A DNA stretch of 64,000 bases from Mesostigma viride. Its lineage: Eukaryota; Streptophyta; Mesostigmatophyceae; Mesostigmatales; Mesostigmataceae. The notes under the pieces are model-generated. The model was given only the letters and a program-made list of their open reading frames with translations, did not search any database and was not told the origin of the DNA. The translations under genes were made by a program, and so were the position numbers. Location: contig RPFO01000774.1 of NCBI GenBank assembly GCA_009746045.1, positions 122,001 to 186,000 of the forward strand, in the 5' to 3' direction. Positions within the stretch are counted from its first letter, which is position 1. Each line of letters begins with the position of its first letter. Shown in pieces: positions 1 through 64,000 of the stretch.

Positions 1-1301
1 CCATCAGGGCCGGAAGGCGGTGGTGACCCTAGTCGCGCACTGGTTGTCGCCCAGCACCCTCCCGGGCTTCCTGCCTCGCCCTCAGCCTCGCCCGAGCCAA
101 AACGCAGCCGCCCAACCGAACCAAGCTGGTCTGAGCGCGACTTTGACGTTGACGGGTTATTTTCCACCTTCGACGGTGCCAGACCCGGCTTTTTCGACAT
201 GCCACCCATCAAGATACTGGAGCTCGTGTTTTATGGGTCATACGCCTCCATTCTCGACCTGTGCCAGCGCCTTCACAGCCATTACCGCCTCCGCCCTGGA
301 CCTGACGGCCGGTTTACTCACCGACCTGAGAACCTGGCCCGCTGGTCTCGCCCCCGTCTTCAGCTCGCCGCCCTCTTTTCCATCCTTGACCGCTCTGTCA
401 CGGACCTCTGGACCCCCTCCCCCTTGACCGAATCCACCTTCCTCCTCCACCTCCAAGAAACCATCTCACAGCACGTGACGCCCCTAGCTGCAGATGTGGC
501 AGCTGTGGGTCGCACGCTGGCTGCTGAGCTCCCCACCATCCCCACCGCCACCGCCACCCTCCTCGCCTCCACCCCCCCCCCTCCGCCTCCACCGACTCCA
601 TCACCGCCCAGCTCCGCGACATTGACCAACGTCTTAAGGATAATGCCATCGCTATCGAGGTCCTGCAGAACACCGCGGGCCTCACCGCCCAGGCGGTGAA
701 GGACATTGCCGCCAAGCCAACCTCTGCTGGCCTGGCCGGCGATGCTCCTCCCATCACGACCTGGGCGGACATGCTTAAGCAGCACACCACCTCCACCACC
801 TCCGCCGTCGCAGCCCAGCTCCAGCGGCAGACGCTTGACCTCCGCGAGGAGGCCGAGCTTGCCAAGCGCAGCCTTAACGTCATTGTCAAGAACCTCGACA
901 TGGAGGAAGGTGAGAATTCCGAGAAGCTTGCACGTGCGTTTGAGAGAGAAATTCTTAGTCGCATGGGCCTTACTGGTGAGATCGACCTGGTCGCCCACCG
1001 CCTTCCCCGCGCGCGGGGTAAGGCAGGGCCGCCCCCGCTCCTTCTCACCTTTAAGACCCCGGCGGACAAGATTTCTTTTCTCCGACGCCGCAAGCGGCTC
1101 GAGAAGACTCTCTTCACCCTTGACGACGACTTGACCCTGGCGCAGCAACAACGGCGACGGGAGCTATGGCCCACCTACCTCCAGCTCCGGAAGACCAAGG
1201 CGGGGCAGCCGGTGTACTGGAAGGGGGCGGCCATCTACGTCGGCCACAAGCCCTGGCAGGCGACCCCCGCGGCCCCAACGACTCCAGACGCCCCAGCTTA
1301 G
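1..1301 (+). pseudogene. LINE ORF1-like RNA-binding protein, 5' end outside window, one frameshift
   Basis: The frame is open from base 1 (frame 1) through the Met at 199. It shifts at the 10-C run 572-581 and continues in frame 3 to TAG at 1299-1301. The N-terminal part is Pro/Ser-rich. The C-terminal ~130 residues read like the RRM plus C-terminal domain of L1 ORF1p: SLNVIVKNLDMEEGEN, then VAHRLPRARG, then FKTPADKISFLRR, a DDDLTLAQQQRRRELW helix, and a closing VYWKGAAIYVGHKPW. In L1 elements this protein trimerises and coats the element RNA. No AP endonuclease or reverse transcriptase follows; the stop leads directly into a 3' UTR. A shorter copy with the same order lies at 44,262-44,912 on the minus strand. 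The homopolymer shift may be a sequencing error, so the gene could be intact. The family call rests on motif pattern alone. Confidence 0.75.
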
Positions 1302-1746
1302 GGGAATACAGCAGTAGTAGTGTAGAATAGATAGACCGTGGCCATGTACATGTACGCCTCCTAGAGGCACTATCCTAGCTAAGCCACACGCTTTATTTAA
1401 TCATGTACATGTGTGCCTATGATGTGCCACACTCCAGATGATGCCTAGCTTTATTTAGCTATGTTGTGCCCATGCAGGGAGTAACTCTCTGCTGAGACGC
1501 CATGCCCTAGCCTTTTTGTATAGCTCTGCTGATCTTCCCCCCCATGACAGGCTCCCCCTTCGCTGGGCATAGCTTGAAGATCATGGGGATGCAAGTGCCC
1601 TGGTGCACCTAGAGCAAGGGTCCTTTACATCCCCACCCTTGCAGGAAGTAGCTTAGGATGTATGATAGGCCATATGCCCCCTCTCAAGGGCTATGTGCTA
1701 CATATACTCCCAACGGAGTTATGTTACAATTCAATTCAATTCAATC
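1302..1746 (+). mobile_element. 3' UTR and tail of ORF1-only LINE-like element
   Basis: About 400 nt of non-coding sequence links the ORF1 stop to a terminal hairpin (1700-1724) and an (ATTCA)n tail at 1726-1746. The 44.2-kb copy has the same 3' UTR with its hairpin at almost the same distance from the stop. The element body therefore ends without an RT gene. This recalls mammalian HAL1 ('half-L1') elements, which keep ORF1 only. Confidence 0.7.
1700..1724 (+). other. 3'-terminal bulged hairpin, CAAC loop
   Basis: Outer stem ACATA/TATGT, unpaired T on the 5' side, inner stem ACTCC/GGAGT, loop CAAC. It sits just before the simple-repeat tail. Other copies in the window keep the shape with different base pairs. 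Confidence 0.75.
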
Positions 1747-1965
1747 GTCTGGAGTGTGGCTCATCATAGGCACACATGTACATGACTAAAAAGGCTAGGC
1801 CTCAGCTGGTATAGTGCCTGTAGTAGACGACCCCCATAACCCTTGGGACCTCAGGGTTTTGCTAGGTATAGCGCCTACGTGCTAGGTAGGTAGGGTCCAA
1901 GGGCCAACTTTTGGAAATTTTCAGCGTATGTGTCTGATATTTTTGTTTCGGACACCCCCCCTGCA

Positions 1966-2675
1966 GGGTATGCCTCGTATTTTGGGACGAGATTAGGCAG
2001 CGTAGGATAGCATTTGTAGGACACCTTGCTCGCACCAGCCAGGTACGTCGACACTGCCCTTGGTCTGGCAGGCCCCCAGCGGCTTGGCCAGCCAGGGCGG
2101 CATATTCTGACCTGGCCTGGCCCCAAGGGCATTCCCAAAAGGGTAGGGAAACATGTCACGAACTACATCCAGATGTTACTGGACGACCTCGTGGTCCCAG
2201 CTCAGTTTGAACACCGCATCCACTCTCTCTTGCCCGCACTAGCCAGGTCGACACCACCCTTGGTCTGGCCGGCCCCCAGCGGCTTGGCCAGCCAGGGCGG
2301 CATATTCTGACCTGGCCTGGCCCCGCGGACATTCCCAAAAGGGTAGGGAAACCTGTCACCAACTACGTTCAGATGTTGCTGGACGACCTAGTGGTCCCAG
2401 CCCAGTTTGAGCACCGCATACACTCTCTCTCCCGTCTTTGGACTGTCATGCAGGACAAGACGCGGTGGAAGAAGATTGTCAAGGCGCACACGCCCGACCC
2501 TGTGGGCAAGCCACCTCCCCCCAAGCGGAGGAGGCGTTTTGATGAGTAGTGTAGTTAGGATTTTCTAGATAGCCTAGCGTTAGTATAGTTCGACCACGCG
2601 GCTTCCTCCACCCCATCCATCATGGAATATGTGCTACATGACCTCCCCACGGAGGCATGTTATAATTTAATTTTT
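1966..2675 (+). mobile_element. AP-B LINE 3' fragment with internal duplication
   Basis: A 5'-truncated piece encoding the C-terminal end of the AP-B polyprotein. The recognisable peptide is RQRRIAFVGHLART, followed by a VDTALGLAGPQRLGQP segment also present at 18.7 kb and 26.0 kb. About 200 bp (2029-2229) is repeated in tandem at 2236-2440, destroying the frame. The first unit has a 4-nt insertion (ACGT/GTAC at about 2041) missing from the second unit and from the 18.8-kb copy. Coding ends at TAG near 2549, followed by a short 3' UTR, terminal hairpin and an AATTTAA-type tail. Confidence 0.8.
2636..2660 (+). other. 3'-terminal bulged hairpin, CCAC loop
   Basis: ACATG / bulged A / CCTCC - CCAC - GGAGG / CATGT at the 3' end of the AP-B fragment, followed by an A/T simple repeat. 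Confidence 0.75.
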
Positions 2676-2679
2676 AATT

Positions 2680-3010
2680 TAATCCACTCTCTCTCCCTTC
2701 TTTGGACTGCCATGCAGAACAAGACGCGGTGGCAGAAGATTGTCAAGGCTCACACGCCATGCAGCCCCTAGCGCTGTGGGCAAGCCACCTCCCCCCAAGA
2801 GGAGGAGGCGTTTTGATGAGGAGTGTAGTTAGGATTTTTCTAGACTATAGATAGCTTACAGTTAGGTTAGTTCGATTACGCGGCTCCTTCCACTCCACCC
2901 ATCCATCAAGGAATATGTGCTACATGATCTCCCAACGGAGGCATGTTATAATTTTTTTAAATTTAATTTAATAATCTCCAAACGGAGCAATGTTGTAATT
3001 TAATTGAATT
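2680..3010 (+). mobile_element. Two further AP-type LINE 3' stubs in tandem
   Basis: 2680-2960 repeats the last ~120 coding bases and 3' UTR of AP-B (a TTTGGACTGCCATGCAG block, then a hairpin at 2922-2946). It is joined directly to the tail of the previous copy. A third, very short stub carries a degenerate hairpin at 2976-2987 (CTCC-AAAC-GGAG) and a TTTAATTGAA tail. The head-to-tail order suggests repeated insertion at the A/T-rich tail of a resident copy. Confidence 0.65.
2922..2946 (+). other. 3'-terminal bulged hairpin, CAAC loop
   Basis: ACATG / bulged A / TCTCC - CAAC - GGAGG / CATGT. The T opposite G closing the inner stem is a wobble pair in RNA. Confidence 0.7.
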
Positions 3011-3121
3011 GAAGTTAATATAATTTAATTTAACACTAAGAACGACTAAGTACTTGCGTATCAAGCGCATACGCATGCCACGGAGTACTACTGAGAAACA
3101 AAAACCCAAAATTGTGTGTCC

Positions 3122-3126
3122 TTACA
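3122..3126 (-). promoter_or_regulatory. TGTAA polyadenylation signal of the histidine kinase
   Basis: TTACA on the plus strand is TGTAA on the coding strand, about 245 nt past the kinase stop. TGTAA is the usual poly(A) signal of chlorophyte nuclear genes. A pentamer match alone is weak; its position supports it. Confidence 0.5.
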
Positions 3127-3371
3127 GGATACCCGAAAAAAGGCAGCTAATTTAAATACAGCCCAATCATATAGCAAGGGGCAGACAGATGCAAAGTGAG
3201 ACAGCCAAATTTATGCCACATCTCTGACGCAGAACATGGCAATCACCACATCAAACTAGGCGAAGTTGTCCACCACTTGGGCAATACACGTTGGGAAGAA
3301 ATACGCAGCCTGCTCACAGCCACAAATTCAAAGGCCTGGTGCCATAAAAGCCGGAGGCAGGCTGATGGCAG

Positions 3372-6300
3372 CTAGCAATAGCTATCTGTCAAGCGGCGGC
3401 GTTTAACCTTCTCGACGCGCTCGCTGTCTGAAAATCTCTCCGCGTCTGTTCGCAACAAGGAGCACACCTCGGTGGAGTCCTCGGTCAACCCTGAGATGTC
3501 TGCCCCACTGACCAGTATCCTGCTGCTGAGTAGGCGGTCAATCTCGGCGCAGATCAACGCCTTGGTGAAAGGCTTGGGCAGTGTGCCGTTCATGCCGGCC
3601 ACCATGTAGCTCTGACGGTCGCTTTCCATCACGTTGGCAGTGAGGGCCACGATGGGGCGCCCGTAGCCCTTGGCGCGCAGCTGGCGCGTGGCAGTGATGC
3701 CATCACACACGGGCATTTGGATGTCCTGACCACGCACGTTGTGGATTGAGCAAGGACGACGAGCGACGTGCAGCACACAAAAAAAATTAGAAAAATGATT
3801 CAGGGTTACCACGATCAGGCAGCTATGTTCTACGATGACGGATGGAGTGACACAGGTCAACAAACATGAATGAAGGGGAAAAAAAACGGGACCAACAGTG
3901 GGGTTGAGAAAAAGGCGCCATGCCACAGTCAGAAACTTAAACCAGCAGCCATACTAATCATTTTAAAAATACCTTTCCAAAACAGTTACCCTCTCTTGGA
4001 TCTAGTCTACCAGGCTACAAGCCACTACTGACGCCACGGGCACAACAAATGACGTCGTAACATGACACGGCAAAAAAACAAACATTAGCACAAAGGTGTA
4101 GGATCTGCCGAGGTGTATGCCAGTGCAGACAGCTTGTGGCAGCAATAAGATGGGCAAGAAAGCACAAAGAGGTCGACCGCACCCCTCTCCCCCCCCCCCC
4201 CCCTTTACCATGAAGATGAGGTCGTGGCGTGGCGAGTCGGCAACGCGGTCCATCACGGCCAGGCCGTTGGCGGCGGGGATGGTCTTGATGCCGAGCGAGG
4301 AGAACATCTTCTCCAGGATGCGGCGGTTCAGGTTGTTGTCCTGCACAAGGGGGCACACCGGTGCAAATTCACACAATGTAAAGACAGGGACATGGAAATG
4401 TCAGATTAAGTGCACGGCGCTCTTCCCGGGAGGCTCATGCGCATGCCAGAACCAGCATGAGCTCTTACTCCAAGCAGAAAGAAAAGGCCCGCCCAGCTTC
4501 AATGATCCGACATGGAGCGTTCCCAGAAGAGCCCACGGGCCAGGACCACCAGGGTCACAATCTTTTTTGTCCATGGGCTCATGGTGCTACCCGCACACAC
4601 GTGCTTTGTGCGACCAGTGACCAGGGCCACCACTCTTCTGACCGACCACACAGCATTGCCAGCGAGGAGCAGGCAAACTAACACAGGCAAGGCTGCGATG
4701 GGCCGCCAACACACCACGGCGGCTCCCACCGGTTCCCTGCATGGGTGCATACCAAAGTGGGTGGCATTGGACCTGACTTGGACACCCCCAAAGTAAGCCC
4801 AGCAGACAGCAACGCACAAGCTCAGCCCTGTTGTCAATGCGGCTAGCTTCTTTGCTCTTGCACGCCCACCCACCTCTGCCAGAATGGCGGTCAGCCCATA
4901 GTTGCGAGACACATCCTCCTCGCCGCTCCTTGTCATGCTGGCGCACGGCGGCGGTGTGAGCCTCACGGGCAGCGCCACTGTGAACGTGCTGCCCTTGCCC
5001 TCCTCGCTGGTAACCGTCACGTCGCCGCCCATCAGCGCTGCCAGCTTCTTGCTGATCGTGGTGCCCAGGCCTGGGGAAACAGCGGGTGAGCAGGTGAGCG
5101 GGCCAACACAGCAAAAAGAAGGCAGCACATGTGTAAGAATGGAGAGCTTATACATCACAGTCGTACAGTTTTGCAAAAGGGTAAGAAAAAAAAAAGCGAA
5201 AAGGAAAAAAAAAGCATAGGGGGGGGGCCGGGGGGGGGGGGGGGGGGGGGGGGCGCACGGCATGCGACAGCAGTGGGAAAGGTTCAGGTGACAATGCGGA
5301 AGGGCAGTGCAAACAAAGGGAAGCGCCAAAGGAGAAGGGATCAAAGTGTGAGGCCGGACCGCATGGGCATGGGTGGGAAGGTGAGGGACAACATTGAAAT
5401 TTCGGTTTGCATACGTGGAACAAAACTAACCCACTACAAGCTACTTTTCTGGCATGTGCTTCTGTACAGCTAGAAACCCACCCTCCCAGCCAAAACCAAC
5501 CCACACGGGAATGCAACACGCCATCCGCACACACCCTGTGCATCCCACCCCACACGCTCACAATCCCTGGTTGTGGCCTCACCTGAGCCGCCGTAGATGC
5601 GCGTGGTGCTCCCGTCGGCCTGCTGGAAGCGGTCGAACACGTGCTCGACCATGTAGGGGGACATGCCGATGCCCGTGTCCCGGATGCGAATGCGCAGGTC
5701 CCAGATTCCCTCGTACACCGACGACTCAGACGCGGAGCCGCTGCTGCAGTGCCGGCAGGGGGCTCCGCTGCCCTTGGCGCGCTCCTCACTGCTGCGCTCG
5801 GACCGGCTGCTGGTGGCATCGTTGTTGTTACTACTGCTATTGGCGTTATTGGTGGCGATGGTAGTGTTGGTGGGGATGGCAATGTCATGGTGGGCGATGC
5901 TGCTTGAGCTGCTGTTGCCGTCGCGCTCGCCCCCCACCGGCAGCGCAGCGGTGGGCAGCACGCACGTGCAGCACCCGCGCGGCCGCCGCCCCATCTCTGT
6001 CTCCACGATCACGCTGCCCTTATTGGTGAACTTGACCGCGTTGCCCACGCTGCAGGGGACCATGGGGTGGCGGGATAAGGAGATGGTGGGGCAACAGGTG
6101 CGGATGGTGGGATGGTGGGGCAACAGGTGCGGATGGTGGGATGGTGGGACAGCAGGTTCAGATGGTGGGATGGTGGGGCAACAGGTTCGGATGGTGGGAT
6201 GGTGGGGCAACAGGTTCGGATGGTGGGATGGTGGGGAAGAGGCAGCCAGGGCCGTGGGGGCGCGAGCAGGGGGGCTTGAGAAAGAGCGCAGGCAGAGAAG

Positions 6301-9300
6301 GTTTGTGTAAGAACAGGGCAGGACAGTGCATGCCCGGTCTAGCCATGTACGATGAGGCATCAATCCCAGGCTTTTTGGATTGCCAGGTGACTAGGGAAAC
6401 TTGAGGAAAAGCAAAACCCAAAGGACAACCAAGGGGAAGAAAACGCAAACAACCGGGTGGCAGGCTGCAGACCGCATGGCTGAGGGCAGCACAACAGCTG
6501 CTGCGATGGACGGGGAGCAATACATGAAGAAGCATGGTGCAGATAAGGACTTAATTGCGACATGGAAGCAGGCATGCCAGTGACAAGTTTGCCATCAAGC
6601 AAGGCAAGCGAAGATGAGATGTAAACGGCAACAGCCTGCTTTACTTAAACTGCTCATACTAGAGCATGGTGGCTTGCTAACACAATTGAGCACTGAGGTG
6701 CAGATGGAAATCGGCTGGAAAACTTACAGGTTCAACAGTATTTGCCGCAGTCGTGTTGGGTCCGAAATGATCCACTTCCAGTTGGGGTCGATGGCTTTTA
6801 CCTGCATGTGTGCAGCCATCCGGAGTCCAGGGCGAGCAATTGCAAACGTCACAATCATTAGGCCGCCAGAGCAGCAGTTGCTACGTAAGGCAGGGCAACG
6901 GCAAGAATCCCAAAAACAAGGCCTACAGTGTCCCCCATCGTGCCTACAGCCCGATCCCCGATTCTCATGTGCCATTGGTCCCAGCCAAGACCATACCATG
7001 GGATGACACCGCACATGCCTACCTGTAGCACGATGCCCTTCTCGTGGGCCTTGAGCCAGAAGAGTTTGTTCACATTGACGAGGATCTCGTCCAGGTCCAT
7101 CACGATGTTTTCGATCTTCAAGAAGCCCTCCTCAATCTTGCTCAGGTCGAGGATGTCATTGACAATCGACAGCAGCAGCTTGGTGCTCTCCACCATCATC
7201 CCTGCCAGCTCCTCCTGGTCCGGATCCAGGGGAGTTTCCATCAGCAGCGTGCCCGCACCCAGAATGCCAGCCATGGGCGTGCGGATCTCGTGCGACATGC
7301 TGTCGGGGGGGGGGGGGGGGCGGGTTGGGACCAGGGGGGGGGCATGGCATGAATGGAATGTGGGTCAGCGGCTCATACCAGCTTAGAAGGGAAAGCTCTC
7401 CCTTGAATCACCTATGCAGCTGTCACAACTTGCCAGCATGTGGATCCAAAAAGAGCATTTTTAAGTGACAACACGACACCCTGAAACACGGCATGAGGAA
7501 AGAACACCCACTTTGCGAGGAAAGCGTGCTTCCCCTCACTTTCGCCCTGCTTGTAAATACGTACACAGTGTTACATGAGTATAAAGGAACACCACCCACT
7601 TTGCGAGGAAAGCGCTCTTGGCCTTGTTGGCGCCCTGCGCCACGTCCAGCGCGGTGATCAGCTCCTGCTCCAGCTGCTTGCGCCAGCTGATGTCCTGGTG
7701 GATGCCCGTCGCGCGCAGAGGCTTGCCCTGCTCACACCGCAACGCAAGAAAAAGCCCACATCCCACGCGCAGGTTTAGGGCACACAGCCACGGGCAGGGA
7801 AGCACGAGAAACAAAGGGCAGTCCTTGACACATTGGCCATACGTGCGGGGTCCACTCTGCGGGAGATTAACAAAGGGAAAGGCCTCCAAGCACGAGCTTG
7901 AAGGCCAAAGAACGCGATGCATGACGGCAACCATGGCAACCAGAGATAGCTGTGCGTAATAGACAAGGCAGCAAGAACAGAGCAGCACCCATGGGCCTGA
8001 TTCACCCAACACCTGCTTTCTCCCTCCTTCCCTTTCCACCCCCCTACCACTGCAGTCATGATTCCAGTTCCACCAACTATTTGACACAGAGACAGAGTCA
8101 AGCATGCCTCAAGCTGGCACTTCTGCACAGCCACCCACGCTGCTGGCATCTGCCATGCATGCAACCCCCCCCCCCCCCCCCCGCCCCCCCGCCCTACCCC
8201 CCCCAACCCCCCCGGCGACTCACCTCGGCATCCCACTGCACAACCTTGCCCGTGTCCAGGATCCACACCCAATGGCCGTCCTTGTGCGCCACACGGTGCT
8301 CTGTACTGTACACCGTCGTCTTGCCCTCCAGGTGCTCAGTAAGCTTGGCGATCACGTGGTCAAAGTCGTCCGGGTGTACCAGCTGGTGGGCAAGGGACCG
8401 CGAGGGTTTCAAGGGAACCCAGGGGGGTGACCGGGGAATGGGCCAAGAGGAAAACACACATTCACAAGAAAAAGACGTCCACCATGCGAAGACCTCAGCA
8501 ATACGAGGACAGCCGCAAGAGGAAGGTGGCCGCAAGTTGGCGACGAGGGATGCGCTCCCAGGGGCCCCCAGGCTCCCGCCAGGTCAATATGGGACACGCT
8601 GAGCACGACATACCCTCGACTCCGTGGAGAGCCAGGATAGCTCATGCTGCTACCGTACCCCTACTTGTCAAGCACTTGTCAAGGGGGGGCAGGTTCACCA
8701 TGAGCATGCACAGGTGGTCACGCGCACACCCAGGCACACATCATCGCAAGGGAGGGCAGGGTCCTTGTGTCCCAAGTTGCTCGCGATGCAACTTTGATGA
8801 CCCACAGGGAGCATGCGTAGCAGACGCTTGGTGGCTACGACGGCCGCCCAGCGCCAAGATTGATTGATCTAATCCAAGCAGAAGCAAAAGGTGATGTCGT
8901 TACTTTAACCCACTCCACCTTTCCCATTATGTCTGCTGCCCCAGCACGGCTGTCCAGCAGGGTTGCCAGATGGGATGACTGGCAAAGAGCATTCAACGGC
9001 CCTTGGGTTGGGCCTCTGCTAGCCTGTGCCCCACTGACAAAGCTGCCTCTCGCGCATGCGTACCAACATGCACGCTGATTCCCACCAGTAAAAATGATGA
9101 TTGTGCTCACGTGACACAGTCTATGTGCTACTTATGAATGAATTAATCCTAACGGACTCACAGCTAACGCCAAGCAAATTCACTTGCTGCACTGTGAAAT
9201 GGTAGGGTGGCATTCAGTGAAAAGCTACTACAAGTATTCAGCGAAATATTCGTCTGTCTGGTTCAAGTTGGGAAGGCCAGGTCACGTCACACATATCAAA

Positions 9301-10208
9301 GAGCAACATCTAGCACCACTATACAAACTGCTAAACCTCTCTCAACTTGGTAAAGCAAAACTGCCATCGACAGCATGAGGTCCATAAGTCGTAAAGAATG
9401 GGCTGACTGACATAAAAACATATGACAAAGAGACAGGATATCAACAGCGAGAGTTAGGCTGGGGTGGCTTTAGAGATGCGAGCCCCAATATTCTGGGTAG
9501 AGATAGAAAATGGGAAGACAAAATAGCAGATAGAGGTTCCCAGGCTACACCAGGAACATCCCACACATGGTGGGTAGAGCCAAAACAGGGTTTAACAACT
9601 AAATGCAGCAAGAAGAAGCGAGCAGCGGGCACCAGTTGCATTAGCGTGGCAGAACCGCCTGTGGCTGGAACTGCCTGGGCTGACAGGCCAAGCCCCAATC
9701 CTAAGGCCACCTCGATAGATCCAGCGTTTCATAGGGTCAATGGCAAAGATTGACAAAATGCAGTGAGAAGCGCAAACCAGCAACGCACCCGTTTCCATGT
9801 CTCGAGGTTATCCTCCAGTTCGTGCTCCTCGTACCCCAGCATGGCTTTCCATTGCTTGTTGAAAACCACTTCGTTCGTCTGGGTATTCCAGTCCCAAATA
9901 CCAAGCTTCGCACCATCCAGCACCAGCTCGAGCCTATTCACCTGCAAAGCTTGGCGCCGCAATTCTGCAACTAGAGGTTCTTCACAAGTCGAAAGTGTGG
10001 TCACGCTTAACGCGTCTACTCCAGGAAGTGGATGCATTGAAGGTAAACTGTCTGAGGCTGCGCAGACCGAGCAAGTCGGGTCATGCGTGCGTGCATGATT
10101 TAGCAGCTGTTTTACATGGGCGATCTGGCGCTTCAGCCTTTCATTTTCAACCAGCACGCCAACGTAGGCCTTCTCAAGCTCCTTTACGCGCACCTTACAC
10201 GACTCCAT
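3372..10208 (-). CDS. Soluble hybrid histidine kinase (PAS-HisKA-HATPase-REC), 9 exons
   Basis: Exons, in coding order, are 10208-9789, 8382-8224, 7727-7600, 7299-7023, 6801-6728, 6049-5583, 5070-4874, 4340-4209 and 3725-3372. All introns are GT-AG, and the exons total 2,208 nt (735 residues plus stop). An in-frame TGA lies 12 nt before the ATG. Domains: an N-terminal coiled-coil-like stretch, a PAS/PAC sensor (~88-225), HisKA with H-box SHEIRTPM (His239), N-box QILLNLVGNAVKFT (Asn356), G1 DTGIGM (477-482), F-box FDRFQQAD, G2 around YGGSGLG (505-511), and a REC receiver with acidic pair E574-D575, phospho-acceptor Asp619, T647 and K669. Conserved motifs reform across the splice junctions: AN-MSHEIR, NL-VGNAVKF, SG-LGTT, AE-DNN and LIFM-DIQMP. 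This strongly supports the model. No membrane segment is visible, so it is probably cytosolic. Residues ~374-468 are a Ser/Asn-rich insertion within the ATPase domain. The ligand and downstream partner are unknown. Confidence 0.93.
4189..4203 (-). repeat. 15-nt G run just inside a kinase intron donor
   Basis: On the coding strand, exon 8 ends at 4209 and the intron reads GTAAA followed by 15 G. The homopolymer length is uncertain in any assembly. Confidence 0.7.
5219..5253 (-). repeat. Homopolymer tracts G9-CC-G24 (C tracts on coding strand) in kinase intron 6
   Basis: Lies within the intron 5071-5582. It reads as C24-GG-C9 in the transcript, about 150 nt before the acceptor. Confidence 0.8.
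6089..6233. repeat. 28-29 bp minisatellite in kinase intron 5
   Basis: About five tandem copies of a unit containing CAACAGGT, then CGGATGGTGGGATGGTGG, inside the intron between exons 5 and 6 (6050-6727). Units differ by a few bases. Confidence 0.85.
7305..7320 (-). repeat. 16-nt C run (coding strand) at kinase exon 4 acceptor
   Basis: The run reads as C16 a few nucleotides before the acceptor AG at 7301-7300, where a polypyrimidine tract is expected. Confidence 0.7.
8165..8213 (-). repeat. G-rich, quadruplex-prone tract after kinase exon 2 donor
   Basis: On the coding strand the intron opens GTGAGTCGCC and runs into five G tracts (7, 8, 3, 7 and 18 nt) separated by one to three other bases. 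Such runs can form G-quadruplexes. Confidence 0.7.
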
Positions 10209-11593
10209 ATTAGAATAATGTCATGGCAAGTTTGCGCACATTGCAATCATTTCAATGTAACCGGCTGGTAAGGCCAGCGCACTCCTGAATAATTATCCCC
10301 CCGCCACTCGTCATCACAGGAGGCTCCCCGCGCTCTGGAATTAAGGCATGGAACGAGCCCGGTGGACTCATGGTCGCAACAAGCAGCAATATCGGTTGTT
10401 TTTCAAGAGATCCCAGAGGAGCATCCCGCCATCGCTGCACACTAGCTCTCTTTTTTTATTTGCACAGTGAGAAAAATTTTATTTCGTTCATGTGACTTTC
10501 CGGCAATGGTTTTATCAGCACGCGGCCCTCACTGATGGAACTGACGATTTTCGCCATGCCATGCTACGTCGAGAAAGCTGTCGAGAGAAACCGGCTCGGC
10601 TGGCCATAAATTCACGTGCGGTTTCGCTGGTCGCGCAGAGTCGCATCACATTACGGTTCGTATTCAGCTCAGTTCAGTTAGATCCCACGCCGGTCAATAT
10701 GGTCATGCCCTGATAAACTGAACGTTCGTATTACGGCAGGTGAGAACTTGACAGAGCTGCATCCAATCGGAAAGGAGATGGCGGGGCCGTTTCCGAGTTA
10801 ACGACCTGACACAAAAGCTACGGCATGAAGTCCTCGGGCGGCGACGCTACGAGGCTCTAGGTCATTGGTCATTTTTCTTGAGACACTAATAATCCGCTGA
10901 CAATTTACTGCGACCAGCCGTTCAGACCTCGACACCTGACAGGAACAACACTGCGCTGGCAGGTACGTTTGCGCCGGCATGTTGCCGAGCTGCATATAAA
11001 GTGAGATGCTCAGCGCATACAAAGTGAGATGTCAGCGCATATAAAGTGAGATGAACTGAACTCCTCAGGCAAGGGTAAAGGTTTCCCTTGCAACCAATGT
11101 GGCTGCTTGGCGCGTGCCGTTTGTGAACCACGTGCCTGTTCAGGCCCATATCAGCGCCTCACTCCCGGTCAGCTTCTACTACAATAGGGAGAAAAGCATT
11201 GATTAATTCCACAAATTTCACAACCTTGGCCATGCGCGGGGACGGCCGGTTTAGGTCGCCTGAATACTGAGTTTGGCAGGTATAACCGATGAAAAACTCG
11301 GTGGATATTCTTTTAAAACTCGGTTATGGGGTTGTTTGTTGCAGTTACGGTTCTCTTCAGGAACAAGTAACCGTTTTGAGCCGCGCCAGGACTGGTGCTG
11401 AAGCGGCTTTTTCTGTTGCGGCTAGTTGAAGTTTCCCTGCCGAGGTGATCATTAATTAAGATTGTGAGCCTTGGATTGGTCGGACCCCTTTCTTAAACAT
11501 CAAAGGGGGGGGGGTACCATGTTCAGAATTGGGCATGCGACAGGCATGCGAAGGGAATTTCGACCGTCCAGGTGGACGCATCCTCTAGGGTTG
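10209..11593. other. Kinase upstream region, no gene recognised
   Basis: Presumably contains the promoter and 5' UTR of the kinase, but no TATA box or other motif stands out. At 10,990-11,053 the phrase AAAGTGAGATG occurs three times about 25 bp apart. A G9 run occurs near 11,506. Confidence 0.5.
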
Positions 11594-11925
11594 GGGGGCC
11601 TTGGCCTCTCCGTGATTTGGAAGAAGATGATGGACAAGGCCAAGTGGGCCCAGGTCATAGAGGACAACGATGAGCCCCCCTCTGTGGGGAAGCGCCCGCG
11701 TGTGCAAACCCACGGGAGGCATGCCAGACAGCTCCCCTAGGGCAGCGTGATGCTGTTTAGATAGACGTGGTAGTCATGCTGTTAGATAGTGGTAGTAGGT
11801 AGCTGATATAGATAGATTAGACCGGTACTGACGTAGGGCTGTTTGCACCCATCCATCCACCCATAGTCGCGGGGTTAATGCTCCGTGACTCCCCAACGGG
11901 AGCACGAGTCTAACTAACTAACTAT
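11594..11925 (+). mobile_element. AP-A LINE 3' fragment
   Basis: Encodes the last ~48 residues of the AP-A protein (GGLGLSVIWKKMMDKAKWAQ onward), matching the minus-strand AP-A copy at 19.7-19.85 kb. It continues through the stop near 11,740 and a ~150-nt 3' UTR to the hairpin at 11,881-11,908 and a (TAAC)n tail. It is 5'-truncated, as is usual for LINE insertions. Confidence 0.85.
11881..11908 (+). other. 3'-terminal bulged hairpin, CAAC loop
   Basis: CTC(C)GTG / bulged A / CTCCC - CAAC - GGGAG / CACGAG, followed by a TAAC repeat. Confidence 0.75.
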
Positions 11926-12465
11926 AGGGTTGGACCAGGGATTGGACAAGTAAAAATTTGTGGCGCGGCACCCCCCGGCCACAATTGGGGTGGAATCCTG
12001 GTGGAACTGAATTCCCAATTCAGTTTGGGGTCCGTCCTCCACCCCGCAATACCACTGGAATTCCACCCGAGTCGGCCAAACTCAGTTGCTGGTATTACGG
12101 TGGAACTACGGAAATGACCCGTTTTTACGTTCTGGGCCAAGGGGGGTGTCCAAACTGAAAAACAAGAAAATTGACATCATGCTGGATTTTTCGGGGAAAT
12201 GGGTATATTTTATTAGCCAATTATGGACCAAAGAGGTGAGGCTAATTAAAGGTGGGCACACACACGTGTGGAGGTGACAGGTGAAAGGCTAATAGAGGGC
12301 GCGTTATTAGACCAGGGAAGCCAGTGGACCTGAGTCATGTCGCCGTGAGGCATAATGGTGAATACCTGATTACGGCCTGGCATTAGATCATGAAAAAGCT
12401 GGAGCGGGCTGGGCTTGTCGTTATTGGGTTATTATCCCACACCCGGCCGGCTGTGTTGTTCCTGA
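11926..12465. other. Unassigned sequence upstream of PLE copy 1
   Basis: No gene is seen. The stretch around 12,187-12,300 (TTTTCGGGGAAATGGGTAT, later AGGTGAAAGGCTAATAG) resembles 15,355-15,485 downstream of the PLE in the same orientation. This could be a diverged PLE pseudo-LTR or an older repeat that the PLE entered. No GIY-YIG endonuclease reading frame was found here. Confidence 0.4.
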
Positions 12466-15058
12466 GCCAACAGCCAGTATCGGCGCATAGCCGCATTCCA
12501 TAGGTATATAACGGCGCAGGCTGCGATGCCGCTCGTGGTGCGCAACACTTTCGGCACTCCCATTGCCGCCTGGCATTACTCTCCCACCTTGGGACAAATG
12601 GTTTTCAGCAACGGGAAGGTCAGCCGCGATACAACGCCCACCGAGCTGGCCACCATCTTGGCAGGGCCCTGCCCCTGCCAACAACAACGGTATTTCAAGT
12701 ACCTTGATCCCACCTCACAGCACGTCATGACCGCTGACCTCAGCATCCTGCCGAGCCACACGCTTGTAGACCTTTTTGCCAAAGGCACCAAGTTTCGGCC
12801 GTGGGTCCAGCGCACGTGTGCCAAAGAGGTGAATGCACTGCTCTCCACATCACTGCGCAAATTCTGCAATGCCATGAGCACGGACCTACAGCTTGCTCCC
12901 CTTGCCATGGAACCGTGGTTTCGCGCCGTCATTCACGAATGCAATGCACGTCTCACCAGGCTTGATTACCGTCTCCAGCAGGTCCACCGCACCACCTGGC
13001 TCAACACCACAGATAAAGCACTTCTTGACCACTTCAAGCAGGACTTTATCATCACGTGTGTTGACAAGAGTGCCAACAACTTTGCTTTCATATGCAAGAA
13101 GCACTACCTTGCTACTTTGCAACACGAGTTGGCGTCCAGCCCTACCTATGTTCAGCGTGCACAGTCCACCGCCAGTATCACTGCTGCTCATCGGGCTTTT
13201 CTGCACAGCCAAAACATTTTTGCTCGGGCATTCCTTAAGCGGCAGCGACGCGCCACCACCACTACGTTCCCATATCTGTATCTCACTCTTAAGCTGCACA
13301 AAACTCCTGTTGCTTTGCGCACCATTGCTGCGTCGCATTCAGCCCCACTGATGCCTCTCTCGAAACTCATCTGCCATGCTTTGAATGCTCTTCTCCCCGA
13401 AGCCAATGCATTATGGGTGGAGGTGCTGTCGAATGCCGGGTATGAATGCGCTGGTAGTTGGATCGTCATAGACTCAGCCCAAGTACGCCTACGCCTTGCC
13501 GCCCTTAGCCGTTCTAAGACAGCAGCAGAGAAACGTATACCTATGCCCATAGCCACCTATGATTTCACCACTCTATATACCACACTAGATTTGCACGATT
13601 TGAAAGCTCGTTTAGATAGCCTCCTTACTCGTCTGTATGCACGTAGGCCTCACGGGCGCAACCACCTGCACGTGCGTGTTTCTCAGACCAAGCCCACGGC
13701 AACGTGGCTCTCAGGGATCGCGGCAGGTGCTATCGTGCGGGATGGTTATAATTATATTATCACGAAGGCTGACCTTGTCCATTGGATCTCTTATCTTGTT
13801 GATAACACCTTCATCTGTTTTGCGGGCAATGTATACCAACAAGCTATCGGCATCCCTATGGGCACTAACTGTGCCGGGCTCCTTGCAAACCTCTATCTAT
13901 ACACTTATGAGCTTGCATTCATGGAGAATCTCATTGCCTCAAACGATGATGTTCTCATCAGGCGTTTTATCCATACATGTCGATACATTGATGATGTCAT
14001 CGCTTTCGACAACCCTGATTTCGCAACCCATTTGTATATCACCGCTGGTCTGCCTGGCATCTACCCGCAAGCGTCCCTCACATTAAAGCTCACGTCGGAG
14101 GATACTCATTGCAATTACCTCGATCTTAACATTACCCATAACAAGAAGGGCTGGCGTACGGCTGTCTATGATAAGCGCAAGGATCCTAAATACCAGCAAA
14201 TTCCTTTTATTCGTTACCCCGATATTCACAGTCTCCTTTCCCACACAGCAAAATATGGTGTTGTTCTTTCTCAGTTACATCGTTTTTCCCGTCTTTGTTC
14301 TTATCGTGTTGATTTCATCACGACTCTTGTTGAACTCTTGCAGCGTTTATTGGTCAAAGACTATGACCGAGCCATTATGCTCCGTCAAGTCCGATGTTTT
14401 TTGCAACGTCACCCACATCTGTTCGGTGCTGCCCCTTGGCACAAGCTCTACAAACAGGTCGTGGACCGGCTGGATCGCATAGTATCTCCGCACATCTGAA
14501 CCCTGTGATGCCAGATCTCCTTTGCGGCCGTTCCGAGCTTGGCACTGGATTCGTTGTCCACATCGTCGCGTCGCTGCCGCAACACGATGTTTTCTGGCAT
14601 CCGCGGGCTTTTGGTTCCCGCCGCACATTTGAAAGTGCTGTCCTCTGGCTTTTTGCCTTTGCACCGTGTGCAGTTCTTGGACGTTTGGAATCATGGCATG
14701 GCTAACGTGATGACTGACTAGCTAGACCTTTTCAGTGGTTTTCCATTTGCGGGTATTTCCTCGTAAATGGTGGGAGAGCGATCGCAGCAACTGGTGCTCA
14801 CCACTAGACGGACACTCCCGGCCAGTTAGGCTAGAAACACACGCCCTGATCAAGCATGCTGTTTCCGGCCCCACCGTCTAGGTCATCTAGTCGCTCCACA
14901 CGTAAGCCAGCCATAATTTCAATGCACAAGGATACATTTCCATCACCATTCATCTTCATCATCCTGAACGACTCGAAAACGCGGAAAAGATAACGGCAGG
15001 CTCGAGCTACCATGGTCCGGATTCTCCCGATTTCTGGCCTGCGCTGGTTGTCTCTTTG
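12466..15058 (+). mobile_element. PLE copy 1 (Penelope-like retroelement), most complete copy
   Basis: Contains one long intact RT frame and a ~560-nt 3' UTR ending in GGTTGTCTCTTTGAT, the same 3' terminus as the PLE pieces at 22.26, 31.42, 35.90 and 57.70 kb. The 5' boundary is uncertain because the open frame starts directly after a TGA at 12,463-12,465. No clean target-site duplication was found for this copy. Confidence 0.8.
12526..14499 (+). CDS. PLE reverse transcriptase, 657 aa, no visible GIY-YIG domain
   Basis: Intact frame from the first ATG; the open frame extends 20 codons upstream without a Met. Conserved PLE features in order: a CPC (CxC) motif near residue 50, the phrase VDLFAKGTKFRPW, then CVDKSANNFAFICKKHYL, RT motif A in YDFTTLYTTL (Asp346), motif B in IGIPMGTNCAGLLANLYLYT, and motif C YIDD (Asp489/Asp490). 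PLE RTs are telomerase-related and usually carry a GIY-YIG nuclease, C-terminal in Penelope and N-terminal in Chlamys/Naiad-type elements. The protein here ends about 165 residues past YIDD with no GIY-YIG. Either the element is endonuclease-less or its N-terminus is lost. Two truncated copies lie at 32.3 and 56.5 kb. Confidence 0.88.
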   Translation: MPLVVRNTFGTPIAAWHYSPTLGQMVFSNGKVSRDTTPTELATILAGPCPCQQQRYFKYLDPTSQHVMTADLSILPSHTLVDLFAKGTKFRPWVQRTCAKEVNALLSTSLRKFCNAMSTDLQLAPLAMEPWFRAVIHECNARLTRLDYRLQQVHRTTWLNTTDKALLDHFKQDFIITCVDKSANNFAFICKKHYLATLQHELASSPTYVQRAQSTASITAAHRAFLHSQNIFARAFLKRQRRATTTTFPYLYLTLKLHKTPVALRTIAASHSAPLMPLSKLICHALNALLPEANALWVEVLSNAGYECAGSWIVIDSAQVRLRLAALSRSKTAAEKRIPMPIATYDFTTLYTTLDLHDLKARLDSLLTRLYARRPHGRNHLHVRVSQTKPTATWLSGIAAGAIVRDGYNYIITKADLVHWISYLVDNTFICFAGNVYQQAIGIPMGTNCAGLLANLYLYTYELAFMENLIASNDDVLIRRFIHTCRYIDDVIAFDNPDFATHLYITAGLPGIYPQASLTLKLTSEDTHCNYLDLNITHNKKGWRTAVYDKRKDPKYQQIPFIRYPDIHSLLSHTAKYGVVLSQLHRFSRLCSYRVDFITTLVELLQRLLVKDYDRAIMLRQVRCFLQRHPHLFGAAPWHKLYKQVVDRLDRIVSPHI

Positions 15059-16441
15059 ATAAAGCGCCCGCGATATCGATCAGAATAAAGCGCCGGACTA
15101 CGCCGCCGCGGTTATACTCCTCGCGGGCATTAAAGACTGTCTCGTTGCGTATTGTCCAGATCGCGTATAGCATAGTAGTGCGCAGCCATATCCATTCTGC
15201 TTGGGAAGCAGTGTTTCGATTAGTGGCGATATGCCGCCAAATCAATGTGGCGGTGTGGCACTTTTTTTGGTAAAATGTGGCGGTGCCACCCTATTTGACT
15301 GACAAGGCCCCCAAGAAGCCACAAATTGGCCGTGCTGTTCTACTTTCTAGTTTCGTTTTCCGGGTAAATGGGTATTTTTATTAACCAATAGGAATATCAT
15401 TAGGTGAAGAGGTACCACGTATCGACCAGCTGGTTACCCTCTGAGGGTAGTGTGATAGGTGAAAGGTTTAGAAAGGAGCATTGTCTTTCTAGTTTCGTTT
15501 CGCCACAGGGTGGCCGTGCCTGAAGTTCACTCTAGTACAGGTTACGCCACAGTTGGCAGTGTCAGCCAAACTTCCGGCCGGCGTTCCGCCACAAATCTCC
15601 CTTTAGAAAAGTGCAACAGTGCATACCGCTTAGTGCATGTTAGTAGCGCCAAGTGGCCCGCTGGCCGCTGGACAGGCTGGGCACTGAGCAGTGACTACCG
15701 TAGTGAGCTAGACCGGTGCAGTGTGCAGTGAGCTAGGTAGAATTGTATTACAAGAATCAACCAAAGTCTTGTCCAATCAAAATCATCGTCTTCGGAGCAG
15801 TGTCTTAGAGACGACAGTATCCTCGAATCCATCGTCGAGAATGGGGACCGAATCATTGCGACAACGATATAAAAAAGTACGAAAAAGGACGCAAAAGTAC
15901 GAACACAAGCGAGCAAGTGCGGCAAAATGCGTCGAACTGAGGATTAATCTACACGGGCGGCCGGCAGGCAGAGACCCGCCCTGTATACTCAGCCAGTACG
16001 GCGCCGCGCCGCGCTGACCCCGCCGTTCTACTGTACTTCCAATGAATGGTTGGAAAGCCAGCCCGCCACACGTGGCCGTGCCAAGCCCAATTTTAATTGG
16101 CTTAAAGCCACACATTGGCCGAGTCAACGGAAGTATTTGTAGTTCAAAACGCCACAAGTGGCCTAGCGCCAATAGCAACAAAAACCTTAATCGAATCACT
16201 GTTGGGAAGCTGACTGGCTCGGTCCCTGTGTGCCAGCAATACCGAAAATGATAGGCAAAACTAGGCATTTCAGGCTATTTTTGGCATACCTGGATCACCT
16301 TAACTGTTATATGGAAATAAACTAACACCCATTTCACCGGAAAAATACCGAAAATGATGGTACCGGCGCACGCTAATTGGGAGATTGCCGGGGTGGCGAT
16401 GCCGTCCATGCGGCCCAGATGTTAAGGGGACGGGACACCCC
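15059..16441. other. Unassigned DNA rich in GCCACA-n-TGGC motifs
   Basis: No coding region is credible. A short interrupted palindrome of the form GCCACA..TGGC recurs at 15,318-15,331, 15,546-15,557, 16,065-16,077, 16,107-16,120 and 16,151-16,163. An AAATGGGTAT-type segment at 15,357 has a diverged inverted relative near 16,306-16,345. These are compatible with a decayed DNA transposon, but no TSD was identified. Confidence 0.4.
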
Positions 16442-16467
16442 CGAATTTTTTGGCGCCAAAAAATTCG
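16442..16467. other. Perfect 26-bp palindrome containing TTTGGCGCCAAA
   Basis: Every base of 16,442-16,454 is complementary to 16,467-16,455. The centre is GGCGCC flanked by six T and six A. The core equals the symmetrical E2F/DP recognition sequence; any regulatory role is inference. Confidence 0.7.
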
Positions 16468-17819
16468 CGCCGGAGCCGAAGGTCACAAATTTCACGTGCA
16501 CGGTGCGCGCACCCCTTGCGGAAGTGGCCATGGCGACTGCGTTCAGGCGAAACTACCACACTAGGGCAGGCGAAATGCAAAAATTTTACTCGAATCTAAA
16601 ATGAGATGAGTTTATGATGTTAGTTTGTGGCGGAAATCAGCTGGTTTACAATATCGCTGTTGTTTTTTTATGCCATCGGCATGGGGGGTAATCTGAATTT
16701 TTTGGTCGCGCGGAATGAAATAGAATTCATGATAGCGGCTGCAAAATAGCGGTTTTGGGGGCTGTTCTGACCTTGAAGCAGGCATTAATATCGGTTGCAT
16801 CGAATTCTAAACCGAGCTGGTGCTTTTTGCCAGATTTTCGGCCATTATCGGTAAGTAATTGTTCAGACCTGCGCAGTGCGTGTCTGACCTGTCAATGGAA
16901 GAACGGCTGTTGTTGCGCGCCTGGGCGAGGGATTTACGAGGGCAAGGTACAGATTTGTCGCGAACGTTATCTGCTATCGGTGCTTTCTTCTATGAGCTCA
17001 GATGTCGTTCGAGGTTTTTTGCGTTCTTTTTGGGCAGTTTCCGCCAGCTAGCTCGCCGTCGCTTGCCGTTGTGTTGTCGAATACCTGGCAGCGCCTTTAG
17101 ATTGTTTTCGTTGATGTCGTGATCAGGGCCGCTTCAGTCGCAGCCTATAGCTCTTCGGGAAGGTATAAGGCATTTCATAAAACGTGTTCTGGCAAGGATG
17201 TTGTGCGTATGGACGCTTCTTGTTGTTTGAGAGTGACGCACCCTCTCCTCACAGGCCGCAGCGGCATCACAGCGCTCATGCGGTGAGGGGCCGCCAATGG
17301 TTTCTTTGCATTTTATCGTGCAGGGATGGAAGTGTTATAGTGATGATGATGTTGGAGATATTGCATTTGTGTGACTGCATGTAGATAGCTGGCACCAATG
17401 CTTGTTTGAGCTTTCCTTTGTTATGATGATGTGACAAGACTACAATGTGCTGAGCCAACCATGGTTGACATGCATGACTGCATGCAAGCTATATATACCA
17501 TGTTCTTACTTGGTTCCTTGCCCTCCATAGTCCCAGTTTGTTATCCATGCCGGGGAGGACAGTTTAGGAGGTGTTGTTGTGTTGATTAGCTTGGTTGGCA
17601 TCAACCTTACACTCTAACCTGGGAGAAACATAGGAAATGCCGCTTAGGCATGTTAGCTATAGGGCTACCATCGTCAAGGCTATGCACATATTTACAAGGC
17701 TGGCCATGCTGGAGGGATGATGAAGACATATGAGGTGCGTGGCCACCCCTTTGTACTTTGTAAACATACTCTGCATGGTGTTGGTGCATGTTGGATGGCA
17801 TATTAAGTGGCACTGTGGG
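16468..17819. other. Unassigned region, no gene recognised
   Basis: Short frames only, with no domain or repeat recognised. Confidence 0.5.
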
Positions 17820-18500
17820 GTTACTAACTTACTGAGTGGTCCTTAGCGCCTTGTCATGTGGTCATATAGGAAACCCATCAACTTGAGCAGTTCTTGTCGC
17901 AATGACCCCCCACATTGAGCATGCGTTGCCGTCAGCGTGCAAGAGTTGATTATGTGTGCTTTGGTCAGTTTGCAGATGTCTTTGATGAAGAAGGAGGTGC
18001 TAGTGTGGCTAAATGGTTACTCTAATTTCCTTGTAGCGTCTACATGGGTGGCCGTCTTGGAATGGTTGTAACTTGGGCAGTTCTTGTCAGAATGGCGTCA
18101 AACCTTGAACATAGGAGGTACCATATGTGCAGAGAATGGTAGTATGTGGTTTGGCCAGTTTTCATGAGGCTTAGATGTATAAAGGGGTGTTAGTGTGGTT
18201 AAATACTAGCTAAAACCTCCCTTAGCTTCGTCACAGGTGGCAATCTAGGAATATCCATCAAATAGGGCTGCGCTTGTCAGAATGACCTGAAAATTTGGGG
18301 CTGCATGTCCCCCAACCTCTAGTATTTGGGAATATATGATTTGGCCCTATTCCATGTGTTTATGATTTGATATTTTTTTTTTCATTAAAAAAGTACCCTT
18401 TTTGCGGGAAAATCCATCAATGTGTGTAAACATGATTATTTTGTGCTCAAAATTAGGTAGCATTTCTCAAAAGTCAGGGAACTATATGGGAATATATGAT
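17820..18500. repeat. Decayed ~188-bp tandem repeat, about three units
   Basis: The phrase GCAGTTCTTGTC..AATG recurs at about 17,888, 18,076 and 18,265, followed each time by related text (a TTGGTCAG/TTGGCCAG block, then GGTGTTAGTGTGG). A second phrase, GGGAATATATGATTTGG, occurs at 18,329 and 18,488. Units have diverged by substitutions and indels. Confidence 0.55.
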
Positions 18501-18699
18501 TTGGTCCCAATATGTTTGCCCACTGCCCTAGGAAAAATGTGACTAGAATGGCGTCTTTTTCTATTTTTAGCGCGTTACCGGTGCCTTGTGGGGGCTAGTA
18601 CCCCCCCCAAGTGGCTGGAAAATTTTTTTTTAATCATATTTATGTGTCTGATCAGAATATTTATGGTCCCCAATCATCATCGGATTTTTAGCACATGCA

Positions 18700-19290
18700 T
18701 AGGTGGGCACAGTTTACAGGATGCTCCGGCAGGTCCTTAATGTAGGTTTTTCCGAGCGTCCGTCATCAGAGTCTCTGTATCATGGCATGCCTCGTGTTTC
18801 GGACGAGATTAGGCAGCGTAGGATAGCATTTGTAGGACACCTTGCCCGCACCAGCCAGGTCGACACCACCCTTGGTCTGGCCGGCCCCCAGCGGCTTGGA
18901 CAGCCATGCAAGGGCGGCACATTCTGACCTGGCCTGGCCCCAAGGACATTCCCAAAAGGGTAGGGAAACCTGTCACCAACTACGTTCAGATGTTGCTGGA
19001 CGACCTAGTGGTCCCAGCCCAGTTTGAGCACCGCATCCACTCTCTCTCCCGTCTTTGGACTGCCATGCAGGACAAGACGCGGTGGAAGAAGATTGTCAAG
19101 GCGCACACGCCCGACCCTGTGGGCAAGCCACCTCCCCCCAAGCGGAGGAGGCGTTTTGATGAGTAGTGTAGTTAGGATTTTCTAGATAGAGTTAGGATAG
19201 TTCGATCACGCGGCTTCCTCCACCCCATCCATCATGAAATATGTGCTACATGACCTCCCCACGGAGGCATGTTATAATTTAATTTAATTT
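18700..19290 (+). mobile_element. AP-B LINE 3' fragment
   Basis: Encodes the C-terminal ~150 residues (MLRQVLNVGFSERP, then EIRQRRIAFVGHLART), broken by a 5-nt insertion near 18,906 relative to the 2.1- and 2.3-kb copies. It ends PPPPKRRRRFDE-stop at about 19,166, then a short 3' UTR, hairpin and AATTT tail. It is 5'-truncated. Confidence 0.85.
19248..19272 (+). other. 3'-terminal bulged hairpin, CCAC loop
   Basis: ACATG / bulged A / CCTCC - CCAC - GGAGG / CATGT, identical to the 2.64-kb copy. Confidence 0.75.
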
Positions 19291-19517
19291 TTTTAATAGG
19301 TATGGTTTCCAGAAAAGTGCCCTTTAGGGGTGTCCCCTCCCCTTAATGAGCCACTTCCAAACCCCTGGGAGATTACAGAAAAGGAATCGGTGCTCAATGG
19401 TTTCACTAGGGTGCGTGCACAGGCATGCCTGATGCATCATGACCAAAACGCTCGTGGAGCGTAGCGCAGACCCCTATCGCCCTATGCAGCAGAAGATTAA
19501 TTAATTAATTAATTAGA

Positions 19518-19545
19518 CTCGTGCTCCCGTTGGGGAGTCACGGAG
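19518..19545 (-). other. 3'-terminal bulged hairpin, CAAC loop
   Basis: Minus-strand CTC(C)GTG / bulged A / CTCCC - CAAC - GGGAG / CACGAG, followed by TTAAT repeats. Confidence 0.75.
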
Positions 19546-19685
19546 CATTAACCCCGATGGATGGATGGATGGGTGCAAACATTCCTACCGGTCTAATCTA
19601 TCTACATTGGCTACGTGCTACATCTATCTAACAGCATTCTAACTACAACATCTATCTAGGCAGCCGCACGCTGCCCGAGGGGGAG

Positions 19686-22076
19686 CTATCTGGCGTGCCT
19701 CCCGCGGGATTGCACACGCGGGCGCTTCCCCACTGGGGGGGGCTCATTGTCCTCTATGAACTGGGCCCACTTGGCCTTGTCCATCATCTTCTTCCAAATC
19801 ACGGAGAGGCCGAGGCCCCCCATGTCCTCTACTAGCTGTTCCTTGAAGGTGCGGGCCTTGCGGCGTCTAACATCACTAGGCCCAGCCCACGTCAGGAGGT
19901 GCCGGCCAGGCTGGGCTGGTCGCAGTCCTGCGGGGGGGCCACGTGAGGTGTCTACCTGGTTGGTGCGAGCTAGGTGCCCTACAAGCTGCAGGCGGCGTTG
20001 CTTAATGGTGCTGGTGATATAGGGCATGCCCTGGTACAGGTCCTCATTGCGGACATGAGCAGCATATCCTACTCTGAAAATGGAACGCAGCATGCTGGTG
20101 ACCGCGCCGTCCAGCTTGCGGGCCAGGTCGGCGGTGAGGGTCCACGTCTCGGCGCCATACGTGAGAACAGGAAGGACGAGGACCTTGAACAGGTCCTGTT
20201 TCTCGATCTTGCCCAGGGGCTTGCGCCACAGGGCCCGGTACTGGCGTAGAGCGTGCCAGGCGAGGGAGATGCGATGGTCCACATCAACCTCGCAGCTAGG
20301 GAGCAGGCTGCCCAGCAGCTTAACGCGGTCCCGATACAGGACTCGAGAGCCGTCTAGGAGATAGAGGGGCGGCGGTTGGTGGGTAAGCCCAACCGCCAGG
20401 GCCTCTGTCTTCTTGCTGACCTCAAGCCCCACTGCACGGGCCTCGAGAGCCAGGCAGTCAAGCCATGTCTGCACGTGCTCAGTGTCCTCGAAGAGGGTGG
20501 TGTCGTCTGCGTAAATGATGTCTGCTAGCCGAATCTCCGTGTCCGCACCGCCATGCCAGAATTTGTTAGCAACCTGCACTCCTGGTTCCCTGCCCACGAT
20601 GCGTGCAAATCGCTTGCGCGCCTGAATCATTACATATTCGACCACAATAATGAACAGGTAAGGCGACAGCACGCAGCCCTGCCACACACCCTTCTGTAAA
20701 GGGCATGGGGGCGTGGTCCCGTAAGAAGTGCGCACCGAAGTGGTGGACCCTTCATACAGGTTGCGGATGACAGCAATCAGGGGGCGGGGGATCCGGAACA
20801 ACTCGAGGATGTCCCAAAGCGCAGGCCAGAAAACCGAATCGAAGGCTTTGATGAAGTCCACCAGCACAAGGTGCAAAGGGGACTCACCAGGCTGAAGGCG
20901 TTGCAGTTCCTCCACCAGACGGCGAGTAGCGAAGAGCGCCTGTACTGTGTTGCGACCTGAACGGAAGCCGTGCTGAGTCTCGCTGAGGTGACCGTCCAGG
21001 GCCGTGCGCAGGCGGTTCAGGATGAGCCGCATCAGAAGCTTGAGGGGGGCACTTTGAATGCACACCCCTCTGTAGTTGCCGGGGTCGGCAGGCGACCCTT
21101 TGTTCTTGTACAGCATCGTGCGAAAACTGTGTTGCCAGGCCGCTGGAGGTGGCTGCGACGACAGCAGAAGGCGGTTGCAGATGTCCCGGAAGAGTGCTCA
21201 GCATAACACCTGTGTCCTCGAATTCGGCTGCAAGTTTTACAACTGCGGCCGGAATCTCGTCAGAGCCGGTGGCTGCGTCATAACGCAGGCGCTGGACCGC
21301 CTCCGTGACCTCGCGAGAGGTGAAAGGAGGCATGTCAGACGGGTCGCCAAGTGGGCCGACCAGCGGGGGGACTAGGTAGTCCGCCGCTGACCTAGGCGGG
21401 GCAGGGGGCCCATGCAGCGGGGCCGGCCAGGGCGGCCGGGCGTGCGGCGGCGGCTGGGAGCAGGGGCCGGTGGGGGCGGCGCAGCTGTCCCCACGACCTC
21501 GGCCGTGGCCGTGGCCCAGGTACGAAGCCGCTTGGCTGGGGCGCCGGGGACATCGTGGCGGTGGGGCCGGCCGAGGCCGTCCGGGTGCCCGAGGCGCTTG
21601 TACCAGAACCAGGCCCCCTTGCCGTCGTGCTTCTGCTGGCAGCTGCGCAGGTCCTTGACCATCTGCTGAGCATCTGCCTTCTCAGCCTGCTCGTAGGCGG
21701 CCCTCAGAGCTGCTTGCAGCCCAGGTTTGGCGATCGGATCTCTGTTGCGGCGGAGCATCTGCCTGGCGGCGACCACTGTCGGTGCGTGACGGTGGACAGC
21801 AAGCTGCCGTCGCGGAGGCAAGGTGGGGAGGGTGCGGGCAGCCAGGCGGTACTTGGCGGCGACACCACGGAGGATCACTGAGATATCCCCCGGCGGCGGA
21901 ATGGCGTGTAACTGCTGTCGGCTGCCCCCGGCGTCGAATACGGCCAGGAAATCATCCCTGTGCGACATAGCGGCCTGCTCTGCTGCTGACATCTTGTCGG
22001 CATCCTTCAGCACAATCCGCAGAAGATGTTGTACATCATGCTGGATTCGAGTAGATCTCGCGAAAACAAGCATGTT
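19686..22076 (-). pseudogene. AP-A LINE ORF2 (reverse transcriptase), frameshifted and 5'-truncated
   Basis: The longest intact part (21,116-19,686, 476 codons) holds the RT core: GNYRGVCIQSAPLKLLMRLI, HGFRSGRNTVQALF, motif A VLVDFIKAFDSVFW, motif B GVWQGCVLSPYLF, and motif C IIYADDTTLF. A C-terminal TYGAETWTLTADLARKLDG and RRLQLVGHLART region follows. These patterns are typical of L1/RTE-type LINE reverse transcriptases, which prime on nicked chromosomal DNA. Upstream, 21,333-21,190 encodes the RT N-terminus (MPPFTSREVTEAVQRL) in another frame, and 22,076-21,372 encodes the Arg/Ala-rich linker in a third. Frameshifts near 21,190 and 21,350 therefore break the gene. Confidence 0.85.
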
Positions 22077-22083
22077 TGCCACA

Positions 22084-22257
22084 AGTCGCTCCACACGTAA
22101 GCCAGCCATAATTTCAATGCACAAGGATACACATTTCCATCACCATTCATCTTCATCATCCTGAACGACTCGAAAACGCGGAAAAGATAACGGCAGGCTC
22201 GAGCTACCATGGTCCGGATTCTCCCGATTTCTGGCCTGCGCTGGTTGTCTCTTTGAT
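22084..22257 (+). mobile_element. PLE 3' UTR fragment with 9-bp TSD
   Basis: The last ~175 bp of the PLE 3' UTR (from AGTCGCTCCACACG to the terminal CTTTGAT). It is flanked by GTTTGCCAC on both sides (about 22,073-22,081 and 22,258-22,266). This is a severely 5'-truncated insertion. Confidence 0.8.
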
Positions 22258-22937
22258 GTTTGCCACTGGTCGCAACCCCAGGGGGTCTCTAGGTTAGAAG
22301 TTACAGAGCCTCAAAAACCGTTAACTTAAAGGGTAGGTAGGTAGGGTGCCGGGACGATACAGTATGGGTTTTTTACAACAAGACACTTGGATTTTCTGCT
22401 ACAGTAGCTCCCTGTACACCGTCCGCATTAGTAGTTTTAACCCCTAAATGGTCTGGCTTCCGATTTTCCGCCTAAAACTGAGTTACAGCCGACACGTCGG
22501 CCCCTTCTCGGGGGACCAAATGCCGCGAAAACTATTGAGAATTAGGAAAAGTTTAGCTGAGAAGATCGAAAGTTTATAATTTTCCTCACAGCATGGTAAG
22601 TACTATGGTTTGCATACTTCTGACAAAGTTATAGCTCTAGGTGTTCTGCATGGCCGGTCAAAGTACTAGCTTATAGGGGTCAGGGTACTTTTTCACGTAC
22701 AACGTGCATTCCGGAAAATGACGACCTGGCCATGGCGGCTTGCGCCCACGCATGGCATTTACGTTTTCGTTCGAATTTTCTGACCAAACCGGCTCAGGAA
22801 ATTGATTTTATACGTCCTAAAGATGATACAGGCCAATTTTTGGTTCGCGGGAATGCCATTTGATAGGTGTCGGCAGCGTTCTTGCTGGAAAAAACTGCGA
22901 TCAGGCCGGACGATAGAAAAGCAATATATATATTACG
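22258..22937. other. Unassigned region
   Basis: No gene or repeat recognised. It ends in AATATATATATTAC, the target of the LINE chain that follows. Confidence 0.5.
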
Positions 22938-23145
22938 CCATGGCTGACATCATGCTCCGCCGTACGCGGGCTGATTTTGCGGTGCAGCAGGGCTATTAGG
23001 TTCCTCCCGTTAGGCGTTTCCATTGGTCTTATCGTAGTATAGAGCTTTGACATGGCTCTGTATATAGGTTTATAGCTGGGCGTTTGCTTTGGTTTGAGTG
23101 ATTTCACTCTGTTGTAAGTAATTATATTTTTAAGATATATATTAC
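22938..23145 (+). mobile_element. RL-B LINE 3' stub (first in chain)
   Basis: The last ~20 codons of RL-B (MADIMLRRTRADFAVQQGY-stop) plus the whole 3' UTR with its GAGTGATTTCACTC hairpin, ending in TTTTAAGATATATATTACG. Confidence 0.9.
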
Positions 23146-23149
23146 GTAT

Positions 23150-24530
23150 CCAGTCGGCCTTGGCGCAGCTGGTCCCGGGCCCCGACCTCCCGCCACATGC
23201 TATTCGCATTGCCTCCCTGCCTGCACGGATGGGTGGCTGCGGTCTGACTCGTGCCGCCCGGCTGGCCCCAGCAGCATTTTTGGGCTCCGTCGCTCAGTCG
23301 TGGGCGGAAAGCTGCCGGCTCCTGCCCCTTTTGGCTACGGCAGCGCCTGACCTCCTGGACCCCAGCAGCCCTTTGCCCTTCGTCACCGCCATCCAGGAGG
23401 CCTATGCTGAGATCCAGCAGGCCTGTTCTCCCGTCCGTGCCGCTCAGGCGGTACAGCGCCACCTCCCTCGCGGCACTCCCTCGGTCGCCTCCGTTCAATC
23501 TCCCGCCGCATTCCCTGCTCGCGTCATCGATAAACACCAGAGAACCTACGCGGGTATTCTGCACACGGCTGATTGGATTGCTCTTTTCGCGGACCTCAAC
23601 GCCCAGGGACGTGCGTGGCTGTTCTCGCTTTCCTTGCGGAGTGTGGGCTCGGCGTACCTTCGTGCTCTTCCCATGGCCCCCCCATTCGCCTTGGCTCCCA
23701 GCCACTACTCGGTGGCGCTCCGGCACCAGCTATTTGCCCCGCAGCCTCTTGTTCCGGCCGGGCGGCCTTGTGGTAGCTGTGGGCAGCCGCTGGATCCCAC
23801 GGGGACTCACTACCTTTCCTGCATGGGGGGCCAACAGAATCAGAATTGGTATTTGTATTTGCACACTGTCCTCCTGACGGTGGTGCTCGCCATGATTCGG
23901 TCGGTTTTCCCCCACGCGAACATCCGGTCCGAGGATGCGGATGGCGCTGCCTTCTATTCCCCAACCACCGGCCTGACATCGTGGTGCTGGACTTTGAGCT
24001 AGGGGGGTGGCCGGCATCTGCTTATTGACGTTTCGGTGGCGCGGCCCTTGGCTCTTAGCCACGTGGCTGGGGCCTCCCTCACGGCAGGTTACACGGCGGA
24101 CCGGGCGGAGCGGGCCAAGCTCCTGGCCTACGGCGACGTCGGGCACCATCGTGTGGTGCCCTTTGTCCTGGAGGAGTTTGGGGCCATGGGGCCCCTGACC
24201 TCCGCCTTCTTCAAGGAGTGTTGCCGGCTCCGGGAGGACCGGCTGGACCTGGAGGGCCAGCGGGCCCCATGGTCGGCGCGGACCTGGACGTCATATTGGC
24301 GTCAGCGCTTGTCGGTGGTGCTGACTCGGGCCATGGCTGACATCATGCTCCGCCGTACGCGGGCTGATTTTGCGGTGCAGCAGGGCTATTAGGTTCCTCC
24401 CGTTAGGCGTTTCCATTGGTCTTATCGTAGTATAGAGCTTTGACATGGCTCTGTATATAGGTTTATAGCTGGGCGTTTGCTTTGGTTTGAGTGATTTCAC
24501 TCTGTTGTAAGTAATTATATTTTTAATATA
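23150..24530 (+). pseudogene. RL-B LINE, 5'-truncated C-terminal half of ORF (second in chain)
   Basis: Starts in the RT thumb/linker region and includes the CCHC knuckle CGSCGQPLDPTGTHYLSC and the RLE motif RPDI...LLIDVSV. Against the 51.7-54.1 kb copy it has lost one C (about 23,960) and gained CTAG (about 23,998). These shift the frame and introduce a stop. The reading frame recovers to MADIMLRRTRADF and TAG at about 24,390, then the 3' UTR ends in a (TA)n run and ATTACG. Confidence 0.9.
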
Positions 24531-24557
24531 TATATATTACGTTGACAATATATAATA

Positions 24558-25215
24558 TGGGGCCGCCCTCTACTCACCCAACCACCGCCCCGACATTACC
24601 GTGCTTGACTACGACGGGCAGGGTTGCCACCTGCTCATCGATGTCTCCGTGGCTCGGCCGCTTTCCGGTCGCCACATCCTCCGGGCGGCTGTGGATGCCG
24701 GCGCTGCTGCCGCTGTGGCTGAGCGCGACAAGTTTGCCTCCTACGGCAATGTGGGGCCCCACCGGGTCATCCCCTTTGTCCTTGAGGAGTTCAGGGCCAT
24801 GGGCCCCAAGACAGCGGAGTTTTTCCACGAGTGCTGCCAGCGCCGTGAAGACCGCCTCGACCTCGAGGGTCAGACCGCCCCGTGGTCGGCCCGCACGTGG
24901 TCCTCGTATTGGCGGCAGCGTCTGTCACTCGCCCTCACTCGCACCGTGGCTGATGTGTTATTCCGCCGCACCCGGGCCGACTTTGTCGCGACCCACGCGG
25001 TCTAGATTCCTTCCAGGCCTGCATGGTGGGCCGGCAGCGCTGTTGCTGCGTGTAGTTTTGTGATGTATAGTTAGTTGTACCTTGTGCCGCTGGCGTGATC
25101 CTTGGATGTCTGTGTCAGATTACTATTAATTTCTTCAGGGTTATTCTCCCAGTCATCGGTTTTTTCCTTATGTTGCATGCCTATCTCACCTCCGTAATCT
25201 ATCATTCTCAATGAA
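24558..25215 (+). pseudogene. RL-A LINE 3' fragment (third in chain)
   Basis: Encodes the C-terminal RLE domain of RL-A (open from GAALYSPNHRPDI-like sequence to TRADFVATHAV-stop at 25,003-25,005). One base is missing from the C run near the RPD motif. The 3' UTR matches the 45.6-45.8 kb copy and ends CTCAATGAATATATA. The target words ATATATTACGTTGACA occur on both sides (24,530-24,552 and 25,215-25,238). Confidence 0.88.
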
Positions 25216-25221
25216 TATATA

Positions 25222-25510
25222 ATATATTACGTTGACAGCAATAACTTTCCGGCGTATTTTAAAGGATATATTGGTTTCTTTGTACTTGTTATGATACATA
25301 GTAGTCGTAAACGTGCAAGGGTGGCCTGAAATCGCCGAATCTAGCGACCATGCTGCACAACTTTGGTGCATGTGCCGAAATGCGCCATTTTGCGGCCACC
25401 GCCTGGGCCAAGGTAACGCCATCCATGCCTGGTAAAGCTGATTTATCGTTTTCCTATCGATGTTTGACGTTTATATATACGTTCTAGCTTGTGTAGCACA
25501 TTCTTTTTGC
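25222..25510. other. Unassigned region after LINE chain
   Basis: Resumes the host sequence interrupted at 22.94 kb (TTGACAGCAATAACTTTCC). No gene seen. Confidence 0.45.
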
Positions 25511-25532
25511 ATTAAAAAAAAATTAAATTATA

Positions 25533-25557
25533 ACATGTCTCCGTTGGGAGATCATGT
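25533..25557 (-). other. 3'-terminal bulged hairpin, CAAC loop
   Basis: ACATG / bulged A / TCTCC - CAAC - GGAGA / CATGT on the minus strand. Confidence 0.75.
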
Positions 25558-25796
25558 AGCACATATTCCAGGTTGGATGGGTGGTGAAGAGGAAGCCGCG
25601 TAATCGAACTAACCTAACTCTAAGCTATTATATCTAGTCTAGAAAAGCCTATCTACGCTACTCATCAAAACGGCTCCTCCTCTTGGGGGGAGGCGGCTTG
25701 CCCACAGGGGCTGGCGTGTGCGCCTTGACAATCTTCTGCCACCGCGTCTTGTCCTGCATGGCAGTCCAAAGACGGGAGAGAGAGTGGATGCGGTAC

Positions 25797-26705
25797 TCAA
25801 ACTGGGCTGGGACCACTAGGTCGGCCAGCAACATCTGGGTATATTCTGATCTGGGTATAGGTCATGGCATGTTTCCCTACCTTTTTAAGGATGTTCTTGG
25901 GGCCAGGCCAGGTCAAAATATGCCAACCTGGCTGGCCGAGCCGCTGGGGACCGGCCAGACCAAGGGCGGTGTCGACCTGGCTGGTGCGAGCAAGATGTCC
26001 TACAAATGCTATCCTACGCTGCCTAATCTCATCCGAAATACGAGGCATACCGTGATACAAAGACTCTAAGGACCTACGTTGAGAAAACCCAACATTCAGG
26101 ACCTGTCGGAGCATCCGGGTGACCGTGCCGTCTAGCTTGGCTTCCAGTGTTGCCGTGAGTGTCCATGCCTCGGCGCCATACGTGAGCACCGTGAGGACGA
26201 GGACCTAATGAAGAGCATGCGCTTGCGGTGCTCGTCCTGGAGGCCCTTGGAGCGCCAGTAGGTGTTGAGCGAACGGAGCTTGGCCCAGGAAAGGCTGATG
26301 CGGGTGTCCACATCGTCGGCAGTGTCAGGAAGCCAGCTCCCCAACAGATTGAAGCGGTCGCGGAACGGGACCTCCGTCCCGTCGAGCAGGCGCGGCAGCG
26401 GTGGTTAATTCACTGGAGGCCCCAATCACCATCGCCTCAGTTTTGACACTAATCTCCAACCCCACCGCCCTCGCCTCCAGGCCCAGACAGTCCAGCCAGG
26501 TCTGAATGTGCTCGGGGCGCGCGATGAGGGTGGTGTCGTCCGCATAAATCAGGTCAGCCAGGCGGTAACCCGTGCTAGCTAACCCCGCCGTGCCCACGCT
26601 CGTTAAGGATGTCCAAGCCTGGCTCGAACCCCAGGCTGAGAGCAGTATAAAGCGCGCACGTGCCTGGCGCATGACGTCGGTGGTCCACGACAATAATATG
26701 TATAA
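25797..26705 (-). pseudogene. AP-B LINE RT C-terminal part (downstream of RL-B insertion)
   Basis: 26,693-26,410 encodes motif C (LADLIYADDTTLI) and VGLEISVKTEAMVIGA. The frame then breaks at an apparent TTAA insertion (about 26,404); removing it restores a SEPPLPRLLDG-like continuation parallel to AP-A. 26,189-25,797 encodes TYGAEAWTLTATLEAKLDG and RQRRIAFVGHLART. Around 25,845 a ~16-bp phrase is duplicated in tandem. Confidence 0.8.
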
Positions 26706-27170
26706 TTAATGAACACGGCAGGTTACACGGCGGACCGGGCGGAGCGGGCCAAGCTCCTGGCCTACGGCGACGTCGGGCACCATCGTGTGGTGCCCTTTGT
26801 CCTGGAGGAGTTTGGGGCCATGGGGCCCCTGACCTCCGCCTTCTTCAAGGAGTGTTGCCGGCTCCGGGAGGACCGGCTGGACCTGGAGGGCCAGCGGGCC
26901 CCATGGTCGGCGCGGACCTCAGTGGACGTCATGCATATTGGCGTCAGCGCTTGTCGGTGGCGCTGACTCGGGCCATGGCTGACATCATGCTCCGCCGTAC
27001 GCGGGCTGATTTTGCGGTGCAGCAGGGCTATTAGGTTCCTCCCGTTAGGAGTTTCCATTGGTCTTATCGTAGTATAGAGATTTGACATGGCTCTGTATAG
27101 AGGTTTATAGCTGGGCGTTTGCTTTGGTTTGAGTGATTTCACTCTGCTGTAAGTAATTATATTATTAAAT
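26706..27170 (+). mobile_element. RL-B LINE 3' fragment inserted in AP-B
   Basis: Carries the RL-B C-terminus and 3' UTR. The flanks share TAATGAAC (about 26,697-26,705 and 27,172-27,181). Relative to other RL-B copies it has two 4-nt insertions, near 26,920 (CAGT/TCAG) and 26,932 (TGCA/GCAT), each shifting the frame. Confidence 0.88.
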
Positions 27171-27180
27171 ATATAATGAA

Positions 27181-29372
27181 CAGGTATGGAGACAGGACAC
27201 AACCTTGCCACGCCCCGTGGTGAAGGGGGAATGGTGGGGTGGTGCCTTCCGCAGTCCGCACTACTGCCTGTGAGCCCTCATACAGTCGGCGAATGGCAGC
27301 AATAAACGCTGGTGCCAGGCACTCGGTCCAGAGCTAGGATGGCCCAAAGAGCCTCCCAGAGGACCGTGTCAAAGGCCTTGATATAGTCAACAAAAATGAA
27401 GACCAGCGGCAAACTGTCAGGGCAAAGGCGACGCACCTCCTCCATCAACCGACGCGCGAAAAACACAGCCATGACAGTGTTACGACCACGACGAAAACCC
27501 ATCTGAGACTCACCCAGGTGTGGGTCCAGCGCGGCGCGGAGCCTGTGCACAGCATCATGCGCATGAAGACCTTCAGCGCGGCGCTCTGGAGGCAGACACC
27601 CCGGTAGTTACCGGGGTCAGCAGCAGAGCCCTTCTTGTACAGCATGACGCGGATGGCCGTCTGCCACTCAGCAGGCGGAGGCTCGTCAGCTCGAGCAGGA
27701 CACGGTTGCAGAACGCCAGCAGAAGATCCTTAACCGCCAGATCAGGGGTCGACCCCTGATCTTCAACAGCTCAGCAGAAAGGTGGCCGGCACCGACCGCT
27801 GCATCGTACCGCAGGCGAGCAAGGGCGCCGTCCAATTCCTTCAAAGTGAAGGGGGGGACGACATCGTCAGTGGCAAGGCAGCCCTCCTGCAAGGCGGGGA
27901 CTTGGTAGTCCGCGGCCGAGGAGGGGGGCGCTGGTGGCGGCGGGGGTCCGGCGACCCCGAGGCGGGCGGCCGTCTCGGGGTGAAGCGGCGGGGGGGGGCG
28001 CGAGCCCCACCGGTCAAGGAAACATTGTGGGCCAACCAGCGGTCAAGGCTGACCGGCGCCGTGCCGTCCCCCGTGTGCTCCACCGGGGTGCGCTGCCGCC
28101 GGCCGCCGAGCCGGTCGAGGTGGTACCACATGTCCTTGCCCTGGTTGCGGGCCTGGCAGGCCTTGGCATCCGCGATGCACTGGGCCGCCTCCGCGTCCTG
28201 AGCGTGCTCGTAGGCCTCCACGAGGGCGGCCTTGAGCACTGGTTTCTGCAGCGGGTCCCGGTTACGCTTGAGGCGGTGCCGGGCGGCCAAGACCTTGGGG
28301 TCCTGGCGGTAGAGCGGGCCGGGGCGGCGGCGGGGCATGGCCGGCAGGTGCCGGGCCGCCAGCAACGGGGCACGGGCCGCAAAGCCCGCAAAAATGGCGG
28401 CGTTGGGGGCACCCTTGTCCAGCTCGTCGACGTCCGCCCGGGCGTCCAGGGCCGACAGGTATACTCCAGTCGGCACCGGTTCCGCTCGTGTTTGGCGTCC
28501 GTCCAGTCCTCGGGATCTCCCTTGACCGGACGTAGAGCAGACCAGTCAGGGCGGACCACTGGGGCGCGGCGCGCGGGGACGTGGAACCGGAGCCGAAGGG
28601 TCGCGCGCACCAACCGGTGGTCAGAGCACACCGTCGGCGTGTCAAACACTCGTGTGTCCAGGACCGAGGTGCACCGGGACTGCCGCGTACCACCACGTAG
28701 TCCAAACAGGCCTGACGGCCGTTAGGGCCACGAAAAGTGACCAAGTCCTGTGAGGGACGTTGGAAGTGGCAGTTGACAGCAACCATCCCGCTATCCCGCA
28801 AAAAGGCAGAAAACAGGGGAGTGTTGTCGTTAGCAGTAGTGGCAGCAGGAGCAAAGCGGCTGCCAGCAGTGCCCACGGGGAGCGTGGCATTGGCGTCGAG
28901 CAGCATAACCAAAAAGTGGCGGGCCGGAGTGACCCCCTCAAGGTTATGCAAGGATCGATTCGAAGAACTCCTCACGGGCCGACTCAGGTAGACCACTGTG
29001 GGGCGCGTAGCCCACCCCCACCGTGAGGTGGTGTTTAGACCGCCCCTCGACAGAGGTGAAATGTGCTACCATAAGGCGTGGGGTTAGAAACTTAAGCGTG
29101 CTGAGGCTAGCAACTGCCAGCGGCGAACACAAAAGACCAACACCACCTTGGCCAGACGTACCGGCGGCTGCCAGCGAAGTAAAACCGCCAGCCACCCGCC
29201 AAGCGATCAGTGCTCACCATGCCAAGTGGCACCGTGCGGCCGTGTTCCTGGACGCCTAATATAGATACACGATGCTCAATGCAAAAGGCGACTAGCTCAG
29301 GACTCTACCCGGCAGCTATGGTCGTCATCTAGCAATGTGCGGGTGTTAAAAGTGGCAAGGGCCAAGGATGCC
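27181..29372 (-). pseudogene. AP-B LINE AP-endonuclease and RT N-terminal part
   Basis: In coding order: 29,370-28,944 gives an endonuclease start (ATFNTRTL, later VGVGYAP); 28,996-28,650 gives LLDANATL, TFRGPNGRQACLDYVVVRGS; about 28,630 gives CSDHRLVRATL. The Asn, Tyr-Ala-Pro, Asp-Tyr and Ser-Asp-His motifs are those of exonuclease III/APE-type LINE nucleases, which nick the target. After an Arg/Ala-rich linker (28,476-27,900), 27,890-27,278 gives the RT start (VVPPFTLKELDGALARL), GNYRGVCLQSAALKVF, MGFRRGRNTVMAVFF and VDYIKAFDTVLW. At least five frame changes separate these blocks. Confidence 0.85.
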
Positions 29373-29402
29373 TGCTGGCCCACCACACTAGGAACTCAAT
29401 TT

Positions 29403-29745
29403 CTGAGAAAATTCTCAAAACCCCTCAATTTTCTCACCCCTTTGAGAAAAAAGGTGAGAAAAGTGAGAAAAATCTCAATTTTTTTCCGCAAACGCTAGAC
29501 AACAAAATCTCACCAGGGTGAGATTTTGGTGAGAAAAAGGGGGTTTGGGTGAGATTTGGGTGAGAAAAAACCCTAAAGTGAGAAAAAAGGTGAGAATGGG
29601 TGAGAAAAAGTGAGAAAAAGTGAGAAAAAGTGAGAAAAGTGAGAAATTTCTCACCAAGAGTATAACACAAGAAAAATCACGAGTCAAATTGGTGAGAAAT
29701 TTCTCACCAAGAGTATAACACGAGAAAAATCACGAGCTTTATTTC
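29403..29745. repeat. GTGAGAAAA-type minisatellite
   Basis: Irregular tandem array of a 9-11 bp GTGAGAAAA unit with variants such as GGTGAGATTTGG. It ends with two copies of a ~45-bp phrase (GAGAAATTTCTCACCAAGAG). It begins at CACTAGGAACTC, a phrase that also ends the opposite-strand array at 36.3 kb. Confidence 0.85.
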
Positions 29746-29761
29746 ATTAATGTGAAAATAA

Positions 29762-30310
29762 ACTCAGCACCACTAATTAATTAATTACATGATAAATTAA
29801 ACTCGTGCTCCCGTTGGGTCACGGAGCACCGAAGTGCTTTTAATCCCTGCGTGTGCACAACAGAAAGGGCACAGACCCCCTTTCTCCTTCATGCCAAAGG
29901 CATGTCGCAGCTGCTATTGGACCCGATAAACGATCCGGCAATCTGTGGGTGCAATAAGACCCATGTGAGCATATGATAACAGGTGCGTGGGCAAGTAATC
30001 TGAGCAAAGCCATGACGTAGCATGGTTGTACAAGGACTAAGCTAAGGCTATGGCTGGTTGTGTACCGTGTGTTAGCGGTGCACGTGACTAGGTATAATGG
30101 CTCAGCTAGGCAAACATTCTAGGCATGGCTGCCATGGCGGCAGAGACTACCAATGATTACAAGCTAGGGCTATTCTAGCCCGCAGGGGGCGTCCACATCT
30201 TGTGGTTGATCATCAGGTCCCCGCCCCTCCAATACACCTTGGGACTTGGGACGTCAGGATTGTTGATGCCCAGCACGTTGAACGCGTTGTGTCAGCACAG
30301 CGATCCCCCC
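29762..30310 (-). mobile_element. ORF1-only LINE-like element, 5'-truncated third copy
   Basis: Minus-strand coding sequence ends VYWRGGDLMINHKMW-TPPAG-stop at 30,177-30,175, the same ORF1 C-terminal signature as 1.2 kb (VYWKGAAIYVGHKPW). A ~350-nt 3' UTR leads to a damaged hairpin (29,806-29,829; three bases of the 3' arm missing) and a TTAAT tail. Again no RT lies between ORF1 and the 3' end. Confidence 0.6.
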
Positions 30311-30334
30311 TGCATCCAAACAAAGGCACACCGA

Positions 30335-30655
30335 TAACCAAGAAAAGAGTATGCAAATGTGTAGCCTTGTTCATTGAAATTATGGCTGGCTTACGCAAAG
30401 AGCGACTGTAAGATGACCTGTACAGTGGGGCCGGAAACAGCTTGCTTGATCAGGGCGTGTTTTTCGAGCTTCACTGGCCGGGAGTGTCTAGTGGTGAGAA
30501 CCATTGCTGCGATCGCTTTCCCACCATTTACGAGGAAATACCCGCAAATGAAAAACCACTGAAACGGTCTAGCTAGTCAGTCATTACATTAGCCACATGC
30601 CATCATGCATGTTTCCAAACGTCCAAGAACTGCACACGGTGCAAATGCAAAAATC
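30335..30655 (-). mobile_element. PLE 3' region fragment, minus strand
   Basis: Reverse complement of the PLE sequence from the TTTGCACCGTGTGCAGTTC block to AATTTCAATG. It is diverged from the other copies by about one base in ten. Both ends are ragged. Confidence 0.75.
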
Positions 30656-31195
30656 CGGAGGACACGACCTCATTGCTTCATATTTGTATGCAGAAGAATA
30701 AAAAAGTAACATGCATTAAGGGCCCGTCTGCATAAAGGGCCTGAATTCTGATGCGGGCCCAACGGCAGCACCGCCATAGCAGATAAGGGCCCGCAGTCTG
30801 ATGCGGGCCCCACGGCACCACCGCCATAGCAGAGCTCGAAGGTCGTGGTGCGCGTCAAACGTACGTAAGCCCTTTGTCGGTAGGTGCCGTTGGGGTCAAA
30901 TTGGGTGCCGCCAAAATCGGGCCGACGCGTCAATAGACTGAGGCCGTCGATGAGTGCCATCATGCGGCTTGGGTCACTTCTGTTGGAGAACTTCAGCTAA
31001 GTTAACTTAATGCAAACCACTGGTCGCCCGCGTCGGGAACCGGCCCAACGGCTCTCCCGCAACAGAAAATTACGCGGCATACTGCATAAGTCGTCGGATT
31101 GTTACATTTCGACGGTCACGATTTCATGATGAGGTTTGCGTTCAATTTGCCGCAGTTTGCCGCCCAGAGAAAGTAGTCGTTGGACTCGTTGCCCA
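30656..31195. other. Unassigned; contains a ~56-bp tandem duplication
   Basis: GGGCCCGCAGTCTGATGCGG and neighbours are duplicated at about 30,732-30,835, each with GGCA(G)CACCGCCATAGCAG. A 97-codon minus-strand frame (30,963-30,670) spans it, but nothing supports it as a gene. Confidence 0.45.
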
Positions 31196-31199
31196 CGAT

Positions 31200-31424
31200 G
31201 AAACACAATCAAGCAAGCCGTTTGCGGCCCCACCGTCTAGGTCATGTAGTCGCTCTTCACGTCAGCCAGCCATAATTTCAATGCACAAGGCTACACATTT
31301 CCATCTCCATTCATATTCATAATCCTGCACGACTCGAAAATGCGGACAAGATAACGGCAGGCTCATCGAGCTACCATGGTCCGGATTCTCCCGATTTCTG
31401 GCCTGCGCTGGTTGTCTCCTTGAT
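31200..31424 (+). mobile_element. PLE 3' UTR fragment, diverged
   Basis: From CAAGC(A)..GTTTGCGGCCCCACCGTCTAGG to the terminal CTCCTTGAT. No TSD was found. Confidence 0.75.
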
Positions 31425-32061
31425 ATTGGCAACTCTCTCCGGTAAGAGATTTTCCGCAGTTTGGCTGTTTCGAAACGTTAATTAAGTGAGATGCCTTCGG
31501 ATCAGGAGACTCACACAGCCGCGAAATCATGCCAAAGGTCATATGTTCGATCCCTTGCTGGTAGCTTCTGAGCTTTCTTATTTTCTGTGTTCCGCGGAAT
31601 CTCAGATTTGGGCCGCTAGCGTTTTCACGTTTGTTGCTTTCTGATCCGACGACAACGTTGTGCCTTGCTCGTGTGACATCTGGCGCATGGTGTGATTCAT
31701 GTGTATGGTGCTGCCTTGCCACATGGGGCTGAAGGTATAGATGTTTATCTGCAAGGGCCTGTTTTTTTTCCCCCGGCCTCTTGCATGCATGGATGTGTAG
31801 AATTGTATGTTGATGGAATTATGATTTGCCATACACATTTGCTGCATGGATTTTTAGGTGGTGCTGAGCTCAAGATCCTTGTAGAACGCTTACATCTATG
31901 TCAAGGATCTGATTTCTTTTCCTCTTGCGTATATTGTGTCGGTTTGCTTTATTTCTTGCAGGGACCACGAGAGTAAAATGCAAGCGGTTCCACTTTCAAG
32001 TCAGCATGTGACGCCCTGTCGACCGGCCCGCTTTGTTAGCTAGCTACCATATAGTATTTGA
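31425..32061. other. Unassigned region
   Basis: No supported gene. Short overlapping frames only. Confidence 0.45.
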
Positions 32062-32216
32062 TGACAGGCATTGAATGCGGAAGATGTCATAACGCCATAA
32101 CAGACTGTGTTGAACAGGCATTGAATGCCGAAGATGTCATAACGCCATAACAGACTGTGTTGAACAGGCATATTTGAATGCCGAAGATGTACATAACGCC
32201 ATAACAGTGTTGAATA
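32062..32216. repeat. ~50-bp tandem repeat, three units
   Basis: AACAGGCATTGAATGC..GAAGATGTCATAACGCC repeated three times. The third unit has a 3-nt and a 1-nt insertion and lacks GACT. Confidence 0.85.
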
Positions 32217-32278
32217 GTTGAATCAACGGGTTCTTGCAGCTGTAAACATTAAAATTATTCAAACATTTAATGACACTA

Positions 32279-33193
32279 GATTTGCACGATTTGAAAGCCC
32301 GTCTAGATAGCCTCCTTACTCGTCTGTATGCACGTAGGCCTCACGGGCGCAACCACCTGCACGTGCGTGTTTCTCAGACCAAGCCCACGGCAACGTGGCT
32401 CTCAGGGATCGCGGCAGGTGCTATCGTGCGGGATGGTTATAATTATATTATCACGAAGGCTGACCTTGTCCATTGGATCTCTTATCTTGTTGATAACACC
32501 TTCATCTGTTTTGCGGGCAATGTATACCAACAAGCTATCGGCATCCCTATGGGCACTAACTGTGCCGGGCTCCTTGCAAACCTCTATCTATACACTTATG
32601 AGCTTGCATTCATGGAGAATCTCATTGCCTCAAACGATGATGTTCTCATCAGGCGTTTTATCCATACATGTCGATACATTGATGATGTCATCGCTTTCGA
32701 CAACCCTGATTTCGCAACCCATTTGTATATCACCGCTGGTCTGCCTGGCATCTACCCGCAAGCGTCCCTCACATTAAAGCTCACGTCGGAGGATACTCAT
32801 TGCAATTAGGTACTCGATCTTAACATTACCCATAACAAGAAGGGCTGGCGTACGGCTGTCTATGATAAGCGCAAGGATCCTAAATACCAGCAAATTCCTT
32901 TTATTCGTTACCCCGATATTCACAGTCTCCTTTCCCACACAGCAAAATATGGTGTTGTTCTTTCTCAGTTACATCGTTTTTCCCATCTTTGTTCTTATCG
33001 TGTTGATTTCATCACGACTCTTGTTGAACTCTTGCAGCGTTTATTGGTCAAAGACTATGACCGAGCCATTATGCTCCGACAAGTCCGATGTTTTTTGCAA
33101 CGTCACCCACATCTGTTCGGTGCTGCCCCTTGGCACAAGCTCTACAAACAGGTCGTGGACCGGCTGGATCGCATAGTATCTCCGCACATCTGA
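32279..33193 (+). pseudogene. PLE RT fragment with in-frame stop
   Basis: Retains motif B (IGIPMGTNCAG) and YIDD. The codons AAT TAC CTC of copy 1 are replaced by AAT TAG GTA CTC (32,804-32,815), a net +3 change that keeps frame but inserts a stop. The N-terminal half is missing. Confidence 0.88.
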
Positions 33194-33506
33194 ACCCTGT
33201 GATGCCAGATCTCCTTTGCGGCCGTTCCGAGCTTGGCACTGAATTCGTTGTCCACATCGTCGCGTCGCTGCCGCAACACGATGTTTTCTGGCATCCGCGG
33301 GCTTTTGGTTCCCGCCGCACATTTGAAAGTGCTGTCCTCCGGCTTTTTGCCTTTGCACCGTGTGCAGTTCTTGGACGTTTGGAATCATGGCATGGCTAAC
33401 GTGATGACTGACTAGCTAGACCTTTTCAGTGGTTTTCCATTTGCGGGTATTTCCTCGTAAATGGTGGGAGAGCGATCGCAGCAATGGTGCTCACCACTAG
33501 ACACTC

Positions 33507-35652
33507 TGTCAGGGGTGAAGTTCACCCTGTGTGCCCAACTGCCTGCCGTTAATATATTTCATATAGGCCATCCATTGTAAACGGAGGTATTAGGGTTGCG
33601 TCCCTAATAATCGCACCCGCCTGCCGTATTTGTGGCCATAATTAATATCGGCAAAGTATTATGCAGTGTTGGGACAGTGAGCACGTGTCATGTTACGGCT
33701 CATGATTTGGTCACGGAGTGACTAAGATATTAGTGCCGAAGCTACGAGAACCGGCACATTATATCAAGACTTGTACGTTCAGGGTCCTACGACCTATAGC
33801 TAGCGTACTATTCAGTCGTACTACTCGACTAGAGAGTGTTAACGGAATCTGGCTTGCGTAACGCATTCTCAGCACATTTCAGATAAGCTACGCAATCTTT
33901 GTGCCAGCCTGTCGAGCACTCACACTTTGTGCACCTTTGTGCATAAGAGGAAGACGCAACCTACGTTGCACTTACCTAAGGTCTGAGCCATGAGGTATGG
34001 CTGACGCTTATGGTCCCCACCCGGGAGCCACATCATGGTTTTGGTGGACAAACGGTGGTAGTCCGGGATTTAATATGCAATGATAATAAAGCGTAATCTT
34101 TAATTGTCACTATCGTTTTCGACCTACAAGTCTCAATATTTCTGACACAAAACCATTACAGAAAAACCTTAGGGTTAAGATGAAGAACGTGACATGCTAC
34201 GAATTAGCGAGATACGCAAGTAACGTCATGGAATATTACCCGGAAGTTCGCGGCATTGTTGTTGGCAAGCCGCACACTCGGCCTGGAAGAGGCCAGTCGG
34301 CCGCGGCCTACAGAGCCGCTGGGCCATATATTTCCTGATTCCAGCAAAAGCACCAGATTTCGTGAGTGCAGCTGCGGCAGACATGCCGATTGAAGGCTGG
34401 CGCTACAGAAGATCCAAGTTCAATCCATGCCAGGAGCGAACGTGAGCCGAAAACGAGCTTTGTGGTTATCTTTTTTTGGGTGCGGTTGGAAGGCGCTGTT
34501 TCGCTCGAGTTTTAAGTGCTCGATCTTTATGCGAATTGAGCCGGCGGCATCGGGGATCCCGGAGCCGAGAAGCCAGCGCTGTCTATGGAAATGAAGAGGT
34601 CGGAATTTTTTGATTCCGATGCCCTTTTTGGTTATTGCTTATCCTTTTGAAAGCATGGGGGGGGGCGCATTGTGCCCCGCGTTGGCATGCTTGTGCATGT
34701 CTTAATTCTCCTTTATGTTCATGCCCAATGGGTACATTGGTTCATCGTGATCAAGCTTCCTGGGTAAGGGGAATGTGCTGGTTATTATACCTAGAAAGTC
34801 CTACCAACTACCCAACAAGGGGGGCATTTTGATACCATTGGATTTACCAGAGCGTGTACCGGCTTAAGTTGAACAAGGGGTGTGTGAGAGCCAGTTTATA
34901 CCTGGCTGCCCCACCCAGCTTTTTAGGCTCTTGCCTGAATTGAGCGGGGAGAAACTGTTGGCCCTATTGTACCTGCATAGTGTCTTCACTTTAGGCATTG
35001 TGCAAGGGGGGTGTCAGGGGTGAAGTTCACCCTGTGTGCCCAACTGCCTGCCGTTAATATATTTCATATAGGCCATCCATTGTAAACGGAGGTATTAGGG
35101 TTGCGTCCCTAATAATCGCACCCGCCTGCCGTATTTGTGGCCATAATTAATATCGGCAAAGTATTATGCAGTGTTGGGACAGTGAGCACGTGTCATGTTA
35201 CGGCTCATGATTTGGTCACGGAGTGACTAAGATATTAGTGCCGAAGCTACGAGAACCGGCACATTATATCAAGACTTGTACGTTCAGGGTCCTACGACCT
35301 ATAGCTAGCGTACTATTCAGTCGTACTACTCGACTAGAGAGTGTTAACGGAATCTGGCTTGCGTAACGCATTCTCAGCACATTTCAGATAAGCTACGCAA
35401 TCTTTGTGCCAGCCTGTCGAGCACTCACACTTTGTGCACCTTTGTGCATAAGAGGAAGACGCAACCTACGTTGCACTTACCTAAGGTCTGAGCCATGAGG
35501 TATGGCTGACGCTTATGGTCCCCACCCGGGAGCCACATCATGGTTTTGGTGGACAAACGGTGGTAGTCCGGGATTTAATATGCAATGATAATAAAGCGTA
35601 ATCTTTAATTGTCACTATCGTTTTCGACCTACAAGTCTCAATATTTCTGACA
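33507..35652. mobile_element. TRIM-like non-autonomous LTR retrotransposon
   Basis: Two 641-bp direct repeats (33,507-34,147 and 35,012-35,652) that I read as identical. Each begins TGTCAG and ends CTGACA. They enclose 864 bp. A purine run CAAGGGGGG abuts the 3' LTR as a polypurine tract would. Five-base duplications CACTC flank the whole (33,502-33,506 and 35,653-35,657), and joining the flanks recreates the PLE 3' UTR exactly. Gag, protease, RT and integrase are absent, so it must rely on another element. No canonical TGG-type primer-binding site follows the 5' LTR (the sequence is CAAAACCATTACAG). Identical LTRs imply recent insertion. Confidence 0.93.
34180..34338 (+). CDS. Small ORF inside TRIM-like element, 52 aa, unknown
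   Basis: ATG to TGA, 52 codons, basic and tyrosine-rich, 33 nt after the 5' LTR. It may be a gag remnant or fortuitous. No domain recognised. Confidence 0.25.
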   Translation: MKNVTCYELARYASNVMEYYPEVRGIVVGKPHTRPGRGQSAAAYRAAGPYIS

Positions 35653-36009
35653 CACTCCCGGCCAGTTAGGCTAGAAACACACGCCCTGATCAAGCATGCT
35701 GTTTCCGGCCCCACCGTCTAGGTCATCTAGTCGCTCCACACGTAAGCCAGCCATAATTTCAATGCACAAGGATACACATTTCCATCACCATTCATCTTCA
35801 TCATCCTGAACGACTCGAAAACGCGGAAAAGATAACGGCAGGCTCGAGCTACCATGGTCCGGATTCTCCCGATTTCTGGCCTGCGCTGGTTGTCTCTTTG
35901 ATTTAATGAAAAAATCATTATTGTTCGTGCTGTTTTGAACAGCGGTTGTTACTGGCACTGCATGCATGTGTCTGCTGCCAGCATATTGCATTATGGGTGT
36001 GTTTTTCAG

Positions 36010-36335
36010 CGCTGTGTTTTCTCACTTTTCTCACGTCCTGTTTTTCTCACTTTTCTCACTTTTCTCACGTTCTGATTTTCTCACTTTTCTCACGTTTCAC
36101 ACCTCCCGTTTTTCTCACTTATCTCACGTCCTGTTTTTTGAGATTTTTCTCACGTTTTTCCCCTTTTTTCACCTTTTTGGGGCAATCTCACCCGGGTGAG
36201 ATTGCCCTTTTCTCACCCATTCTCACCCATTTCTCACCCTATTTTCTCACTTTTCTCACCCATTCTCACCCATTTCTCACCCTTTTTCTCACCCATCTCA
36301 CCCTTTTTCTCACCTTTTCTCACCCATTCTCAAAG
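36010..36335. repeat. TTTTCTCAC-type minisatellite (opposite orientation to 29.4 kb)
   Basis: Irregular tandem array of TTTTCTCAC with spacers such as CACGTCCTG. It ends CCGAGTTCCTAGTG, the complement of the CACTAGGAACTC phrase that opens the 29.4-kb array. Confidence 0.85.
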
Positions 36336-36866
36336 CCGAGTTCCTAGTGCAGGGGAGGACGACGATGGATGATGGGGGTGGATGCGGCGGGGGGTGGAGG
36401 TGGGGGTGAAACGGAGGGGGGAAGGGAAGCGGTAGAAATATTTAGTGCTTTTCATCGCATTTATTTTGTCCTGCAGGCTTAGCTAGGATGCGAGCCTGCC
36501 GCCTGCTCTGGGTATTCGGGGATGCTTGCGCAACGCAGAGGCGTAGAAAATCTAGCATGCGTTGGGTGTTGCTTATCTTGCTGCTGAGAGCTGTCGTTCT
36601 AGCCCGAGATACCGGCACCACCATGTGTCTCAGTCGACTGTTAGGTCGATGCATGGTAGTGGAACGGGACTGTTTAGAGGCTGTCCCCGAAGCCTGTTAG
36701 CCGCGAGCCGACGAGGAAGGTTGTCTACCTACGGACACCACCGGAGGCAGCACCTTTCCTGCTAGACACCTCACGAGACTCCGTTCCGGGGGTGTTAATC
36801 TGAACACCTGTAAGCCGCTTCCCACCAAAGAATGCTGCGAAGGAGCCATCCTGAAGCAGACGCGGC
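36336..36866. other. Unassigned region
   Basis: A G-rich stretch (36,361-36,425), then GC-rich unique sequence. A 70-codon plus-strand frame with a hydrophobic Leu-rich stretch (36,488-36,700) is present, without other support. Confidence 0.4.
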
Positions 36867-37939
36867 TTAATGCGCTAACCCGGGGTCTCGTGCTGCTTGG
36901 TCTCCTAGACGATGGGGCTGTTCCACACCGCGCTCCTCGCCTTCAGTTGAGCCGGCGTACGTGTAGTCCTCGTCGAGGCTGATGAAGTCACCGCGTTGGA
37001 GCAGACGACGTGCTCCCAGCACGAGGCGTTTGTCATGCATGGAGGACATTGTGACGACGACCAGGCCCAGAGGGCCTGGCAGCCGAATGGCACGCTCAAT
37101 GGCAACACGGTTCTGGAGCTGCAGCCTCCCCAGAAACGCTGGGCCGCGCAGCTCCTCGGTAAGTGAGTGTGCTGTCTCATGGGCCCCGCCTTTCTGGAAG
37201 TTCTTGATTACCATATTGCGTTGGCGTTGCTGCACTAGCTGCATTCTGGGTGACCGCAGCGCGGTACGTAGCGGCAGACTTGGCCGCCTGTTGAACAATG
37301 GTGGTCACTTGCTTGCCGGTAACGTGGCAAACGTGGTTGTTTTGGCGGGGGCTGCCAGGGCTTTCTTCAGCTCCAGCAATTGTGCTGTCGCAGCTGCAGA
37401 CGCCTCCGTCAGGACCTTAATTTCGCCCTGCACGGTCGTAAAAGACTGTGCGAGGTCCTGCAGTTGCCCGGTAATATCGGACGCGGGGGCTGGCCCGGCG
37501 ATGGCTGTCGCCGGCCGGCAGCTCGACAAGCGCAGGGCAGCACGAAATAAGACAGGCAAGCCGACGTTGGTCCGCCTCCCAATCAGGCCACTCATCCGAA
37601 GGAGCTTCCATAATCTTGCCTGTGTAAGGGTGGCGATCGATAGGGGCGTTGTTGGCGTCGCGGAGCTTCAGCACTGACGTTGGTTACGGCGGCGTCGTTG
37701 TAGTCGAGGAAGGTAGCGAGGTTGGCCAGGCTCAAACGCTGGTCGCGAATGTAGAATGATGAGGGAATGGCTTCCGGCAAGGAGGTTTCAGTATCTATCG
37801 GAGTTGCTTCCGAAGTCTTGGGCCGCTTTTGAGCGGCGTTCTCGGCGGCGACATGGCTGTCGTTGGCGATTTTGTTTGCAGCAAGCTGGGCATCAGTAGA
37901 CTCGGCGACAGAAGCTGAAGGCGATGCGGGGGCCTCCAT
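36867..37939 (-). pseudogene. LINE ORF1-like protein, frameshifted
   Basis: In coding order: 37,939-37,592 Ala/Ser-rich N-terminus (MEAPASPSASVAES); 37,595-37,305 with a coiled-coil-like TTVQGEIKVLTEASAAATAQ; an Ala/Gln helix TTIVQQAAKSAATYRAAVTQ in a third frame around 37,300-37,240; then 37,215-36,867 with NMVIKNFQKGG, ERAIRLPGPLGLVVVTM and DEDYT, an RRM-like core of the L1-ORF1p kind. It would bind and package element RNA. Frame changes near 37,595, 37,320 and 37,215 break it. It is distinct from the 1-kb ORF1 and no RT lies beside it. Confidence 0.6.
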
Positions 37940-38513
37940 ATCTACGTTTAATCACTCCTAGACGATGGCAGGCCGGGGGCGCAGGCGCACGGCTCACGTG
38001 CGTGGTGCCGCCATAACGTGCAGAAAAATAGCGATATCTGCTGGGCAGGCCGCTGGCGATAACTTTCGAAATCCTGGGCGATGGCTGCCAAAAATTAGAT
38101 CAGCGTGTTCGTCATCAAAAAGCGAGTCTGTTGCAATTTACCCGACCAAATTTCATGCCCGGAGTCAAAAGTTATGAGCATTCGCGGCATCCATAGCTCG
38201 GCACACCATCTCGTTGTTGACCATTTTGCATTATTCATGCTCTTTCTTGACCCTGGCCTGGCCCCTTTCTAAAACACCCTTCTTAGATGCTTCCCTCAGT
38301 CAGTTGACCTGCCACAGGGTGATGGTGAAAAGTTTTAGAGGCTGTATGGGTTTGAATACCTCCATATATGTTTGTTATACATTTCCCACACACATATTGC
38401 ATGAGTGTGAGGCAGTTGGCTGGTCTCTGTGGCATCATCAAGCATGTAACCGGTGAGTAGAAGCTTCCCATTGTCGGCATGTGCCACCAGGTGTGCTGGC
38501 CATCACCTGGCAA
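37940..38513. other. Unassigned region left of hAT-like element 1
   Basis: No gene recognised. Confidence 0.4.
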
Positions 38514-38739
38514 GCTATAGCCAGTGTACAATTATGCGCCGTATTATACGGTATAATACTTCATGCGCTGGATTTAGCGCATAATTTTTTATACTTATGC
38601 GTTTGAGCGTATTACGACGCATAATGACGCATAATCACGTATAATGCCGTATTTTCCGCGGTTTTTTTACGTTTTGCGCGGCTAGGATGCCAGAACGACA
38701 GGGCAACGATTTGAAGCCACAGATTTCGTATCTCTACAT

Positions 38740-39458
38740 TCTGACAAGTACACAGGGACTAATTATTGACCAAAGTACAGGGGGTACCCTTTTCAATGGG
38801 ACGAAAACGTGAATGTAAAATATTGACATCCGTGCAGATTTGCCGCCATGGCGGTGCAGAAAACTGACTGGCGCAGGAGCGTCGATGCATGGATTCGTTA
38901 ATTCCAAAATTTGTAGGCACACTTTATACGTCATAAGGATGCTATATATAGACCTTGTTGCGCAACCTCTAAGGAGGCGCGCAATCATCTCGGGCTGGTT
39001 TTTATTGCGTCAACACGCGTTCACTACCACGGGGATGCTGATGAAGCTAGCACTTGGTATTTGCCGTTTTATCATTGAATATTTCGCAACGATTAACTTT
39101 CTTATGATGTATATCGCATAGCTCATCAGCGCTGTGGGCCAGGGAAGCCTCGGGGCATCGTTTCTGTCATGAGCTTGCTACCTGTCAGACAGCCTTTTTT
39201 GCGGTAGTTGGACCTGGCGCAGTTTGCAGTCCCTGCCGCTGCCGTGAAGGAGGTAAAGTGGTTTTATCGTTCGGTAAGTAATCCCGGACTTATTATTAAG
39301 GTTTCGTGGTGTTAAAGCTCCCTCCTTACTACTTTTATGTAATGGTTTGTCGTGGTGCCGGAGCCCTGTGTACAACCATTTCGCCCAGTTTATCATCCGT
39401 GTGCTCATGGTTAGCTGCGTCTTCATCCTATATACTAGAGTAACGATCGATGTAATTT
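38740..39458. other. Interior of hAT-like element 1, no gene
   Basis: Short frames only. No similarity noticed to the interior of element 2. Confidence 0.4.
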
Positions 39459-40922
39459 CTGATCAGGCACTCCGCAAAGGTGAAAACCTTTGCGTTCAGT
39501 GCCGGGCCGCGGAAAACGCGGAAAACGCGATCTGCAAATGAATCCGACCGGAATCGAATTGGGGACCTCTCGCATCAATTTTGCTGACTATAGGACGGAC
39601 GTCTCCGGTTACCATGGCATCGCCAACTTACACCTACAGGCATCCGCAAAAGTTCTCCTGTCCGGGGAGTGATGCAAGCCTTTCGGATTTGGTACTAGAT
39701 AAATCACTCGAGATCTGTGTGTAGGAGTACTACACACGTGTCTGCACGCGAGACTTGTTCAGTCTCGCACCGTGAGACGGGCTGAACACGGCTGAAACCT
39801 TCTTGAGAAGGGGGCGTAGCCGGTACTATCGAAATCAGCCAAGCGTATATTCTGATCAGGCACTCCGCAAAGGTGAAAACCTTTGCGTTCAGTGCCGGGC
39901 CGCGGAAAACGCGGAAAACGCGATCTGCAAATGAATCCGACCGGAATCGAATTGGGGACCTCTCGCATCAATTTTGCTGACTATAGGACGGACGTCTCCG
40001 GTTACCATGGCATCGCCAACTTACACCTACAGGCATCCGCAAAAGTTCTCCTGTCCGGGGAGTGATGCAAGCCTTTCGGATTTGGTACTAGATAAATCAC
40101 TCGAGATCTGTGTGTAGGAGTACTACACACGTGTCTGCACGCGAGACTTGTTCAGTCTCGCACCGTGAGACGGGCTGAACACGGCTGAAACCTTCTTGAG
40201 AAGGGGGCGTAGCCGGTACTATCGAAATCAGCCAAGCGTATATTCTGATCAGGCACTCCGCAAAGGTGAAAACCTTTGCGTTCAGTGCCGGGCCGCGGAA
40301 AACGCGGAAAACGCGATCTGCAAATGAATCCGACCGGAATCGAATTGGGGACCTCTCGCATCCATTTTGCTGACTATAGGACGGACGTCTCCGGTTACCA
40401 TGGCATCGCCAACTTACACCTACAGGCATCCGCAAAAGTTCTCCTGTCCGGGGAGTGATGCAAGCCTTTCGGATTTGGTACTAGATAAATCACTCGAGAT
40501 CTGTGTGTAGGAGTACTACACACGTGTCTGCACGCGAGACTTGTTCAGTCTCGCACCGTGAGACGGGCTGAACACGGCTGAAACCTTCTTGAGAAGGGGG
40601 CGTAGCCGGTACTATCGAAATCAGCCAAGCGTATATTCTGATCAGGCACTCTGCAAAGGTGAAAACCTTTGCGTTCAGTGCCGGGCCGCGGAAAACGCGG
40701 AAAACGCGATCTGCAAATGAATCCGACCGGAATCGAATTGGGGACCTCTCGCATCAATTTTGCTGACCATAGGACGGACGTCTCCGGTTACCATGGCATC
40801 GCCAACTTACACCTACAGGCATCCGCAAAAGTTCTCCTGTCCGGGGAGTGATGCAAGCCTTTCGGATTTGGTACTAGATAAATCACTCGAGATCTGTGTG
40901 TAGGAGTACTACACACGTGTCT
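39459..40922. repeat. 393-bp tandem array, 3.7 units, near-identical
   Basis: Units begin at 39,461, 39,854, 40,247 and 40,640; the last is cut at 40,922. Only about four single-base differences were seen between units. Each full unit contains several perfect hairpins: CGCAAAGGT-GAAA-ACCTTTGCG, GTGTGTAG-GAGTA-CTACACAC, GCGAGACT-TGTTC-AGTCTCGC and CCTTC-TTGA-GAAGG. A 60-codon frame recurs in each unit but has no supporting feature. On the minus strand, 39,598-39,538 resembles a degenerate tRNA-like segment (TATAGTCAG, then AATTCGATTCC). Confidence 0.95.
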
Positions 40923-42150
40923 GTGTATGTACTCCACACGTGTGATGTAATGCTTAAATATGTTGTGCATGGTATTGTGATGGGTTTTCTTGCCTACATT
41001 CTTTGGAAAGATGGTATCTTAGCCAGGTTTTGGTTAGCTTTTTGGTTTTGTTAGTAGAGGACACCCCATATAGCCAGTTAGCAGCTAGTATGATAAAGCC
41101 CAGCATGCATACAGGGAGCACTAGCTAGCATTGTCATTGAGCTAGGCTTACTTGCACTTGTTTATTACAGCATCAGCACAAGAAAAAAGTGAGCATCGTG
41201 TTTGGCTTGTGTGGTTTCAAGGGTGTGCCCTTACCATGCTATGATACGTACAAATGTGACTGTGCATAGGCGTGGTTACCTATCTTTATATGCTATGATG
41301 GATGTTCTGCAGCCTGGACAGGATGTAATTAGCATGTTTGATCATCCATGATGTTTTTTGTCGCTAGGGGATAAGAATTTAGCTTTGTAATGCTAGCAAA
41401 CGTCACCAGCCAAACTGTCCGCTATTTATAGCGGGCAGTTATTTTTAGTGCCGCAGCTGGGTCCCTGGGACAACCCATGATTTCAGTGTTCAGGAGCCCT
41501 TACTAGCTTCTTTTCTCACTGCCTTGTCGAATCCAGGACCAGCAAATAAGATTTGACATCCAATATTGCATTATATGTGTGTAACTTTTTGCACCCTGGG
41601 CACCCCCTGCCAGGGGGTGCTATATTTAGCACCCATAGGACATTGCAATATGACCAACGACGTGACCCCCAAGGAGGTCCATATATGTGTGTGTTTTACA
41701 TGGCTCTGTATAGAGGTTTATAGCTGGGCGTTTGCTTTGGTTTGAGTGATTTCACTCTGCTGTAAGTAATTATATTTTTAATATATGTGTGTGCTTTGGT
41801 CCCAATATGGATGGTAAAATTGTTATTAGGTTGGTTTGTGGGCATTATGATGCCAAGTTGTTAACTGACTGATATTTATAACAGTGAGTTGGATACCATT
41901 TAAGGGTTAACATGTTGGCCCCATGCTGGCCCACTGCACGGTCCCCTAGTTATTGCTGGCCTTTTTTAACATGTTGGCCCCATGCTGGCCCACTGCACGG
42001 TCCCGACAAATTTCAGTTATTAAGTGAGACAACTATTCCTGGAAATATACACAATTGTGAATGAATATGTACAGTACTATGCACACTTGCAGATCTATGC
42101 ATGCACACATTATGCACACCACATGCACTATCTTAGTTGGGGACTTCAGT
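40923..42150. other. Interior of hAT-like element 1 with short repeats
   Basis: No gene. Contains a 57-bp direct repeat (AACATGTTGGCCCCATGCTG at about 41,909 and 41,968) and the RL-B stub at 41,697-41,785. Confidence 0.5.
41697..41785 (+). mobile_element. RL-B LINE 3' UTR stub with TSD
   Basis: Only the last ~90 bp of the RL-B 3' UTR (ACATGGCTCTGTATAGAGG to TTTTTA). It is flanked by ATATATGTGTGTG on both sides, showing precise insertion at an ATATAT site. Confidence 0.85.
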
Positions 42151-42154
42151 GCCG

Positions 42155-42181
42155 TCCGTGGTCCCCCAACGGGGACACGAG
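42155..42181 (+). other. 3'-terminal hairpin, CAAC loop, AP-type stub
   Basis: GTCCCC - CAAC - GGGGAC with a short bulged outer stem ending ACGAG, followed by an ATTAATTAAT tail. The same module lies in the corresponding part of element 2 (54,515-54,542, minus strand). Confidence 0.7.
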
Positions 42182-42357
42182 ATTAATTAATATTATTTAA
42201 TTAATTCAGTTAATTAATTAATTAATGCACACCACGAGTCACACACCTGTAGTCACATGCAGCTCAGTATATTCACATAGCATCGCACCATGCAAACATA
42301 CTACATGCATTAATTGTATACTACTGTAGTATTTGCGTGCATGCACAGCCACATATA

Positions 42358-43485
42358 TATACCAGCAGGCCTGTTCTCCCGTCCGTGCCGCTCAGGCGGT
42401 ACAGCGCCACCTCCCTCGCGGCACTCCCTCCGTCGCCTCCGTTCAATCTCCCGCCGCATTCCCTGCTCGCGTCATCGATAAACACCAGAAAACCTACGCG
42501 GGTATTCTGCACACGGCTGATTGGATTGCTCTTTTCGCGGACCTCAACGCCCAGGGACGTGCGTGGCTGTTCTCGCTTTCCTTGCGGAGTGTGGGCTCGG
42601 CGTACCTTCGTGCTCTTCCCATGGCCCCCCCATTCGCCTTGGCTCCCAGCCACTACTCGGTGGCGCTCCGGCACCAGCTATTTGCCCCGCAGCCTCTTGT
42701 TCCGGCCGGGCGGCCTTGTGGTAGCTGTGGGCAGCCGCTGGATCCCACGGGGACTCACTACCTTGCCTGCATGGGGGGCCAACAGAATCAGAATTGGTAT
42801 TTGTATTTGCACACTGTCCTCCTGACGGTGGTGCTCGCCATGATCCGGTCGGTTTTCCCCCACGCGAACATCCGGTCCGAGGATGCGGATGGCGCTGCCT
42901 TCTATTCCCCCAACCACCGGCCTGACATCGTGGTGCTGGACTTTGAGGGGGTGGCCGGCATCTGCTTATTGACGTTTCGGTGGCGCGGCCCTTGGCTCTT
43001 AGCCACGTGGCTGGGGCCTCCCTCACGGCAGGTTACACGGCGGACCGGGCGGAGCGGGCCAAGCTCCTGGCCTACGGCGACGTCGGGCACCATCGTGTGG
43101 TGCCCTTTGTCCTGGAGGAGTTTGGGGCCATGGGGCCCCTGACCTCCGCCTTCTTCAAGGAGTGTTGCCGGCTCCGGGAGGACCGGCTGGACCTGGAGGG
43201 CCAGCGGGCCCCATGGTCGGCGCGGACCTGGACGTCATATTGGCGTCAGCGCTTGTCGGTGGCGCTGACTCGGGCCATGGCTGACATCATGCTCCGCCGT
43301 ACGCGGGCTGATTTTGCGGTGCAGCAGGGCTATTAGGTTCCTCCCGTTAGGCGTTTCCATTGGTCTTATCGTAGTATAGAGCTTTGACATGGCTCTGTAT
43401 ATAGGTTCATAGCTGGGCGTTTGCTTTGGTTTGAGTGATTTCACTCTGCTGTAAGTAATTATATTTTTAATATATATATATTAAA
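42358..43485 (+). pseudogene. RL-B LINE, 5'-truncated, inside hAT-like element 1
   Basis: Begins at the QQACSPVRAAQAVQRHLPRG region and includes the CCHC knuckle (CGSCGQPLDPTGTHYLAC), HRPDIVVLDFEG and the C-terminal MADIMLRRTRADF-stop, then the 3' UTR to a (TA)n run. One G is missing from the G run near 42,945, shifting the frame between the two RLE acidic residues. Confidence 0.88.
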
Positions 43486-43904
43486 ATATATAATTACTTG
43501 CATCAAAGTGAAGGCACCCAAGTAAACATTTATCAAAGAGACAACCCCAAGTAAACATTTATAACCAATATAAAGCCACATATATACACACATACACACA
43601 ATTATGCATGCGCACGTTTACATTCTCAGTATTACATGCAATACATCGATCGTGTCCGTCCACAATTAATGTCCACCGTATAGAGTATAGCCGAGGGTAG
43701 GGCAACCTTGGATTATGTCCAAAACAGTGTTAAAAACATGTGGATTGATGGTGGGTGTCTTAAAATGTGTAAAATCAGAGTATTCTGAGTGTGTCCGTAC
43801 GATAACGTATAATATCGTATTATACCGTATTATACCGTATTATACATTATACTCCACCGTGACCGCATAACGCGTATAACGTACGATTTTACACTGGCTA
43901 TAGC

Positions 43905-44239
43905 AGCTTAGGCCTAGTCTATCCTTGCTAGGGCAAGCTGAAATAGGCTTAAAATCACTAGTTTGTTGGTGGCTGCCTCCTAGAATGCATGCCTTGCGTA
44001 GGGTATCCGTACCACGTTACCTACGTGCATGGACAAGGTGGCACCTGCACATAGGTGCCATGTAAGGGCAGTGTGATGATGCAGTTATGTTTCCCCATCA
44101 TTGTGAAAGGGAAATGTATTGTGTGGCATGGTTGGGGGCCATATTAGTAGGTATTAGTAGGTAGTATGCCCACTCCTAACCCCTTGGTTGCTTTTTACCA
44201 ACGGTACCCCTATGGGCTGTACTGGGTGTGACTGCTGGT
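43905..44239. other. Unassigned spacer between the two hAT-like elements
   Basis: No gene seen. Ends in a (TTAAT)n run that serves as the tail of the ORF1-only copy. Confidence 0.4.
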
Positions 44240-44912
44240 ATTAATTAATTAATTAATTATCAACATCACTCCGTTGGGAGTAGACGTAGCACATAGCCCT
44301 GAGAAGGGGCATATGGCCTTTAATACATTCTAGGCTACTTCATGCAAGGGTGGGAATGTAAGCTACCCCTGCTCTAGGTGCACCAGGGCACCTGCACCCT
44401 CATGGTCTATCACGCTATGCCCGGGTAAGGGGGGAGCATGCCTGTGAGGGAGGAAGATCATCATGGCTATACAAGAGCTAGGACATGGCTTCTCGACAGA
44501 GAGCATCTCTCTGCATGGCATAGCATGGCTAAATTCTTAATGCAACATCCATGGGGGTCCCATTATAGACAAAGCATGGCTAAATGTTGAAGGCATCATC
44601 CATGGGGGCCACTAGGGGCGCACATGCGCGTGGGCCACATGCTAGGCTAAGCCTTACTAATCTACACTACTGGTATATATATTCCTAGTCTGAGGTGGCA
44701 GGAGGGGGCTGCCAGGGCTTGTGGTCAACGTGGATGACCGCCCCCCTCCAGTATACCGGCTTCCCCCTTGCGCTCTGCCGGAGCTGAAGGTAGGTCGGCC
44801 ATAGCTCGCGTCGCCGCTGTTGCTGGGCCAGGGTCAAGTCGTCGTCCAGCGTGAAGCGAGTCTCCGAGAGCTTCTTGCGGCATTTAAGGAACGCCACTGC
44901 TGGTATACCCAC
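44240..44912 (-). mobile_element. ORF1-only LINE-like element, 5'-truncated second copy
   Basis: 44,912-44,685 encodes the ORF1 C-terminus (FTLDDDLTLAQQQRRRELWP, then VYWRGAVIHVDHKPW) with the same domain end as 1.1-1.3 kb. The 3' UTR is co-linear with 1302-1699, and the hairpin and TTAAT tail follow. No RT is present. Confidence 0.8.
44263..44287 (-). other. 3'-terminal bulged hairpin, CAAC loop
   Basis: ACGTC / bulged T / ACTCC - CAAC - GGAGT / GATGT on the minus strand, with one G-U pair in the outer stem. Confidence 0.75.
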
Positions 44913-45110
44913 CCAAATGATGACCCCAATGGCTCGAACTGTTCAGCAACTAATTGTTTATCATCCCTGAAGTGGTAGGTGCCTAGCTCTTACAACATAA
45001 TTCAAAATGCACATTCTACCAAAAATGAAAACGCTCGTCTTGACCCCCCTGACTTTGACGGCAGTTATACATGGCCTACCCTGCATATATGTAAGGTTGT
45101 GTGGCGCCCG

Positions 45111-45203
45111 CGTGGCCCGTGTGGCGCGCGCCTGCCCAAGCGGAATTCGTTGCTGGTGCACATTCGGGCTTCCCACCCCCACATCACGGAGGCCGCCATG
45201 CGC
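45111..45203 (+). mobile_element. RL-A LINE fragment left of hAT-like element 2
   Basis: Encodes CGARLPKRNSLLVHIRASHP and following residues of the RL-A C2H2 finger. It ends in the TSD CCATGCGC, and the same copy resumes at 55,716. Confidence 0.85.
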
Positions 45204-45793
45204 CAGAGTGAGATCGTACGTTATACGTGTTATACGGTCACGGTGGAGTATAATGTATAATACGGTATAATACGGTATAATACGGTATTATACGTTTTCG
45301 TACGGACACACTCAGAATACTCTGATTTTACACATTTTAAGACACCCACCATCAATCCACATGTTTTTAACACTGTTTTGGACATAATCCAAGGTTGCCC
45401 TACCCTCGGCTATACTCTATACGGTGGATATTGTGGACACGATCGATGTATTGCATGTAATACTGAGAATGTAAACGTGCGCATGCATAATTGTGTGTAT
45501 GTGTATATATGTGGCTTTATATTGGTTATGTTTACTTGGGTGCCTTCACTTTGATGCAAGTAATTATATATTTTAATATATATATTCATTGAGAATGATA
45601 GATTACGGAGGTGAGATAGGCATGCAACATAAGGAAAAACCGATAACTGGGAGAATAACCCTGAAGAAATTAATAGTAATCTGACACAGACATCCAAGGA
45701 TCACGCCAGCGGCACAAGGTACAACTAACTATACATCACAAAACTACACGCAGCAACAGCGCTGCCGGCCCACCATGCAGGCCTGGAAGGAAT

Positions 45794-48700
45794 CTAGACC
45801 GCATGGGTCGCGACAAAGTCGGCCCGGGTGCGGCGGAATAACACATCAGCCACGGTGCGAGTGAGGGCGAGTGACAGACGCTGCCGCCAATACGAGGACC
45901 ACGTGCGGGCCGACCACGGGGCGGTCTGACCCTCGAGGTCGAGGCGGTCTTCACGGCGCTGGCAGCACTCGTGGAAAAACTCCGCTGTCTTGGGGCCCAT
46001 GGCCCCGAACTCCTCAAGGACAAAGGGGATGACCCGGTGGGGCCCCACATTGCCGTAGGAGGCAAACTTGTCGCGCTCAGCCACAGCGGCAGCAGCGCCG
46101 GCATCCACAGCCGCCCGGAGGATGTGGCGACCGGAAAGCGGCCGAGCCACGGAGACATCGATGAGCAGGTGGCAACCCTGCCCGTCGTAGTCAAGCACGG
46201 TAATGTCGGGGCGGTGGTTGGGTGAGTAGAGGGCGGCCCCATCCGCGTCCTCGCACTTAATGGTGGAGTGGGGAAAGACCGACCGAACCATGGCACACAC
46301 CACCCGGAGGAGAGCGGTATGGAGATAGAGGAACCAGTTCTGGTTCTGCTGGCCACCCATGCACGCGATGTAGTGCGTCCCAGTAGTATCCAGAGCAAGC
46401 CCGCAGCTGCCGCAGGACGCACCCGCCGTGATGAGAGGTTGCGGGGCAAAGAGCTGGTGGCGGAGAGCGATGGCGTAAAGGGCCGGAACCAGTGTGAACA
46501 AAGGGCTCATGGGGAGGGCGCGCAGGAATGCGGACCCCACGCTCCCCTCAAGGGAAACGGAGTGAAGCCAAGCCTTCCCCTGATCGTTCAAGCTCGCATG
46601 CAGACCCATCCAGTCGGCACAGTGTAGTATACCCGCGTAGGTCTTTTGTTGTTTTTCATGAACGCAGGCAGGGAAGACACTAGGACTGACGACAGTGGAC
46701 ACGCCGGGCGTGCCCCGGGGCAGGCGACGGTGGACGGCCTGAGCGGGGCGGACGAGGTCGCAAGCCTGCTGGATCCCGAGGTAAGAATCCTGCACAGCCT
46801 GCACAAAGGGGAAGGGGGATGGGGTGACCAAGTCGGGAATGGCGCTGACGGCGCTGGGGACCAACCGGCGGATCTCCGCCCAGGCCTGAGCAACAGAGCC
46901 AAGGAAGGCGGCGGGGGCGAGGCGGGCGGCGCGGGTGAGCCCACACCCGCCCATGCGGCAGGGGAGGGTGGCCAAGCGCATGGAGTGAGCTGGCAGGCTA
47001 GGGCCGGGGAGGAGCACCTGCAAGGCGGCCTGAATGCGCTCGTCATGGCCTTCCGCGGCAAGCCGCACCAAGTGGGGGGGAGCGCCACGGAGCCAGTGAA
47101 CCACCCGCGGGTGGGCGCAAAACCACAGGAGGAGCCCTTTGGTCTGGGGGTCCTTGAGGCGCGCCCAAGTCTCAAGGACATGGGTGCGCTGTTCCACGGT
47201 GGCCCGGAGCTCCTCTTCGACGTAGTCAGGGTCACCCACAGGGACGCCCAGGCACGAGAAACCACGCGCCCGCGCCAATGCCCCCGGGATAGCCGCGGGG
47301 AAGCCAGAGCAGTCCCCCTGGGGCGAAAAGACTGCACACTTGGGGAGGGTGAGCCGAAGGTTGATGGCCGCCATGGCCACTTCAAGGGCAGCCAGGGCGG
47401 CAACCACAGCGTCGGCCGGGCCAAGGGCATGGATATCGTCCATGTAGGCGAGGAGCACGACATCCGGGTGCGCAGCGTGGACACCTTGGAGAGCCTTGTG
47501 CAGCGGGGCAGACAGGTAAAAGGGGCCGAGGGGGTCACCTTGCTGGGTTCCCGTGCGGGAAGCGATGTCGGCGAACGTCCCATCCTCCATGAGGAAGGAG
47601 AGTTGAGTGGGTTCGCCGTAGCAGGCTGCTGTCCACGCAAGAAGGTCAGGGAACGCCTCGCCGACGGCCTCAAAGATGCTAGCCTTGGTGACAGCATTGA
47701 ACGCATTGTGGCAATCCACCTTCAGCGCCACATGGGTCGGATGCGTCTCGAGGTAGGCCTGAACTGTGTGCACGATGATGTCGCTGCCCCCTTTGGTGGC
47801 GACGCCAAGCTGGGCCGCGACGGACTCCTCAGTATCACTCCGGTTGGGGCAGAAGTAGGCGCGAAACTCGGGGGCCTTTTGGCGACAAATGACCTTACTC
47901 ACCAGCTTGCGTAGGACCTCGCCGCAAGCAATGGGACGAACGCGGCCAGCAGGCGGGGGGACGTCGTCTTTCAGGAGGGCAATGAGGCGTGCCCCAGCCA
48001 GCCAAGGGCGCGCCGCGGGGGCCAGGGACCCCGCGGCCAAGTCGGCGGCAGCCTCAAAGAGTGCGGTCGCCCCGCCATGGCCCGCCATCACGGAGAGGTG
48101 CTCGTAGCGCCAGCCTGAGGGGCCGGTGGAGGAGGCGTTCGGCAGATCCTTCAGCACAGCCGTGAAGATGTCCAGGTCCAGGACAATAGGCGGGGGCGGG
48201 GGGGTGGCCGGGGCGGGCACCGCAAAGGCCGGTTCGTCGGGGTGAAGGTCGCGCAAAGCCTGCAGGGTCGGGGGAGTGGAGGGAGCCAACGCGGTCAGTT
48301 CAAGCTTTTGCATGGCCCGGCTCAATTCACCTACCTTCACCAACCGCATGACGTCAGCTTCCACCCGGGCAAAGGAGGCGGCCCCCGACACCCGGGTGGA
48401 GGCCGGAGGCTGCAGCGCCCACAGCCCTTCCCAATCCCCGAGGAGGAACCGCCGGCAGCGAGCGATGACCGCACCCTGTACGCCACGCACGCCCCGCTCC
48501 AACGGCGCTAAGAGGAGCCGGGGGGTGACGAGAAACAGCTTGTGGCCGAGTTCGTCGAGAGGGTGACTATGCATCCGGGCCAGGGAAAGCAGGGCGCAGC
48601 GCGTAAACAAGCTCCGGGCGCGGTGAGGGACGTCCGGGAGCGTCATGCAAGGGTTGCGCGCACAGGCGGCAAAAGGGAGCGTGGCCAGGAATGCCCAGCC

Positions 48701-49714
48701 TGCCGAGAGGTCCCCCGGATCGCTCGTACCCTGCGATGCCGGTGGAGGGGCAGGGGCCGACCGAGGGGCCGCCCCGGACCGGGAGGCCGGTGCGGCCGCC
48801 GGGCCGCCGGGCAGGCCGTTCTGGGGGGTTTGGCGGCGGCACTGCCGCTCATGCTGGTACCGCCCGTGGATCGAAAAAATCCGCTGGCAATGGGCTGCCG
48901 GGCAGCGGTAGCAGTCCATGGCGCGCATGGCGGCCTCCGTGATGTGGGGGTGGGAAGCCCGAATGTGCACCAGCAACGAATTCCGGTTGGGCAGGCGCGC
49001 GCCACACGGGTCACCAAGGGGACCATCGACTTGGCAATAATGGAAGCCATCTGAGGGGGTGCGCCCACCCGGTTGGGCCGGCCCGGGTCGAGAGGGGGAG
49101 GGGTCGGGAGCACCCTCAGCCAGAGGAACTACAGCTGCAGCGGAACCCAGGGCGGGGCCGGCCGCCGGGCGGTCAGCAGGGCTCGTGGCAGCCGAGGACA
49201 AGACCGGCGCGGGGACGGCCCCCACGGCCGGGAGGGGGGCGCTGGAGGAGGCAGCCAAGCCGGCGCGCGACCCACGACCACGCACAGGGGAGGCAGGTGT
49301 CGGGGCAGGCGCGTGGGACTGGCGGCGCACGGACACGGGCGAGGGCCCCAGCGGGAGAACGCCAGGAGGCAAGGGGGAAAGGACCGCGGCCCGGCAAAGG
49401 GGGCAGGTGGCGGAGGTCGTGTGCAAGCTCGTGGCGATGCAAGCTTGATGGAAGACGTGGCCGCAAGCAGGGAGGCGGCAGAGACCGTCACCAGGGCGAG
49501 GCAGGTCCAAGCAGATGGGGCAGGAGGGGCCGCTGGCAGTGACATCCACCAAGTGGGCCGGCCCGTAGTGGGCGGGCGCCGCGTCCCACCCCAGCTCCCA
49601 GCTCGGCAGTCGGGCGATCTCATCGGCGGAGAGAAGACGGCGGCGCGGACCAGCAGGGTGCCAGACATGGGGGATGCCCGCAAGCTCGAGCACATCGTGC
49701 AAGATGGCGGGCAC
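45794..49714 (-). CDS. RL-A LINE ORF2: RING + C2H2 + reverse transcriptase + restriction-like endonuclease
   Basis: Intact 1,306-codon frame. The first in-frame start-like codon is GTG, so translation probably begins elsewhere (see ORF1). Domains: RING-H2 with Cys65, Cys68, Cys84, His86, His89, Cys92, Cys104, Cys107; C2H2-type fingers around CGARLPNRNSLLVHIRASH and CPAAHCQRIFSIHGRYQHE; RT with motif A KVDCHNAF (Asp667), motif B GTQQGDPLGP and motif C YMDD (757-760); a CCHC knuckle CGSCGLALDTTGTHYIAC near residue 1100-1120; and a PD-(D/E)xK-like nuclease with RPDI (Asp1170) and LLIDVSV (Asp1186). The nuclease would nick DNA and the RT would copy the RNA at the nick. RLE placement resembles CRE/R2/NeSL-group LINEs, but the clade was not determined. 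Confidence 0.92.
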   Translation of the reverse strand: MPAILHDVLELAGIPHVWHPAGPRRRLLSADEIARLPSWELGWDAAPAHYGPAHLVDVTASGPSCPICLDLPRPGDGLCRLPACGHVFHQACIATSLHTTSATCPLCRAAVLSPLPPGVLPLGPSPVSVRRQSHAPAPTPASPVRGRGSRAGLAASSSAPLPAVGAVPAPVLSSAATSPADRPAAGPALGSAAAVVPLAEGAPDPSPSRPGPAQPGGRTPSDGFHYCQVDGPLGDPCGARLPNRNSLLVHIRASHPHITEAAMRAMDCYRCPAAHCQRIFSIHGRYQHERQCRRQTPQNGLPGGPAAAPASRSGAAPRSAPAPPPASQGTSDPGDLSAGWAFLATLPFAACARNPCMTLPDVPHRARSLFTRCALLSLARMHSHPLDELGHKLFLVTPRLLLAPLERGVRGVQGAVIARCRRFLLGDWEGLWALQPPASTRVSGAASFARVEADVMRLVKVGELSRAMQKLELTALAPSTPPTLQALRDLHPDEPAFAVPAPATPPPPPIVLDLDIFTAVLKDLPNASSTGPSGWRYEHLSVMAGHGGATALFEAAADLAAGSLAPAARPWLAGARLIALLKDDVPPPAGRVRPIACGEVLRKLVSKVICRQKAPEFRAYFCPNRSDTEESVAAQLGVATKGGSDIIVHTVQAYLETHPTHVALKVDCHNAFNAVTKASIFEAVGEAFPDLLAWTAACYGEPTQLSFLMEDGTFADIASRTGTQQGDPLGPFYLSAPLHKALQGVHAAHPDVVLLAYMDDIHALGPADAVVAALAALEVAMAAINLRLTLPKCAVFSPQGDCSGFPAAIPGALARARGFSCLGVPVGDPDYVEEELRATVEQRTHVLETWARLKDPQTKGLLLWFCAHPRVVHWLRGAPPHLVRLAAEGHDERIQAALQVLLPGPSLPAHSMRLATLPCRMGGCGLTRAARLAPAAFLGSVAQAWAEIRRLVPSAVSAIPDLVTPSPFPFVQAVQDSYLGIQQACDLVRPAQAVHRRLPRGTPGVSTVVSPSVFPACVHEKQQKTYAGILHCADWMGLHASLNDQGKAWLHSVSLEGSVGSAFLRALPMSPLFTLVPALYAIALRHQLFAPQPLITAGASCGSCGLALDTTGTHYIACMGGQQNQNWFLYLHTALLRVVCAMVRSVFPHSTIKCEDADGAALYSPNHRPDITVLDYDGQGCHLLIDVSVARPLSGRHILRAAVDAGAAAAVAERDKFASYGNVGPHRVIPFVLEEFGAMGPKTAEFFHECCQRREDRLDLEGQTAPWSARTWSSYWRQRLSLALTRTVADVLFRRTRADFVATHAV

Positions 49715-49728
49715 GGCCGCACCCGCGC

Positions 49729-50898
49729 TCAGCTCAAGAACACGCCCCCCCCCGCATCGTACAGAACCAGGTCGCCGGCGTGCACGGTGACAGGAGCCCC
49801 GAAGTCAACGCGCAGGCGGGCGGCTTGCGCTGGGGTGACCGCCGTAGTCAAGCGCCCGTGGGCCTGCGCAACAAGGCCGGCCGAGCCGGGCCCGGCAGAG
49901 GCAAGAAACGTGTGCAGCTGAGGGCGATCGAGCAAGGCGTGGTCGGTGGCCCCCCCAGCGAGATATGTCGCACGGGCGGCCTGCTGGGCCTGCACGGCAA
50001 GCCCTGTAGCAAAGAGCACCACCGCCTGCGCCACTTGAGCGTCCAGATTCAGGAGCCATTCTTGGCGCACCGCGGGCAGGTGCCAAGGCAGGCGGCCGCC
50101 GGCATGGTAGTCCTCGAGGACAAACCCCCAAAGCGTGGAGGCAAGGACAGGGGGGGAGGCTGCCTGCAGCATGTGCCGGACACGAACCACAAGGGCACTA
50201 AATTCAGGGGGCCGTGGGAGCGTAGGAAACGCCGCGTGCAAGCCGACAGCGTCCAACAGCAAGGGGCAATACAGCCAAGAGAACGTGGCGTGCCGGAGCG
50301 CGCTGACGCCCGCAATGTTGGTGGGGGGCCAAACGGAGAAGTCGTGGGACCCAAGCGCGGCCGACCAGGGGCCCACCACAGGAGTCGCCGCAGGGTGTCC
50401 CACAGCCTCAGGGAGGAGAGCCGCCAGGGACCCCTCAAGCACAGGAGGACGCAGGTCAGTGGCCACCGCCGTGCTGGCCGGAGGTGGATCCCCAGAGCTA
50501 GGCGGGGCAGGGCCAGGGGACCCCGCGGAGGGGCCGGACGTGACGGCGCGGGGAGAGCGGGAGCACGGTGTGGAACCCTCCACGAGGGCCGCAAGGCCCA
50601 GGAGAGGGTCCAGCGAGGGGCTGCGGGAGGGGGCGCGGGCCGAATGGGATCCCGGGGTCGACACGGCCGCGCGTCGGGAGCCTAGGGACGGCCGAGGCGG
50701 GGCCACGCAATGAGGGCACGCCCAAGGACCCGGGGGAGGCAGCCGGAAGAGGGGCGGGACCAAGCAGCGCGTGTGCCAGCCGCATTGGCACGAATCACAC
50801 ACAAGGAGACGGGGGGCATCCTCACCACTGTGGCAGACCTCGCACACAAGCGAGAGTGGCACAGGGGCGCCACGACCGCCGTCGTCCAGGTCGCCCAT
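49729..50898 (-). CDS. RL-A LINE ORF1: PHD-finger protein, 389 aa
   Basis: Residues 19-64 form a textbook PHD finger: Cys19, Cys22, Cys34, Cys37, His42, Cys45, Cys61, Cys64, with Trp59 two residues before the last pair. PHD fingers commonly read histone H3 tails. A Pro/Ser-rich linker and a hydrophobic, probably folded C-terminal domain follow (AGVSALRHATFSWLYCPLLL to LVLYDAGGG). The frame ends in TGA just after a 9-C run (49,745-49,753, plus strand). One extra base there would fuse this ORF to ORF2 without a stop (reading RVLELSAGAAVPAILHD). The element may therefore encode one ~1,700-residue protein, with the break a homopolymer error or real decay. Confidence 0.85.
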   Translation of the reverse strand: MGDLDDGGRGAPVPLSLVCEVCHSGEDAPRLLVCDSCQCGWHTRCLVPPLFRLPPPGPWACPHCVAPPRPSLGSRRAAVSTPGSHSARAPSRSPSLDPLLGLAALVEGSTPCSRSPRAVTSGPSAGSPGPAPPSSGDPPPASTAVATDLRPPVLEGSLAALLPEAVGHPAATPVVGPWSAALGSHDFSVWPPTNIAGVSALRHATFSWLYCPLLLDAVGLHAAFPTLPRPPEFSALVVRVRHMLQAASPPVLASTLWGFVLEDYHAGGRLPWHLPAVRQEWLLNLDAQVAQAVVLFATGLAVQAQQAARATYLAGGATDHALLDRPQLHTFLASAGPGSAGLVAQAHGRLTTAVTPAQAARLRVDFGAPVTVHAGDLVLYDAGGGVFLS

Positions 50899-51130
50899 CT
50901 CCTGCAGGTGCGCCGCGATGCGTAAGGACCGACGCGGCGCAGGGCGCCACTAGGCAGCGCATCCCGCGCCCGGGAGGTGCGTCGTCGTGAAGGAGGCATG
51001 GGGAGGTGCGTAAAACAACGGAACCGGAAGCGCGGGGGGAGAGCGAGATGCGGACGCGGGGGGTTTGGGGGGCGTGCCCCCCAAGCGGGGGGTTTGGGGG
51101 GCGGCAGCCCCCCAACGCGGGGCGGCCGCG

Positions 51131-51692
51131 GCCGCACCTCGGCGCAGGTTTTTTCAGCTGTGCATGAGAAAAAAACGTGTCTCAATCCAGGAACCCCCGT
51201 CGGTTCATCATGTCAGCCTAGAAAACTGGAGCGGTGGAGCCACAACTAACGGGAAAGCCGCATTCAAATTCGCCTAGCCCACGGGTCACAATTGGCCGAC
51301 AGGTAGATGCAGCCAGCCCCGGGCGTGTCGCAGACAGTAATCACTACCGTAGGCCGCGGTGCCGCACCTCGGCGCAGGTTTTTTCAGCTGTGCATGAGAA
51401 AAAAACGTGTCTCAATCCAGGAACCCCCGTCGGTTCATCATGTCAGCCTAGAAAACTGGAGCGGTGGAGCCACAACTAACGGGAAAGCCGCATTCAAATT
51501 CGCCTAGCCCACGGGTCACAATTGGCCGACAGGTAGATGCAGCCAGCCCCGGGCGTGTCGCAGACAGTAATCACTACGTAGGCCGCGGTGCCGCACCTCG
51601 GCGCAGGTTTTTTCAGCTGTGCATGAAGAAAAAAACGTGTCTCAATCCAGGAACCCCCGTCGGTTCATCATGTCAGCCTAGAAAACTGGAGC
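51131..51692 (-). repeat. 230-bp tandem repeats at RL-A 5' end, 2.45 units
   Basis: Units start at 51,131, 51,361 and 51,590 (plus-strand word GCCGCACCTCGGCGCAGG). They are nearly identical, and the third stops at 51,692. They lie immediately 5' of the RL-A leader on the minus strand, where promoter monomers are found in other LINEs (mouse L1). The downstream copy at 60.28-60.83 kb repeats the arrangement. Confidence 0.85.
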
Positions 51693-51711
51693 GGGTGTTT
51701 AATATATATAT

Positions 51712-54226
51712 GCTTCCTGGAGGTGATGCGTGCGGTCCCGCGGGCTTCCTCTACCGGGCCGTCGGGCTGGCGCTACGAGCACTTGGAGGTCCTGGTGGGG
51801 CATGGGGGCGAGGACATTCTCTTTGACACCCTCATTGACCTGGCGGCTGGTCGCGTTCCTCCCGCTGCGCGCGAGTGGTTAGCGGGCGCTCGCCTCCTCG
51901 CTCTGCTCAAGGGTGTCTTGCCCCCCCCGAGGGCAAGGTGCGCCCGATCGCCTGCGGTGAGGTGCTCCGCAAGCTCGTGGGCAAAGTGATCTGCCGCCAA
52001 AAGGCGCCCGAGCTCCGTGCCTTTTTCTGCCCGCCCCTCGCAGCGGGTGAGACCTCGGTGGCGGCCCAGCTGGGGGTGACGACTCCAGGCGGGGCGGATA
52101 TCCTCATCCATTCGGTGCAGGCCTACCTCGAGGCCCACCCCACCCACGCTGTCGTCAAGGTCGACTGCCACAACGCGTTCAACAGTCTGTCCCGCGCCAG
52201 CATGTTTGCGGCCGTCATGGAGTCCTTCGAGGACTTGTACGCTTGGACAGCCGTGTGCTACGGCCAGCCCGGCCAACTGGTTCACATCATGGAGGACGGC
52301 ACTCGCGGCGGCCTGCTGTCGCGGTCGGGCACCCAGCAAGGGGACCCCCTGGGACCCCTGTACTTTGCCGCCCCCCTCCAGGGTTGCCTCCAAGCGGTCC
52401 ATGCTGCCCACCCGGCAGTCGCTATTCAGGCCTACTTGGATGATATCTACCTTCTGGGCCCTGTGCCGGACACCACCGCGGCTCTGCTGGCACTGCAGAC
52501 CGCGGTGGCCGACATCAACCTCCAGTTGACCCTGGCCAAGTGCGCGGTGTACTCGCCCCAAGGTGATTGCTCCGGCTTTCCGCCCCAGCTCTTGGGCCGG
52601 GACGAGCGCCTCCATGGGTTGGATGTCCTCGGCGTTCCGGTTGGCGACCCCGCGTTTGTCATCGATGCTCTGCGGGCCGCCCTCGAGGCACGCACTGAGG
52701 TACTGCCCTTGATTGCGCGCCTTCATGATTCGCAGACCAAGGGTCTGCTTCTGTGGTTTTGCGCTCACCCTCGCGTCGTTCACTGGCTCCGGGGCGCTCT
52801 TCCGGCTCAGGTCCGGCTGGCCGCCGAGGGCCACGACGAACGCATCCAGTCGGCCTTGGCGCAGCTGGTCCCGGGCCCCGACCTCCCGCCACATGCTATT
52901 CGCATTGCCTCCCTGCCTGCACGGATGGGTGGCTGCGGTCTGACTCGTGCCGCCCGGCTGGCCCCAGCAGCATTTTTGGGCTCCGTCGCTCAGTCGTGGG
53001 CGGAAAGCTGCCGGCTCCTGCCCCTTTTGGCAACGGCAGCGCCTGACCTCCTGGACCCCAGCAGCCCTTTGCCCTTCGTCACCGCCATCCAGGAGGCCTA
53101 TGCTGAGATCCAGCAGGCCTGTTCTCCCGTCCGTGCCGCTCAGGCGGTACAGCGCCACCTCCCTCGCGGCACTCCCTCGGTCGCCTCCGTTCAATCTCCC
53201 GCCGCATTCCCTGCTCGCGTCATCGATAAACACCAGAAAACCTACGCGGGTATTCTGCACACGGCTGATTGGATTGCTCTTTTCGCGGACCTCAACGCCC
53301 AGGGACGTGCGTGGCTGTTCTCGCTTTCCTTGCGGAGTGTGGGCTCGGCGTACCTTCGTGCTCTTCCCATGGCCCCCCCATTCGCCTTGGCTCCCAGCCA
53401 CTACTCGGTGGCGCTCCGGCACCAGCTATTTGCCCCGCAGCCTCTTGTTCCGGCCGGGCGGCCTTGTGGTAGCTGTGGGCAGCCGCTGGATCCCACGGGG
53501 ACTCACTACCTTGCCTGCATGGGGGGCCAACAGAATCAGAATTGGTATTTGTATTTGCACACTGTCCTCCTGACGGTGGTGCTCGCCATGATTCGGTCGG
53601 TTTTCCCCCACGCGAACATCCGGTCCGAGGATGCGGATGGCGCTGCCTTCTATTCCCCCAACCACCGGCCTGACATCGTGGTGCTGGACTTTGAGGGGGG
53701 TGGCCGGCATCTGCTTATTGACGTTTCGGTGGCGCGGCCCTTGGCTCTTAGCCACGTGGCTGGGGCCTCCCTCACGGCAGGTTACGCCCGGACCGGGCGG
53801 AGCGGGCCAAGCTCCTGGCCTACGGCGACGTCGGGCACCATCGTTTGGTGCCCTTTGTCCTGGAGGAGTTTGGGGCCATGGGGCCCCTGACCTCCGCCTT
53901 CTTCAAGGAGTGTTGCCGGCTCCGGGAGGACCGGCTGGACCTGGAGGGCCAGCGGGCCCCATGGTCGGCGCGGACCTGGACGTCATATTGGCGTCAGCGC
54001 TTGTCGGTGGCGCTGACTCGGGCCATGGCTGACATCATGCTCCGCCGTACGCGGGCTGATTTTGCGGTGCAGCAGGGCTATTAGGTTCCTCCCGTTAGGA
54101 GTTTCCATTGGTCTTATCGTAGTATAGAGCTTTGACATGGCTCTGTATATAGGTTTATAGCCATGGGCGTTTGCTTTGGTTTGAGTGATTTCACTCTGCT
54201 GTAAGTAATTATATTTTTAATATATA
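51712..54226 (+). mobile_element. RL-B LINE, longest copy, 5'-truncated
   Basis: Begins after TTTAATATATATATG and runs through RT and RLE domains to a 3' UTR (54,085-54,226) with the GAGTGATTTCACTC hairpin and a (TA)n end. It lies head-to-head with RL-A. An RL-A 3' stub follows at 54,227. Confidence 0.9.
51723..54084 (+). pseudogene. RL-B LINE reverse transcriptase/RLE, two or more frameshifts
   Basis: Blocks: 51,723-51,930 (GPSGWRYEHLEVLVGHGGED); 51,930-53,780 in a second frame with motif A VVKVDCHNAFNSL, motif B GTQQGDPLGPLYF, motif C YLDD, the CCHC knuckle, RPDIVVLDFEG and LLIDVSVARP; and 53,785-54,084 in a third frame to MADIMLRRTRADF-stop. The first shift lies in the C run at 51,918-51,928; the second in a short rearranged stretch at 53,785 (TTACGCCCGG where other copies have TTACACGGCGG). 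Architecture matches RL-A from the RT onward; the N-terminal finger region is missing. Confidence 0.9.
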
Positions 54227-54330
54227 TTCATTGAGAATGATAGATTACGGAGGTGAGATAGGCATGCAACATAAGGAAAAACCCGATAACTGGGAGAATA
54301 ACCCTGAAGAAATTAATAACCCTGAATAAA
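54227..54330 (-). mobile_element. RL-A LINE 3' UTR stub
   Basis: Reverse complement of the last ~95 bp of RL-A (TTCATTGAGAATGATAGATT onward) abutting the (TA)n end of RL-B. Confidence 0.8.
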
Positions 54331-54514
54331 TTTTAATATATATGTGGCTGTGCATGCACGCAAATACTACAGTAGTATACAATTAATGCATGTAGTATGT
54401 TTGCATGGTGCGATGCTATGTGAATATACTGAGCTGCATGTGACTACAGGTGTGTGACTCGTGGTGTGCATTAATTAATTAATTAACTGAATTAATTAAT
54501 TAATATTAATTAAT

Positions 54515-54542
54515 CTCGTGTCCCCGTTGGGGGACCACGGAG
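54515..54542 (-). other. 3'-terminal bulged hairpin, CAAC loop
   Basis: CTC(C)GT / bulged G / GTCCCC - CAAC - GGGGAC / ACGAG on the minus strand, with an ATTAAT tail. Confidence 0.75.
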
Positions 54543-54544
54543 GC

Positions 54545-55484
54545 TAAACAGGTGGGGATGTGATAAGTAACTCACATATTCTCACCTTCCATACAACAAC
54601 CTTGTTTTCCAGCAGGCTGAAGAGCATGACAGGCGTCTATGAGCTCGCCAGCTCCGATCCTTGCAACGGTGATGCCGCTCCCAGGCAGCTAGGGTCCTTG
54701 ACTACGCAATATAGAATGTCTACCGTGTGAAAACCTCCATACAGGAAGCGTAGCAAAGCCAGATAACTGCCCGATCAATTCTGGGTAGCTTTAGGAAGCA
54801 TGGCATACGCAGCGTAAGGAAAACCATTGAAAGCTGCGGAAAATCTGATAGCACTTGACTGCAACAAGTGGAGAACAAAATAGCAAGAAAAACCCAGAAA
54901 CGGCGCAAAAAGTTTCATGCCAGGTTCATTAAGAGCGCAAACAGACTGGGCGGTGACATGCGGCAAATCAACGTACCACGGCCGGCATTATTTCCTACCC
55001 AGGCGCGCAAGAAAAGCCAGCCAGCCATGGATGGATTAACCGCGGATCGCGCAGGCCTGAACGAAATCATTTTAGAAATGACAGGAAATGGCCGCAGATC
55101 GAAGATGCTTAGGTGATTTTCATGGTGTCCGTTACTAAACGGCTCTTGCTGCATCAAAATAACCCACGAATGTCGAGTTCTACCGTCGCAGGCACACATG
55201 CTAGATTATTCATCGCGGCCAAATTGACGTTGGATGAGACCCCCGTGCAAATCTGTACCAACAAAGGCAGCGAATTTGCAAATAGTGCAGATCTTGCTAT
55301 GAAACATCATAATAGAACATCACTTTTAACCATCGGCTTAATTTTTTAGCCTGTCGCCCGCCGGATTAGCCATATTTTAACGGAACGCACGTCGCCATGG
55401 CCACCTCCGCACGGTGCGCGCACTGTGCACCACAATGTCAAAATAAGATCGCGTCGAATTGTGAAAGTTCAGACGGGTCAGTAC
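54545..55484. other. Interior of hAT-like element 2, no gene recognised
   Basis: An 82-codon basic frame (54,868-55,116, starting MENKIARKTQKRRKKFHARF) has no recognisable domain. The first part recurs at 63.65-64.0 kb. Confidence 0.45.
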
Positions 55485-55715
55485 TAAGTAGAGATACGAA
55501 ATCTGTGGCTTCAAATCGTTGCCCTGTCGTTCTGGCATCCTAGCCGCGCAAAACGTAAAAAAAACGCGGAAAACACGGCATTATACGGTATTATACGGTA
55601 TTATACGTCATTATGCGCTAAAACGTATTACGTATGAAAAATTATACGCTAAAAGCCAGCGTATTACGTATTATACCGTATTATACCGTATTATACGGCG
55701 TATGATCTCACACTG

Positions 55716-56490
55716 CCATGCGCGCCATGGACTGCTACCGCTGCCCGGCAGCCCATTGCCAGCGGATTTTTTCGATCCACGGGCGGTACCGGCATGAGCG
55801 GCAGTGCCGCCGCCAACCCCCCAGAACGGCCTGCCCGGCGGCCCGGCGGCCGCACCGGCCTCCCGGTCCGGGGCGGCCCCTCGGTCGGCCCCTGCCCCTC
55901 CACCGGCATCGCAGGGTACGAGCGATCCGGGGTCCGACCTCTCGGCAGGCTGGGCATTCCTGGCCACGCTCCCTTTTGCCGCCTGTGCGCGCAACCCTTG
56001 CATGACCCTCCCCGGGACGTCCCTCACCGCGCCCGGAGCTTGTTTACGCGCTGCGCCCTGCTTTCCCTGGCCCGGATGCATAGTCACCCTCTCGACGAAC
56101 TCGGCCACAAGCTGTTTCTCGTCACCCCCCGGCTCCTCTTAGCGCCGTTGGAGCGGGGCGTGCGTGGCGTACAGGGTGCGGTCATCGCTCGCTGGGCCGG
56201 CGGTTCCTCCTCGGGGATTGGGAAGGGCTGTGGGCGCTGCAGCCTCCGGCCTCCACCCGGGTGTCGGGGGCCGCCTCCTTTGCCCGGGTGGAAGCTGACG
56301 TCATGCGGTTGGTGAAGGTATAGGTGAATTGAGCCGGGCCATGCAAAAGCTTGAACTGACCGCGTTGGCTCCCTCCACTCCCCCGACCCTGCAGGCTTTG
56401 CGCGACCTTCACCCCGACGAACCGGCCTTTGCGGTGCCCGCCCCGGCTACCCCCCCGCCCCCGCCTATTGTCATGGACCTGGACATCTTC
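55716..56490 (+). pseudogene. RL-A LINE fragment right of hAT-like element 2
   Basis: Continues the copy at 45,111: MRAMDCYRCPAAHCQRIFSI, then the region before the RT. It is frameshifted by several 1-4 nt changes relative to 45.8-49.7 kb. It stops at ACATCTTCAC, where a PLE is inserted. Confidence 0.85.
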
Positions 56491-57702
56491 ACCTGGACGT
56501 CTGCACCTGGACATCTTGCAAACCTCTATCTATACACTTATGAGCTTGCATTCATGGAGAATCTCATTGCCTCAAACGATGATGTTCTCATCAGGCGTTT
56601 TATCCATACATGTCGATACATTGATGATGTCATCGCTTTCGACAACCCTGATTTCGCAACCCATTTGTATATCACCGCTGGTCTGCCTGGCATCTACCCG
56701 CAAGCGTCCCTCACATTAAAGCTCACGTACGTCGGAGGATACTCATTGCAATTACCTCGATCTTAACATTACCCATAACAAGAAGGGCTGGCGTACGGCT
56801 GTCTATGATAAGCGCAAGGATCCTAAATACCAGCAAATTCCTTTTATTCGTTACCCCGATATTCACAGTCTCCTTTCCCACACAGCAAAATATGGTTTTG
56901 TTCTTTCTCAGTTACATCGTTTTTCCCGTCTTTGTTCTTATCGTGTTGATTTCATCACGACTCTTGTTGAACTCTTGCAGCGTTTATTGGTCAAAGACTA
57001 TGACCGAGCCATTATGCTCCGTCAAGTCCGATGTTTTTTGCAACGTCACCCACATCTGTTCGGTGCTGCCCCTTGGCACAAGCTCTACAAACAGGTCGTG
57101 GACCGCGGCTGGATCGCATAGTATCTCCGCACATCTGAACCCTGTGATGCCAGATCTCCTTTGCGGCCGTTCCGAGCTTGGCACTGGATGAATTCGTTGT
57201 CCACATCGTCGCGTCGCTGCCGCAACACGATGTTTTCTGGCATCCGCGGGCTTTTGGTTCCCGCCGCACATTTGAAAGTGCTGTCCTCCGGCTTTTTGCC
57301 TTTGCACCGTGTGCAGTTCTTGGACGTTTGGAATCATGGCATGGCTAACGTGATGACTGACTAGCTACCTTTTCAATGGTTTTCCATTTGCGGGTATCTC
57401 CTCGTAAATGGTGGGAGAGCGATCGCAGCAATGGTGCTCACCACTAGACACTCCCGGCCAGTTAGGCTCGAAACACACGCCCTGATCAAGCATGCTGTTT
57501 CCGGCCCCACCGTCTAGGTCATCTAGTCGCTCTACTACACGTAAGCCAGCCATAATTTCAATGCACAAGGATACACATTTCCATCACCATTCATCTTCAT
57601 CATCCTGAACGACTCGAACACGCGGACAAGATAACGGCAGGCTCGAGCTACCATGGTCCGGATTCTCCCGATTTCTGGCCTGCGCTGGTTGTCTACTTGA
57701 TC
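56491..57702 (+). mobile_element. PLE copy 3, 5'-truncated, inserted in RL-A
   Basis: PLE sequence from TTGCAAACCTCTATC to CTACTTGAT, with a ~28-bp filler at its 5' edge made of repeated CACCTGGAC words. Flanks share ATCTTCAC. The RT frame is broken by ACGT/GTAC (about 56,729) and a GC insertion (57,110); a further 4-nt insertion (57,187) lies beyond the stop. Confidence 0.88.
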
Positions 57703-58433
57703 TTCACGGCTGTGCTGCCGGAAGGATCTGCCGAACGCCTCCTCCACCGGCCCCTCAGGCTGGCGCTACGAGCACCTCTCCGTGATGGCGGGCCATGGCG
57801 GGGCGACCGCACTCTTTGAGGCTGCCGCCGACTTGGCCGCGGGGTCCCTGGCCCCCGCGGCGCGCCCTTGGCTGGCTGGGGCACGCCTCATTGCCCTCCT
57901 GAAAGACGACGTCCCCCCGCCTGCTGGCCGCGTTCGTCCCATTGCTTGCGGCGAGGTCCTACGCAAGCTGGTGAGTAAGGTCATTTGTCGCCAAAAGGCC
58001 CCCGAGTTTCGCGCCTACTTCTGCCCCAACCGGAGTGATACTGAGGAGTCCGTCGCGGCCCAGCTTGGCGTCGCCACCAAAGGGGGCAGCGACATCATCG
58101 TGCACACAGTTCAGGCCTACCTCGAGACGCATCCGACCCATGTGGCGGTGAAGGTGGATTGCCACAATGCGTTCAATGCTGTCACCAAGGCTAGCATCTT
58201 TGAGGCCGTCGGCGAGGCGTTCCCTGACCTTCTTGCGTGGACAGCAGCCTGCTACGGCGACCCCACTCAACTCTCCTTCCTCATGGAGGATGGGACGTTC
58301 GCCGACATCGATCGCTTCCCGCACGGGAACCCAGCAAGGTGACGGCCCCTCGGCCCCTTTTACCTGTCTGCCCGCTGCACAAGGCTCTCCAAGGTGTCCA
58401 CGCTGCGCACCCGGATGTCGTGCTCCTCGCCTA
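57703..58433 (+). pseudogene. RL-A LINE RT fragment
   Basis: Resumes RL-A after the PLE: GPSGWRYEHLSVMAGHGG, SKVICRQKAPEFRAYF, VKVDCHNAFNAV and AWTAACYGDPTQL. It carries 4-nt insertions near 57,718 (CCGG/GCCG) and 58,306 (GATC/TCGA/CGAT). It is cut off just before the YMDD motif, at the palindrome. Confidence 0.88.
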
Positions 58434-58589
58434 AGTTGTACAAGCTAGTGCTTATACTTTTTATGCGCAAACCTTTTTAGCTAAGGTTAACCCATATTCT
58501 TACATCCTGCGCAGGATGTAAGAATATGCGTTAACCTAGGTGAAAAGGTTTGCGCATAAAAAGTATAAGCGTTAGCTTGTACAACTTAA
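58432..58589. repeat. 158-bp near-perfect palindrome (foldback) at duplication junction
   Basis: The arms (TAAGTTGTACAAGCTA...ATCCTGC and complement) meet at 58,510/58,511 with no spacer. A few mismatches lie in the middle of the arms. TA occurs at both ends, so a Tc1/mariner-type foldback MITE is possible. However, the RL-A host does not resume on the other side. Confidence 0.85.
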
Positions 58590-58786
58590 AACCTTTGCGC
58601 GTTGGGGCGGAATATTAAGCGGCTCCCTAACTAGGGCTTTACTTCCGCGCATCGAATTACTGATTCGATATTACTCCGGGAAGGTCCGATATCTACCTCG
58701 CTAGGCGATTAATTAGGTCCGACCGTGCCCCGCGGATCCTCCCAAATAATCCCTACTCGGCACTGTCCCCACGAGGTTTCGAACCC
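58590..58786. other. Unassigned ~200-bp segment with a B-box-like word
   Basis: On the minus strand 58,790-58,772 reads CGGGG-TTCGAAA-CCTCG, a T-arm/B-box-like hairpin. No A box or acceptor stem accompanies it. The left edge abuts the palindrome and the right edge the duplicated LINE block. Confidence 0.35.
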
Positions 58787-58789
58787 CGT

Positions 58790-60110
58790 CATCGGCGGAG
58801 AGAAGACGGCGGCGCGGACCAGGCAGGGTGCAGACATGGGGGATGCCGCAAGCTCGAGCACATCGTGCAAGATGGCGGGCACGGCCGCACCCGCGCAGCT
58901 CAAGACACACGCCCCCCCCGGCATCGTACAGAACCAGGTCGCCGGCGTGCACGGTGACAGAGCCCCGAAGTCAACGCGCAAGCGGCGGCTTGCGCTGGGG
59001 TGACCGCCGTAGTAAGCGCCCGTGGCCTGCGCAACAATTAGGCCGGCCGAGCCGGGCCCGCAGAGGCAAGAAACGTGTTGCACGCTGAGGCGATCGAGCA
59101 AGGCGTGGTCGGTGGCCCCCCCAGCGAGATATGTGCACGGCGCGGCCTGTCTGGGCCTGCACGGCAGCCTGTAGCAAGAGCACCACGCCTGCCGCCACTT
59201 GAGCGTCCAATTCAGGAGCCATTCTTGCGCACCGCGGGCAGGTGCCAAGCACGGCGGCCGCCGGCATGGTAGTCCTCGAGAACAAACCCCCAAAGCGTGG
59301 AGGCAAGGACAGGGGGGAGGCTGCCTGCAGCATGTGCCGGACACGAACACAAGGGCACTAAATTCAGGGGGCCGTGGGAGCGTAGGAAACGCCGCGTGCA
59401 AGCCGACAGCGTCCAACACACAGGGGCAATACAGCCAAGAGAACGTGGCGTGCCGGAGCGCGCTGACGCCCGCAATGTTGGTGGGGGGCCAAACGGCTGA
59501 GAATCGTGGGACCCAAGCGCGGCCGACCAGGGGCCCACCACAGGAGTCGCCGCAGGGTGTCCCACAGCCTCAGGGAGGAGAGCCCGCCAGGGACCCTCAA
59601 GCAAGGAGGACGCAGGTCAGTGGCCACCGCCGTGCTGGCCGGAGTGGGATCCCCAGAGCTAGGCGGGGCAGGGCCAGGGACCCGCGGAGGGGCCCGGACG
59701 TGACCGCGCGGGGAGAGCGGAGCACGGTGTGGAACCTCCACCAGGGCCGCAAGGCCCAGGAGAGGTCCAGCGAGGGCTGCGGGAGGGGGCGCGGGCCGAA
59801 TGGGATCCCGGGCCGACACGACGCCGCGCGTCGGGAGCCTAGGGACGGCCGAGGCGGGGCCACGCAATGAGGCACGCCAAGGACCGGGGGAGGCAGCCGG
59901 AAGAGGGGCGGACCAAGCACGCGTGTGCCAGCCGCATTGGCACGAATCACACACAAGGAGACGGGGGCATCCTCACCACTGTGGCAGACCTCGCACACAA
60001 GCGAGAGGCACAGGGGCGCCACGACCGCCGTCGTCCAGGTCGCCCTCTCTGCAGGTGCGCCGCGATGCGTAAGGACCGACGCGGCGCAGGGCGCCGCTAG
60101 GCAGCGCATC
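58790..60110 (-). pseudogene. RL-A ORF1 (PHD) and ORF2 start, duplicate copy
   Basis: Recognisable pieces match 49,620-50,900 but no frame exceeds about 230 codons because of one-base indels. At the ORF1/ORF2 junction this copy reads YDAGGGVCLEL, passing the TGA that ends ORF1 in the first copy. Confidence 0.8.
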
Positions 60111-60279
60111 CGCGCCCGGGAGGTGCGTCGTGTGAAGGAGGCATGGGGAAGGTGCGTAAAACAACGGAACCGGAAGCCGCGGGGGAAGAGCGAGATGCGG
60201 ACGCGGGGGGTTTGGGGGGCGTGCCCCAAGCGGGGGGTTTGGGGGGCGGCAGCCCCCAACGCGGGGCGCCGCGCACCGC

Positions 60280-60830
60280 GGCACCTCGGCGCAGGTTTTT
60301 TCAGCTGTGCATGAAGAAAAAACGTGTCTCATCCAGGAACCCCCGTCGGTTCATCATGTCACGCCTAGAAACTGGGCGGTGGAGCCACAACTAAACGGGA
60401 AAGCCGCATTAAATTCGCCTAGCCACGGGTCACAATTGGCCGACAGGTAGATGCGCCAGCCCCGGGCCGTGTCGCAGACAGTAATCACTACCCGTAGGCC
60501 GCGTGCCGCACTCGGCGCAGGTTTTTCAGCTGTGCATGAAGAAAAAAACGTGTCAACCAGGAACCCCCGTCGTTCATCATGTCAGCCTAGAAAACTGAGC
60601 GGTGGAGCCAAACTAACGGGAAGCCGCATTCAAATTCGCCTAGCCCACGGGTCACAATTGGCCGACAGGTAGATGCAGCCAGCCCGGGCGTGTTCGCAGA
60701 CAGATAATCACTACCGTAGGCCGCGGTGCCGCACCTCGGCGCAGGTTTTTTCAGCTGTGCATGAAGAAAAAACGTGTCTCAATCCAGGAAACCCCGTCGG
60801 TTCATCATGTCAGCCTAGAAAACTGGAGCG
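60280..60830 (-). repeat. RL-A 5' tandem repeats, duplicate copy
   Basis: Same ~230-bp units as 51,131-51,692 with scattered indels. Confidence 0.8.
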
Positions 60831-60849
60831 GGTGTTTAATATATATATG

Positions 60850-63330
60850 CTTCCTGGAGGTGATGCGTGCGGTCCGCGGGCTTCCTCTACCGGGCCGTCG
60901 GGCTGGCGCTACGAGCACTTGGAGGCCTGGTGGGGCATGGGGGCGAGGACATTCTCTTTGCACCCTCATTGACCTGGCGGCTGGTCGCGTTCCTCCCGCT
61001 CGCGCGAGTGGTTAGCGGGCGCTCGCCTCCTCGCTCTGCTCAAGGGTGTCTTGCCCCCCCCAGGGCAAGGTGCGCCCGATCGCCTGCGGTGAGGTGCTCC
61101 GCAAGCTCGTGGGCAAAGTGATCTGCCGCCAAAAGGCGCCCGAGCCTCCGTGCCTTTTTCTGCCCGCCCCTCGCAGCGGGTGAGACCTCGGTGGCGGCCC
61201 AGCTGGGGTGACGACTCCAGGCGGGGCGGATATCCTCATCATTCGGTGCAGCCTATCGAGCCCACCCCACCCACGCTGTCGTTCAAGGTCGACTGCCACA
61301 ACGCGTTCAACAGTCTGTCCGCCGCCACGCATGTTTGCGGCCGTCATGGAGTCCTTCGAGGACTTGTCGCTTGGACAGCCGTGTGCTACGGCCAGCCGGC
61401 CAACTGGTTCACATCATGGAGGACGGCACCTCGCGGCGGCCTGCTGTCGCGGTCGGCACCCAGCAAGGGGACCCCCTGGGACCCCTGTACTTTGCCGCCC
61501 CCCTCCAGGTTTGCCTCCAGCGGTCCATGCTGCTCACCCGGCAGTCGCTATCAGCCTACTTGGATGATATCTACCTTCTGGGCCCTGTGCCGGACACACC
61601 GCGGCTCTGCTGGCACTGCAGACCGCGGTGGCCGACATCAACCTCCAGTTGACCCTGGCCAAGTACGCGGTGTTACTCGCCCCAAGGTGATTGCTCCGGC
61701 TTTCCGCCCCAGCTCTTGGGCCGGGAACGAGCGCCTCCATGGGTTGGATGTCCTCGGCGTTCCGGTTGGCGACCGCGTTTGTCATCGATGCTCTTGCGGG
61801 CCGCCCTCGAGGCACGCACTGAGGTACTGCCCTTGATTGCGCGCCTTTCATGATTCGCAGACCAAGGGTCTGCTTCTGTGGTTTTGCGCTCACCTCGCGT
61901 CGTTCACTTGGCTCCGGGGCGCTCTTCCGGCTCAGGTCCGGCTGGCCGCCGAGGGCCACGACGACACGCATCCAGTCGGCCTTGGCGCAGCTGGTCCCGG
62001 GCCCCGACCTCCCGCCCATCTGCCTATTCGCATTGCCTCCTGCCTGCACGGATGGGTGGCTGCGGTCTTGACTCGTGCCGCCCGGCTGGCCCCAGCAGCA
62101 TTTTTGGGCTCCGTCGCTCAGTCGTGGGCGGAAAGCTGCCGGCTCCTGCCCCTTTGGCAACGGCAGCGCCTGACCTCCTGGACCCCAGCAGCCCTTTGCC
62201 CTTCGTCACCGCCATCCAGGAGGCCTATGCTGAGATCCAGAGGCCTGTTTCCCGTCCGTGCCGCTCAGAGCGTACGAGCGCCACCTCCCTCGCGGCTAGC
62301 TACTCCCTCGGTGCGCGCTGCCGTTATCTCCCGCCGCATTCCTGCTCGCGTCATTGATATACACAATGAAACCTACGCGGGTATTCTGCACACGGCTGAT
62401 TGGATTGCTCTTTTCGCGGACCTCAACGCCCAGGGACGTGCGTGGCTGTTCTCGTTCCTTGCGGAGTGTGGGTCGGCGTACCTTCGTGCTCTTCCCACTG
62501 GCCCCCCATTCTGCCTTGGCCTCCCAGCCACTACTCGGTGCGCTCAACCGGCACAAGCTATTTGCCCGCAGCCTCTTGTTTCCGGCGGGCGGCCTTGTGG
62601 GTAAGCTGTGGGCGACCGCTGGATCCCACGGGGACTCACTACTGCCTGCATGGGGGGCCAACAGAATCAGAATTGTTTTGTATTTGCACACTGTCCTCCT
62701 GAAGGTGGTGCTCGCCATGATTCGGTCGGTTTCCCCCACGCGAACATCCGGTCGAGGATGCGGATGGCGCTGCCTTCTATTCCCCCAACCACCGGCCTGA
62801 CATCGTGGGTGCTGGACTTTGAAGGGGGTGGCCGGCATCTGCTTATTGAACGTTTCGGTGGCGCGGCCCTTGCTCTTAGCCACGTGGCTGGGGCCTCCCT
62901 CACGGCAGGTTCGCCCGGACGGGCGGAGCGGCCGCCAGCTCCTGCTACGGCGACGTCGGGCACCATCGTTTGGTGCCCTTTGTCCTGGAGGAGTTTGGGG
63001 CCATGGCCCTGACCTCCCGCTTCTTCAAGGAGTGGTGCGGCTCCGGGAGGACCGCTGGACCTGGAGGGCCAGCGGGCCCCATGGTCGGCGCGGACCTGGA
63101 ACGTCATATTGGCGTCAGCGGCTTGTCGGTGGCGCTGACTCGGGCCATGTGACATCATGCTCCGCCGTACCGGGGCTGATTTTGCGGTGCAGCAGGCTAT
63201 TAGGTTCCTCCCGTTAGGAAGTTTCCATTGGTCTATCGTAGTATAGAGCTTTGACAGGCTCTGTATATAGTTTATAGCCATGGGCGTTTGCTTTGTTTGA
63301 GTGATTCACTCGCTTGTAAGTAATTATATT
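60850..63330 (+). pseudogene. RL-B LINE, duplicate copy with many indels
   Basis: Co-linear with 51,712-54,226. RT, CCHC and RLE regions are all recognisable but in continually changing frames. Around 62,280-62,360 the copy is more divergent (an inserted TAGCTA and replaced bases). Confidence 0.85.
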
Positions 63331-64000
63331 TTTAATATATATTCATTGAGACATGATAGATTTACGGAGGTGAGATGGGCCATGCAACATAAGGAAAAAC
63401 CCGATAACTGGGAGAATAACCTGAAGAAATTAATAACCCTGAATAAATTTTAATATATAGTGTGCTGTGCATGCACGCAAATACTACAGTAGTAATACAA
63501 TATGCATGTAGTATGTTTGCATGGTGCGATGCTATGTGAATATACTGAGCTGCATGTGACTACAGGTGTGTGACTCAGTGGTGTCATTAATTAATTAATT
63601 AACTGAATTAATTAATTATATTAATTAATCTCGTGTCCCGTTGGGGACCAACGGAGGCTAAATCAGGTGGGGATGTGATAAGTAACTCACATATTTCTCA
63701 CCTTCCATACAACACCTTGTTTTTTCCAGCAGGCTGAAGAGCATGACAGGCGTCTATGAGTCGCAAGCTCCGATCTTGCAACGGTGATGCGCTCCCAGGC
63801 AGCTAGGGTCCTTGAACTACGAATATAGAATGTCTACCGTGTGAAACCTCCATACAGGAAGCGTAGCAAAGCCAGATAACTGCCCGTCAATTCTGGGTAC
63901 GCTTTAGGAAGCATGGCATAACGCAGCGTAAGGAAAACCATTGAAACGCTGCGGAAAATCTGATAGCACTTGACTGCAAACAAGTGGAGAACAAAATAGC

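Follow-up and report, generated by a model that had tools for sequence, protein, structure and literature searches.

We describe a bulged 3′ hairpin, set ahead of an A/T repeat tail, that in the green alga Mesostigma viride is common to AP-endonuclease/reverse transcriptase (RT) LINEs and to RT-less elements that encode ORF1 only. The hairpin itself is confirmed. We consider it likely that hairpin and A/T tail together act as a stringent-type RT recognition element, which the ORF1-only elements borrow in trans.

The window, a 64-kb stretch of DNA, was predicted to carry a bulged 3′ hairpin with a C[AC]AC loop at ten listed coordinates, and the sequences at all ten agree with that description. 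A structural scan of the window (C[AC]AC-type loop, inner helix, one 5′ unpaired base, outer helix) returned these ten sites only, compared with 0–1 site in each of 20 first-order Markov shuffles. Moreover, the minimum-energy fold with flanks includes the bulged hairpin in 12/12 cases (the ten window sites and two loci). With a covariance model partly trained on the window's own ten sites, all ten score E ≤ 4e-7; the next matches are at 63631–63654 minus (E 0.0043), 29803–29824 minus (E 0.034) and 60246–60272 plus (E 0.1). The first two are degenerate copies that the original prediction had overlooked (Table 1). It had also called the 42,155 site weaker, yet at 37.2 bits this equals the 54,515 copy. 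Nor are the ten hairpins separate elements of independent origin, an idea that we dropped: they fall into four families (A, B, D and G), within each of which the hairpins are copies, and thus do not count as ten independent cases. Families were separated by body or flank, as plain single-linkage clustering lumps A with B.

The hairpin measures 25–28 nt, and almost every copy has a CAAC or CCAC loop. The expected architecture of two helices and one unpaired 5′ base holds overall, but D and G have an extra unpaired C in the outer stem, and in some genomic subfamilies the bulge is shifted by one base, giving 6+4 pairs rather than 5+5. An Rfam search of the window at gathering thresholds gave 0 matches, and the exact hairpin-plus-tail pattern was found 0 times in viral_contigs and 0 times in genome_contigs.

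Table 1. Features of the window (~, approximate limits); the families of the ten listed hairpins follow body or flank.
Feature	Position	Strand	Basis or context
3′ hairpin, family A (ORF1-only element)	1700..1724	+	scan, covariance model, fold
A-element ORF1 (predicted L1 ORF1p-like: coiled coil, RRM, C-terminal domain)	528..1301	+	element ends 1724; homology extends to window start, element probably begins close to base 1 or earlier
3′ hairpin, family B, CCAC loop	2636..2660	+	RT 3′ fragments ~2029-2546
3′ hairpin, family B	2922..2946	+	RT 3′ fragment ~2682-2813
3′ hairpin, family D	11881..11908	+	RT C-terminal fragment ~11609-11728
3′ hairpin, family B, CCAC loop	19248..19272	+	RT fragments ~18706-19109
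3′ hairpin of D LINE with RT ORF 19689-21197	19518..19545	-	scan, covariance model
D LINE reverse transcriptase ORF	19689..21197	-	PF00078 E 2.4e-26 (ORF taken from ATG at 21116)
Match to B endonuclease ORF	~21588-22022		upstream of D LINE RT ORF
3′ hairpin of B LINE	25533..25557	-	scan, covariance model
B LINE, broken	25661..29198	-	RT pieces ~25661-26703, ~27149-28042; endonuclease ORF pieces ~27892-29198
Fragment of other (RLE-type) LINE	~26718-27168		within broken B LINE
Degenerate D′ hairpin	29802..29826	-	absent from earlier list; ORF1-like fragment ending near 30178 minus
Hairpin, family G copy cut at hairpin	42155..42181	+	downstream sequence as in 54515 copy
3′ hairpin, family A	44263..44287	-	ORF1 fragment upstream, ~44697-44897 minus
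Hairpin, family G	54515..54542	-	shared body ~54543-55715 minus, no ORF1 match
Degenerate G hairpin	63630..63656	-	absent from earlier list; covariance model

Families B and D are AP-endonuclease/RT LINEs, and the D RT is 58% identical to that of B over 493 aa. They are possibly RTE-like; the RT matches a Varanus protein named "Craniofacial development protein 2" (29% over 270 aa), a name common among BovB-type RTs. We found no ORF1 inside the B and D copies examined. At one B locus a Penelope-type fragment (4263–5086, locus coordinates) lies directly upstream of the endonuclease ORF starting at 3986, and so leaves no room for ORF1 there. Family G was considered as an ordinary LINE 3′ end, a reading that we find doubtful: its copies share a ~1.2 kb body without an ORF1 match and are alike also downstream of the tail, and an endonuclease search of that body gave a chance-level match only (E 0.25).

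The claim that RT-less elements share the LINE hairpin was borne out, two ORF1 sets (A and D′) standing beside the two LINE families. We scored an ORF1 match ending 300–900 nt, and an RT match ending 50–330 nt, upstream of each hairpin. ORF1 precedes 28/41 A and 4/8 D′ hairpins, RT precedes none of either (0/41 and 0/8), and the remaining 13/41 and 4/8 have neither. RT precedes 10/16 B and 8/8 D hairpins; 3/16 B hairpins have neither match and 3/16 have ORF1 without RT. In two of the latter three another element's hairpin intervenes; the remaining one appears to be a piece of B lodged within an A element. Hence, in the loci examined, A and D′ encode the ORF1 protein without RT. This protein is predicted to be L1-ORF1p-like by a fold comparison from family A, in which the best Foldseek matches are human LINE-1 ORF1p. 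Identification needed the fold: Pfam at E ≤ 0.1 assigned the window ORF1 to no family, two relatives gave sub-threshold matches only, and all 8 matches of the ORF1 profile to solved structures at E ≤ 1 (best 0.002) fall within the coiled-coil part. The A element is ~2.0 kb long and the ORF1 of the ORF1-only elements is under purifying selection; since a SINE is short and non-coding, with a pol III promoter, A was rejected as one on length and coding content.

An alternative source of such elements is internal deletion, as in HAL1, of LINEs with ORF1, APE and RT that carry the same hairpin and were missed by our sampling. The hairpin would then be inherited rather than borrowed from B or D. Mammalian HAL1 elements have originated by this route on several occasions (PMC5753468), and the A and B hairpins agree at just 20/25 positions. 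We nevertheless regard this origin as rather unlikely, given that not one of the 41 A hairpins follows an RT match and that one B locus has no space for ORF1. Moreover, a hairpin core lies at most 1.2 kb from 22/24 distinct ORF1 3′ ends, a link that is itself ascertained because most loci were fetched by the hairpin; in L020 and L024 that core belongs to a neighbouring B or D copy. RT was flagged between ORF1 end and core in only 2/24 (L015 and L024), and these matches appear to be neighbouring LINE copies.

Likeness between the families is concentrated in the hairpin. The D and D′ hairpins are identical at 25/25 bases although their bodies are unlike, and the bodies of A and B are likewise dissimilar, with the A hairpin nearer that of B than that of D. 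In A, B, D and D′ the hairpin adjoins the tail, which is a similar A/T repeat in each. This arrangement would also suit a signal for RNA 3′-end formation or stability (a terminator or processing site), the RT reading the A/T tail alone. We think such a role quite unlikely. It does not readily account for the exact hairpin common to D and D′, nor for the other, RLE-type LINE in the window, at whose printed 3′ ends the covariance model found no match. Furthermore, target-site duplications flank not only two full-length A copies but also insertions of ~50 nt comprising little beyond hairpin and tail (L078 and L058). Overall, 19/56 copies have an exact match of 11 nt or longer at the target-site-duplication position, against 0/56 in the control, at least 2 of the 19 (L052 and L053) lying in neighbouring hairpin letters and thus not being target-site duplications.

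The original prediction read the differing stems as compensatory change. Of 113 hairpin cores, 23 without an A/T tail were tabled separately (14/23 have 8–10 pairs, so pairing is mostly high there too). Omission of the 20 of the 113 without an assigned body gave 93; removal of L025, L052 and the window copy at 63.6 kb as misassigned or degenerate left 90. Against a null of 300 simulations in which tree and substitution count are held constant, 90.2% of cells are paired in the 90 copies (null mean 64.1%, maximum 78.8%) and pair-keeping double changes number 11 (mean 1.4, maximum 7), down from 17 before those three removals. Summed covariation is 184.3 in the 93 hairpins, above the null maximum of 154.7, but 181.8 in the 90 copies, below the maximum of 204.7. 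Compensation thus stands for pairing as a whole, whereas individually just one of the ten pairs, that beside the bulge, is significant by per-pair G-test against the tree-based null (E = 0.02).

Among distinct hairpins both sides change in 6/10 pairs, the covariation score was reached by 0/500 shuffles, and 95.6% of cells pair compared with 32–55% in slid-pair controls. Copies were partly fetched by their stem letters, so inner pairs 1–4 of A and B, together with almost the whole of D, are ascertained. When no stem base was fixed in the search, 64/68 A copies had a standard pair beside the bulge (71 unique places, less 2 copies of B and 1 that lacks the hairpin), where 33.4 are expected under independence; a count of C-G at this pair in family A gave 577. 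Similarly, a stem-free sample of B gave 869/890 paired cells in the 89 indel-free copies among the 100 listed, with U-G 36, C-G 33 and U-A 12 at the outermost inner pair. The two loop-closing C-G pairs are invariant in the 93 hairpins, where the core pattern itself fixed them, and are C-G in 87/89 and 88/89 of these listed B copies.

It might be argued that an ancestral palindrome simply drifted, the compensation being only apparent and a product of tail swapping and of copying from a small number of source elements; most of the variety is indeed traceable to few master copies, and several double changes are common to whole families. We judge this very improbable, since pairing exceeds a null that keeps tree and substitution number, the slid-pair controls collapse, and three Watson-Crick combinations plus both wobbles occur beside the bulge.

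For the preferred reading of a borrowed recognition element, a B or D AP-endonuclease/RT would recognise the hairpin in the RNA 3′ end, and stringent-type target-primed reverse transcription would begin there. The RNAs of A and D′, whose hairpins resemble those of the B and D LINEs, would be copied in trans by these enzymes. From anatomy, target-site duplications and precedent we infer a need of the RT for the hairpin as well as a use of that RT by the ORF1-only elements. Which RT serves which element is a presumed pairing, and the limited A–B hairpin identity means that the true partner of A may be another family. A more speculative and, we think, unlikely extension is a split LINE, with ORF1p and endonuclease-RT on separate mobile elements joined by one RT-recognition hairpin, where the ORF1p of A and D′ would help the ORF1-less B and D and the pairs A–B and D′–D would have diversified in parallel.

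UnaL2 and UnaSINE1 are a stringent-type LINE/SINE pair, and the UnaL2 hairpin loop is GGAUA; the CAAC or CCAC loop led us to reject membership in that hairpin family. The Mesostigma elements nonetheless resemble stringent pairs in having a conserved, covarying 3′ stem-loop ahead of a simple-repeat end and a LINE 3′ tail common to RT-less partners (D/D′ and A/B). Unlike UnaL2 and ZfL2, the LINEs are possibly RTE-like rather than L2, and unlike UnaSINE1-type SINEs, which are short and non-coding, the partners encode an ORF1p-like protein. Zebrafish ZfL2-1 and ZfL2-2 and eel LINEs have a 3′ stem-loop and simple-repeat end, the loop mattering most in recognition, and stringent-type tails are common to RT-less partners (PMC4176376). 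The maize/sorghum L1 lineage offers a plant-lineage parallel, with a compensated 3′ hairpin common to its SINEs, but it belongs to the L1 clade and has a UCU loop with CGAG 3′ of the stem; the available part of PMC3747384 mentions no ORF1-only partner of the Mesostigma kind. Half-L1 HAL1 resembles A and D′ in being RT-less with ORF1p as its only coding content (PMC5753468), whereas it comes from L1, while the Mesostigma RT LINEs examined seem ORF1-less and are linked by a structured hairpin. As a rule, LINEs of the RTE clade contain one ORF and lack ORF1, which also seems to be missing from the B and D copies examined; B and D may possibly belong to that clade. PMC13295347, on RTE-clade LINEs, nowhere uses the terms stem, hairpin or secondary structure.

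LINE/SINE hairpins and HAL1 are thus precedents, and we found no report that combines them as here: literature outside subscription journals and supplements yielded nothing on this hairpin, nor does the Mesostigma genome paper mention it in its section on repeats. Its apparent passengers are parasites that code for protein rather than SINEs. How LINE enzymes recognise hairpins has been established with LINEs of eel and zebrafish (PMC4176376), and the L1 clade has been proposed to have begun as stringent type (PMC3747384). Whether plant-lineage LINEs were stringent from the outset, and whether ORF1p and RT can reside on separate elements, become testable. The two main hairpin variants have 8,604 and 6,028 matches in the M. 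viride genome; these more than ten thousand natural copies with paired variants, from an alga at the root of the plant lineage, are a ready mutational series. In some copies 5′ truncation extends almost to the bare hairpin.

A structural scan for the hairpin, a 25-28 nt bulged stem-loop with a CAAC or CCAC loop followed by an A/T tail, returned ten sites in the window and no others (0-1 in each Markov shuffle), and these are the ten at which the original prediction had placed it, the described structure being present at every one. The same sites scored far above all else in a covariance model search of the window, the model having been built from 18 distinct hairpins that partly comprise the window's own ten. 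Folding with flanks gave the identical bulged hairpin in 12/12 sites. Mesostigma viride is an early-diverging streptophyte alga with a published assembly of 441.8 Mb (PMC6947507), and patterns were counted across a 440-Mb assembly of 2,243 contigs. CTCCCAACGGAG followed by TAATT no more than 12 bases away gave 8,604 matches, in which one long tail may be counted repeatedly (reversed control 0), and the form of the hairpin carried by families D and G gave 6,028 (control 0). Moreover, two stem-free searches, with the flanking letters alone fixed, gave 4,507 matches, including overlapping tail matches more than once (control 29), and 2,814 matches (control 0). Among 100 listed matches of the 2,814, 11 had indels within the hairpin; the other 89 retained pairing in 869/890 cells (single base pairs in single copies), with loops of CAAC (48), CCAC (39) or other sequence (2). 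The outermost inner pair in these 89 was U-G in 36, C-G in 33, U-A in 12, U-U in 7 and G-U in 1, U-G being the natural intermediate between U-A and C-G. In some subfamilies the bulge is shifted by one base, yet ten pairs and one bulge are retained.

Among distinct hairpins, 6/10 pairs vary on both sides and 95.6% of cells are paired, compared with 32-55% when the same columns are paired out of register, figures that take no account of relatedness. A null was generated by re-placing substitutions randomly on body-sequence trees (300 runs, 90 hairpins), the family trees being joined as a star so that between-family changes are scored as a single step. Against this null, 90.2% of cells are paired (null mean 64.1, maximum 78.8) and pairing survives 11 double changes (null mean 1.4, maximum 7), of which 9 fall on internal branches (null maximum 5). 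In a G-test with APC the pair beside the bulge alone passes (E=0.02; family A alone, E=0.007), and this pair is standard in 64/68 A copies among the stem-free matches listed, versus 33.4 expected. The summed covariation statistic lay above all 400 null runs with 93 rows and below the maximum of 300 null runs with 90 rows. Since paired cells beat the tree null while one pair passes individually, pairing is retained overall beyond chance with modest per-pair power; the predicted compensatory change thus holds for the stem as a whole, with individual significance confined to that pair. The hairpin is real, abundant and structure-constrained.

Bodies were assigned to 93 of 113 core sites from the window and fetched loci (A 44, D 19, B 16, D' 10, G 4), leaving 20 without assignment. 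B and D encode a LINE enzyme: B copy L013 matches endonuclease PF03372 (E 8e-6) and RT PF00078 (E 1.6e-23), and the RT match ends ~90-170 nt 5' of the hairpin in B and ~130-170 nt in D. The two RTs are 58% identical across 493 aa, and the nearest protein match of the B-type RT is to a gene model from Mesostigma viride, with 92% identity across 53% of the query. In A, an ORF1 match ends ~410-860 nt (mostly 410-510) 5' of the hairpin, and D' carries the D hairpin on an unlike body, with a 415-aa ORF1 in the L018 copy. Content was tallied for copies with at least 800 nt of upstream sequence and, because loci were mostly fetched by hairpin, describes what lies upstream of hairpins rather than how often ORF1s have one. 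The prediction that RT-less ORF1 elements share the structure was borne out: A had ORF1 in 28/41, neither ORF in 13/41 and RT in 0/41, and D' had ORF1 in 4/8 and neither in 4/8. RT was found in 8/8 D copies and 10/16 B copies (ORF1 3/16, neither 3/16), and the one G copy tallied had neither. Of the three ORF1-bearing B copies, two have the hairpin of another element separating ORF1 from their own, and the remaining one appears to be a B fragment within an A element.

Similarity between families is centred on the hairpin, with 25/25 identical bases in D/D' and 20/25 in A/B, compared with 19/79 and 24/79, respectively, farther upstream; 8 of the 10 bases directly 5' of the hairpin are also common to A and B. 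The hairpin is a candidate RT-recognition element, common to enzyme-bearing and ORF1-only elements in two matched sets. In ZfL2 LINEs, deletion or swap of the stem-loop abolishes retrotransposition, the loop is its most important part, and it is bound by the part of ORF2 that lies between the endonuclease and the RT (PMC4176376). An analogous hairpin here would be recognised in two ways: by direct readout of the conserved CMAC loop and the two C-G pairs that close it, and by the shape of its variable stem. RTE-type LINEs generally have a single ORF, without ORF1 (PMC13295347), and L013 has no space for one. Unlike the mammalian ORF1p-only element HAL1, a deletion product of L1 (PMC5753468), A and D' are not simple deletions of B and D, provided that the latter are RTE-like. 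The ORF1-only elements either captured the tail or stem from an unsampled two-ORF LINE.

In 19/56 copies (controls 0/56) the tail end is matched exactly over 11 nt or more in the upstream region; at least two of these matches (L052, L053) are neighbouring hairpin letters and are not counted. Target-site duplications flank full-length A elements at L014 (13 bp, element ~2.0 kb) and L026 (11 bp), as well as insertions of little more than hairpin and tail at L078 (9 bp) and L058 (11 bp). The latter are what reverse transcription begun at the hairpin and stopped early would leave. B coding sequence is the landing place of A and B copies at L014, L058 and window 2636-2700. Window 2646 and L058 have identical target letters, ATCCACTCTCT, which may reflect a site preference or a single insertion common to both.

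Relatives of the window's ORF1 are Mesostigma gene models in 68/69 cases. The Mesvir1 protein set includes many ORF1-element copies annotated as host genes (P0013-P0081), and its gene count may be inflated as a result. The D' ORF1 (L018:2608-3852) is 53% identical over 68% of its length to a protein labelled Prorocentrum lima (P0086), through contamination, horizontal transfer or shared ancestry.

The window's other repeats are listed in the table. The C-terminal region of the second LINE type presumably resembles a restriction-like endonuclease (RLE), and the covariance model found no hairpin at the listed 3' ends of this type. The RT ORF that we take to be Penelope-like had no match in a Pfam search; the protein identity of its copies suggests recent activity. 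Copies of G share sequence beyond the hairpin and tail, so that G may be an insertion fixed within a larger repeat. Pieces of the RLE-LINE lie close to every G copy in the window.

Other repeats in the window
Feature	Position	Strand	Remarks
Second abundant LINE type	45794-49804	minus	RT PF00078
Second LINE type, copies	51839-54063, 23118-24371, 42330-43315, 55706-58431, 60874-63201		
PHD-finger ORF	49729-50898	minus	adjoins second LINE type
RT ORF, presumably Penelope-like	12466-14499	plus	
Presumed Penelope-like RT ORF, copies	32273-33190, 56497-57106		~95-99% protein identity
Repeat G	54515-55715	minus	
Repeat G	63546-64000	minus	
Repeat G	42155-42360		
Tandem array	39452-40930		four copies, 393-bp spacing, 97-99% identical
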